Shown: piece after piece, positions 1 to 64,000 of the stretch
Layout of the letters: each line of letters begins with the position of its first letter
Numbering within the stretch: position 1 is the first letter of the stretch
Notes under the pieces: model-generated
Told to the model about the DNA's origin: nothing
Databases searched by the model: none
Seen by the model: only the letters and a program-made list of their open reading frames with translations
Position numbers and translations under genes: made by a program
Source: Ischnura elegans
Taxonomy: Eukaryota > Arthropoda > Insecta > Odonata > Coenagrionidae
Length of the DNA: 64,000 nt
Assembly (NCBI RefSeq): GCF_921293095.1
Contig: NC_060247.1
Span: 110,193,111-110,257,110 of the forward strand
Reading direction: 5' to 3'

Positions 1-692
1 AGTACATATACTGAGAGAGTGCTGGTTGTATCCCCTCGAAAATGACAGAATGAGTTGAAACCATGGTCGGTTGTTAAGTTTTGAATTATAAGGCTTGAAA
101 TTACCTTTTTGGTTCTTTTTTATCATTGATGAGTGAAATCAGTTTTTAAAAATCATCGATGACGAAAAACTAACGATTATAACCAAAGCAACGATTCTTT
201 TTTCACCGTAATGAGTAAAATTCGAATAAAAATTACATTTCGTAAAAAGCATTTGTTGGCCTTTCATACTCCCGCCGACGCGTCGTGGTTCACCGGGGAG
301 ACGAGGCGTGGCGCTGCCGGCAGTTCGCGGTTGGAGTGTGTGCGGAGCGACGAGACGTGAAAGGGACCAGAACGGACTCACATGTTCATTTGTATTAGCA
401 ACCAAATTTGTTCTTAAATTGTAATAAACTATCTCAAGGCACAACGACTTCGCGGCGTTATAATTATTGTCCAGCTGCAGGCGTTGTGACCTGCGTCAAC
501 AGCATTTGTTAAAAGTACAAATTACTCCAAAAGTAATTTTACGAATAATCCCATTACTTTTATTCGATTACTAACCAACACTTCATACATTTCACTATTT
601 CACCCTATTCTAATATCATGACTATACATATATGGACTCATTTACATAATCGTTGTAATCACTCCTTTTGATTTTCACTAATAAAATTCCAG

Positions 693-3600
693 GATCAAAG
701 ATTTGTGATAAAAGACTGCTTAGGACAGGACTTCTCCGATGTAGCAATGAATGCGACCATTGAGTTGTATAAGGATTCCAGATGCCCCACGTGCATGCAT
801 TCATGCAGGTGAGAAATGAATTTTAATTCACGTGTGAATCATTATCCTATTCATTTTTTTTAATTCGTGCAAATCTATATTTATGAAAGGGGATGTATTT
901 GTCTACCCGCTATGCATTTCCATACGCCTGCCTGGAATGCCACCAAAGTTAGTTCGTAGGTGCACCTCATGCTCCCTATCCCCCTCTCTGCCACTTCTGG
1001 TTGTGTTTGATGTGTCCTTTGCGTCGTTTTATCATTACCCTTTGTTACCCCAGTTCATACTACTTAACATTCTGCAGGGTTTGGTTTTCGTATGGTTTTA
1101 TGACATCCTGCCGGGTAGGCACATACATTGACACGTTAAAAGGGAAAATATACCTCAAACGATTCTACGCCAAACAAATTATTCCTCTCGGTGCGAAACT
1201 TTTTGCCGGGGTATACGTCTACACGACGTTTTTTCGTAAATACGTGCGGACACACACAGCAAACAATGCTGTGAATGCAGGGATATAAGCAGCATTCCAG
1301 GCCGCCCCCTTCATAAAAAATTATCTGAGTGTTGGTAGGATTAGTGATGAAAAATGGACTTAGGTGCCTCTTTGGGTTAGCGGCCCTTTTGGCCGCGTGA
1401 CTTGATTACAGCTTAAATCGGCCTTGTGTATACCGTCATCATGACCGCTTTGATCCTTTACTTAACCTATGCTTAAAAATTATTCCTCTAGGTGCAAACT
1501 TTATTGCAGGGGTATGAGTTCACAGGACGCGTATGGACTGCCCACGTGCGAACACACTTAATGTTTTATGTTGAGGATTTCGGTATAAGCAGACACCATG
1601 CATGGCATACGGAAATCGTATTTTTCCATTGTATACCGTTGCATATGCATACCATTATGATACCTGTTTTGTTTCTTTACCTAAAAATCCTGCTATGTAT
1701 CTATGAATTCAAAATTCTAAGTTTACCACTTCTCTGAGTACTATACCTCGCGAGCAACGCCAGGTGGCCTGCTAGTATATGTATACGTACACAAATATCA
1801 ACTTTTATGACGATTAAGCGTAATATATTAAAGTTGTAACCCTTGATTCCTGCTTTGGGAAAGGTATAGATTAAACTTAAGTTCTTGCCAAAATTCAGAG
1901 TAGTGATTTGGCCGTTTCTGACCCGCGTTTTCACGATTTTTTTTATCATTTAGACATTTGTTTTTGTGAACATCTGAGATTATTTTAATACACATACTAC
2001 ATTCATACAACAGAATTCTCCACTAAGGGGACAAATTAAGGCATTTGTCCTGCTTTTCTGACTTCTTTCCACTGAGTGCCTAGCCTCGAGCGTGTTTGAA
2101 CCTGATTATTTCTAATTTTATTTTATTCAGTACATATTGACCTTCTTTATAGTTTACCCATTGGTTATGGACACAGATAGGCCCTTGATTGATAAAATGA
2201 AGTGAATAATAGAGCCTGAAGTTAACAATTAAGGATGAAAACATATATTCCTTTTACTGTTTTCATCTTTGATTTCATCACATTGGAGTATAATAAATAA
2301 TATTCATCCAAAAAAATTATCAAAAATTTCTACCTAAAGTATTAATACATTTCAAAACTGAGGCATCATTTTATTAATAAAAAACGAATATCTGGTTTAG
2401 TAAGATAGTAAGTGATAAATAAGCTCTACGTGTGCCAACTTTTAGGAAAACTGGTCCAAATACAGCACGGTATTCGACGTGACATAAAAACTGCTTATTT
2501 TTTACCTAACATATCATTGAATGGTTCGATTCTTCAAAAGGTATCCCGTCAATATTTGCTGGAAACTATTTAAAACTTATGTTACTGCCATCAAAGTTTA
2601 CTTAATATTGAAAACACCCATTTTCCCTTGTTTTCTCTCATTTTTCCATAATAATGAACGTGACTATTTACATTTTTTTCAGCAAAGTGGACGAAATACA
2701 CCGCTGCATAGGAGAGTCTTGGGATGTCCTGCCTCTTCCTTCAAATAAATCAGCGGAAATGGTTCCCTTCGTACGAAGTTTGGTCGAAGAAGGTTTTCAC
2801 ACCCTCTGCGAAAATCGTGCTGCAATGTTCAGAAGTACAGATTATTCTTATCCAAATATTTACTTGGAATATTTTTAATTCAAGAAAAAATTTGTCTAAT
2901 ACAGGGTTTGTCCAATGAATTTCCTGATTGTGTATATGCGATAAAGCTGCTGGTTAAACACAAAGCTATCTTACTCCAAGACTCCGGATTACACAAAACG
3001 GTTATCCACGCAAGAGTTTTTCGTCTCTAGCATACTTTGTGGCATAAGCGACGGTAGTCGAACTTACAAAGTCACTGTCACTAAAGCCCATTTTACACGG
3101 TGATTTTAGATTCACAATATCACATGAACACTATGGCAAAACACTCCTTCCGCGACGACAATCGAAACGTTCCGATCTTGCACGACTGGGCAAAACGGAA
3201 ATATATTTGAAAAGGTATATAGTATATTTCATTTTAACGTTGGCCTCTACGTGGGATGAACTATTATTGTTCGACGTTTATGTGAACAACGCAAAAGTCT
3301 CATGACGACATTCCCAGCAGGAGGACAACATGCTGAAGAATAAAAGTTCATTTCAGGTTGCATTAAAATCGAAAAGAAATTACACCAGAGTTGGGATTTT
3401 AAGCCGTTTTTCATGCAAGGGCAATAAATTGATTTCACATCGTCCGGAAAGCCACAATGCTCAACGTAATTTTAGCACCACATCAATAAAACTAATTAAT
3501 AAAATATACAACTCAAAGGGCAATAATAATTATTGGTTAAATAGTTCAATCAATAAAAGCGTTTTTTGACATCTTTAATTTGGACGAGTGTGTCATTTAT

Positions 3601-5283
3601 TTGGTTCGTAATACAGTATTCTATTTACTCCCAAGGGTCCAGAGGGATTTATCCGGCGAGACGCATGCGGCCCGGGGCCCGCAGGTTGAATACCCTTGCA
3701 CCTCCGTATATAAGCGTTGGGAAAATCAAATAACTAAAAAAGACCAGAGGTCTGAACGTACCATAATTTTGCGCTCCCGTTGCGCGAAGGAAAAATTAGT
3801 ACTGTTGGAAACTTATTGAACGCACCCTGAATGTAAGAGAGGAGAAATAATCGTAGCCCTTCTTTATTATTCAAATTTTGTATCTTTCTCTCTTCATCTC
3901 TCCCTATAACTTGCTGTTGCACTCGCAGTGATCCTTGAACAAGAAAACTACGACTGTCTTATGGGTGCCTGGCGCACTTGCTCGGAAATTGTGAAAGGAT
4001 GGGAGGATTTAGACCTCATCGCTTTCTGCGAGATCACAGACAAACCGGAGCTGGATCCTTTCTCTAAGGACACCATTTGCCAGTGAGTATGGCATACGAA
4101 GGTGTCATATGCCAAGGCCTTTGACTGTTAACCTATCGGTTACCTTAATTTGATGTACACGTCCAGCTTGACAGTTAGTTTTTGCTACAGATAACTCCTT
4201 TAAACTTTATACATTTATCTCGAAATTTTAATGGTGTACGAAATGTATTACTATCACCATTTCAACATTTGCATATGTGTTAAATTGCAAATTTTGTACC
4301 TTTTCATTAGAAGGTACCGCAAACCAGTAGACTGTGGTCAATTTGAAAATTTCACCTCGGATCGTTCTCTAATGCAAATTTTCTTCTAATTGAGAAATAA
4401 GAAAATACTCACAAACATTTACACTATGGGTGTATTCTGAAAATTCGAAAGTGATGCGGGAGTAATGCCTACGTCACCTAAAAATGCAAAATACCGATCG
4501 AAAGGCAGCAATGTGTCAATGAGATGATGTGAAATTAAGTGATAATTTCAAAACATAAAAAGATCCTCATGTTGCCTATGTCGAATTAATATATAGCCAC
4601 CACCCAAAGTATGACTGAAAAGTTAACAAAAAAATCTGTTGCAGAAATATTTCCTTTCACAAATTTTTGTTTAAATCAGAGCATTTTTTTATAATCAGAC
4701 AGATATTATGTCATTAGCAATACCTCTAATCGGAGGGTTATTTCCAATCTTTGCCACTAGATAAAGGCTTTAATTAGTGACTTTACAGTTAGGGCCGTAC
4801 TCATAATCACGGCTTTAGTATTTGCTTGATGAATATCGTCTCAGAAATGGGCTTATACGAAAATTCAGCTTCATAATCAAGGCACCTTCGTCGAGACGAC
4901 CTTCTTTGTTGACTATGAAAGCGGCAACCAAATGAGCTCGCCTTGGCCAATAATGCGGTTTTAATCAAGATGGTCTCAAGTGTACAATAAAGACGCGACT
5001 ATGAATTCGGCCTTTAGTGTTAATTATTACTGACTTTTCAAATATCCGTTGACATTATGCCCAATGAATCGACTTCACCTCATTTTGAATGCATTTATTT
5101 GCCACTTCAATGTGTTCATTTGCACAAAATATTATTCATTTCAGGAAATTCAAGAACTTCTTTGAATGCGGATTGGAAGAAACCAGAATATGTACGGAGG
5201 AAGTCAAAACTTCTCTCAATCAAGTCATATCTATGTGGAGAAGTCAGCCTTTTTGCTCGAAATTCTATCACACAGAGGAATGA
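693..5283 (+). CDS. Gene A: 14-cysteine secreted glycoprotein (27 kDa hemolymph glycoprotein-like), 5' partial
   Basis: Four exons are visible: 693..808, 2683..2834, 3929..4082, 5145..5283 (stop TGA 5281-5283), with AG acceptors and GT donors and phases 0/2/1/2 that keep one frame open for 186 codons. Exons 1-2 (signal peptide and first cysteine) must lie left of position 1. Exon 3 carries the CPTC..SC cluster, exon 4 a helix-rich segment ending in TLC, exon 5 four cysteines (DC, RTC, AFC, TIC), exon 6 three (FEC, RIC, PFC). Sequons NAT and NKS are kept. Lengths match gene C exon for exon, and introns and 3' flank also align with C, so A and C are recent duplicates. The exon 4 donor (A|GTACAG) is weak but sits where C uses an equally weak one. 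By analogy with DUF1397 proteins it would be an extracellular hemolymph protein of unknown biochemical role. The exon structure is firm; the family name is inferred. Confidence 0.85.
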
Positions 5284-5438
5284 AAAACCAACTATGTAAA
5301 TACACAATTCACATGAGATTTGGTGGCCTCGTATCGCAGCATATTGAACCATAAAGACTCTTAATAACCCCTTCCTTGTTGTACACTCGTCTGTTCAACC
5401 TCAGATTCCTCAAATTTGTAAAGTTGAATGATACTGTC

Positions 5439-5444
5439 AATAAA
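5439..5444 (+). promoter_or_regulatory. Polyadenylation signal of gene A
   Basis: AATAAA lies 156 bases after the gene A stop codon, in a flank that aligns with the 3' flank of gene C, which has AATAAA at 43350-43355. The conserved position supports use as the 3' end signal. Confidence 0.55.
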
Positions 5445-6205
5445 AGGCGACATTGAAATAAAAAAACTTACATATCAGTAAGCGTATAAAAATGTTGTGA
5501 TTATTGTCAAATTTAATCTCATCAATTAAAAAAACCGCTTAAAGATGCCTAAAAAATTAACTTTACAATGTTTATTTTTCCTAGTTGCTACATTTTATTA
5601 AAATACCCTCCGCATTTTTCGACTGTACCCCGGGAAGAAGGCTAGCACTAAAAGGGTTAATATCTTTGCACACAATCATACTGTAATAAATTCCCCATTT
5701 ATTGATTCATTCCCCTCATCAGAAGCCCCTGCCTGCAGCGCACTATATATAAGTATGGATACTCGCAGTATTACCCATTAATATATCCACGCGATTTCTT
5801 CATTGTGTGACAGGAGTTAGCTCTCACCAAACACATGTATTCTGATGACTACTGCAGTGCTCAGGTCCAAATAGAAATATAGCTAAAACTTATGCCCTGC
5901 AGTACTCAAATCCAGGTGGTGATACAGTTAGACTTACGGCATGCAAGAAAGACTGCGTGCATATCGGCCATTATAAAATTTTGGGAATATTATTCATTAA
6001 TATAAGGTAAACGCATAATGACGTTAAAATTTCGGGACAGTCATTTTCTGCACCATATATTTATCGTGAAAAGCTCTGTTAAAATCTCCCCAGCGAATTT
6101 ATTTTATAGTTTTTAATTTCCAAATTCCCAGCTTTACGGCTGTTTCATAGGCGATTCTGGAACAGTTGATTGCTGCTCTGAGATTAGAGTCAAATGAAGA
6201 CATGG
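5445..6205 (+). repeat. 3' flank of gene A, duplicated downstream of gene C
   Basis: This stretch aligns with 43356-44237 behind gene C, for example through the shared AAAACTTATG and TTTACGGCT blocks. Homology stops at about 6205/44237, which marks the 3' edge of the A/C duplication unit. The C copy has a 325-bp insertion at 43742-44066 that A lacks. No gene is seen here. Confidence 0.6.
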
Positions 6206-6622
6206 GCGTAATCAGTGACTAAGTGAGCGTGGTGTCGCTCAGTTACTCACTGCTCGCGACATGACGTCATGAAATTGAGTGATGTAACATCATGAAACTA
6301 CGCCACGTAATGTCAAGGTGCTAATCCCTCACCGGTTTTGAGAGCAAGGAAAAAACACTCTGTCCTAATCACCAGAACAAAGAATAATAAGTGACAGTGA
6401 AATAAACTTAGTTCTGAAGTTCATAATTCAATTTCATGAAATAATATACATCATTCATGCTTGATCTCCACATCAGTGAATCCAAACTGGAGAAAAGATT
6501 TAGGCAACCAAACACGGGCTTACGGATTTCAACGAACGTAACTTTTCCCTGATAAAGAGTACGCAAAGTTCGCGATGCGTAAACCTTGGAGGCCCAAGTT
6601 CACGACCTCATTTAGCCCGGTC
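6206..6622 (+). repeat. Dispersed ~430-bp repeat, copy 1
   Basis: A direct repeat of 15197-15632: both start near GGGCG..ATCAGTGA, contain a CATGA/TCATG-rich segment and CAGTTACTCACTGCTCGCGAC, and end with CTTGGAGGCCCAAGTTCACG followed by ACCTCATT. No inverted termini or ORF are seen. Probably a non-autonomous mobile element of unknown class. Confidence 0.6.
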
Positions 6623-8054
6623 AAAATAGACATTGACCATCGCATAAATTGCCAACAAGCTGAAAATTTGCATGAACCTCAAGGATACCACTCTAATGAA
6701 ATCCTGAAAAGTCCCCATCGATCCCGTGCGTGCAAAAATTTTATTCAAGGTAAAAGGTCACAAAAATGAGTTTTTTTTGTCCAAACGGTTAGTTTTATGA
6801 TAAAATTGCTCCGATCAAAATTGTAGATCAGAAAATTGTCTACGAAATTGTCTCTTCACTTTTTTCTCTAAGATTTACCGTTTCTGAGAAAAAGCCATTC
6901 GAATGTAGGCTGGAGATGAGATAAAATGTCGTCGATAGAAATTACCTTTCCTTTAAATTCAATACGCTCGTTGGTTGCCAAAATAAAGTGAGATTAATTT
7001 ATCGTCTGTAAATTTAAAACTCGCCTCTTTATTTTGAATATTTCGCGATTTTGAATTGGCGGCTACGAAAAAATAACTAAATCTCTCTCTTCACTGTGCG
7101 AGCAGTTTTTAAAGGGACCTCCGCTTTCTTACTCTTGGAAGAAAAAAAAACCTCCTTCCGCCTGGCCGGCTTGCCGTTATCTCTCCCGCGGCAAAGAAAA
7201 AATATATTATTTTCTTATTTTTCGCTTATCTTTTTCGTCCTCGCGGCATTGTCCGCCAGCCTTTTGTTTTCAATTCCCTACGCGCTTCCTTATGTATGAC
7301 CTATCCCAAACTAGTGAGAGAGAATGATTTATTTTTAAAACAAATTTAATAATGTTTGCGTATTACTCTACAAGCATTCGAGATTTCATTGATTTAGAAG
7401 CAGACTAACCTCTACTTTTGAAATCCCATTCCCAGAAAAGAATGCGAATAGTATCGTCTCTCTCCTCGTGAATGCAAACGGGGTTGACGGTTTTAGTGAT
7501 CGTGGGACAGCGTCGGTTTGGATGGGTAATGTCCGGTGCTGTGTTGACCGGCAGAACCCAGAGCTCCCTCAGCTTCTCTCCTTCTCAGATGCATCTATGA
7601 GGGAAGAAAAACCAAACTGACCGACGAAGACAAAACATCCTCTGGAAGCACGCCTTGGCCTGGGGAACGATGAACGGCTTCTAGTTATGGAGTTATTAAA
7701 GGAGGGGTGGTAGGTAGTGAGAGAGAATACCTTCCCCCCTCAGCCCGAATTCTCCCCTCAATCTTCCCGGTTTCTCCTCCCGGTCTTGGCCATTCTCGGC
7801 CAAATACCGGGAGCATAATGCGTAGGGACTTGAGGTGGATAACCGGTCATTTGACCGGGGCCAGGAGCCAACTCTCGCGCCCTTTAAGGGGGGTCCTGGG
7901 TCTCCTCCGCCCCCTCCTCCGGCTGGGCTTCCCCTCCAACGGCCCCTTCGGCGTCCTCCTCCCCCGTCACCGAGGGCGACCCGTCAGAAGTCGAGGTGGA
8001 TGATTGTGCCCGTTGGGGGTCTCGTTCTGGCCGTGGGGAGTCGGGCCATGTTGC
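6623..8054. other. Intergenic; GC-rich low-complexity patch, no gene recognised
   Basis: 6623-7430 shows no recognisable gene or repeat structure. 7700-8054 is unusually GC-rich, with opposing open frames on both strands (+ 7835-8095, - 7884-8084) of proline/glutamate-rich composition. The - frame resembles the low-complexity start of a retroelement ORF1/gag but I cannot assign it. It directly abuts the 3' end of the LINE at 8055. Confidence 0.4.
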
Positions 8055-11000
8055 AGGGGGTGTTAGGACACCAGCCATATACACATAAGAAATGAAGTGC
8101 TCTAACGAAGTTGGGACTAGCGTTTATTAAAGTCCTTTATGGTTCGGGGAAAAAACGAATGCCCATATCTATCGGTTCGGCAAAAGATCTCTCTTAATTT
8201 ATCTCTTCTATAGGACCTGGAAATATAGTGTGGCTCTAATATTATGTTCTCTATGTCGCTCTTAGCCTATCCTAATATAAGCATAGCGCGCAGCCTCTGA
8301 GTCTCCCGCGGCTCCCATCCTAATGCGTTTAACATCTGGGTAACGCTGTCTGTACGTCTGTAACCGTTTTTGACGAACAGCGTAGCCTTCTTTTGTATTT
8401 TATTCAGTTCGTGGATTAAGTCTTTCTGAACCAGAATCCATACGCTCGCTGCATATTCAAGATCCGGTCGGACGAGTGCGAAATAGCACCTTTCTTTTAT
8501 TTTCTCATCCGAAAATCTTCCCACAATACGCTTGTCGAATCCTAATTTCTTCAGGGCTATGCCACAAATATTCCTTAAATGTGTTCCCCACGAGAGGTTC
8601 GAGGTTATTGTAACTTCCAGGTACTTTACTTCGTGTGTTGCCTTTATGTTAATACCATCCACTGCATAAACATGATTATAGTTGGACGAATTCCGCAAGA
8701 AATGTATCGCCATGCATATGCTCAGATTATGTTCGAGTCCCCACTCTTAGCTCCACATATGAACGTTGTTTAAATCCTATGATAGAATTTCATAGTCAGA
8801 GTGATCGCTAATTTCGCGATAGATGACAGCGCCGTCAACTGCTAATGGGGGAGCAGAGATCATTAATGCATGTAATGAACAACAGGGGGCCGATCACGCT
8901 TCATTATGGAAAACCTGATGTAACTTTTACTACTTCAGAGCTAACTCCGTCGAGAACTACTTTTTGTTTACGATCTCTGAGAAAGTCGCGTATCCAGTTT
9001 ACCACTGTTACGTTTAATCCGCATGACTGTAATTTGCATAAAAGTTTGCTGTGGATACCGTGTCGAAAGCTTTCTTAAAATCTAGAAATAATGAGTCAAC
9101 TTGTCTTTTCGATTCACCAGATTTTACAACGCCGTGAAGAAAAAGCGCGAGCTGTGTTTCGCATGATCTACTTTTTCGGAATCCGTGATGATAGTCATGG
9201 AGGAAGTTACGTCTGTCCAAGAAAGTCATGATATTGCTAACGACGATATGCTCAAGTATCTTGCCTATAATCGATTTTAATGAAATCGGACGGGAGTTGC
9301 CTGGGTCATGTCTGTTTCCCTTTTTAAATATGGGTGTAACCCTTGCAGTTTTCCAGTATAGCGATAACTTTCCTTAGGAAAGTTACTTCTTGAATATCAT
9401 ATCTGAGGAAGGTGCGATCTGAAGAGCTAACTCCTTGAGGACACGCGCGGGTAATCCTTCCGGACCCGGAGATTTACTATTCTTAATCGATTGTAGTTGT
9501 ATAGTTATCCCATCAAGTTGTATAGAGATTTCTTCCATCGGTTCCTCAGTGCATGGGTTGTCTAAATTAAATTGAGTATCGTCAGTAGTGTACACACTTA
9601 CGAAGTGGGAATTTAACGTATTAGCTTTGTCGATATTTTCAGTGACAAGTTTACCAACTTTATCAAACAACGAATCTACGGTTGAATATTTTCTCTGAAG
9701 CTCTCTTGCGTACGACCAATAGGATTTCGGATTTTCTTCGAGTAATTCACCGAGTACTTTTTTCTTGAACTTTTGCATTGCAGTTCGCATTGATTTCTTG
9801 GTTATTGAGCGTTGTGCAGTGTAACTTTCGTTAGCTTCAAGTTCCTTCGATTTATTATCCAACGTAATGGATTTTCTGTACACGTTGTATAGTTTTCTCT
9901 GTTTCCTAAGTTCCTTTCTGACATCGATGTTGTACCAGCGTGGTTCCTTATAATCACATTTCAGTTTTTGCGGAATATGTTCGTTGATTTCTTGGCGCAG
10001 AATTTCTGAAAAGCATTTCCATGCTACACCTGTGATTTTTTCCTTTGATGTAGCTACAAATTTTTTGCAGGAGTCATTGAGCATCTCGCCAAATTTAGTG
10101 ATGTTGCATTTATCAAATAAGTAAATATTGCGTTTTGGTTTTACGGCTGACACAAAATCAATTTTTAACATTGCAAAGATTACTTTGAGATTGCTTATAC
10201 CGTAAATAATATCGACTTATTTTATCAACTTAGGATGGCTTACTGCTAAAAGGTCTAATATCTTATTTCCTCTCGTAGGCTTGTCAACTAATTGGGCGAG
10301 AGAGTGATTTACAAGTACGTTGAGTAAGATCTCGCTTATTTCTCTACTCCTTGAATTCGGTTTTACAGTATAAGTATCCCAGTTTATAGATGGAAGATTA
10401 AAATTTCCCCCGATACTATTACACTTTTACTGTCTCTCTGAGTAAATGCGGATATTTGATTTTCTAGTTGGTAGATAATATCGTCTTCGGAGTTTGGAGG
10501 TCTATAAAAGGAGCAAACATGAATAATCCTTTTTTTTCGTTGTTCAATTGTGCACTGTACGCTTTCTATTTCGTTGTCAATTATTTCGTGGGCGGCGCTG
10601 TGCAAATGTGATTTAACTGCTATAAAAATTCAGCCACTTGTACTAATGCGTTAATCGAATTTGTAAATTTTATATTCTGGAGGAAAATTTCGCTGTGGCT
10701 TATATCTTCCATAAGCCAGCTGTCTGTCCCCATGACCACGTCTGCATCCTGAAAAATATGCTCCATTTCGGCGCGCTTGCTTTTACGCTATGGCCATTAA
10801 CTACAACAAGGTTAATGATATACTTTGTAGTTTGAGTTTCGGTTGGTTCTTTTCCAAGCTTTTGCGTACTCAGCGCATGAATTTTATAGGCAGTGCTAAT
10901 AATTTTTGAAATATGTCTTTTTTCTCTGGAGCACGTGTGATGGGAATATGGACGCTATTGTCCGGCGTTACCGCTCCTAAGCTTACTTTCTTGTGAATAC
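8055..11000 (-). mobile_element. Degenerate non-LTR retrotransposon (Jockey/CR1-like LINE), ORF2 remnant
   Basis: Read on the - strand, fragments appear in the order of a LINE ORF2: AP endonuclease pieces around 10900-10384 (a DADVVMGTDSWL-like segment and FYRPPN at about 10500), a lysine-rich linker at 10171-9383 ending in SPGPEGLPARVLKE, the reverse transcriptase start with HHGFRKSRSCETQLAL and LDFKKAFDTV at 9229-9062, and the C-terminal thumb at 8713-8267. The catalytic FADD position near 8835 now reads AVDG and several frameshifts separate the parts, so it is dead. The 3' end (near 8055) has the GTGTCCTAACACCCCCTGC tail motif that recurs at 12500 and 16560. Clade assignment is tentative. 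Confidence 0.85.
8267..10171 (-). pseudogene. LINE reverse transcriptase and linker fragments
   Basis: Three separated open segments (9383-10171, 9014-9229, 8267-8713) together cover the linker, RT fingers/palm and thumb of a non-LTR retrotransposon ORF2. They are in different frames and the active-site aspartates near 8835 are lost. The 262-codon linker segment is the longest uninterrupted frame in the intergenic region between A and B, but it is not a host gene. Confidence 0.8.
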
Positions 11001-11999
11001 TTTCGCAATGCGGATTTCCTCGGAGGCTAAAATATGTATGCTTGTTATTAATGCCATATAGCTAACAAGTGCACATAATGCCAATTTTAAAAGATGATTC
11101 GCGCTGTTGACTGTAGTTCCTGCCTTGTTGCCAATACTCGATTGCAGTAGAAATATATCTAAACAAACCTTCCTTAAAAGAAAGGTAGGTAAAAATGATT
11201 TTATTTTCATTGTTTGTGATGGCGATAATACTTTATCTATTTTTTACGTTCTGTTTTCTGTTTATATCCTTTTTAATGTGCACTGTTATCCGTGAGCTGG
11301 TGCATTAAAGGTAGTGACTAATAACATATGCAGGCTAAGTGCAATTTTAGGTATTTATTGTTCAATTATTTGTCTCACGAAAATCACGTTTCATTGAGTG
11401 ACTAAGTTAAAAATATCGAAATCTGACATTTATAAGCTCCCCAGTCAATTTTACTGCGCATTATATTGGATATCAAATATGTAAGGAGATGTTTTGATGA
11501 TGAAAGAGAGATATTCCTAAACTGGTGTCATTCGCGAACATGATAAATAATCTTTCGATAAAATTCGTCATACTAGGCCTAATTCATGCTAAGGATCTAC
11601 ACTTTGCGCATTTGCAATGGATATTGATATTCAGTTCCTACGTAATTCTGTTGTTTATACCATCCTCTCTTAAGCTTACGAAAGGAAACCGCAGTCACAC
11701 CTTAGTCAAGTTTCAAGATTTTGGGTTGAGTATTGTGAAAAATGACTATGGGAGGAAAATATTTCATTTGCTCACGCTTAGTCGGGTTTATTATGCCTTT
11801 CATCTTATTTGTTTTATCAAATTGATGGGTGCCTTATTAACAGTATTTATCAAACTACATTTATCAAAATTATTTTGTCAAAGTAACAGAAATATGTAAT
11901 GCTTGACATAAATCCTAATTGCAATGAGCTCGATCAGAAACTTGTATTCCTAACTGTACTTTTTGTAGAGTTCATTTGCTTTATGTAATGCTTTATTCA
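11001..11999. other. Intergenic, no feature recognised
   Basis: AT-rich sequence between the LINE and the piggyBac-like element. The only long frame (11525-11899, +, 124 codons) is hydrophobic and AT-driven, with no recognisable family, splice context or paralogous exon similarity. The first ~300 bases may be the 5' region of the LINE. Confidence 0.4.
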
Positions 12000-12435
12000 T
12001 TAACACTAAGAGGACGGGAGTTTCGCGCTACCTAGAAGGACGGCTAGGGGTCATTTGACCCGTAAAATGTATTTTGGAATAAAACGCCTAATTTTCAACT
12101 AATATTTAGTTTAATCGTATTAATTGTTGAATCAGTGCATTAAAAACACTGTTTAACATTATTAAATATTTTTTCCATCGTCAAAAGTTAATAACAATTA
12201 TTTTAAAGAATCATGAATTAAACCGTAGGTATGTAGTAGTCGATTGCAAATCAAATAATGAAAATGCATACACTCAATACAAAAGTTGTGTTACATGTTT
12301 AAACAATAGGGGTACTGGATTTACAGAATTTGCATTAAAATTTTTTAAACTTATTACTTTGTTGTAAATCTCAGACAGACAGTATTTTTTCATCGCTGTT
12401 TCCACAAAATATTTTTTTGCGCTGAATGCGTTCAT

Positions 12436-12535
12436 TGGACGATTTATTCATCTACATCTAAATACACACATTTACCCGCAAGCCACTTAAAAGCGAGTGG
12501 CAGGGGGTGTTAGGACACCAGTCATTTGCACATGA
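12436..12535 (-). repeat. LINE/SINE tail fragment
   Basis: Contains CATCTACATCTAAATACACA, a CCGCAAGCCACTT..AAGCGAGTGG dyad and the GTGTTAGGACACC motif that also ends the LINE at about 8060. A short dispersed copy nested in the piggyBac-like element. Confidence 0.5.
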
Positions 12536-12575
12536 AATGGAATTTGGAAAATGGAAAGGAAATTGGTGCAATGAT

Positions 12576-12764
12576 TCAATTTGATGGTATTTGGCACCTT
12601 TGTCTTTTCTGTGCCCGTGGAGATATGGCTGTTGGATTTGGACACGTGTAAATAAATTGATACATGCTATCCATCATATCTACTCCCACTTTGTTTTTAT
12701 TATGAAATAGGATGGTCTCTGGTATTCTTTTATTCGTTTCGGAAAAAGTGTCGTCTGAGATCAT
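12576..12764 (-). pseudogene. piggyBac transposase fragment
   Basis: The segment KRIPETILFHNKNKVGVDMM matches the piggyBac transposase signature (K-P-x-x-I-x-x-[YF]-N-x-x-K-x-G-V-D-x-x-D) that surrounds the last catalytic aspartate. The frame loses similarity soon after YTC and stops. An acidic N-terminal-like segment is seen further upstream at 13340-13200. Most of the catalytic core cannot be found. Confidence 0.7.
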
Positions 12765-14517
12765 GCTGCTGAGTGAAAGTACATTATTGTTCTAGTTTGC
12801 CTGATTCTACGAAAAAGTATGGCCTAAGGTATTTTTGAACACTCGCGTTGAATGGATTACATGGCTATTTTAGGGGTCATGGATATTTGTGCGTCACGCC
12901 TGTTTTTTTCAGATCGTCCATGCAAGAAAAGTTTTCCATTTTTGTATGACTTCCTGCCAGCAGGATGGATGGAAAATAATTGTTACAAGGTACATTTATT
13001 CCCGAATTCTTGTATGTTACGGTCACTTTAGTAACTATTTATTTCCCCAACGCTTGATTTGATGGCCAATCATCATCTTTGCCACAATATGGAAATTCAT
13101 TTAGGCTGTATTTTCATTTCACATCTGTATTCACATTTCACAAAACCCAGTACTCGATTCTAAATTTGTCTGGTTTCTTTGGAATTTACCTCATAAAAGG
13201 ACAGTTGCATTTTGTTGGATAGAGCTTTGCATTTGTTATCACGCCAAAGTCGCCATCGGATTCACTATCTTGGACTTCGTCGCATCCATCACACGCAGAT
13301 GTTGATGGATTGGTCAGAATGTCCTGGAACTGATGTTTACGATTCACTTCCAGACTGATCTTCAATATTCCCTACAGCTATTTGATTCGCGACGATTCTC
13401 TTCTCTTGATATATTTCTCGACTTCTTACTTTCTTCCTCAACTCGCTACTGATATGCATGCGAAAAAATCTACAAACGAAAGCGCATTATGGTAGAATCT
13501 TCTCTAGTTGCATTGGAGGTATAGAGAGCTGGAGAGCATTAGAAATTCATACAAAAGGACAACATTTTCAGAAGTAACGCTAATTGCCGTTCGAAAGGCA
13601 GGGACTCAACCGCCCACCGAATCCTGATTCGTATCTTCCAGGAACTTGAAGTAATGCTTCTTTTTCGACCTACGTGCGCATTCCAAGGGTAGGATTTACA
13701 TCAGAATTTTACAGTCCACCCAATTCCTCCGCTCTCTCAAAAAGAGACAGGATTTTTCCCCAGGACGCAGCGTGCAGTCAACCCGCCCCAAACCCCGACG
13801 GGGTCAGGCGGCACTAATGCTGGACACACGGCAAAGGGGCTACGTCAAGTGACAGTGCCGTCAGGCCAGAAAAATGAAAGTTATTCGTATACCTGATGAG
13901 TCGATATTGAAAATAATGTCTCTAAGAGCTCTGAATCTTGGACGACGGAAAACAATTCTTGGGATGCGTGACGATTTTCCGGTGTGGGTAATACAATAAT
14001 CATTGAACAATAAATAAAACAAAATTAAAATATCATAATTACATGAATTTACGCAAATCAAGGATTGAATAGGTTTTATTTCCTTTGCTGCCCAAAAAAT
14101 AACGAAAGATTGTGCACAACAAGTCGCTATGCCTAGGTTTTCGAATACAGATAGGAGCCTTTGGGACGAAACTGGCATTGAACCGGGTACTTCCAGATTC
14201 AAAATGAAGCAAATAATCTACCACACTAACCTCTTGCTGATTATATGATATACATGGCACTAAAGTGCCCACGGGCAAGAAAATAGCGCGAAAACCAGTT
14301 GTGGGTCAAATGACCCCTAGCCGTCCTTCTAGGTATAACACGTCATAAAAATTTAAAACAAATCATTATTGTTGAATTTTCACTAATTTATCAAAATATA
14401 GACCAAAATGAACAAAGTCAAAAAGTTTCAAAATTAAAAAAAATATTTTAATAAGAGAAAAATAAAATTGAATTCTGAAAATGGGTCAAATGACCCCTGC
14501 CGTCCTTCTAGTGTTAA

Positions 14518-15196
14518 AATGTAGTCAACTGTAGTTGATTATATTTCGTAAATTCGTTGTTATGATACTAAGTATTAATTGAGTGTTACAGTGGAACATG
14601 CTCTCAACCTTTTTATGCTTGAATTGAATAATTCAGAGAACCTGTCAGACTATTTTATTTTTTAAATTAGGAAAACGTTGCTCTTCCATAAAAAATTATT
14701 TTGACGTGGTAACCTACGTATCATGCGCTCATTTTAATTGAAAGTGGAAATATTGCTTATATCTTACCTAGCCAATGGATAAGTAACGATCTGTAACAAA
14801 CAAACGGTAGAGAAAATGTACAAGACCTTCCATAGTGATCATAACAGGCCGCAGGCCTTTTACGAGGGTCCTGGGGGGCGAGCACCAGCGAGTCGTAACA
14901 TATACGTACTTTCGGGTTCCAGTCTTTCAGAGTTTACGTCGCCCCAAAAAAATTTTTATCCTATCCTTCACTCAATATACCTCATTTCGAAACTTTTAAA
15001 GAGTTTTCCCCACTGCTGATCACACTGTGCGTCGTGATGCGACCAAACAGATTGCTCCATCATTGGAAGAATTTTTAGAATGTTCCTCTATCCTATTGTT
15101 CATTCCATAAGGCGAGTCTCTCGCTATTTGTTCGATGCATTTGGCTGCAGATATATAGGCTTGTGGTAACGCTTATAAAACTTCGCAGGAAAGGAA
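14518..15196. other. Intergenic, no feature recognised
   Basis: AT-rich sequence between the piggyBac-like element and the ~430-bp repeat. The 67-codon frame at 14816 has no recognisable similarity or splice context. Confidence 0.4.
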
Positions 15197-15632
15197 TGGG
15201 CGCTATCAGTGAATAAGTGAGCGACGCGTCGTTCAGTTACTCACTGCTCGCGACGTGAAGTCATGAAATTGAGTGATGAGACGTCATGAAACTAAGCCAT
15301 GTAATTTCACGGTACTGATCCCTCGCCAGTTTAGAGAGGGAGGAAAAATTTGCTTACTCATGATCACCAGAAGAGAGGAGAACAAGTGACAGCGAAATAA
15401 ATTTTATGCTTAAGTTCATAATTCAATTTGGTGAAATAATTTACATTATTCGAGGTATTACATATTTTGAGTCATTCCATGTTTGCTCTGCACATCACTT
15501 AATCCAAACTATGGAAAACATATAGCAAGCCTAACACAGGCTTACGGATTTCACTGATCGTAACCATACTCTGATAAGGAGCGAGCCAAGTGCGTGATTC
15601 ATAAACCTTGGAGGCCCAAGTTCACGACCTCA
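15197..15632 (+). repeat. Dispersed ~430-bp repeat, copy 2, close to the start of gene B
   Basis: Homologous to 6206-6622 in the same orientation. It ends 185 bases before the gene B start codon, so it probably contributes to, or lies against, the gene B promoter region. Confidence 0.6.
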
Positions 15633-15817
15633 TTAAATAGTTGGCGAGATACACCAGTATGCTTTCCTTTAATGGCAGTTTTATGCGTTCACAAGAACTG
15701 TGAAGATCACTTTTGCCATACAGCACAACGCAAATAGACGCTTTGGGAGTGAGTATTCTAAAGAAGTAATATTAAATATACTATATCCGTGTGTATGTCG
15801 TATCCTAATTAGCAGAG

Positions 15818-18800
15818 ATGGTGTCGCCAAGGCAACTGATGATTCTTGGTGAGTAACTTCTCTTAGCGATTACTAAAAGGACTGCATGAAGGTGACACCA
15901 AACCCGTTTCGTGGATACTTTATTTAGTTTGCCACTTTCTTCGCGTTTTAATGATCAAATGGGTGCTCATCATCGAATATTTTAACTTACTCTATGTACA
16001 GTAGTTATTTTATTTGCTATAAATAATTTAATGCATGGTAACTGAACTTTAATGGTAATGGAGATTGGCTAACGCTCTGTGTGGATCCATTCGGTTCTAT
16101 CAGGCACGCAAGTATATCTGCTTCCTACGCTAGAAACGATAGAAAACCGGTTGATATGTTTATTTTCCTTTTGAGAAAGGCTTCTGTTCTTCAATTGCTA
16201 CTCATATTTTTAATGGTTTTACACAGAAATAAGTATTGTTAGATATCATCATGTTCCTACGATTATAGCAGATATATAAATTTCAGAAATATTAATCAAC
16301 GGCTGATGTCTGGAAGCGAAAATTTTGGGTTTGTCATGTTCTAGTCAGTGTGAATTAAAATTTATCGTAGTATGGCATTTCATAATTGCCACCAAGTAAA
16401 TCCTTACATACATTTAGGCAAATTTGATGGTCGTGGACGCATACGCTTTGTTTCGTTAGAAGAGTGAAAGTATGTATGCATGTATCCATGCCCGTAAAGG
16501 ACTTTAAATAATGCTAGTCGTAGTTTTGTTTATTTGTTTTGTATGTGTTGATGGGTGGTGTCCTAACATCTCCTGCCACACGCCTTTTTAAGGGGCTGGC
16601 AGGTTAGTACATAGATATAAATATAATAAGATTTCAAAAATGTCCACAACGCGGCAATGAGCGTAAAAGCGATCCATTTGTTCTCAATATTTACAATTAA
16701 GTATTTCCACTCGCGTGGAATTGCTCTGAAGAGATATTACTTTGTAATATTACAACGCTAGGAATCTATGTATATTTAGGCCAACGGGCGTAGTTATGGT
16801 TTATTTCCCCTTGAAATTCAGATATTACTGCCTGCAGTGATGTGAGTGGCTATGTCTTCAAATCTATTTCATTGCGTGTAAGATGATAGCACTCTCATGG
16901 CCGACTGGGAAAACCTCTTTTATAATATTAGTAGCTTTATCTGGTAAATTAACTCTTTATCTATCAAAAATGGCAATTATGGGATATTAATTTCAATATG
17001 GTTCCGCTGTGATATATGTGAGTCCAGTCTAACTCCTGAATCCCGTTTTTAGGATACATTAATCCTGTTTCATGTCTCAGAACGCGGAAAATTTCAATTT
17101 AAAAGAATAATCTCATTAAGTCGGGAAATTTTTAAATCTATCATTGCCATAAAATTAAGTTTTTTCCTATTCCTGACCACAGTATTTCATACAAATTTTG
17201 AATGCTGGCGTTTAGGTTTTAAAAATCAAAACGATTCCTAAAAAATATCAGACATTGACTATGTTAAATTTATTATTATTTAACAAATCGTCTTGACAGG
17301 TAATCATGAATTGTATTATCTTAGTTTCCATCAATATACATTTCAAGAAGGAATTTCGGAATTCTATACTCTTCTTTTTGTAAATATACAACTAAACGCT
17401 ATAAATAAACTGAAACGTCGGAAAAAATGAAGTTTAATTAAAATATCTACACTCGTAGACAGGGACGGTCTACGGTGATTGGGGGCCCTTAACTGAAGCT
17501 CATGATGGGACTATCCTTATTTTGGGATTCGGGGGTCTACCCACAGAAAATTTTCATTAATTGCATGCGCGGAATTTTATTTTGATGCAATTTATGGCTC
17601 TTAAAAATTAGATAGAGATTAATAAACAATAGAAATTTTGTAAGAAAAATGCTATGAAAATCAAGAACATAGAAGTTTATATAATTTAATAATGTTTATG
17701 GTTCTATTTCATATGAAGCGATTTTGCTTCTGGAAACTGCACTTCTGCTGAAACTGAAATATAACATACCTCCAAAATTAGCTCTTTGAATAAACCTTCC
17801 AAAAACCTATAATTTTCACGATATCCTTCACTATAGACGCGAGCGTTTTTGGAGCCCTGGACGATTGCCAACCAGCCGTCCTAATAGCCAGACCGCCCCT
17901 GCTCCAAGACACAAATTAAATACTTATCCATGCCTGCATGCCGAAATAAATGGTCACATTCGGCATTGGAGGAAACTAACCATCTCGGGATTTGTTTACT
18001 CTCCGCGTGAATTTACTTTCTGTGCGTGAATTGCGATAATCCATTCCAAAATAATGGTTTACCGTGCAAAAATATTCAATTACAAACGATGACTAAGAGA
18101 GGGTTATTGTGCTCTGTTTTTAAATACAGCCATTCTTGTCTTTGCAGGATCTTTTGTAGGATTATTTACACTAATCCTTAGCAATCCAAATGCTCCTCCT
18201 TTCGAAGACACTGAGGAATTTTGGGAATGTCGAGGTAAATCTCTTGTGAGTAAGAGTATCATAAGTCATTTTCCTTAGTGTGTAAAATAATTGAAAGTTA
18301 AAACCAAGCATTACCGTTTGAATTTTGAGAGGCTAAGTTTTAAAATTGAAAATTTAATTTAATTCAATTCTATAAATACCTGACGCACTAGGGTTACAAT
18401 CATCTTTTTCTGCTTTAGAATATGGTTCAATTATCTGATAAACCATTAAGGGTTGAAGCGTATTTGTCAGATCAGGTCAAATAATAGCATAAATGCAGAT
18501 TAACACAAATGTTATTGTAAATCCATTGTTGCAATGCAAATGTTGATATGCAATGTGAGTGCAAAGAATATTTAATTGCTCTCCTTCAAAATATAAATAA
18601 CTATGGTAAGCATCGAATAATTTTTTGTAACCTTACGGGCTTTATAATATTGCCAATCAGCTTTAGACAATACTAAAATTTGCCAAAATAATTTCTCAAA
18701 TCGATTAACATGTATTCAAAACCATATTTTTTCCACTTGTTACTATGAAAACTAGTTAAGGTAAACTCAGTTTCAGTGGTTTCCAATAAATGATATAAAT

Positions 18801-21800
18801 CCTTATTTTCACAGTGTGTAAGGTGTAAACTGTTTCTCATTAATAGAACCGTGATTAATTAATTCATTGCCATTTATAGGCTCAAAGAAGCAAGTTTGAT
18901 GAATGCCTTAATGAGGACTTCTCGGAAGAAGAAGTAAATGCGACAGTTGCGATGTACCCGGACAGTAATTGCATCGTGTGTAAGCATTTGTGCAGGTATG
19001 ATATGTGATACTATCACCATTATCAAGTGGTAGTCTGCCAATTGGCAGTTATTAAGCAGGAAATCAGTCTCCAATTCGGAATTAAATCCTCATTGTTCTA
19101 CACTACCACCTCTATGAAATCCCCTTGGTTTCATGATACATTCCTATCTTCACTTTATGAATATTTCCCTGCTTCTTTCCTTTACTCCCAATTGACCTCT
19201 TTCAATTCTATAACATTCAAAATGCCTTTCATAGTACAATGTCCTCTCGATAGTCCAACAGATATTGGACCAGGACACTGCCGGATTACCCAAAAACGCC
19301 GGATAACTGGAAACCATTAACTATGACGCAGTTTAACGGCAGAAGCAATGCTTCATTTTAAACAACCATGTATATGATATGTTGTATTATACACTACATT
19401 ACTACATGCACGCAATTGAAGTCTTAACGTTAAGTAAAATTACAATAAAGAGAAATGAAGCTTATATTACCTACTGTATTGCTTCGTATCAAACTTCCGC
19501 ATTATTCCATTGGAGTGGAGGGCATAGTAGAGTTTTCTATTTTCGTCTGCTTTTTCACTCTAAATTTTATTTTGAACATTTGATCGGAACTGGATTAGGC
19601 TCACCTGCGAAGTTGGCTACTCCAAATTAGCGTGCTCCCCACCAGTTTGATGCCTGTATAAAAACACCGGTTTACTGGCAAGGGCGGTGAAGTGTAGTGC
19701 TGAATTATAGAGGCAGTACTTTAGCTGATATTCCTTACGACATTACCTATTTTCCTTGCGTATTCTGGCGCCTCGCTGCAGTGGTATTGCTGTTGTCTCT
19801 TCCGAGTCTTGATGATGATGCTTTAGTGAAACACATGGAATAGAATAAATGGCTTATATACTTCATGGAATTATCCTCGGTTTATCTGCTTTTCTGTCTT
19901 TATTTTTTAAATAACCTCACTTCATGGCCTTGTACAATATTCTGCTGAAACAATTATACTAATGTGTAAACGTCATTGGCTAAGAAACAAGTTCATTCAG
20001 CGTCATTAAGGTCTTCGGGCCAATTATGTAAACGTCGAAAGCGTCGAAGCTAAGGGAACGAAACGGACAAGTTCCTTCTACGGCCCCAATTTGAGGATGA
20101 CACCTTAAACCCATTTGAAATCCATACAATTGACTTATTGCATAAATTTATTGTTGTTAATGGATGAAATACAGATTCAAAAATGCTATGATTGATAGCT
20201 ACAAACTGCAATGTCTGATCAGTGGTATCTTAATATGTTAACTCTTTAATAAAGAAAGATCAAATATGTGACTTGTGGAACGACATGGTTGAAAATGTTA
20301 ATATTGCTCTGTTTCCTTCTAAATTTCCAGTAAAATTTACTTAAAATTAAGTGATTAATTGTTGGATGTATGATGGAATCAATTTAAAGGATCAGACTTG
20401 ATTAAAAATGCTTAAATATTAAATATTTAAGATCGTTATTTAAGCAATTGCCTAAAATATACGTGGTAGATCCGGTCTTGTAATAATTATTAAGTGCATG
20501 TTAAGTAGGTATTATAAAACAAATGTATGTCAATGAATTTAGGATTTTTTCAATACCATAGCGAAATGTACTCTCTGGATGCCCTCATTTATACAAAGCG
20601 CCTTTATTTTTACAGGAAACAGGACGTGGTTCAACGTTGCATTAGGGAAACATCAGATGTTCTCCGCACATTTTCCAATAAATCTGAGGAAATGATTCCT
20701 TTCGTGAAAAACATGGTAGAGGAAAGTCTTCTAGCCCTCTGTGATAATGATGGACGATTAATCAACGGTAAAAGTTTTTTTTTTAAGTTATGGATGGGGT
20801 AAACATTAACAATAGGATCATGGTAGAGGTCAACCCTGACCATTGTTATCACTATGTATTCTTACAATTATTTGTTCAGGTTATATTGACATTAATGCAT
20901 AAAACGTTTATTGGTAGAACAAAGCAAAATATGGTGACGTCATCGTCATCATCACTGGTACATAACATTAAGATTGGTTGGACGCAGCTCTCCGCTCAAT
21001 TCTCGTGGCAGCTAATACATTTAGTCCTATGTATAGCTTTTCTTCCACATCCTCAATTAACTGCTCTATATATATCTGCCATTGAAGTTCATGTGAGGTT
21101 TTCCGTTCTTGTAAGATATTTATCCCAAGGCGATTGTCTTCTTCAGGCCATTATGCCTAAAAATATGGCCAAATAAGTTGTTTTTTCTTCATCTCTTTGG
21201 TTATTTTAATGTGTTCCTTTCCCCTGCACTTCTGAGAACTTTTTCATCGCACAATCGGTCGATCAATTTGATTTTCATCATTCTTCTGCAGCGTTGCATT
21301 TGGAATGCCTCCCCCCTTGTTTTTATGCCGCCGTTTGCTTAATCTTCAATGCCTGAGAGAATCATGCGATACTGATGCAACTAGGAACCTAGGCTTTCGC
21401 AGCAAGATTCATTCGTATCGGAGGCTTTTGGGAGAAGCTGCGCATTGCGTTTTGTAAGGCGAGCTTTCGCGGTCATTGCAGGTCGCATCATCTCATTCAT
21501 CTCCTGATGATGCGACCTACAGTGGCCGTGAAAACTCGTCTGACAAAGCACAATATGCAACTGCTTCCGAAAGCCTCCGATACTGTACTGATTTAAGTCC
21601 TTATTTCTCCTATTTGAGCATTTCTGCTTCACATTTATTTTGGAGTAGATATTTCCCTTCATTACTATTCCTCGGTGAAAGACATTTTTTTAAACTAAGG
21701 GCCGGTTTTATAATGTCGAGTTAAGTTTTTTCGGAGCATAAAAATCAGAGTTAGCTATATCTTCCACTTGAAGTAACCTGTTAAACTAACCGTTATCCTG

Positions 21801-24426
21801 AACGACTTTTCACTACATTAACTTTGAAATACCTTCAAGTTAAGATTACGACAATATAATGTTCCAGTTAAAGCTAACTAGACATTATAAAACCGGCCCT
21901 AAGACTCGGTTAACCCTTTCTAACCCAGGGCTGCCTCTGGGAGAAATTAAATTTCAAGGCTTCTCATCGTAAAGATGTGAAAATTTTCTACTCAATCATA
22001 ATTATTGTGGCACCTACGCATTTCACTATAAAACTTTACAGCGCAAAACAACACTAAATATTTCCTGAATAGAACTGATACATTTTTTATATAACTTAGA
22101 GGCCGCATTGGGTTATAATCGGCTAAAATGGGCATAATGTTCTGCAGGAATATTTCTCGGGTTTCCCACCGGGTGTCGTATCGGGTTGTAGTTCCCAACG
22201 TTTCCATGACCAAGTCCGTCATCGTCATCAGGGGTTAATCTTATACCCCGATGACGATGACGGACTTAGTCATGGAAACGTTAGGTACTACAACCCGATA
22301 CGACACCCGGTGGGAAACCCGAGAAATATTCCTGCAGAGCATACGCCGGGAAAAACTCAGATTCTACATTGGGCATAATGTTATTTTTGACAGTATATTT
22401 CCTTCGTGCGGGATACAGATTTCGGCTGAGCTAACGCGACGATAGGGACGCGTCCATTTCCAGCACTTCATAGTTCCTTCTCCCCTTCCTCCACTTTCTC
22501 CATTCTCCTCCAGACCTACATCTAGAACGCCTAAAATATTTTCTAATCATCTTTCTTAAGTGTCCACGTTTCAACACTGTGTAGCACTACACTCCAAGTA
22601 AAACTACTCTGGCCTTTACTTTAAACTCACAGGTGATGATTCTATCCCCATTTCTTTCCTATTTATGAATTTTTCGTTTGCTGACATATAAATGAATGGA
22701 ATTTAGCAAGATTGCTGATGTCCATTCTGTTTTATTCGTTTATCCCTTTTGTTATCCGTATATATGTATTTGAATTGCTCTATCTGCTTAAGTTTGTGAC
22801 CACATACATTTAACTTGAGCCTCACAATGCTAACTCACGATGCTTCATAAGGCGGTATAACTTTGGTCTTCTTATAATGTATTCTCGTGCCATATTTCTT
22901 GTGCCGATTTTAATGCGTATTTGCCTCTTTTTAAAAGCTCTCGCAGACTGAGAGCCACCTTTATGATTTGATTAAAATAATCGCCGCTTATTCCATTTTC
23001 TCACACTTAATTGATTTTTATTTACTATCTCCCTCTTACGCTGACTATTTCCTTTCCAGTGTTCCTCAACGATGACAATGCTGATTGCTTAAACAGCAGC
23101 TGGCGCGCTTGCGAGCACCTTTTGGAAGGAGCTGGGAACTTTAATAGAATAGCCGTATGCGACTTCACAGAACCAGAGAGCGATCCTTACTCTAAAGAGT
23201 TCATTTGCCAGTAAGTTTTGCACGCATGAGCCTAACCGTATTTAAACAATAATTGAGGCATTTATTATCGTTGATGCCAATATAAGTATCTAGTAGTGTG
23301 TCTTAGGAACTCCATTTCATTTAAATGAAATTAAAATTGAGCATGATGGATGGAAAATAAACGGAAAACAATGCATTTTCAAAATGTTTTTCTCAGTGAA
23401 ATTTGAAGTAGTTATTGAACAAAAAGGTATTCATCACGAATAAAGGGCAACAAAAAAAATTACTCTGTGGTGCGATTGGTCCAGGTTGATATCATATAGA
23501 TACAATTTCTTGAGAGCGTTCATCGAGGCTGCGCAGTTGGGAAAGCTGGGTGCAAACATTTCGGTAAATCGGTACAATTTTGCCACTTTTCTCAACTGCT
23601 TTCTTGTAGGTGAAGGCATGATAATGCTTTTAAATCATCATAAACCATTAGTCTTGGTCTCTTTTTTCAAAAGATGTGAAAAAATGACTACTTAATTAAA
23701 AGATTTTACGTCAAAAAATAGTCGGCAAATATTCCATGGAACTGGGGCAACTTTAACAACTGAATTCTAACTGTGGAAATCTCAATAACTCAATGGAAAA
23801 TATAATTTTGAACTTTATAAATTTTTTTATTATGAAGAAAGATAGATTGAGCTACTCTAAACATTGAAATTGGAAAGTTTAAAATTCATACATGCCATTA
23901 CTAAAACAAAACTTTGACATCATCGTCAGAAATGGTAATGATGCCACGGGTTTCATTGTAAGGAGGATCAAATATATCGCTTGTGTGATGAAAACAAAGG
24001 CACTTCTCTTTGTTAGTTCGGGAACTTGGTAGGGCGTCAATCATAATATTTTTCAAAACCTCGAAAAAATTGTCCCACTTGGAAAAGTTTTCCCGGTTTG
24101 CGGTATTTCGCCTGCTCTTATTATCAGACGACATGGTAACGTCTGTGTTTTGATTTGGAGCGCCATTTAGAATGTGCAAAATCTCCTAATAACTTCTTTG
24201 TGCAGTTCCTCGACTATCTTTAGTCCTTTTATAAAGATGTGATAAAAATATTGGTGATGAGTAACATTAAGTTTATCTTTCCAGGAAATATCTCGATCTA
24301 TTGGAATGTGGAAAAGTGGAGAGTGGGAAGTGTTCGGAGGAGATGAAAAATTCTCTCACTGGTGTCATATCAAAATGGAGGGAAGGAGCATTTTGTGGAA
24401 AATATCTCAATACCCTTGAAAACTAG
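15818..24426 (+). CDS. Gene B: 14-cysteine secreted glycoprotein (27 kDa hemolymph glycoprotein-like), complete
   Basis: Six exons: 15818..15848, 18148..18245, 18880..18995, 20616..20767, 23060..23210, 24285..24426; total 690 nt, 229 residues plus stop TAG. Phases are 1,0,2,1,2 as in C and D. Exon 1 encodes MVSPRQLMIL, and with exon 2 (GSFVGLFTLILSNP) makes a signal peptide. Fourteen cysteines follow: WEC, DEC, NCIVC, HLC, QRC, ALC, ADC, RAC, AVC, FIC, LEC, GKC, AFC. Sequons are NAT, NKS and NSS. Exon 5 is one codon shorter than in A and C; exon 6 is one codon longer. The start ATG was chosen because the 31-nt first exon matches C and D in length and phase. It is the most diverged + strand copy. 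Likely an extracellular hemolymph protein; molecular role unknown. The intron contents are transposons (17460-17901, 21414-21584, 22141-22338). Confidence 0.85.
16548..16612 (+). repeat. LINE/SINE tail fragment in gene B intron 1
   Basis: Carries GTGTCCTAACATCTCCTGCC followed by ACACGCC..AAGGGGCTGGCAGG, the opposite orientation of the fragment at 12480-12520. A short remnant. Confidence 0.4.
17460..17901. mobile_element. Non-autonomous hAT-like MITE in gene B intron 1
   Basis: 442 bp with imperfect inverted ends, CAGGGACGGTCT at the left and CAGGGGCGGTCT (read inverted) at the right. Flanks CTCGTAGA (17452-17459) and CTCCAAGA (17902-17909) match at 6 of 8 positions, as expected for an old 8-bp hAT target duplication. 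CAGGG ends are typical of hAT elements. No coding capacity. Confidence 0.65.
21414..21584. repeat. Palindromic foldback element 1 with hammerhead-like core (gene B intron 4)
   Basis: Two ~75-bp arms (about 21414-21492 and 21506-21584) are imperfect reverse complements around a ~15-base loop. On the + strand, next to the loop, CTGATGA (21504-21510) is followed by a short stem (GCGACC / GGCCGT) and GAAAAC (21530-21535), the arrangement of a hammerhead ribozyme core. Catalytic ability is not shown. Confidence 0.65.
22141..22338. repeat. Palindromic foldback element 2 (gene B intron 4)
   Basis: Arms 22141-22234 and 22246-22338 are near-perfect reverse complements around a short loop, so both strands encode the same peptide-like frames, which are artefacts. 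The outer arm contains TTCTCGGGTTTCCCACCGGG, shared with the palindrome at 59182-59382. On the - strand CTGATGA (22231-22225) precedes an ATGAC/GTCAT stem and GAAAC (22204-22200). Confidence 0.8.
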
Positions 24427-24775
24427 AGGCAGATCAGTCACATATTAAACTCTCCTTGGGCTTCAAGTATGCAATATTTTATGGACTGATTATTGTCAAC
24501 ATGAAACAGATTAAGAGTGAACATTAGGGTTATGACTTTTTTGTAACCCCATGTTCCTGTGCTATAAATTGATGAACTTTTGTTCAAAACTAAAGAAAAA
24601 GGCATTATTTCCATTTTATTTTTAGAAAAGGTCAACCCCAACCCAAAAAACTACTTTTACCATAATAAGGTATTCGGTGAAAAAAGCATTTTGTACCAGT
24701 TTTTTAATTTTATATTATAAATTAAATTATAATGATGCAATTTTATAACACTTATGCATTAACACACATCTGTTC

Positions 24776-25058
24776 AATGGCGTAGCGAAGAGGGGTGGTC
24801 CGGAGGGTCCGAAATAACCCCCATCACCGAAATATAAAACACAATTACTTATCTTCCTAAAAGATTGAAATTGAGGCAGTTGGCAAACAAAATATTGAAA
24901 AATCATGAATTTGCAAAATATTTCTTTCAAAAATGAATTCATCTTGATTATAAAAAGTGTTAAAAGCAGTTTAAAATAGACCTTAGAACCCCGTTTTTCA
25001 AAACTTCCACCCCCCGGAACGTAATTCATGGGTACCCCACTGGATATGCCCAACTGTC
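24776..25058 (-). repeat. Nested dispersed repeat in the hAT-like element
   Basis: The ends show GGCGTAGCGAAGAGGGGTGG and, inverted, a CAGTGGGGTACCCATGAATT-type edge, with C/G-rich tracts inside the margins and an AT-rich middle. It interrupts the transposon outside its transposase frames. Family not assigned. Confidence 0.4.
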
Positions 25059-25316
25059 GGGGATTAATCTAAAAGTTTTGAGCAGGTCTTTTTTCTGGTA
25101 AATGAATAAATGGCAAAAGAGCTAGTATTGCTTGGGAATTACACCTGACATTACTTATATTAGGTATTTTCTGAAACTTTACTTTAGAAAATCTTCCAGT
25201 TTCTTCAAAAAAAAAAAACGGAGAATCCGAGTTAAATGAAATAGAAATTTCATATCATCACGTCATCCTGCTGATTCAGTAATCTATCCTTTACGATTGT
25301 TGAATTTAATTTTTAG

Positions 25317-26428
25317 CTATTCATAATTATTTACAAGTTCCGGAATAAATGAATATTCAATGTTGGGAGATGTCTCTTTTCCTTCAATTTCACTATCCAT
25401 TACTAACTGAAGAGCTTGGTCAAGAACATGGTGCTGACAGGCAATGGATTGTGGCTTTCCTAGTTTCTTTTCAGCAAACTCTGAATAACTGATGACAACG
25501 CCATTCTTTCTTCCAGTATTCACATTTGTAGTGTTAGCAACAATCATATTTACACATTTCCATAAATTTTTCCATTTGTCTCAATTCTAATTTCCATTAT
25601 TTTTTTAATTAAAAATTTTTCTAATTGTAGCATTTTCTTCATTTCTTATTTTATTGTAACGCCTTCTTTAATAGGAATCTGTAAGTACCCGATTGTGAAG
25701 GCATATCCACATTATTCCCATCTTGAAATAGCTGTTTACAAACTGCTGTTGCTTTACTGCTTGATAAATTTAAGATTGTGGTTTTGCTGTACTCCTTACA
25801 TGTGCTTGTGGAATCCTCTTCTTCGGACTCTTGATATTCACTATCAGTCTCTGATACACAAGCTGACATTATTGTTGCAGTTGCTGTTGAGGAAGTATAT
25901 GCCAAAGGCATTTTTCTTATTTTGGTTGGATGGATAGATTCATTACTGGTTGAATTTTCAGTAGAATAACCTACTTTTCCTTTACTATCAATTTGTGGAT
26001 GATACAACTTTCTAACCTCACTGCACAGCCATTCACTATTATCTTTTGTTATGTCAAGTACCTACTTCACCCAAAGAATATTATTTTCCTTGCTTTACAC
26101 ATTCATCATAGGTCTTAGCACGTGTTCTAGTTTTGATTGTACTACTTGATTTGATAGAGTTAGGAAATGTAATTTCTTTCGCCACAAACTTGTAACTTCT
26201 TTCATAATCTTTTTTACTTTTTCCTTCCTTCCTTTGATAAATGTTCCAAGGATTAGATAGCGGCCAAAAACTTGGATTTTCAGTGGTATCCTGCTGTTCT
26301 TTTCCAGTGACTGTTCTTCTAGTGGAGCGGTTCTTCTTTTTTCTATTTGAGTCTTGATATCGAGTAGGATTATTCTCCCAGATCTTCTTGTTTCCTTCAA
26401 TAGTAGTTGCACTTACCTTATGAGACAT
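25317..26428 (-). pseudogene. Transposase-like protein, broken
   Basis: Three - strand frames (26428-26081, 26007-25651, 25547-25317) follow one another inside the hAT-like element: a basic lysine/arginine-rich N-terminus starting MSHKVSATT, an acidic serine/threonine-rich middle (DSEYQESEEEDS), and a segment with IACQHHVLDQALQLVMDSEI and SPNIEYSF. The last motif recalls proteins I associate with animal DNA transposons, but I cannot assign it firmly. The frames are separated by stops and the catalytic remainder is missing, so the element is defective. Confidence 0.55.
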
Positions 26429-26939
26429 TACGACTTCAAATTGCAGTTGGATACTTGGAACAAATTAATAATAAATTAAGAATAAGAATTAATAAGAAGA
26501 TCACAAACGTATACAGTTATATACTAAAAAAATGGAGAATGTTCTAGAAATTTCTGGACACTTCTATTGAGTAATATAAAATTCAATACTGTCATAGAAG
26601 ACTTCAGAGAGTCTTACAAACATCCAGACTACTCTATCGAGTTCCATCATACAGATTGAGATCTTTGAAGAACGTTTGACAAGACTCTCGAAAGAACTTG
26701 TATAGGTCTGAAATTCTAATTAGTAATTTCTTGTTGGGGGTGACCTTTTTAAAAAATAGAACAAAACTAAGGCTTCGGACGTTATATTTGGGCGAAAGTT
26801 CATCCTTTTGTGGCACAGGAAATCAAATTTTGTACAAAAAGTCGAAAAGTCATAACCCTAGTGAACATCCCTCTATTGCCACCTTTAGCGTTTCCATGAC
26901 AACCACGCTCTTTTCATCGTTTTAATTGTATAAACCTGA

Positions 26940-26945
26940 AATAAA
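26940..26945 (+). promoter_or_regulatory. Candidate polyadenylation signal of gene B
   Basis: AATAAA lies 72 bases beyond the right target duplication of the hAT-like element. No AATAAA is seen between the gene B stop (24426) and the element start (24525). If this is the native signal, the transposon sits in the gene B 3' UTR. Confidence 0.4.
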
Positions 26946-29852
26946 ACATACTGCAGCTATTTCTGCTACTTATATTGTTAAATATTTGAATAAAGTACCT
27001 CATCTTCCGATTTATTTGCAAAAACAACTAAACCCTTCGAAAAATGCCTTTATTTGTATCTCTACTCTGTAAGTCAATATAAAATTGTCTTTTACCCATA
27101 CATTTCCAAATGTGGAAATAACATTTAATGATATTAAATCCAAAATGATACTGCATGTAAACATTTTGCAACTGGCTAAGATTGCATTATGAAGTTGGTA
27201 GACGTTTACACGGTATTCACAGTTATATCTGGTTATTACTGTTGTAATACCCCGCTTTAAGGATTAACATTTTACCTCATTAAAAAAAATTTAAAAAACC
27301 TTTCGGAGAGCTGTTGGTAAATATATCCATTTATTTTTAGATATAGTAAGAAACCCATATTTTTTACACATTTAAAGCGAACATTTGTAAACACAGCTAC
27401 GATTTAAATTTATCGACAGTCAGTATTCAAGCGACTACTGTTTACGTCAATTCTAAGAAAGGAATGACACGAGAGTTTTAACAAGTTGTAAAATTAAAAT
27501 TAATAACAGAGGAGTCTGCCTCCCAAAAATATATATTTTTGAAATTTTAACATTAGTACCATTGTGGTTCCACCGAAGCAACAAATTAAGTATTCAGTAG
27601 AGGTAGCTCAAATTTTTTAATTTTTTTGTAAGACAGGTATTTTTACATTTTTTATTTCTTATTTTTGAAAATGAGGCGAAAACAAATACAGGGTTGAGAA
27701 TACTTGTATCACGGAAATGTAACCCTGAAAACCTGATTCCAGTAGGAACCAAAATTACTTATAACGCTTATGTTGAAAACGCACCATTTTTTTTAATTAT
27801 AAAGACCTAAGTGCCAAGCGCTCCGATTGGCCGTGTGAGTTTGCCCTGTTGACGTGCTACCACTGAGCTTATGAACTTCCTTGGATACATGGCGATCTCC
27901 CGCTGGCAAAGCAATCGAGGCCATGACTTATTCAGGCCATCCTGTAATAGGGCAAACTCGCGGCCAATAGGAGCAAACATTCAAAATGAAAAATTGGTTT
28001 TCGTTATTTAAAACAAAAAAGACATTAATGTAAAACACACCCGCCCAAATTCAGAGCTCATATTCGATTTTTACCCGAAAAAAGTAGCATTAAAATTCCG
28101 CTAGGAGTTTCGGCCACGCCCATGACGCGAAGCGTATTTCTATTGGCTTACGCCGCGTGACGTGTGAGCCTCATGAATATCGCATGAGTGATGCTTGAAG
28201 AAGCCGTAAACACATTAGGTTCATGTCAATAGCGGCCAAAAGCTTATCATCAAGGCGAAACAAAACGTTAATTTATTTGTGGCTGATTCCCGAGATGTAC
28301 TGACATCAACCGAGATTCTGAACATTTTTTTTGTCTCAAAACGAATCATTTTATTGAAATGATACTTCTTAAGATGAAATGTTTACGGTTTCAAGTTAGA
28401 CACTAATCACTGCAATTATCGTGGATGGTTTAATTTGTGGGCATACCATCGTAAAATCCTTTTTTATTGCTGCTTTTTAGTTTCCGGATGTAAATTATGA
28501 AGTAAATGAAAAAATCATCACAATCAATATCTTTCCTCTACTCTTGTAGCTTTTTTCTCTCCGTCGCACGTCCAACACTAGGCCGTGTGTCGGCGCGGGC
28601 TCGGTGCGGTTATGTGTGTCCCGACCTTTAATCGCAGCTCGGATCGCCTTGATGAAGGCGCCAAAATATTCCATTCTTTCTTCTTTCCTCCCATATCCTA
28701 ATATTAGGGACGTCTTAGTTGGGCTCATAAGAACCACGGCACGCCTAAATGTAAGCAACCCACGAAACAATATTAGCCGCATTGCTCCGTTGCTAGGATG
28801 CAGAACACTCTCAGTTCATGTATTTGATGTGGGTTACATAAATTTAGGCGTTTTCCTGGTTCTTTCGCTGGCTAAAATCTCGAATAGCATTGAGTATTGA
28901 ATCAGTATGCGGTCATTTCCACTAGGAAACACAGAATGATCCCCCCTGATGGATTGCTATTCTTGACGAACAATACTCAAGTACGTCGCTAGTGCAAGTT
29001 GGAGAAAATACACCAGCAGTCTTATTTTTTACCCCGGGTTCAACTTACGCAGGTCACCTGAATATTACCGTTGTAATCCTTCTTTAATGCCTCATTTACA
29101 TCGTATTTAAATCTCCTGCCCAAGTTCCCTGTATCATTCCTCTTCCCCGTCTATTTCCCCGTCCTCATGCCAAGCAGCAACTCTTGCACTGAGGCAAGTT
29201 CAACCGATTCCCTCGGATTATCGTTATATTTATTTATGTATGTCAATTTTACAAATATTATATGCAAGGTAAGGATCGGTTTTCACCATTTAATACTTAA
29301 AGTATTGTTGGACGATGATCAATCGGTGCCTCTCCCGTAGATATGAACATTATTGACTATGTTTCGATAAAAACATTCGCCTGACCTCACCAACTACATT
29401 AAAATTGCATAAAATAAGCAACTCAAATACAGTGAAATTTTCCCAAAAAAAGTGTCTGGCAGAAAAACCTGATCATGTGGTAATTCCGAGGTTTATTTAA
29501 CCTTATTACCAACCACGAAATCTTCAGCGATGAATACCCAATGATCTTATGATAGCTACTATGGTTAAATCATTCATTGGTGATAAGCAACACAAACACT
29601 CATAATGTCGTAAGCAGGCTGCAGAGTTTACGATTCGAAGGCCAATAAGGTCTTAAGATCACGATCTCAGCAGTTAAAGGCGATATACGAATGAAAATTT
29701 TCATTTCAGATCAGTTAAACAAGTCCTTGAGTGATGAACGCTTAAGACGTAGGTGCAAGAAAATTGTCAGTGTCTGTGCAAGTAATTTTCCAGCGGAGCT
29801 ACACACAAGCTAGTGATCACCCCTCAAGTTGACACCAGAACCACCCACAGAG
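26946..29852. other. B-C intergenic region, no gene recognised
   Basis: AT-rich spacer. 28490-28900 has overlapping frames on both strands in a more GC-rich patch; neither has recognisable similarity. 28080-28260 looks like dispersed repeat sequence. The last ~200 bases should contain the gene C promoter, but I see no convincing TATA box. Confidence 0.4.
27810..27990. repeat. Foldback repeat with GCGCTCCGATTGGCCG arms
   Basis: Left arm GCGCTCCGATTGGCCGTG then AGTTTGCCCTGTT; the right arm near 27945-27985 reads the inverse (AGGGCAAACTCGCGGCCAAT). A related single arm occurs at 43888-43925 behind gene C. Probably a small non-autonomous element. Confidence 0.5.
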
Positions 29853-32800
29853 ATGGCTACCACGAGGCATCTAATTGTTTTTGGTGAGGAATTGGTTTTA
29901 TATTTACATAAACTAAAAGCAATCGTACCAAAAATGGTATATATAAAACAAGCTGAGTTTCTATTTAATATAAATTAGTGCAGAAACAGCTACATTCCCA
30001 TTTTTAAATGAATTTATAACAATAACTTATAATTTAAAATTTTATGGTCCTCCCTCGAATGTTTTATAATTTAGCGTATGAAAAACTTTTATTTCACTCG
30101 CAAAAAAATATAAAAAACATAAAATGATAGCTTTTTACATCTTCAAAATAAATTTTGCCAATAAAAACAGTTACTCTAATACTTTTACTAGGATTTCCAG
30201 TGCTGCAAAATCTTAGGAAGGTTTGATATTAGATTTTTTTATTGTGGCCTCATATCGAAAACTTCGGTTCTTAGTTTTTGAAAGGACATTCCTCTGAAAA
30301 AATATACTCTGCACTATTGTACAGTGTAGAATATATTGAATTGAATCAGCGTTGTGAATCAAGTACCATTTAGTACTGTTTAATTTTACGGATAGTGGAA
30401 AAGTATAAATTTAATATTTTTAGACTTATTTTTGCCTTTCTGTCAATCGGTATTAATTTTTTCCGTATACAACAAAGATATTAAATATATACTCATCCTA
30501 AATGCCCTCTTGCATCAAAATACCTATTTGTCTTTGTCTATGACATCACCAAATGTGATCTATGGTATCCTAATGTCATTATGAAACATTTTATACTTCT
30601 AACTGCATCATTTGATAATTTATCGAGCTTATGATTTTATATTATATATCTTACAATGTTGCTACGCTAAGGATTTTGTTTGTAAAAAATAAACAATCAT
30701 TCTGACTGTGGGTATTGTTGTAAGATTTGCATTTCAAGTTTAGTTATGGTGCTCTTATTTCGGGCTTATATTTTTAATTAAGTTATAAGAAAACCAAGAT
30801 CTCCACATTCGCTCTAAATATTTTCATTAAACTTGGCCGGCAATTGTGTATGGCTTACATGCGGTCCTTACAACTTTCTGGGATGTAATGTTTCGGTAAA
30901 AGAAATAAGCCTGTAAACGGGAGTAGTGGGGACTTTTTTTTTGGGGTTGGGATCTCAATGGTTAATGGAATACATTTCGGGGAGGGGGAGACATTTGGGG
31001 AAGGTAAACCGAATCCATCTTCTCCCAAACATTTAGGGGGGGGGGGCTAGAAACTCTAGTCCCCCCAGTCCCACCTGCTACAGCATAGTGAATGAAGTAC
31101 CATTTTGTACTGTTTAATTAACGGATACTGCGTACTTGCTTTATTTTATGACGTAAAACTATGGTTTTAACCATTATTTTTCGCAATTTTGTGGTCAAGA
31201 CTCCCCTAGTCACCGAAACATAGTCTTAACATCCGCCCTTGACTTCGCAGGAGCTGCAATGGCACTTGCAGCGTTGGTACTTGCTTACCCAACTCCTCTC
31301 CCTTTCGAACCATTGGAAGGATTTTTTGAATGCCGACAAAAAACTCTGGTAAGTTAACGCTTTCGTCAAATTTATTTTCATGAAATCTTCATCATTTATC
31401 TCTAATATTGTCAGTGTTTAGAATCAGCTCTCAAATTCTTTCTCCCATTTGATATTTGTAATATCAAAACGCAATTATCGGTAAGTTTATCGTAGAAATA
31501 TGAAAGTGTAACCTCCTCAGTTCTGGAACATATCAATCGTTAACGTCAACATTATTTTTGGTCTGTTTTTCATGTTTTCTATTTAATCAGGTGTTAACCA
31601 ACAACAATAGCTATTTTAATTAATCATGCTTCTGTTTGATGCTGTCATCAGTCACACAAAGCACTGAACTTGTTGTGAAAACGATATATATTACTCATCC
31701 ACGCGGGAAAAATATTCAAACTTAGATATGTTGTATACAATACGCCAGGACCGAGTTGTGGGTTTCCGGTATTCTGTGAATCATTCGTAACTTTCCGAAA
31801 TCTTTTTGCTTATGATTTTCATAGCTGTTTTCATTAGCAACTACCGACTTCAAATTTAAGAAATATCGTTTGATATGAAAAAGGGATGAATAGAAAAAAG
31901 TTTTAATAGCCTGTACAGCTTCCAGGGAGCAGCATTTCGATGTTTCTTACCGCATTAAAGATATAGTGCCCATCTGGACAAAAAGATTCTCTAAATATTG
32001 TTTATAATTTAGAAGCTTAAGAAACGTAAGATTATTATTGTCACTACTAATCATTTGCTATGATTTTGATCAGTATTAATTTACATAAGGATTTAACTTC
32101 ATCAGTGCTAGTAAAAGTACTCAGAAAAAGTGACTGGGATCAATTGCAGTTACTTTTTAAAAAATAATCAATTTGGCGTTCAGATAACTGATTTAAAACA
32201 GCAATCAGTAAAATTACAGTTATAATTGTTTCTACGTATTCGACTCTAAACACCATCAGGCAAATATCGATTATTGGAGTAAAAATGTGGAATTATTAAG
32301 CCAGAGAAATTACTTAAGCTGCAATTCCAATTCTGATAAATACTTTGTGTAAAAACAAAAGGGGAGTCATATTTTGTACCCGTCATAAGTTGGCAACAAC
32401 ATAAAATAGACTGATCCTAAACAGGCAAACAATGATAATCAGGGACTCGAATTTTCTGTAGGCCTAGGCAAATGAGTGAAATCACTGAAATAAACGTCCA
32501 TTACGAGAAAGAAACGATTAGGTACAGGGAAAGTAATGATTTATCTTTCACCGCGAGGTCTGAATATTATATTTATAAGTATTTCGCAAAATTTAATTGC
32601 TGAACTTATTCCTTATTCCAAAATTAATCGTTATAAGTAACCCGATTACTTTTACTCGATTACTGACCGACACTAAACATAAAACATCTCACCCTCTTGT
32701 AATAGCATGAGTATATGTGGGCTCATTTACATAATCGTTGTAATCATTCCTTTTGATTTCCAGGCTCAGAGAGGCGTGATGAAAGAATGCTTAGGCGAGG

Positions 32801-35800
32801 ATTTCACTGATGAAGCAATGAATGCGACCATGGAATTGTACAAGGATTCCAGATGCCCCCTTTGCAAGCACGTGTGCAGGTGGGAAATGAGTTTTATTTT
32901 ACGTGTGAATCACTATTCCGTACATTTGATTTTTTTTAATATATGCAAATCTATATTTATAAAAGTAAACATCTGTTTGTCTGCCCACTATGCATTTCCA
33001 TACGGCCGCATGGGCTGCAACCAAAGTTAGTACCTACATAACTGCATCTCATGCTCCCAAATCCCTTTTGTGCTACTTGCGGTAGTGTCCGACGCATCCT
33101 TTGTGTCGTTTTCTCATAAAAGTTGTTACTTATGTTATATAACCTCAGTGGTTTTGAGACACAGCCGAGAAGGCACATAAATTGAACACGTACAAAGGGA
33201 AAATATGCGTCAAAGGATTCTAAGCTTAACAATTATTTCTCTTGGCCCAAACCTTAGTGCTTGGGTGAGAGTTCAGACAATTTTTATGGTCTACGCACTT
33301 ACGGACACACATAGTGATCAATATTGTGGTGCTGGGTAGAAGCTAATCTTATGCGCGGTACACGGAAATTGTTTTTTACATTGCTTTCCACTACAAATGT
33401 AAAACTTCATCATAACTGATTTGTTCCTATACCTAAAAATCCTGTTATGTGACCATGAATTCCAAATCTGTAGGTGTCCCACTTCTCTGGGTACTATTCC
33501 TCCCTGCCGACGTCTGTACATGTACATTAGGGCGGATCGCAAAAATCGTTTTTTTTCAAATCCATCTGGCCCAATGAAAAAAAGTTGTGGGACCGATCAA
33601 AAATAAGGCCTAAAAAATTTGAGACCTGTACGTGAACCCCTGACCCTCGTTCAAATGCAATTTAGGGGGGGAGGGTCAAAATTCGAAAAATATAATATTT
33701 TATGGTCATTCCCTATAGATTTTGCCGAGTTACTGTCCTTTAGGACAAATATTTCGTGCATTTTGACGTATCTGCCACCGATTAGCCACAAAATGCCTAA
33801 TTTGAGTCCGCGTCCGCGAAGAAAATATTCCAACGCCCACGCAGCGTCGCGGATACCAGAGCCGCAGGCCGATCCCTTCCCCTCCGCGCTCGCTTCTCCC
33901 CCTCCCACGCCTCTAACACAGTAAAATCCATCACGCGCATGCTGCTAGGAGGTCGTTTATCTTTGATAATATAAATCAGAAGATGGTAGAAGGTAAAAAG
34001 CGATGCGTAGTGAGACGACTTGTCCCTTATTTGGCGCCTCGTCGGCGTTAAACAAATTGATGGTACCAACTTTTAGAGAAGTGATGAAATAATTTTAGAT
34101 CTGCGAACTAAGGAAAGGAGACTACGATCTTGAAGACACCTCTCGAGTTGCTATAGAGGTTTGGGAACTTAGGTTATGCACTTACTTCTATTCCGGTATT
34201 GTCCGACAGCTGTGACTAAATGGATGAATAAGGGTGAAGGCCGCCGGCGTACCCTCCCCGCTCCCCTCTCGAACGCCCCAGATGCAACAAAATTCACACC
34301 AAGTGCGTCTTTCTTCGTTAGTTTTACTAATATTTGATGTATCAGCATCGTCCAGTGAGGAACAATCACGAAGGAATTACTCAATTACCTGCTCTACAGT
34401 CTGTATTTCTTATGTTAGTGTCATTCCTCGTCTTTTGCTGCTGTCAACAAAGTTTTGGTAAATTCTTTCGCGAATCTATCGTCCGTATGTATAATAATTG
34501 GAATATTGAAATTTAAATTTGAACTTCCATCAATAGATTTTTAAATTCCAGAGCGCTAAGCTCAGATATAGCCGAAGGAACCGAAGTCTCTCTCCAATAT
34601 ATCATCAGCCTTTATGTCGATATTAAAATCCAGCAATTAAAAAAATCTCGGATTGGTCGCCAAACGCATCCTTGCAGACAAGCAAATTTGGTCCCTAGAT
34701 TACCCTCCCAACGGTTATGCCGCAAATTCAAGTCAACATAGTGCAATTAGCAAATAGACCACTGTAAGGGATGAAATACGATTTGATGCTTTCCCGGCGA
34801 GTCATGTGGGTAAACTCTTTTCGGGGTTCAACAGAATTTATCCCTAAGGATGAGCCCCCAGTCGGAGCTTGAAATGTTGCCCATTATGGAAAAATTAACC
34901 CGGTGGGAATCCCGAGAAGAGTCTACCCACACTGCAAGGGATGTTGGAATTATGCTTATAGCAAAGGGATGATGCCTCATTTTTGGGCGGTATTCGCTTG
35001 GTACCATCACAATCAAATCCTTTTTAATTCTGTGTATCTAATTTTCACTCCGAAAGGACTCGATCATCGCAGATTTTATAATTTTTTCTAATCCTCCGAC
35101 GGGGGAGGCAAACCTCCAAAAGTGGGACCCTGTTTCTTCAACAACACCACACATTCCCCTCTAAACTTGTATTGATAAGTCCTCTTGCCTTTTTTCATCG
35201 GACAAGAGTATAATCTGTCATTCCAATAAAAAAAGGCCCTTTAATGACACCTCTCTTTTCTTATTCACAGTAATTAGCATCTTTTTCTGTCTACGTAAGT
35301 AATTCTGGTGCACTAGCTTTGATATATCTTACGAAATTATGACTTTTGCGACAGCTAAAGTTGCGGGAACGATCATTGCTGTGGCTTGGTTCTTGCATAT
35401 ACCTCTATCACAGTTGGCAGACGCATTTTCCCCGAAGAAGTTCCGATTTGAGGTTATAGTCCTTAATGTTTATTTCATGAAGAAAGTAAAGATACAAATC
35501 GGCTAATTTCTCGCCAGTTTCATTTTCTTCGGATGAATTGATGAGGAAAATTTTTGATACTATTTTCCCGCACAAGAATTGACGATGATGACTCAACGCT
35601 CTCCTACGATTCCCTTTTTTCCTCAGTTGTCGAGTTTCTTTAGGGTTCAATCCAGCAGCCATCATCTTTCTTTTCGTCAGATTGTCTCTCAAAATACTTC
35701 TCATTGGGGGAACCTTATGCTCCTCCATGCACTTACACGCAAAAATATCGCATAATTTAAAATGTTCCTTTGAAATTGTTTGAGTATTATACTTCAATAA

Positions 35801-38800
35801 AACCCTACTTTTGGCCTATTACGATTTTCCGTAAGTTTTAGTACTTCCTGTTGTAACACCTAATTTTGAGTGGTTTGTTTTGGTATTTGGTGTGACGTAA
35901 TACATGCAATAATAAGCAGCAGAGGTGGAGTGAGGTAATTGTTGGGATTGTTGACGGCGCGGGAGGAGATGAAAAAAGGAGAGTCGGATTGTGATAGTTA
36001 TGGCGGACGGGTGTTCCCTCACTCCCGAGTATGTATTATTTAAAGTGAAATAAAATGTTTGAAAGTAACGTGAAAACGAAGTGAAATTAATTGAAACGTT
36101 ACATTTTGGCGCCGCAACGTGTAGGGCACGACTTCTCGAGAGGATCGAGACCACGGAACGCCTGAGGAACGAGTCGCGTCGTAGAGAGCGGGAATTCAAG
36201 ATGGCGGGAGTGAAAAAATTTTACGAACTGAAAAAGGTGGATTTACAAAGTTTGTTGAGGGATCGGGGATCGACGACCCAAGGGGCGAAATTTGAGCTGC
36301 AAGAGCGTTTAAAACCGCTTTTGATAAAAGAAGGGGTAGATATAGAGACACATGAGTTTGAGATGGAGACGCAGGACCAAGGATACAGTGACCTACGGGT
36401 GCTACTAAGACAGATGCTAGAAGAACAGAAGAGTCGAAATAGAAAATGGGAAGAAGAACGGGAGAGTCGAGATAGAAAATGGGAAGCAGAACGGGAGAGG
36501 CGAGATAGTAAACAAGAAGAAAGAGACAAAAAGTTGGAGGAGACAATGAAAAGCATCAACGAAGGGCTAGCGGCGTTTCGGCGAGAATGTGAGGGGAGAA
36601 AGGAAAAACAAGCGGAGGAAGTGCCCGGGAAGATGGCGGACGAGATAGGACAAGAATCCACCACAAAGGCAGCTGGGCTAGATGAGGAAGCAGCCCAACG
36701 CATCGTGCGTGAGAAAGACACGAGACCCAGCGTCACAATGGCATCCGCGGTACAGTTGAAGGTCCCGACGTTCGATGGGAGGCATACATCAGCAGCTCGA
36801 TTCTGTAAATGTGATATGGCGGTCACAAGCGGATTTCGTCAATGTATTCACGGCTTTGACGCTGGAGCGATTCTGAAACTTTTTAGTGACGTCACTCTCA
36901 CAGCCGCGTCCGTGAAAGTATTCACGCCCAAGAGGGCCCGTGGTAGATTCGTCGCGGCAATGCGCTCTAATTTTTCATTATGAATTTACGCTGTGATTGA
37001 TAATTAATAGCACATTATTCATTAATTACGATGGTGGCTATTTCATATTGTCACTTCCCATAAGTAATATGTATTAAAAACAAATAAAAGAAATGCGTAA
37101 AGTTAAATTTACATTCGCGTCCTATTTAAATTGATTGGCCTTCATTGCGATTGAAGTTGGTGGGAAGTTAAACCTTGCGCTGAGGGTTTGACAATTATCT
37201 TATATTTTTGCATCTTCTAGAATGTACAATTAAAATACTCACAACTTAATGTTCATAATAATTTGGAGTAGAACCAACGGTAAAAGTATTGTGCGGTATT
37301 GAATGTTAACAGATTTATTTAATATTTGTTTCGTAAGTTCAAGCCTTCGATTTGTTTTTATTAACGAGAATGGAGGCTCTTTACATACCTCCACAACTGT
37401 TGCATGAGCACCAATGTCGACGGAGGCAATAGATGCATATACTTCGGCGGCAGATACGCGATATCAATCCCTTCGAGACGCGAGATTGGCGATGGATCAC
37501 TGAGTTCGCACCACGATTAATTCGTAGACGTTTAGATGGCTTGCCGGGGCATACTTTAGTACGTTAAGATAAACATTGATCATCTATTCCATCTCTTCCA
37601 TGCATTATTGCTGCCGTTCAGTAACACGACCAACATGATTCGTTTTTCTGTTGACATAATAGAAATACTAAGACATGTAAACATCTCGCCCTCTAGCAGA
37701 AACTGCTAATAATCTACTCGTATTCGCGCCAGAAACATTTTCATCAGTATAAATCGTGAATAGTGGCATGTGCTTGCACAATCAGACATATATATGTATA
37801 CACACCACAGCGCATTTAAAATTATGTACTGAAATGATGAGAACAGCTCAAACGCATACGAGAATGAACCATTATAAAATAACACTTGTTCTCATTCCGC
37901 GTAAGCATTAGCTCCATATTATGAGGAAATTAGAGCTAATAGTGCAATTACGAGCCCGCTACGTGATAACTGACTTTGATACGCAGCACTTGACAACATA
38001 TAAAAGAGGTAATATACAGTTAATAGCTATAAACTAATTAAGCAACCGTAACTTATCATTGTTAGGTACTTTTAAAAGAAATTACCTCACTCAAAATTGA
38101 GTAAAGAAGTATTATTTACTTAGGGAGTGAATATTCCACGGCATTGTATATGTTTCTCTATGGTAACTGAAGTTGCAGTTCATTGCAGTTGGCCGCTAAC
38201 TTTGTGTCGGACATTCTGATTCGTTCCTCGCGTCCGCACAGCTACCAACATAAGAAACTGAAGTGATCGTTCGCAATCCGTCAAACATCTCACGACACAG
38301 GCTTACAGGATCGCTTGAACGTCTTTCACGGTGAGAGGCGTGAGAACTCCACTGTGGTTCGAACCACGCGAAGCACAGGTATGACATTTACAGAATCGAG
38401 CTGCAGGACCCCGTGAGGAGAGTGCGTGGAGGACGTCGGGAGGCGCGTTCCAGCACAACCAGCAGCACGGATGGGACTCGAGGAAGTCGCAGCAGCAGGA
38501 GTGGCAGGCGTCGAGCCAGCAGAGAGAGGGACGACGAGACAATGACTTTCTCGGCGATGGATACTTTCACCGGCCGGGCGAGAGATCAGCTGATCAGCGG
38601 CCTGCACTAAACAATGTAGCGGAGGCGCGCCAACCGGAGCGACAGCACCTTGTCAATTCCATGATGGCGGAAGGAAGCAGTCACATAACCGAGCTTGGAT
38701 CGGCGGGAGAAGGTGACTCTGAGAGGATCGCGAGAATATTTAGGATACGTGAAGGTAACGTAAGAAGGGACGAAGGTCGGGTGGCGAGAAGAAGGAGGAA

Positions 38801-41800
38801 GGAGAAAAGGAGGAGAGTAAAATTTAAAATGGGGCAATTAGATAGGTGGCGAGAGTGGTTACACCCTGGAGAGACGGTGGAAGGGTGATGTGACAGGAGA
38901 AAAGTGAGGGTAAATACATGTGTAATAATTTGATATGGATGATTGCAGGAGTGTTTGTTGATTGTTTATTAAGTGCATGGTTGGTATTTATATGCTTGGA
39001 ATGAATGATGACAGTGATGAATGAATGAGTAAAGTGAACGGAGAAGGGGAGTGATAAGTAAGAGAAGTGTGACAGATGGAATAATGAAATGCCGGTGTGT
39101 GAAGTGGAGTGAACTGTGTTTGTGTGATGAAAAGGGGGAAGTTCAAAACTGAAGGCGTTGGGGCCACGCCCGTAACCCATAATACTTTGTTTTTGAAGGC
39201 TTTGAAAAAGAAAATTGCATGTCATTCCATTTTCTTTTCCAATGGGGCAAATGTAACACCTAATTTTGAGTGGTTTGTTTTGGTATTTGGTGTGACGTAA
39301 TACATGCAATAATAAGCAGCAGAGGTGGAGTGAGGTAATTGTTGGGATTGTTGACGGCGCGGGAGGAGATGAAAAAAGGAGAGTCGGATTGTGATAGTTA
39401 TGGCGGACGGGTGTTCCCTCGCTCCCGAGTATGTATTATTTAAAGTGAAATAAAATGTTTGAAAGTAACGTGAAAACGAAGTGAAATTAATTGAAACGTT
39501 ACACTGTGGTACCGCTAAATCCATTTAGTCACATTCATAATGGAAGAGAAGCGCGTCACCATAGTTCGCACCCCTTCATAGCCACTCGAGAGGCCTCTTC
39601 ATAGACCGTAGTCTCCTTTCCTGCGTGCGCAGGTCTAAAATTATTTCATCACTTCTCTAAAAGTTGGTAACATCTATTTGTTCAACTCCGACGAGGCGCC
39701 AAATAAGGGGCAAGTCGTCTCACTACGCATCGTTTTTTACCTTCTACCATCTTCTGATTTATATTATCAAAGATAAACGACCTCCTAGCAGCATGCGCGG
39801 GATGAATTTTCCTGTGTTAGAGGCGTGGGAGGGGGAGAAGCGAGCGTGGAGGGGAAGGGATCGGCCTGCGGCTCTGGTATCCGCGACGCTGCGTGGGCGT
39901 TGGAATATTTTCTTCGCGGACGCGAACTCAAATTAGGCATTTTGCGGCTAATTGGTGGCAGATACGTGAAAATGCACGAAATATTTGCTCTAAAGGGCAG
40001 TAAATCGGCAAAATCTATAGGGAATGACCATAAAATATTATATTTTTCGAATTTTGACCTTCCCCCCCTAAATTGCATTTGAGCGAGGATCAGGGGTTCA
40101 CGTAGAGGTCTCAAATTTTTCAGGCCTTATTTTTGATCGGTCCCACAACTTTTTTTCATTGGGCCAGATGGATTTGAAAAAAATCGATTTTTGCGATCCG
40201 CCCTAATGTACATATAAACAAATATCAAGTTTTATAAGTATGAAGCGAAATATATTAAAATTTAGCCTCCTTCATTCCTGCTAGGGGAGTGGTACACATA
40301 AAAGAAATTTAAGCTAAAGCCAAAATTCAGACCTGTAAATTATAGAAATGAATGGCATATATATATGTTCCTAGAAATTTGGTCGTTATATTTTTATATT
40401 ATTATATTTTTCCAGCAAACAGGACGTGATCCGCCGATGCTTAAGAGAATCTTGGGATGTCCTCGCTCTTCTTTCAAATAAATCAGTGGAAATGGTTCCT
40501 TTCGTACGAAGTTTGGTCGAAGAAAGTCTTCACACCCTCTGCGACAACGATGCTGCATTGCTTAGTGGTACTTATATCTTATCTTTTCCTAATATTAACT
40601 TGAAATATCTTTAATTTAAGTAAAAATTTAACTATAAGACCCCTCATTCTGCCGCTCGAAACGATCCGATCTTGCACGATTGGGTCAATCAGAGGTATTT
40701 GAAATTGATTATAGTATAATTTATATTAAAGTTCACTGCTACGTGGGATAAACTTTTATTGCTCGATGTTTCTGTGAACAACCTGTAAGTCTACTGACGA
40801 TATTCCCACCAGAAGGACGAAATTTTGAAGAATGAAAGTTAATTCCACGCAGCAGTTAACCTGAAAATGGATAACACTAGTATAGGGATCTTCAACCTGT
40901 TTTCATCCAAGGGCCAAAAATCGATTTTGCATCGTTCGTGGGGCCATAATGTTCCACGTCGTTTTACCACCACTTAATAAAATAAATATAGAAACCATAT
41001 AATTTCAAATTGCAATAATATCTGTTGGTTAAAAAGTTAAATCAAGGGGATCGGGTTGGTGTGGTTGCCAGAGTGTTTGCTACCCACCCGGTGGGCCCGG
41101 GTTCAAATCCCGGCAGCGGCAGAGAATTTTCAGAGACTGCCCGATCTCTGCTTGAGTGTTGTGTGGAGGACATTTCAAGCGCAACACTCCGTCCGTCGGA
41201 TGGGACGTTAAGCCGTGGTCCCCTTGGCGCCGTTCGTTAAGAGCAGGCTAATGCCGACGCCGGGTTTCTCTCCACCCTTCCTTACCTTCCCCTTTCCTCA
41301 TGGCGCAAATGACCTCAGCTGTCGGTCGCCTCCTCCAAATACCATGCCAAGTTCAATCGACCAATGCGATTTTTGATTTTGTTTATTTTTGACGAGTTGT
41401 GTCTATGTTTGGTTCGTGATACAATATTTTCTGTAGCCTCTAGGGGTCGAAAGAAATCATCCGATGGGATGAATGCAGCCCGGGGGCCGCGGGTTTAAAG
41501 CCCGTGCACTGGTGCATAATAAGTACAGTCGCAGTAATAGTGCAATCGCCGCGAAAATCAAAGAATAATAAAAGACCTGTGGTCTAAATGCTCTATTATC
41601 CTGCGCTCCCATTGTACGAGGGAAAATGAGTACTGTAGGAAACTTAATGAACGGACCCTGAATGTAAGAGTAAAGAAATTATTGTTGCTTGTCTCTATTA
41701 TTCACATATTATATCCTTTCTCTCTCTCTCTCTCTCCTTATCCTTTTCTATTGCACTCGCAGTGTTCCTTGACGAAGAAAACAGCCAGTGTCTTACCGAT

Positions 41801-43193
41801 GCCTGGCGCACTTGCCAGTCTCGTTTGGAAGGAGCGGAGGACTTTAACCTCATAGCTTTCTGCGATTTCACAGACATACCGGACCTGGATCCTTACTCTA
41901 AGCCATTCATTTGCCAGTGAGTATGGTAAACGAAGTGATTATATGCCAAGGCCTTTGACTGATAACCTATCTGTTGCCTTAAGAGGATATAAACCTCCGG
42001 CTTCAATCCTCGTTTTTGTGACAGATTACTTTTGAAACTTAAACAATTTTTCTTGAGCTTTTCAGGGTGTATGAAGTAATCTCTATCACCACTTTAACAT
42101 TTGCCTATGTGTCAAATGGAATATTTTTATACCTTTTGATTACAAGGTACTGCAAAACAGTTGACTGAGATCAGTATTTTCCCTTGTTCCAACTTTGAAA
42201 ATTTTGCCTCGTAACGTTCTCTAATGCAATTTCTCTTCTAATTGAGAAACAGACAATACTCACAAACATCTACACTAAAGGTGTATTCAGAAAATTCGAA
42301 AGTAATGGTGGAGGTTTTACGGGAGTAATACCTACGTCACCTACAAAAGATATAATTCTGATCGAGAGGCAGCAATAGGACAATGCGATGATGTGAAATT
42401 TTGTGATAATTTCTAAACATGAAAAGAATCCACTTGTCACTAAGAGTTAGAAAAAATGAAAGAACTCGTAATTTAGCCTATAGCGGATTAATATATGTGT
42501 AACCACTTACCTGAATATGACTGACAAGTCAATAGAAAAATTTGTTGCAGAAATATTTATTTTTGCAAATTTCTTTTGGAATGAGAACCTTTTTTATCTT
42601 CAGACAGATGTATTCTCATATGAAGTTCCTAACCGAAGGGTAATTTTAAACCTTTGCCACTCGACAAAGGCTTTGATTAGTGACATGGCAGAGAGGGCCT
42701 TATTCATAGTCACGTCTTAAGCATTTGCTTTACGGAAATCGTCTCAAGCATGAGATTATTCGCAACTTTTTGTTTGTTAATGAAGACGTCTTCGCTAAGA
42801 CGAGCTTATGTTGTTGGCTATGAAAGTGGTAGCCAGAAAAACTCGCCTTGACCAATAAAGAGGTCATCATCTATACGGTCTGAACTGCACATTCAATACG
42901 CAACTATTAATACGACTCTAAGATTGTAATTTATGATTGATTTCTATCAATATTTTTGATTTTATCCGTCGACATAAGACCCTCATGAGTTTTGGATGCA
43001 TATATATTCCGCCACATGAATGTGTTCATTAGCAAAAAATATTATTCATTTCAGGAAATATATGGACCTCTTTGAATGCGGTGAGGAAGAAACCGGAAGG
43101 TGTTCGGAGGAATTGAAAACTTCTGTCACTCAAGTCATGTCCATATGGAGAAATCAGACTTCTTGCTCGAAATATTTTCACACAACAGAATGA
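29853..43193 (+). CDS. Gene C: 14-cysteine secreted glycoprotein (27 kDa hemolymph glycoprotein-like), complete
   Basis: Six exons: 29853..29883, 31251..31348, 32764..32879, 40416..40567, 41763..41916, 43055..43193; total 690 nt, 229 residues, stop TGA. Exons 1-2 encode a signal peptide (MATTRHLIVF, then GAAMALAALVLAYP, cleavage likely near LAYP). The mature chain has 14 cysteines: FEC, KEC, RCPLC, HVC, RRC, TLC, SQC, RTC, AFC, FIC, FEC, GRC, TSC. Sequons are NAT, NKS and NQT. The DNDAALL..FLDEEN segment followed by paired cysteines and a C-terminal C..C..C block resembles DUF1397 (27 kDa hemolymph glycoprotein); this is family recognition from memory. Splice sites match consensus; the exon 5 acceptor follows a (CT)n tract. 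Intron 3 is 7.5 kb because of a nested transposon. A and C align through introns, so C arose with A by duplication. Confidence 0.88.
30935..31080 (+). repeat. G-rich repeat fragment in gene C intron 1
   Basis: GGGAGTAGTGGGGACT at the left and AGTCCCACCTGCTAC at the right form a loose inverted pair around runs of G, including a run of about 11 G at 31037-31047. Possibly a small MITE. It ends about 170 bases before exon 2. Confidence 0.3.
33527..34229 (+). repeat. Left terminal inverted repeat of the 6.7-kb element
   Basis: Reverse complement of 39514-40206 with scattered mismatches. Open frames on both strands of each arm (such as 33651-33908 and 39825-40082) are mirror copies of each other and not genes. 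Confidence 0.8.
34806..34930. repeat. Remnant of the CCCGGTGGGA foldback family
   Basis: Ends match the palindrome at 59182-59382: GTGGGTAAACTCTTTTCGGG at the left and, inverted, CCGGTGGGAATCCCGAGAAG followed by AGTCTACCCAC at the right. The middle has GATGAGCCCCC..GGAGCTTGAAATG, a decayed version of the stem plus GAAAC motif. One arm is largely lost. Confidence 0.6.
35408..35797 (-). pseudogene. Transposon-associated protein fragment (CKC..KVP type)
   Basis: A 129-codon open frame inside the 6.7-kb element, with CDIFACKC, then HKVPPMRSILRDNLTKRKMM, then a basic stretch. I recall this C-K-C / K-V-P / F-L-x-D-Q-R-like pattern from unassigned transposon-linked proteins of insects, but give no family name. 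The open frame extends a few codons past the first methionine-like codon to a stop at about 35821, so the N-terminus is broken. It is the best candidate for an element-encoded gene. Confidence 0.4.
35852..36103 (+). repeat. 5' LTR
   Basis: 252 bp, TG..CA ends, 251 of 252 positions identical to 39252-39503. A TAAAATG segment and AT-rich stretch near its 3' half may hold promoter or polyadenylation signals, not resolved. Confidence 0.9.
36201..36792 (+). pseudogene. gag-like ORF with SAP-type N-terminus, interrupted
   Basis: The frame is open from 36081, inside the LTR; the first good ATG is at 36201 (MAGVKKFYELKKVDLQSLLR). Residues 1-45 resemble a SAP-like helix-turn-helix (LQSLLRDRGSTTQGAKFELQ), followed by a long charged coiled-coil with repeated RKWEEERESRD-like heptads, then a segment VQLKVPTFDGR that resembles the start of Ty3/gypsy capsid domains. 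The nested element enters right after, at 36793, and the frame read into it (to 36983) is not native. Beyond the insertion the same frame is open to a stop at 38886-38888, encoding a glutamine/arginine-rich then basic tail. Confidence 0.65.
36793..38403. mobile_element. 1.6-kb transposon with 19-bp inverted ends inside the LTR element
   Basis: CAGCTCGATTCTGTAAATG at 36793-36811 is perfectly inverted at 38385-38403, and CAG flanks both sides (36790-36792, 38404-38406) as a probable 3-bp target duplication. The interior is AT-rich with no long frame, so it is non-autonomous. It is the innermost and youngest layer. Superfamily unknown. Confidence 0.75.
39252..39503 (+). repeat. 3' LTR
   Basis: Direct repeat of 35852-36103 with one substitution. 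It ends about 10 bases before the right inverted repeat of the host element begins. Confidence 0.9.
39514..40206 (-). repeat. Right terminal inverted repeat of the 6.7-kb element
   Basis: Reverse complement of 33527-34229. Ends in GCGATCCGCCCTAA at 40206, followed by TGTACA. Gene A intron homology resumes at AAACAAATATCA immediately after. Confidence 0.8.
41046..41349 (+). mobile_element. tRNA-derived SINE in gene C intron 4
   Basis: The head has a pol III A-box-like TGGTTGCCAGAGTG and B box GGTTCAAATCC (41100-41111). The body contains CTCCGTCCGTCGGATGGGAC and AGAGCAGGCTAATGCC. Flanking duplications AGTTAAATCAA (41035-41045) and AGTTCAATCGA (41350-41360) match at 9 of 11 positions; gene A intron 4 has the uninterrupted AGTTCAATCAA near 3543-3555. 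So it inserted in C after the A/C duplication. The open frame across it is spurious. Confidence 0.8.
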
Positions 43194-43349
43194 AAAACCA
43201 GCAATATAAATTCACAATCCCAATGACATTTAGTGGCCTCGTATCGCAGCATATTAAACCATAAGGACTCTCAATTGCACCTCGTTTACTGTATGCGCGC
43301 CTGGTCAATCTAAGATTCCTTCAGTTCATAACAACAGAATGATTTCGCA

Positions 43350-43355
43350 AATAAA
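43350..43355 (+). promoter_or_regulatory. Polyadenylation signal of gene C
   Basis: AATAAA 157 bases after the stop codon, at the same relative position as in gene A (156 bases). Confidence 0.6.
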
Positions 43356-43741
43356 TGGTTTGAAAAGTTACTAATATATTTTAAACTTGCATAGTGTGAT
43401 AAATTTTCTATTTATCGATTAATTCGCCTCACCGAAAACCCCTGCCAGCAGCACACAACATATGGATACCAGCAGTATCTCCAAATTAAGATATCCACGT
43501 GTTCCCTCATAGTGTGGCAGGAGTTAGCTCCCACCAAGCATGCACCATTTCTTCTGATGCCTACGGTGGCAGTACCATGGTCGAGATGGAAATACAGCTA
43601 AAACTTATGTCCTGCAGTACTCAGATCCAGGTGGTAATATGATTAAACTCAGGGCATGCAAGAAAGACTGCATACATAGCGGCCGTTGATTACTCTTGGG
43701 AATATTATTCATTACTATAAAGTAAACACATAATGACGTTA

Positions 43742-44066
43742 CTAATCTATCAAAAAAAAAAGGCCATTTATGCATGGTTAAGAAAAAATTTAACCATGGA
43801 TAACTGATACCAATAGGAAACATAATATTAATGGAATTTAGGTTGAAAACGAACTATTTAAAAACCGCAGGCCGAACTTCGACGCAAGCGCTCCGATTGG
43901 CCGCGAGCTTCCCCTGTTCCCGTATGCCTTGGGTACATCGCATGCAGAACATTCAAAGTAATGATTTGTCCAGAATATTTTTCTTCTGAAGTTTAGAATA
44001 GGAGTCGTTTTGACTTAGGCATCATTGGTAATTTTGGCGCCTACTGTTATCCGCTATCCAGTGTTA
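43742..44066. mobile_element. 325-bp insertion behind gene C, absent from the gene A flank
   Basis: The gene A flank (near 6020-6035) reads straight from AATGACGTTA into AAATTTCGGG. In C the same junction is split by 325 bp flanked by GTTA (43738-43741 and 44063-44066). The insert contains the GCGCTCCGATTGGCCG block seen at 27815. Likely a non-autonomous DNA element. Confidence 0.6.
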
Positions 44067-44236
44067 AAATTTTGGGACAAATTCTCTCCATATATTTAGC
44101 GCGATTAATTCTGTTGTACAAACGCAACGAATTTCTTTTGTAGTTTTTTAATTTCCGATTCCCAGCTTTACGGCTCTTTCTTCGGAGATTCTGGGACAGA
44201 TGGTTGCTGTTCTGAGATTACAGTTACATGATGACA

Positions 44237-46734
44237 TAGGTACAGGTTTAGGCATTATGGGAAAAGGACAAAGGTGGGTATAAGGGCAATTTTGGGACCT
44301 ATGGGATTTAGGTTGGTTCCAGGATTCAGAGTCCCATAGGTTAGTAAGCATTTCACTGTCGGATTTTGAAAAGGATTTTTTGATTTCGACACGTTCTCAT
44401 TTTAGCTTGTGCAAAAAAATAATTAGTTATATGTTTCCTCTTATATGTTTAGTGCTGATGAAAGAGGGTGCACTGAGTATTTATCTGTCAATTGTATTTT
44501 ATCTTGGTAGTTATTTTTGACGGTGGAAAGGGGCAGTAAGGAGCAAAGCCGGAGAGTCGTATCTTACTTAGCAACGATTCAATCGTATTATTGTTCAGGA
44601 GTATCTTCACGTTTTCTGCAACTACGTCACTACTTTTGTATAAGGTTAAATCGAATATTATGATTAAGTGCAGACAATTCTGCCCCAAATAATTTCTTTT
44701 TTACTGAAAATAGCACCCGCAATGTATTGTTTTGTCGGCTTGCATAATCATGTCTGCCGGTTTTTCATATATCATAGCTACAGTCTTACATAAAATTACC
44801 ATATCTTAGTTTAGAATGACGAGTAAACTCAGTCGCCTGCACTTATTTACGTTCCGTAAAAATTTGACTCCAACACATATTTCTCGCTTCACCCCTTATG
44901 GTTTCCACTCCAACTTGCTTCAACAAAAGTAATATTCAAGGAAAGATTTCCACGGAATTATTTACAAGTGCGACTGATTTTAGACATATTTGGCCTTTAG
45001 GGCAAATATATCTTATTGACGTCTATTCTCTGGATCTCCTTATCATCGCTTACAACTTTCCACGAGATATGAATCAAGCTCTCGGACGGTTTCAAATACA
45101 TATATTGTTCGCCTGATCCAAGCTCCTTTTTTGGAGTAATTTCTAGCTTCCCTCAGAGTAGTGTCATAGGCCCACTCCTCTTCCTTCTCCATATCAGCGA
45201 TGTTGGCGAAATAGTGGACAGTAAACTCGATTATTTGCAGACGGCGCTTAATGTACAGAATAATCCGCACCAGTAAAGGTAGGTATTAGATAACGAACGG
45301 CATTAATGCAATCCAAGTATGGTGCGATGCGTAGCAGCTAAATTTAAATAGTAGAAAAGTTGTAATAATGAAATTCCGGAAAAAAGATAAACCCTCACAA
45401 ATTTCTCAGGATATAACAGGCCGAGCAAATCATAAATTGGAATTTGTTGCTTGGGAATGTTTTATAGAATAATAGGAATATAGGATGTTGATGCCTTTTT
45501 TGGTGATTTATTGCTTTTTTATAGCTCACGCTATTTTCTTGTGATTTTCAGATCATGTATAGTAAGTGTATGTTCCTGTCTATATCATTCTTACAATTTA
45601 TGAAAATATTCCTCCAAGGAAATATAGGGGAAAATAATTTTCATTGTGTTCACAATTTATATCCTTTTCAACCATTATTGACGGTGTCAATATTCTATTA
45701 AACTTAATGGGCATAACATAAAAAGACGTAAAGACCCGTTCAAAGGGTCTCTCCGTCTTTTTATGTTACGACCCGACTAAAGGGACCCGTTAAATGGGAC
45801 CCGTTTGGGTGGTATTGAGGCGTCCTCTTACAATTCTCACCAGGGAAGTCCCTCAATTGTTACCTCCAATTGTCAACTTCATGAATTTTGTAACTCAGCG
45901 TAGGGAAAACTTCTGCGTCTACAGCATTCATCTTCCACAATAAGCTGCAAAAATTAGTTGAGATAAATGAAATGGCTTCGTCGAAAGTAGCGGGCCACCT
46001 GGTATTGCTCGGGAAAGATAGTAGGTACCCAGAGCAGTGGGAAAATTGGAACATGAAATTAATGGTCACAGCAGGATTTATAGGTAAAAGAACAGAGCAT
46101 GTAATATAATGATGGCATATATATGTAATAACAAACAATACAAAAATTATTTCCGTACACCGCACACGGGATCAACTTATACCCCGCTCCAAAACATTGA
46201 TCGTTGTGTGTGCCCGTGCATGCGTTGGCCAAAAACGTCGTGTGAGCGCTTAACCCAGCAAAAAGGTTTGCTCGAAGAGCTTTGATAGTTAAGTGTAGAA
46301 TCGTTTGAGCCATGTTATCTAATTATCCCATTTAGCGTGTCAAGTGGTTTGCCTACCCAACAGGATTCCCAACAACAGATGCTGTATGACGTGCATAACA
46401 AACGCTTTTGAGAGAACGATAATAAGAACGAGTCGGACACAAGCACAAGTAGAAATACAGGCTTCGAAAACATGAGGTATACCTACGTAACGATCTTAAT
46501 TGCAATCCCTGCAGCCGTATGGAAATTTATTGCAGCCAGACAAACACACATCTCCATTACATACATAGATTATCAGAAATCCAGAGGACACAGTCACACT
46601 GCCAAATTTTAGCGTCATCTGGAGGTGACATTTTTTGCTTTCACTTGTCAGCCTATTGTACCGTGCTCATTATTTATATTAAAATATATTTTACAAGTTC
46701 TCCCATCAATCAAAGTCAGAGAGTCATAAAAATA
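44237..46734. other. Convergent C/D spacer, no gene recognised
   Basis: AT-rich. The short frames (44488, 45043, 45860, 46059 on -; 46519 on +) have no family resemblance, no paralog and no splice context. A perfect 15-bp inverted repeat lies at 45714-45768. Confidence 0.4.
45714..45768. repeat. Compound inverted repeat
   Basis: TAACATAAAAAGACG (45714-45728) is perfectly inverted at 45754-45768. Inside it AGACCC..GGGTCT forms a second stem. A GGGACCCGTT..GGGACCCGTT direct pair follows at about 45780-45810. Confidence 0.6.
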
Positions 46735-46740
46735 TTTATT
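46735..46740 (-). promoter_or_regulatory. Candidate polyadenylation signal of gene D
   Basis: AATAAA on the - strand, 159 bases past the gene D stop, a spacing like that in A and C (156-157). Confidence 0.45.
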
Positions 46741-46898
46741 CATGCAGTTGATGGCTCTAAACAAGTAAAATTCTCACATCTGATGCTCGGTCCTACTTGA
46801 AGTTAGGTGATCAAATATTTGGAGCAGGCAATAAAATTAATAAAGCTATTGAAATTTTTTTTATATTTACTTGACCCGTAATGTCATGTACACACAAG

Positions 46899-49800
46899 TT
46901 ACAAGTCATATTTAGCGCATGCACCATTGTCCTTGAAGGTGGATACTGCACCACCTACAAAGTTTTTCAAACCTGAGGAACATGGTTCTATGGTCGCCTT
47001 TGAGCACTCCAGATACGATATGACGCCCCTGTAATGAGAAATAAACGCAAATTATTGTACAGACCAATGAGTTGACTCAAAGGAATAGTTTGACGGTAAA
47101 AACCGGGCATAAATTACTAGTACTATTGTCGTGTATGTAATTTATTATCTTAGTCATAGAATATCAAGAACAGAAAGCAAAAATTGACTCACAATATTTA
47201 CATGTATTTTTTATAAATACTGTCAATAGTATCTTTGTTTTATTCTTCGGAATTTAAATTTTTTACCACAGCTTCATGCATATTTTTTGGTTTGACCATT
47301 TTCAAATACTGATAAAAAATTTCCTTATTATTTAAAATTTTCTCAATGCACATCATTTTGCAGTCTCCTAAATTATCGTTTCCATGGAGAATGGCTTCCA
47401 GAAGTTTTCTCCACTAATTTGAATTTGACTCCTACTCCTGACGGCCATGTCACCACTAACTTTTTTCGTATGTTCAACTGTGAGCAGAAATATCAGATAT
47501 CGGCGAATTCAGGAGTCTGAAAATGCTGCAAATTGTCGAAACCTAAAGCTGCCGAGGGTGCCAAACGCTTTTGGGCTGGCATATCAACTTTTAGATAAAG
47601 GGGTTTGGGAAAAAAATAAGCGAGTTTGGACGTCAACCATGCTTTCGTGGCTGAAGACGATGGCATTCCGAAGTTACATTAGTGTCTCCCTCGGTAAGAT
47701 GTGCCTCGTGAAAATTCTTTAGTCGGAGGCCACTTACAATATTATCCGCTTCACATCACCTGGGGGAGGGGGCAGTAGTTCTTGTTATTACCAGTCAAGA
47801 TGAAGACCACGGTAGTTTGCAGGGCGACCCGCATTTCAGTGCAGTCGTCCTCACCTCACCTTTTTATCTTATTTTTTTTATTTTTTGGCATGTTGTAATT
47901 CTCACGAGTATGAGAAAAATAGACATGCGTGGTTGTGAGGAGATTACTTGATTGAGTGGATAGCAGCGTATTATCAATATTACGATTCTTGACTAGTTAT
48001 TGACCAGACTTTGTGTAGAGCTTGTGAGGTTCATTTGATTTAAGGAATAAGCATTAAGTTATCGGTTTTCATAACACGATGTACATTCATTAAATAATTG
48101 TACTCACTGGCAAGTTTGTTTTCCAAAGGAGAGGTCATTTGCTTGATCCTGATTTTCACAGAAACTCAGGTAGCTCGGCATACGAACCATTGACATATAT
48201 TTTTTGCATTCTCCGGCGTTCTCGCGGATGCACCGGTCATTTTCTTCATTTATCAACTCTGAAAAAGTATCATAGGTTACACAAGATTAATATTATTATA
48301 TAATGATTTTTCCTTTAAAATTTACGAGGGCGGATTTAATTTCACTCTCCGATTGCTCAAAAAAAAACACCATACAAGCAACAAGCAGTTACTGATCGGA
48401 TAGGGCAACTGTGCGTCCTCCCCACCATGCGCTAAAGCCAATTTGTTAGTTTAAAGTTTGTAATCTAATTATCTACTCTGCCACAAATGATTCTTTCGCC
48501 AAAGGTGCCCTGCGGGGAGACAGCCAGAATGACTCGCCGAATGGCTTCAACATTCACACGCTTTGAGATTTATTTATTTTTTATTTTTATTTTATTTTAT
48601 TCTCAATCCACCGGATAGAGCTCTTATTGGCCATTTTACACCGGGGTGTTCAACAAATGTAACAAGTAAACGTACACATACGACCATGCCCTGGATCGGG
48701 GAAACCTACCCAGGCGGGACTCGAACCCGCGACCTCTTGTTTGGCAGGCGAGAACGTTACCCCGCCGCCACCGAGGCCGGCGATATGTCCAATACAAATT
48801 ATGCCGATAAAGGCGATTTTTTTTTAAATTTTCAGCGGCGAGAAAGTGAAAAGAGTGTTATTTAGAAAACTGTGTTAAGAAAAATTTTAGACATAGGCGA
48901 GAAAGCTGTTCAAGGAATGAAGTTTTACCACACAATTTAGTATGAATAATCAAGTCGGATTAATCTTTGAAAACAATAATTACCGTAGAACTCAGAGACC
49001 ATTACTATTATATTATCCATATTATTTTTAGTCAATATTGACTTAATCAGGATTGACGACTATATTTTGTGTTTCTCATTTCCATCATGACGTGATTGTA
49101 TTGGGAAATAATAATTGGCTTCCATAGTGAGGATGATCCTTGTAATATATATTTATACATAATTTTTATTAAAATGAGCTCATGAGATGTGGAAATAAAG
49201 TATTCCAAAAAAATCTACGCAGCGTAGAAGTTATATTGAAGCAAATTATCTGGAAGAAATGGGAAAGCTCTGTATCTCCGAATAAAAATTACTGCATTCA
49301 GAGAGCTGCTAGGAAGTGAAATGAATTGTTCAATGAGTCATTCATGCCTCAGGAATTTATGCAGAGGCAACGGTAATGAACTGTTTCCGTGGAAGTGAGC
49401 ACAATTTAAGAGCTGGCATCCCAGCGCCGTAAACGGTGACTGATAAAAATTATGCACATGGCTAAGCGTAACCTAATCCAAATAACTAGTCCTCATTCGG
49501 ACATACAGAGTATCTCCCACCAAACTAGAAATGAAATCAATTTTACCGGCTAACATCGTTGCATTATTATCGCAAACGAATGGAATCCCACTCTCGAAGA
49601 AATCCACCATGAATTCTGTCATTTCCTTTGCCCTTGGCAAGATTCGAGACAGAGTGGTCGCTCGCTCATGAATGCATTCCAGCACAGATTGCCTGCGGCT
49701 GATGGGAGACCGAAAAAAGAAAACAAAAATCATTTTAAAAATAAGTTACAGTGAACATTTTTGATTTTTGGCAGTGAATGTTATTTCTGTTAACTACTCC

Positions 49801-52800
49801 CCTCTTTTAACTTCACAAATAATGACAATTGGTATCACTGGTTGATGATTAACTAGAATTTGAAACAATTGTGTCATTTAGTAAATAATTTCATTGATAT
49901 AATAGGAAATGGGGGTCCATGTTGGTGTTGTTGCTATCAAGTTGGCTTCCTAGCCAGTGGGTCCCGGTTCAAAGTTCGGAAGTGGCGAAACGTTTTTAGA
50001 GACAGCCCTATACCCCTGTATCGTCGCCTGCGTCGGGTGAAAGACTTATTGATGGAGGACTTAGTGGTGAGTTTAGGGGCCGTGCTGGCGTAAATAATCT
50101 AGGCGTGTAGTCGTTCTACAGGATATGAGCTGGCTTGAGTCGGTCGATGGACACAGTTCAAGGACTACCATAAATACTGAGTGTATAAGCCTTCTGTTCA
50201 GGGCTGAGTAAGGAATATTATCCCGTGTAATGCGGTTGCAGGGAAGATCGCACCGCGTCTTGGCGGGTAAAGTCGTGGGTAGACATTTCTAGATCTTTGT
50301 GAATAAAGACTTGTCGATGGGTGATGTGACGTGACACCGGGGTCGGACGTAGCTGGGCCATGTAATCACGCGGATGAGGTACGAGGTCCGTTGAGTACGG
50401 GTGTTCCACGGAGTCGATGAAGAAGTCCCCAGGGAGATGCAGTTGCTCCCCGAAGAGGGTTTCCTCGGGCGCCGTCTTCACGTCGCCTCTTCAGGTAGCG
50501 CGGAGGCACAGAACAGTGGTAGGTGGGGCATCTATCCAAGAGTTAAGTATAAAGACGCATAAAAGCCGCTTTGAGGACGCGGTACAGCTTTAAAGGAGTC
50601 CTTTGGCCAGGGGATAACTCGTGGTGCGTTGCCAATTTGTTTCCAGGTTTGCAAACGGAGGTTAAAAAAGAGAAGGGCGAAACGGACAGTCACGGTCACA
50701 CTTGATGTACTTTGTGCAGCCGTTGTGAGCGACCGTTCCCAGAAGAAAGGCGCGGAAGACGCTGTATTCGGTGATATGTACGAGGGGTTCTACCGCTGGC
50801 CAGTGAGATAACCGGTCGACCATGGTAAGGAGATAGAGGTAGGCGCCGCATGGTGGTATTGGTCCAACGATGTCAGCATTTGAGCGGAAGAATCGCATAG
50901 TTGAATCCCCCTTATCATTTTCCCGTGCAGTTCATCTGAGAATGACCAGGGTCACAAGCTCGTTCAAGATTTAATTCGACATGATATTCGAAAGAATCAT
51001 TATAACTTGTTTTTATAATATTCTTCCTATTATGGTAGGTTTCCATGGAGCATTTATGAAGAAAAATTCACTGACTGACGATTAATTTTGTGGTATTCCA
51101 TTGTAAGTTTTCTTGGATATTACAGGCGCAGCGCCTGACGATGATGATAATTCATTGAAGCACGGTTCGCGCCCTGTAAAAAATGAATGCTATAATAAAT
51201 TGTGTATTATCCAAGAAAACTCACTTAAGAATCATTCTGGTAGCCTCCCTTGTCTCAAGCACTTTACCATTAGGCTTACTCCCTTTCGTCCTTTTAGCTA
51301 TAAATCTTATTCTATTCCATTCTCTGCGTTGCTTACTTATCATATAACATTACTACCTTAAATTATTATTAAAGTATCCAAAAAATTGGGGCAGATTTCC
51401 TTGAAGTACTCAATCATTCAGGTAGCCTCTCCTTCCTTCATTAAATTTCCTCTTTGATTCACAGTAAGGCCTGCTACTTTTCATTCCATCTTAAAATCTT
51501 ATTTCCCTCCTTTCTCTTCCTCGCTCACCTAGCATTCTTCCCTCCAACATCGTTCTCAACATCTCCTCCCCGCTATGTACTCGCTAGATTCATTCCTTCT
51601 GTCTTCTCCGTAACTCAAAAACAAAGTTGCTACTCCTCTCCTACTATGTCCAACAGCGGATACGAGACCCTAGGGCGGGCTCACTAGGATACACTCCCGA
51701 GGGCAGGGTTTGGAAGCGTTAGCTTATCACCTCTGCACCTCAGAAGGATGTGGACTGGAGGGAAAAAAGGAAGGAAGAGCCGCCGCGGTAGGAGCCCAAC
51801 GACACCTCCTGGGAGTGGATAGGGAAGTGGGGATGGGACGAGGAATCCCGCACCGTCACAAAGGTAGGCGGGTCCTGCCATCAGCGAAACCAGGCAACAG
51901 CCATTGCTATTCTCACAATTTTGGAGGATTATCCGATGAGGAAAAATAATCCAACGATCAAATCGTTAGGTACTATGTCCAGCACTTCGTCATTCCTCCT
52001 TGTCTCATTCCACTTCACCTTCTTCATTCTTGGCAACACCCACATCTCAAACGCCTCCAGTCGTCTGTCGCCCTCCTTCCTAAGTGTCCACGTTTCCGCG
52101 CCATGATTATGAAATGTTATCAACCCCGATGTAAAGGCCGAACAGTGCTGTTTTCGGTGGTGTGTGAAATAAATAAACAAATAAAGAGCTGCACTTCAAA
52201 GCAGACTCTTCACCAACCGTTTCTCTCAACTCTTGCACAACGATCCTCACAGGAGTTCCTACCTGTTCATTAACGCCTCCTATGCTAATTATATTCTCTT
52301 CCTTTTTTTACGATATTTTATTAAAATAATGTATTAAGACTCAAAAGGATAGCGGTGGGAACCGGGTAAATCCCCCTAGAAGCTTTGCCACTGCTTTGAG
52401 TTGTCCATTAAATTGCTGGCAGTGGGTGGGTTAAGGGGTTGCTTACGTCATATTTTTGGTGACAACTGAAGCGACAGCGGAAAGATGTTTTCACTGGTAC
52501 CATAGAGAACCACTAGCAATCCCTAAATATTCTCATCGTTGTTGATAAATTATTTTTAACTCAGAGCTAATGAATTTTTTAAACATTCTAATTAAAACTT
52601 AAAAATTAAAGTGAAAATATTATAAAATAATAAAAGAAAGTGATAAAAACAAAAATTGTAATTTACACACTATTTAATACATTACTAAACGACTGAACAT
52701 GGTTTCAACACATCGTGTAATTTTCAAGGTAATGGCAAAGCAACACAATGTGCTGAAACAATAGTGGGTCGTCGAGTGTTGTATTAAATAGTGCGAAAAA

Positions 52801-54451
52801 TTTCGATTAGTGTTTTAACATGGATATACCAAACTTCAACAGAATCAAACCTGAAATGATTTCATATAAAAAAATGAAATTAAGCATTAAAACTTAAAAC
52901 CCCAATCCAATTATTTATGTCTAATATAACTTTAAATACTAAATTACATTTTGATGGATGCTTATTTAAAGAAAACTTTTGATGAAAATACTACCTGCAA
53001 AATTGCTGACATCGAGGGCATTCACTATTGTTGAAGTGCTTAGCTGCTTCTTCTATTTTCTCCGTAGTAAACTCCATTTGCATACAGACAAATACATCTA
53101 TTTTGGGATCCTAAAGAAATATTGGCCCAAAATTAGCTCCTAGCTTACAAAATCTACTGTATATGCTAGGGAAAAATTACCAATTTTTTTTAGCAAAAAA
53201 ATTCAAGGTTAACATCGCAAATAATGATAATTGACGTTGAACCTTCAAGCATTTTATCATTTCCAGGCATTACCATTGACAGTAGTGCCATTTCTTATGC
53301 ATAAAATCTTGCAACTAAGAATCATTAAATGAAACTTATAAAACTTATATAATGAATTATAAGAATACTTGTGAAAAATTAAACGCCAATTCTTTCCGAT
53401 GAATTTGAAATTCTCCTCATATTCTTGTCCTCATAGAAAATTGTGGCTATTTTAGACTATTAAGTCGCAGTTACTGCGTAATCCAGGCCATGAATAATAG
53501 CGTGCTGATGTATACTGATTTATGACCTCTTGCATATAAAACCTTTTTAATTTACGTCAGTTATAAATTTTACATTTAAAAATTTTTAATTTTATGAGTA
53601 CAAATCCATCCTATTTTTTATATTTGTGTTTCTAAGCATATTGATTCTGTTCATTCGAAAGAGATGTTGATGATATTTAATATTTTAAATTTTCATCATC
53701 TGGGTATTTGAAAATTCGTATAGTAAGTATATTGATTTTTTTCATTTTAATATCATTATGCTTGCCTTCATTAATTCTATGAATGGTATGTAAATATACC
53801 TAAAAGTTAGATGTTCTCATAGGAGTAATTTCAACCATTTACCATGTGTCTGTGAAAGTATATAGTTTACATGTATTGGGATACTGGCGTTTGAGAAGAA
53901 AATAATAAAATCATGCTTCTATAATTCTTACCAAGACAAATCTCTCACATTCTGTCAAATTCCTTTCGGGCGTGGTCGTTGCCGAGCACGGATCAAATGC
54001 TATAAGAATGGCGAAAAACCCTGTAAAAGAACGAGTTTTTCGGAGTACATCATAACAGCCTTCATTTCAATAAAACAAACTCCAATTGACAAAATTATTT
54101 CTGGAGATGAAAATTAGAAAATGCAGATCAAAATGGTCGAAAGCACAATTGTCTTTTGTTAATGATGAGTGGTTTTCAAAAGAGCCTTGCGAAAGACTAC
54201 AGCGCCTAGTGGCCCAAAATGCTAATATTTATTAAATTGAAACCCAAATTAAAGCAAAATACGTGAGCATATGTTTGCTGGTCGCTGTTGAAATTTGATC
54301 TCCATTAAATACTAAATGGCGAAACCGCGGTCGATTAAAGAAATTGTGTAAAATCACGAAGTCAAAACCTACCATTCACAATAGTATAAATTAACCAATA
54401 GGTACGTAAAAAAGACTTACCGATTGTGAAAATTTGCTTTAATGAATCCAT
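46899..54451 (-). CDS. Gene D: 14-cysteine secreted glycoprotein (27 kDa hemolymph glycoprotein-like), complete
   Basis: Six exons on the - strand: 54421..54451, 53932..54020, 52995..53110, 49547..49698, 48108..48258, 46899..47028; total 669 nt, 222 residues, stop TAA. Phases 1,0,2,1,2 match B and C. Exon 1 gives MDSLKQIFTI, exon 2 GFFAILIAFDPCSATTTPE: a signal peptide with cleavage probably near CSA. Fourteen shared cysteines follow (TEC, FVC, SECPRC, QFC, LEC, FVC, DRC, GEC, SFC, QTC, LEC, EPC, GAC). Sequons are NLT, NNS and NAT. Exons 1-3 were found by inverting the sequence and searching for the family's cysteine pattern and phase, and all splice borders fit. It is the closest relative of E and lies head-to-tail behind it. 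Role inferred as extracellular hemolymph protein. Confidence 0.85.
48567..48782 (-). mobile_element. tRNA-derived SINE in gene D intron 4
   Basis: The - strand head GCCGGCCTCGGTGGC..GGGTAACG resembles a tRNA A box, followed by CTCGCCTGCCAAACAAGAGG (tRNA-Gly-like anticodon arm) and a perfect B box GGTTCGAGTCCCGCC. The 3' end is A/T-rich (AATAAAATAAAAT). Gene E lacks it at the matching place, so it came after the D/E split. Confidence 0.75.
49905..50940 (-). mobile_element. Ty3/gypsy integrase remnant with adjoining SINE-like head, gene D intron 3
   Basis: 49905-50060 carries a tRNA-like block with CCCGGTTCAAAG, related to the SINE at 41046. Beyond it on the - strand, 50898-50662 encodes an integrase-like segment (ADIVGPIPP, TMVDRLSHWP) with the expected T-D-R replaced by C-D-R. 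50481-50218 encodes a typical gypsy C-terminal tail (QLRPTPVSRHITH, FIHKDLEMSTH). The same composite occurs in gene E intron 3 at the same distance upstream of exon 4, so it predates the duplication. Interrupted and dead. Homology resumes at 52190-52310. Confidence 0.75.
51430..52130 (-). mobile_element. Non-LTR retrotransposon 3' fragment, gene D intron 3
   Basis: The - strand frame near 52115-51980 encodes GAETWTLRKEGDRRLEAFEM, the C-terminal region typical of insect endonuclease-reverse transcriptases. 51450-51690 is the inverse of 59700-59880, where the same element appears on the + strand. A 200-bp GC-rich segment (51700-51900) lies between these parts and is of unknown origin. Confidence 0.65.
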
Positions 54452-54519
54452 GCCGAGGGTTGGTTGAATAATTCCTAGGAGATTTTGCTCGCCTTAAATG
54501 CTATGATGTTTGTGGATCG

Positions 54520-54840
54520 CACTCTTGTGAATGCTGGAGAGTCAGCTTACTCTTCCCTGAGCAAAGGTTCAAATCCGCCAAGTGGCGGATATTTTTCACT
54601 GAACGACCGATCCCTCGTTGTGCTATTTATGGAGGGCACTTGAAGTACAGCAGTCCCTCCGTCGCGTCGAGCGGGACACTAAGCGGTTGTCACCTCAGCG
54701 TCTTTCTTCAAGAGCAGGCTAGCGTTTTGTATGTTCCAGCCTATTTGCTTTTCAGTCCTTCCTTATGGATCAAATTAATAAGATCTCGGTTACCTCCTCC
54801 AAAGACCTTGCTTGCACCTAAGCTTGCTTCTTCTCTATTA
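54520..54840 (+). mobile_element. Old SINE just upstream of gene D
   Basis: A diverged copy of the 41046-41349 SINE: B box AGGTTCAAATCC, CAGTCCCTCCGTCGCGTCGA, CTTCAAGAGCAGGCTAGCG, and a closing TCGGTTACCTCCTCCAAA block. It starts about 70 bases upstream of the gene D start codon (gene D runs the other way), so it may form part of the promoter or 5' UTR. Confidence 0.65.
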
Positions 54841-55834
54841 CTTTGAGCTGAAAATTTTCCTGGTTTAAGGAACAGCAAAATTTGCGCTTGTACTCTTTGA
54901 AGTATTGGGCAATCGAGTGATCAGAGAAAGAAATGCACGCCTATCGTCACGGACTAATTCAGTCCACGATCTTTGGCCTTACTGATTAGCTCTTGGAGTG
55001 ATTGGGCCTTTATCCCTCTAACAAAAATACAGAGAAACTTTTAGATAACGGGTAAGAGCACCGTAGTCTAATCAATGGAATGATCCCAATCCCGAGACAT
55101 GCTAAGGAATTGCGCACTTAAAGAAAGTGCCGAGATAAATGACCCTCACTCACATGTGTGAATGAAGAACTAATGCAACTTAAAGTTTTTCTCTGTGCAT
55201 ATTATTGGAAAAAGGAACGCGACTTGGAGGATAGATTACTTGGATTCTATGCGCCTGCATCTACGCGGTGCCGTAGAAGCCAACACAAGAGTGTGAGGCA
55301 GATGGTGAGAAATTACGTTGTCAAAATAAATTTATTTTTATTGCATCTGATTACATATTACTTGGGAAATGTTTTCTTAATATTCTCTCCCTTATTATTG
55401 TAATGAATTCTGTGATTTTGACTTGGCGTAATTTACTTTGGTGGAACATATTTGTTTCTTTATTGCCAAGCAAGTTGTGCCAGTACTTATTTATTTTTTC
55501 ATTGGTTGAGCAGAAATTGTCATCTGTATTAGTAATTTTCGTAAGGAGAAACACCGAGCATAATACGTTTTACTGATTCATTTACTGATCATGGGTTTGG
55601 GGCTTGGCGGGTCAAACCTTGTAAATTGGTTATAGATGAAATTGGATGATCTTGGTGACTTATATATATGAAAATATTTATGCATGCCTTTTATGACTCT
55701 AAACAAGTAAAATTCTCACATTTTGGTCATACTTGACGTTAAGTGATCAAGCATTTGGAAAAGACAAGAAAAGTAATCAAGTCATTGAAATTCTTTTGAT
55801 ATTTACTTGACCCGTAATGTCATGTACACACAAG

Positions 55835-58800
55835 TTACAAGTCATATTTAGCGCATGATGCAATGCCCGTGAAGGCGGATATTGCACCCCCGACAAAGTC
55901 CTTCAATCCTGAGGAGCATGGTTCGATATTCTCCTTTGAGCACTCCAGATACGTTATGACGCCCCTGTTATGAGAAAAAATCACGAATAATTAAACTAAC
56001 AAATTAGTTGTCGATGCTAATTAGTTTGACGTTAAAAGTATGACAAATTACCAGTAAGATAATCGTTTATGTAATTTGTAATATTAAACATAGAATGTCA
56101 ATATCAGGAAACGTTAATTGAGCGACAATATTTAAATATATTTGTTGATAAATACTTTCACTACTATCTTTGCAATAATCATCGTATTAAATTCTTTTTT
56201 ACCTCATCTTCATGTATTACTTTTGGGTTTGACGATTATTGAATTTTTTCATATGTTCAACAGTGAGCAGAAATATCAGATATCGGCGAATTCAGGACTC
56301 TGTAAATGCTGCATACTGTCGAAATCTAAATCCACCGAGTGTGTCCTACGTGTTGGGGACGGCAAATCCGTTTAGATGTAGAAGTTTGGCACAAAGTCAG
56401 TGAGTTTGCACGTCAACCATGCTTTAGTGGCTGAATGTGACGGCATTCTAAATTTAATTGAGTATATGCTTCAGTTAGAGATGTGACGCTTCTTGAGTTA
56501 CAGACGGTAAGCCTCCCACAACATTATGTGCTTCACATCTCCTGGGGTTGAGGGCAACCGGTCTTAGCTCTTTTATTACCAGTCAAGGTGGAAACCATGG
56601 TAGTTTGGCAGATCGACACGCATTTCAGTGCAAGCGTAGTAACATTTTCTTAGCTATAACTAACGCTAGCTTACGTCAGGCTAACAGTTAACTTACGCTG
56701 GCTAACAGCTATGAAACTGCGATTTCAAAGGTAGGGAAAACCCCCACATAATTACCACGAGTTTTACCTCACCTGTTTTTTTATTTATTGGCATGTTGTA
56801 ATTTTCACGAGTACGAGAAAAAATAGACATGCGTGGTTGTGAGGAGACTACTTGATAGGAGAATTCAGTGGAAAGCTGCGTAAAACCAAAATAACGATTC
56901 TTGACTAGTTATTGACTAGAACTTGTGTACAACTTGTCTAGTTCATTTTATTTTAGGAACAGGCAATAAGTTATAGATTCCATAACACGATGTATATTCA
57001 TTAAATAATTGTACTTACTGGCAAGTTTGATTTCCAAAGAAGAGGTCATTTTCTGCATGCTGATTTTCACAGAAACTCAGGTAGCTCGGTAAGTGAATCA
57101 TTGGCATATAATGTGTGCATACTTGGCCGTGCTCATGCAAACATCGCTCATTTTCTTCATTTGTCATCTCTGGAAGAATATCATAGGTTATACAGCATTA
57201 TCTAAGATGAATATAAAAAAATATATCCTTTCAAATTTATGAGGGCGGATTTTTTTCATTTTCCGAACTCTTAAAAATTTAAAAACACTTTATAAGTGAC
57301 AGGCGGGTATTGCTCAGATAGGGCAACTGCGCGTCCTCCCCACCATACGCTCAAGAAACTTCTCACCGTAAGTTGATAGTTTAAAGTTTGTAATCTCATT
57401 AGCTACTCTGCCCCATATGATGATTTCGCCAAAGACGCACTGCGGAGCGACAGACAGAAAACTCGCCGAAAGGTTTCAGCGTCGACATCATCTTGACCTT
57501 TACGCCGATAAAAGAGAATTAATTTGATGCACAGTGGCTGGAGTGTTAAACTTTGTGGAATACTAGGTCCATTCCTATTCAAAAGAAAAGAATACACATG
57601 CTGACAAATGGAAGTGTCATCTCAGCGCTGAAGCAGACCAACTGCTCCTTGAGTAATTTCATTGGGGCATTTTCGATCACCCGCCGCACAGTGGGTGGAA
57701 ATCGGAAAAAGCCGGACAAAACTACAAAATGGCTTTTTTTGAGTTATAAACTTGAAACTTCGCAGGTATACTAAAAAACGATTGAAATTTATTGATATGT
57801 ACTTCATTTGACATAGATCCTACCCGTTACTGAGATACAGAGGCTCAAACGTGACGAAATTTCCATAAAAACTTCGCCGTGCAATGCCAACCTAGTGCCG
57901 CGTGGCTTCGGACATTACGCTGAAATAAAGATGTGGCTAGGAGGAAAGCTATTGCAAATAAGCGATGAGCTTCACGACAAGGCAAATTTCATTGAAAGTT
58001 AATTGCGTCACCTTCTATGGTAGGCATCTTAAAGCATTTCCAAAGGCGTGACCAATAGGGTAGTTTCCTTCATCAAATAAAACGAAAGGCATTGATTGCG
58101 ATTCGTTACCCACCGTTAGTGTATTCATAATATACAAATCATTTGGTTTTAGAAATACCGGTTTAGACGAATGGCAGAGGGTCAATTTTTATCCTCATTT
58201 GAAAAAGGCCAGATTGGCGCCCATACGATGCCACGCCACGTGACGTCACAGGGGCCTAGTTTCTATACGAGTAGATAGGAGTTTTACATCTTCTGATGTT
58301 ACCAATACATGCATGAGGCACAGAGCTCAGGGAAACATGTCTTCATAATCACCTTTTAAAACTGGCTAAGGTCGGATAGTTTTCCTCGTTTGATAACGGC
58401 ATAAATAATCCTTATTTAAGCCAAGCGCTACCATCTAGCAGGGTACTCCGCTATCTGATAGCAGCCTGCGTCGTATCGACGCTCAAGCCTCGCCCAAAGA
58501 TCACCTCATAAGGATGGAGGTGGAACCAGAAATCCATCAACCGGACTTTTTCCCATCATTCCTACTTAGCCATCGCGTTTTCGCGCGCTTGAAATTTTTC
58601 ACTTTTCATTTAATCGCGAAAAATAGATATCGTCATTTAAAAATCTAAAAGCGTGAAATACGTACTCCAGGAGTAATAGATTGGATTTTTCGATTTAGGC
58701 AATAAAAAAATAATCAAAAACCACCCTATTATTACATGATAGAGGCGATTATGGTGAAAAGACACCACGACTGTGCTCAATATTTAGCTATGAAACAATT

Positions 58801-60930
58801 TTTCATCAATCACTTCGTCTTCTGTTTATGATCCATCGTAAGCTGAAAGAAACTGCCCTCAATATCAATAATTGACTTAATACATTTTTCACTATGCTGA
58901 ACATTTTTCACCGCTCTGAAATAAAACATGAGGCCCAATTCCACGTATCATCAACCTTAATTATCGTACACCGGAAATCAGATTTTTGTAAACTGATGGA
59001 TAAAAATAAGTTTCCGGACAGATCATATTGCACTGCTTGGTACAGATAGCTAATTAAAGGCGATATAAATTTTTCTTATCTTTACAATGTCAATTAATAC
59101 AAAAATTACTGTCCATCGCTTGATCACGCCAAAAAGTTTTCCTTTTTTATTAAAAATAGGACTGGTTAAACCATTTATTAAAGTGGGTAAACTTTTCTCG
59201 GGATTCCCACCGGGTTAATGTTTTAATATCGGCCAACGTTTCAAGTACCGTCTCGGCACTCATCTTCAGGGCTGAATCTTGAGGGCATTCAGCCCTGAAG
59301 ATGAGTGCCGAGACGGTACTTGAAACGTTGGCCGATATTAAAACACTAACCCGGTGGAAATCCCGAGAAAATTTTACCCACATTATTCGCCGGGAAAGCA
59401 TTAAATCATATTTCATTTATTAAAGTGTCTATGTTATGTAAGAGCTTAAAGAAAAGGTTAATGAAGAGTTTGATCTGGAGTGTAACTCTCTACGGTGCGG
59501 AAACGTGGACACTGAGGAAAGAAGACGGGAGAAGATTGGAGGCATTCGAGATGTGGATATGGAGAAGAATGGAGAGGAAATGGAACGACGAAGTGCTGGA
59601 CATGGTGGGTGAGGAGAGGCAGCATTTAGATGAGATACGGAGGAGACAGAAGGTATGGATGGAGGGAATACTTAGCGGGGAGGGGATGTTGAAAAAGGTG
59701 TTAGAGGGTAGAATGTTAGGGAAACGAGGGAGGGGAAGGAAAAGAATAGGATTTTTAGATAGATTGAAAGGGAGTAGGCCTTACAGTGAATTGAAGAGGG
59801 CAGTGTTGGAAGAAAAGGGAGGTTCCCAGAGAACATCTTTATTACTCCATGGAAACCTACCTTAATCGGTAGAATACTCAAATTCAATTCATTCAGCGAT
59901 ATACATGTATATCGGTGTATACACAGGTATAAAGTGCTCGGGGGTAACTGGGCTCTTAAGTTAACTGGACCTCATTCGGTCCCATGTTGTGAGTGTGGGC
60001 TGCTGTAGAATTTAACTGTGGATATTTTTCAAAGGAGTGAACTGTCTCGGAAGCACCTGATATAGCATCGTTATTTAGAAAACTATGTTATGAAAAAATT
60101 GTAATCACTAGCAAGCTAACTGTTCATGGCAAGTTTTACCACAAAATATAGTAAGAATAAGCATGATGGATTAATCTTGGAAAACATTAATTATTGTAGG
60201 ACTCAAAAATCATCATTATTATTTTATTATTATTATTACTATTATTATTATTATTATTATATTACCCATATTATCCTGATTATTTTTTAAATTAATCTAG
60301 CCTTAATCATGATTGGTGACTATATTTTGTATTTCTAATTTCCATTATGCTATTGTATTGGCCAATAACAATTGGATGCCACAAAGAGGATGTTTCTTGT
60401 AATAGATTTTTATACATAATTTTTATAAAAATGAGCATATGAGTTATTAAAATGAATTCTTCAAAAAAATGGAGCATAGGAGTTTTATTAAAACAAATTA
60501 TCTGGAAGAATTTACTGCATTCAAAGAGCAACTTAGTGTTGAAATGAATTGTTCAATGAGTCTTTCATGCCTCAGGAATTTATGCAGAGACAACGGTAAT
60601 GATTCGTTTCCGTGGAAGTGAGCCAAATTAGTGATCTGGCACTCCAGCGTCGTAGATGGTCATTGATAGAACTTCGAAAATTGCCCGCATATGGCTAAGT
60701 GTAACGTAATTCGAATAACAACTCCTAATTCAGAAATACAAAGTATCTCCCACTAAACTTAAAATGAAATCAATTTACCGGCTAACATCGTTCCATTATT
60801 GTCGCAAACGAATGGAATCCCAATCTTGAAGAAATCCACTAAAAATTCTGTCATTTCCTTTGTCCTTGGCAAGATTCGAGACAGATTGGTCGCTCGCTCT
60901 TGAATGCATTCCATCACATATTGCCTGCGG
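55835..60930 (-). CDS. Gene E: 14-cysteine secreted glycoprotein (27 kDa hemolymph glycoprotein-like), 5' partial
   Basis: Three exons are visible on the - strand: 60779..60930, 57019..57169, 55835..55964 (stop TAA), giving 143 residues. Exons 1-3 should lie beyond 64000, because intron 3 is filled by a gypsy-type element that runs almost to the window edge. Cysteines MEC, FVC, ERC, QVC, SFC, QTC, LEC, EPC and SC match D. Sequons are NGT and NQT. Introns 4-5 and the 3' flank align with gene D; about 50 bases after the stop are nearly identical. Exon 5 differs from D at 20 of 49 full codons by replacement and only 2 silently. The frame is intact; function as for D. Confidence 0.82.
57500..59181. 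other. Gene E intron 4 segment without a gene D counterpart
   Basis: Homology with gene D intron 4 is interrupted between about 57500 and 60060. This part shows no recognised coding sequence; its GC-richer stretches (57880-57950, 58200-58300) look like dispersed repeat. It precedes a palindrome and a LINE fragment. Confidence 0.4.
59182..59382. repeat. Palindromic foldback element 3 with hammerhead-like core (gene E intron 4)
   Basis: Arms about 59182-59277 and 59287-59382 are near-perfect reverse complements. Outer ends are GTGGGTAAACTTTTCTCGGG and its inverse. Next to the loop on the + strand, CTGAAGA (59295-59301) is followed by a GAGTGCC/GGTACTT stem and GAAAC (59322-59326). Same family as 22141-22338 and 34806-34930. 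Confidence 0.8.
59425..59870 (+). pseudogene. LINE endonuclease-reverse transcriptase C-terminal fragment
   Basis: A 146-codon frame with TLYGAETWTLRKEDGRRLEA, FEMWIWRRMERKWNDEVLDM and a basic GKRGRGRKRIGFLDRLKG tail, the usual C-terminus of insect non-LTR RT proteins. The N-terminal RT is absent, as in a typical 5'-truncated insertion. It is absent from gene D intron 4; a sister copy lies in gene D intron 3 (51430-52130). Confidence 0.75.
60207..60262 (+). repeat. ATT/TTA microsatellite
   Basis: An imperfect (ATT)n tract of about 56 bases in gene E intron 4, likely polymorphic. Confidence 0.7.
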
Positions 60931-61139
60931 CTGGTGGGAGACCGAAAAAATAAAAATATCATTTTAAAAATAAGTTATAGTGAACATTTATGATTTTTGG
61001 TGGTGAATATTACGCCTGTTGACTACTTCTTAAGTGTAAATTAACAAATAATGAGAATGGGTGTCATTGGTTAGTGATTAACTAGAATTTGAAACAAATG
61101 AACAATTAAGTTAATACTTTCACTGGTAAAATAGGGATA

Positions 61140-61330
61140 GGGGTTCGTGTTGTTGACGTAGCTATCAAGTTGACTTCCTAGCCGGTGGGTGCCGGTTCAA
61201 AGGTCGAAAGTGGCAACGAGTTTATAAGGACTGCCTGATACTCTTGCATTGTCGCCAGCATCGGATGAAAGACTAATTGATGGAGGAGCTAGTGGTAAAT
61301 TTTTGATGTTGAGCTTAGCGGCGGTGCTAG
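61140..61330 (+). repeat. SINE-like head in gene E intron 3
   Basis: Matches 49905-50090 in gene D (GCTATCAAGTTG..CTTCCTAGCCGGTGGG, GCCGGTTCAAAGG). A shared insertion inherited through the D/E duplication. Confidence 0.55.
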
Positions 61331-63835
61331 AAATGAAGGAATTCTACTGGCGTAAAGAATTTAGACGTGTAGTCCTCCTGTAGGATATGAGCTGGCTTGA
61401 GTCAGTCGATGGACCCAGTTGAAAGTCTACCATAAATATTGAGTGTCTAGTCACGGCTGAGGATGGAATATTATCCCGTTTAAGATTGTTGCAGGGAATT
61501 TTGTACGGTGTATTGGGGAATAAAGGCGTAGGTAGACATTGCTAGATCTTTGTGAATAATGACTTGCCGATGGGTGATGTGACGTGACGCTGGGGTCGGA
61601 CGTAACTGGGCCAAGTAATCACGCGGATGTGGCAAGAGGGCGGTTGAGTGATGGCGTTTCACGTAGTCCGATGAAGAAGTCCCCAGGGAGACGCTGTTTC
61701 TCCCCGAAGAGGAGTTCCTGGCGCGCTGTGTGCACGTCGCATCATCAGGTAGTGCGGACGCAAAGAATAACTGTAGGTGAGGCATCTATCAAAGAGTTAA
61801 GTATAATGACACATAAAAGCCGCTTTGAGGATGCGGTACAGCTTTAAAGGAATCCTTTGGCCAGGAAATAACTCTTGGTGCGTTGTAAATTTGTTCCCAG
61901 ATTGGCAAACGGAGGTTAAAAAAGATAAGAGACGAACTGACAGTCGCGGTCATCAGTGATGTGCTTAGAGCAGCCGTAGTGAGCGACGCATCCCAAAAGA
62001 AAGGCGCGGAATACCCTGTCTACGGTGATATGTTCTATGGGTTCCTCCACTGGCCAGTGAGATAAATTGTCGACAATTGTAAGGATGTAGCGGTAGCCGC
62101 CGCATAGTGGTAGAGGTCCAACGATGTCAATATATAAGCGGAAGGATCACTTAGTTGGCAGGAGAAAGTCTCTCAGCGGCGATGTTTTATGGTGGAGCAC
62201 CTTGCAATGCTGACAGGCAAGACAGCTGCGAGCCGATGGAGAACAGTCTGCACGCATGGAAGGTCAGTTGTATGGACGGGAGATGAGTTTGATTGCGGTG
62301 TTGTCATGAGAATGATTAAATGAGGAGATATCTTTGGAGCTGAACCGACAGTGTGGACGGATAAAATGGTGGTTTGGCGAAGGCATCCCCAGTGAGATGT
62401 CTGTCTACTTTAAAGGCACCTGGAGATGCTGAAGAGCATCGCTGTCTTGCAGGAGCTTACAGAGTTCCTAGTCATCATCTTGGGACCGACACATAACGGT
62501 GAGGTCGGGCGGGGTAGGAGTGGACAGATTCTATCTGAAGGGTGATAATAGATTCTCTCATGAAGAAGCAGTCCACGACGATGTTTTCGAGTCCAGAGAT
62601 TTGTATTACACCCGTGATGACCTGCGACATGAACACAAGATGATGAAATTGCCAAGGTGAACAAGTGTGGGTTTTCTGGTTCGTGGTACTAAGGCGTATT
62701 ATAGGGGCTGTGGCCTGTGAATATAGCGAACTCGCGGGCTTCTACCGTCAGCATAGTTGTTAAACTGCTTGGTAGGCGGCGAAGTGTGCACGGTCGTTGG
62801 CACTCCTCTTCTATTAGAAAGGCGTCAGCTTCTCTGAGAATAACTGATGTGGTCTCCAAGATCACCGGTCGAGTTACTGCAGGAAAGTACAGATTGCAGT
62901 TAGCCTGGCACCTACGACGAGATCCAGAAGTGCAGAGGTTGTGAGTATGGGAGAGGGTTGCGGCCCTAGAGACACCAGTTTTCCTCGAAAGTTTGTGGGA
63001 TCTCTGGTGTCCAGGAAATTAAAGTGAAGCTTTTGAGCGTCTTGAGGTATTGAGTTGAGTGGAGCTTGGACATATGCGGCATGTGGAAAGTGAACAGTTC
63101 AGCATTCCTATTAATCATCGCATACAGCGAATGGTCTTGGGTGGAGCGATGTTGTTGATTTTGGTAACTTTATCAGACAAGGGTAAAAAGTCGTCAGCGC
63201 TGACATCGAAGTGGAGAAATGGGACCTTGCGAGATCCGAAGACGCACTTACCTCCGTTCATGACGGCTTCGTAGTCGGACTGGAAATGGAAAAGGATCCG
63301 GAGATTTGAAATATGTTCTACATTAGAGCTTGAAAACACCATAATATCATCCAAATACGGAAAGTAGAGCTCTAAAACACCATAATATCATCCAAATACG
63401 GAAAGCAGACAGCCAAGCCTTCGAGACCTTCGTTAGTGATACGCTTAGCAGCATTAGGAGCTCGAATGTGAAGATAGGTGTAATTACTAATGTCTTTTCG
63501 ATGTCTTCGGGATCCATAGGAATTTGGGTGAAGACCTAGGTGAACTTGATAACGTAGAAGACGGTGCATCCTTGAAAAGCATTTGAGAAATCGAGAAGAT
63601 GTCGGACGGAGTAGCGAACTGGAATGGTGCGTGTGTTGAGGTTCCTGTAGTCACCAACGGTATCTAGAAGTCATCGTTCTAGCGTATTCCGCACCGTAAA
63701 GAACCACATTCCAGATCAGACTCTTCGCTAATCTCTTCTTTCAGCTCTTGCGCAAAGATCTCCTTCGCAAGAAGCTCCCTTCTGTTCAGGAACGCCTCCT
63801 TTGCTTATGCAATTCTCTTCCTTTAATGAATCCTG
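61331..63835 (-). mobile_element. Degenerate Ty3/gypsy pol in gene E intron 3
   Basis: On the - strand, reverse transcriptase pieces come first: 63569-63372 with FPYLDDIMVF, the catalytic Y-L-D-D still present, then 63354-63115 with CVFGSRKVPFLHFDVSADDF. Integrase remnants lie around 62170-61900 and the pol tail at 61785-61480 (LAQLRPTPASRHITH). Frameshifts and stops separate all parts. The right end (63705-63835) matches 52190-52310 in gene D. Longer than the gene D copy. Confidence 0.75.
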
Positions 63836-64000
63836 ATAGAGGTTATAAAATAAAAATTAATATCTCGAAGACTTGCCTTTCATTTGGCTACTCAGCCATC
63901 ATCTGGCATGGGAATGTGTTTCAACCGTATTAAGATTGATTAGTCTTGAGTATTGTGCGGAGTCGATGTGACGACGTCACGGATGAGGGGGGCTCTTTCA

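What the first reader, a model, noticed from the sequence alone, without database searches (positions are those of the whole stretch)
3929..57169. Replacement changes far exceed silent ones in the C-terminal exons of both recent pairs
By hand codon comparison: A versus C exon 5 has 22 replacement and 2 silent codon differences, exon 6 has 19 and 2, while exons 3-4 have 26 and 12. D versus E exon 5 has 20 and 2, exon 4 has 9 and 2, exon 6 has 11 and 6. All cysteines are kept and neighbouring non-coding sequence aligns well. The same exon is most extreme in two independent pairs, as expected for diversifying selection on a surface facing a partner or pathogen.
Basis: seen in the sequence. Interest (0 to 1): 0.75.

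Follow-up and report, generated by a model that had tools for sequence, protein, structure and literature searches.

The report
Damselfly gene cluster, one fast copy
The window holds part of a large cluster of duplicated genes for a secreted-type, cysteine-rich insect protein, and the reported excess of protein-changing differences comes mainly from one fast-evolving copy, with only weak evidence that one part of the protein is under recurrent pressure to change.

Summary
The counts are right: every one was reproduced. The inference holds only in part. The genes belong to a DUF1397-like cluster (27 kDa hemolymph glycoprotein family) of at least 20 copies in what is very probably the damselfly Ischnura elegans. 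A and C are not sister copies: introns and codons give ((A,(G,K)),(C,H)). Corrected for site numbers, no exon in the 14 pairs tested has dN significantly above dS (A/C exon 5: 2.5, P 0.10; D/E exon 5: 1.2, P 0.45). Against introns, the A lineage exceeds the neutral rate (exons 3-6: 1.35-1.63, p 0.038-0.001; exon 5: 1.8-2.1, p 0.020-0.004; uncorrected for choosing A); C, H and G lie at 0.15-0.62. D/E exon 5 is about neutral (0.93-1.20). The family-wide exon 5 site test (p 0.011) fades without A (0.27) or with double-nucleotide changes allowed (0.07). Best reading: exon 5 is the least constrained segment of a conserved 14-cysteine scaffold, and copy A had an episode of accelerated, probably adaptive, change. 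Diversifying selection in two independent pairs is not shown.

The parts
693..808 (+). gene A exon 3 (exon 2 lies before the window)
2683..2834 (+). gene A exon 4
3929..4082 (+). gene A exon 5, the segment with the strongest excess on the A lineage
5145..5283 (+). gene A exon 6 with stop
18148..18245 (+). gene B exon 2 (hydrophobic stretch and first cysteine)
18880..18995 (+). gene B exon 3
20616..20767 (+). gene B exon 4
23060..23210 (+). gene B exon 5
24285..24426 (+). gene B exon 6 with stop
31251..31348 (+). gene C exon 2
32764..32879 (+). gene C exon 3
40416..40567 (+). gene C exon 4
41763..41916 (+). gene C exon 5
43055..43193 (+). gene C exon 6 with stop
53932..54020 (-). gene D exon 2
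52995..53110 (-). gene D exon 3
49547..49698 (-). gene D exon 4
48108..48258 (-). gene D exon 5
46899..47028 (-). gene D exon 6 with stop
60779..60930 (-). gene E exon 4 (exons 2-3 lie beyond the window)
57019..57169 (-). gene E exon 5
55835..55964 (-). gene E exon 6 with stop

Best explanation
Genes A-E are tandem copies of a DUF1397-like secreted-type protein (hydrophobic exon 2, 14 conserved cysteines, a fixed exon pattern). Shown: the cluster, the conserved scaffold and splice phases; constraint on copies C, H and (in three of four intron filters) G; exon 5 as the segment with the highest replacement rate; and a replacement rate on the A lineage above the rate of its own introns, strongest in exon 5. 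Inferred: after duplication, copy A was freed for a changed role and fixed replacements by selection, with exon 5 as the tolerant segment where most of them landed. D and E diverge at about the neutral rate in exon 5 and under mild constraint elsewhere. The binding partner is unknown; a hemolymph or gut defence role is a guess from relatives.
For: Trees from codons and from introns agree. Omega on A 1.25 against .38 elsewhere, p .0011 for the difference; exon 5 of A against omega 1 p .027. With introns as yardstick: A 1.35-1.63 over exons 3-6 (p .038 to .001 across four alignment filters) and 1.81-2.14 in exon 5 (p .020 to .004); C .15-.23, H .30-.37, G .23-.62, K .77-.90. Joint bootstrap of introns and codons, 200 draws: A 1.54 (95% 1.04-2.28), exon 5 2.08 (1.14-3.27). 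A's intron branch is .10-.12, within the range of the other tips.06-.17. Branch-site p .0039; 0 of 39 completed null simulations reach it. A keeps an open frame, splice sites and every conserved cysteine in exons 3-6. Exon 5 one-ratio omega .73 against .41 in exons 4 and 6 over 15 of 17 copies.
Against: A was singled out after seeing the data; multiplied by 5 tips the intron-anchored p values become about .19 to .005. Over all exons omega on A is not above 1 with codons alone (p .54). Allowing double-nucleotide changes lowers the branch-site result to p .092 over all exons and .050 in exon 5. Stricter intron filters lower the yardstick and so raise omega; unfiltered flanks gave A/C exon 5 .61, p .011 below 1. 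No population data, expression data or orthologues were at hand.
Confidence: 0.6

Rival explanations
1. Only relaxed constraint: duplicate copies A, D and E drift at or near the neutral rate, exon 5 being the least constrained segment, and the extreme A/C ratio is chance in a 50-codon exon picked for being extreme.
For: Whole-gene site tests are null. D/E exon 5 .93-1.20. No exon of 14 pairs significant by Fisher test. A over all exons against omega 1 p .54 with codons alone. Low silent count in exon 5 inflates the ratio. Unfiltered flanks give ratios below 1 for both pairs.
Against: With filtered introns A exceeds its intron rate while keeping its frame and every conserved cysteine, which a freely drifting copy would tend to lose (inference).
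Confidence: 0.3
2. Recurrent diversifying selection on an exon 5 surface across the family.
For: Exon 5 of 15 copies M1a/M2a p .011, exons 4 and 6 null. D/E/I trio exon 5 omega 2.56, p .028, and .036 with double changes. Exons 5+6 of 7 copies M7/M8 p .014. Among the top sites, 7, 11, 15 and 18 fall near one helix face (worked out by hand).
Against: p .27 without A.50 without A and K.21 without D, E, I.073 with double changes, and .53 and .84 with double changes without A or without D, E, I. The D/E/I result rests mainly on the long branch to I, a copy that lost a cysteine and has a shortened exon 5. D/E pair alone p .61. Periodicity test p .09-.18.
Confidence: 0.2
3. Gene conversion brought a divergent exon 5 into A.
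For: Distances among introns vary between regions, so some exchange in the cluster is possible.
Against: None of 14 other copies exceeds 78% nucleotide identity to A exon 5, and the best are the expected relatives G, H, C. A divergent donor would bring many silent differences; A/C has 3.5 in 29.7 sites, whereas B/C has 16.2 in 28.2. Exon and intron trees agree.
Confidence: 0.04

Closest known systems
DUF1397 / 27 kDa hemolymph glycoprotein family (Pfam PF07165)
   Same: D and E pass the Pfam cut-off along profile positions 31-187; B and C match weakly in the same order; the 7 copies aligned share 13 cysteines in exons 3-6. That PF07165 is the family of the 27 kDa hemolymph protein is recalled.
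Lepidopteran 27 kDa hemolymph protein (P27k)
   Same: A secreted hemolymph protein; reported as raised in Galleria after fungal challenge (passages of PMC4224417) and as a marker of an oenocytoid cluster in Bombyx (passages of PMC8914287).
   Different: Not aligned with it here; no expression data for the damselfly genes.

Membership tests
DUF1397 (PF07165) | score above Pfam gathering cut-off of 25.7 bits | tested here: met
DUF1397 (PF07165) | A-type copies homologous to copies that pass | tested here: met
   A aligns with C (64%) and B (45%), and with D/E at 23-24% with 13 shared cysteines and the same exon phases
DUF1397 (PF07165) | secreted | tested here: inconclusive
   exon 2 of the 8 copies translated reads like the rest of a signal peptide (by eye); exon 1 was not found
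Genes under recurrent diversifying selection | site class with omega above 1 in site models | tested here: inconclusive
   whole gene null in 7 copies; exon 5 of 15 copies p .011, lost without A
Genes under recurrent diversifying selection | variable sites on an exposed face | not testable with these tools

The most novel reading that the evidence does not exclude
Exon 5 of this family forms a partner- or pathogen-facing surface under recurrent selection in several damselfly copies, A being the clearest, so that the cluster is an unrecognised arms-race locus of odonates.
Probability: 0.2. Interest if true: 0.5.

Novelty: new member of a known kind. Interest (0 to 1): 0.27.

Why it matters
DUF1397 or 27 kDa hemolymph proteins are reported from hemolymph, mosquito peritrophic matrix, louse salivary glands and centipede venom (passages); one of these papers calls the function unknown. 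A large cluster with one accelerated copy and a defined fast segment gives a concrete place to look for what they bind. It also shows how raw replacement-to-silent counts in short exons can mislead when the true sister copies lie outside the window.

Tried and rejected
Exons 1-2 by similarity of upstream DNA first led to what looks like the 3' flank of neighbouring genes; exon 2 was then found by homology to D, E and Z copies, exon 1 was not. Unfiltered 300-base flanks gave larger neutral distances where insertions broke the alignment (K .32 for D/E and .53 for A/C; exon 5 omega .74, p .17, and .61, p .011 below 1); I preferred filtered alignments, and this choice favours the A reading. No solved relative (phmmer, one hit, E 2.3). 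Exon 5 alone folded poorly. Gene conversion was rejected as told under the rivals. The branch-site simulation was set for 160 draws; 39 finished in time.

Full report

Checking the counts. Corrected for sites, ratios are A/C exon 3 .24, exon 4 .56, exon 5 2.51 (P .099), exon 6 .80, all .73; D/E exon 3 .49, exon 4 1.05, exon 5 1.18 (P .45), exon 6 .37, all .70; C/H all .31; B/Bp all .40; G/K all .61. Pairwise ML agrees: A/C exon 5 omega 4.96 with p .061 against 1, D/E exon 5 1.35 with p .61, C/H exon 5 1.14 with p .87.

Who is related to whom. Of 105 rooted arrangements of A, C, G, H, K with B and Bp as outgroup, the best has ((A,(G,K)),(C,H)); two others lie within 2.1 log units and differ only in where the outgroup joins C and H. 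Introns give the same unrooted tree, each of the two groups with 98-100% support. So the A/C comparison crosses the deepest split of this subclade. In the protein tree of 15 copies, used, C and H are not grouped (support 46).

Codon models (own code). Seven copies, exons 3-6, 183 codons: M1a/M2a 2dl 0, M7/M8 p .56, M8a/M8 p .25. Exon 5 alone: p .17.087 and .030; exon 6.79.57.17; exons 5+6.055.014.006; exons 3 and 4 null. These exon sets were chosen after seeing the finding. Exons differ in replacement rate (p .036), not significantly in silent rate (p .11). Two-ratio test: A 1.25 against .38, p .0011; A against 1, p .54 over all exons.027 in exon 5.91 in exon 6. Branch-site A: p .0039 over all exons.0089 in exon 5.071 in exons 3-4.45 in exon 6. 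Of 11 branches tested over all exons, A has p .0039, the B/Bp stem .040, the rest .087 or more. With a double-nucleotide rate A becomes .092 over all exons and .050 in exon 5, and K .47. Of 160 null simulations planned 39 finished; none reached 3.84 and their 99th percentile is 2.5, against the observed 8.31; these simulations held no double-nucleotide changes. That multinucleotide mutations can mislead branch-site tests is recalled; a search listing shows papers on the subject.

Intron yardstick. With the silent rate set equal to the intron rate on each branch, A is 1.35 (p .038) and exon 5 1.81 (p .020) under the first filter. With three other filters A is 1.49, 1.63, 1.63 (p .007.001.001) and exon 5 1.97, 2.14, 2.12 (p .010.004.005); C .19-.23, H .35-.37, G .36-.62 (the last not different from 1, p .068), K .77-.88. 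Exons 3, 4 and 6 of A are 1.18-1.55 and never significant. Joint bootstrap, 200 draws: A at or below 1 in 2.5%, exon 5 in 1.0%. When the silent scale was left free, A was stronger over all exons (p .015) and in exon 5 (p .003), but in exon 5 the GK and CH branches also rose above 1 (p .034.028). For D/E the exon 5 value is .93, 1.14, 1.20 (p .73.56.42) and the whole .56-.73 (p .018 or less). Unfiltered flanks gave lower values for both pairs, A/C exon 5 .61 (p .011 below 1) and D/E exon 5 .74; I judge them misaligned in part.

Family-wide. Fifteen of 17 copies (F and Q left out as fragments; Zr2, which has a stop in exon 2, kept): one-ratio omega .73 in exon 5.41 in exons 4 and 6; exons 4-6 together M1a/M2a p .125. 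M1a/M2a in exon 5 p .011, exons 4 and 6 none; without A .27; without A and K .50; without D, E, I .21; with double changes .073.53 (without A) and .84 (without D, E, I); Z/J set .44. D/E/I exon 5 is 2.56, p .028, exons 4-6 together 1.43, p .13; most of the change lies on the long I branch. The best sites, 24, 7, 18, then 15, 20, 12, 19, 11, suggest a helix face, but the periodicity test gives p .09-.18 and the fold of exon 5 alone has mean pLDDT 50.

Function. From relatives only: Galleria 27 kDa hemolymph protein raised after fungal challenge (PMC4224417, passages), Bombyx oenocytoid cluster (PMC8914287, passages), mosquito peritrophic matrix (PMC5865745, one passage), louse salivary glands (PMC12106848, one passage), centipede venom (PMC6878950 and PMC5869384, passages). 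The searches 'DUF1397' (7 papers), '27 kDa hemolymph' (12 papers), '27 kDa glycoprotein' with insect (6 papers), a combined search (2 papers), odonate immune gene terms (1 paper) and a combined search with odonate terms (10 of 1,123 listed) showed no paper on this cluster in their listings; the library holds open-licence papers only.

Verdict. The evidence supports one accelerated copy, A, more than diversifying selection in two pairs.

Noticed in passing
window 33517-40216: Intron 3 of gene C holds a 6.7 kb stretch bounded by 614-base inverted repeats, 95% complementary, with a 98% direct repeat inside and a 304-residue open frame at 36069-36983; looks like a mobile element.
   Followed up: partly
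window 50193-50714 and 61446-61968 (-): D and E share decayed retroelement-like sequence upstream of exon 4 (kind judged by eye), so the insertion probably predates their duplication; in E it seems to run on towards 63900.
   Followed up: partly
window 48600-48800 (-) and 41050-41300 (+): Sequences with tRNA-like promoter boxes in introns of D and C, probably SINEs; judged by eye, no tRNA or Rfam search run.
   Followed up: no
L024, about base 7982 (exon 2); exons 4-6 in L020: A copy (Zr2) has an in-frame stop in its exon 2 while exons 4-6 are open.
   Followed up: no
exon 6 of G (L008), K (L018) and F (L007): These three copies share an earlier stop in exon 6, so their C-termini are shorter than those of A, C and H.
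   Followed up: no
L010, gene I (G000:C2:110300646-110306300, - strand): The D/E relative I has lost one conserved exon 4 cysteine, has a shortened exon 5, and no exon 3 was found.
   Followed up: partly
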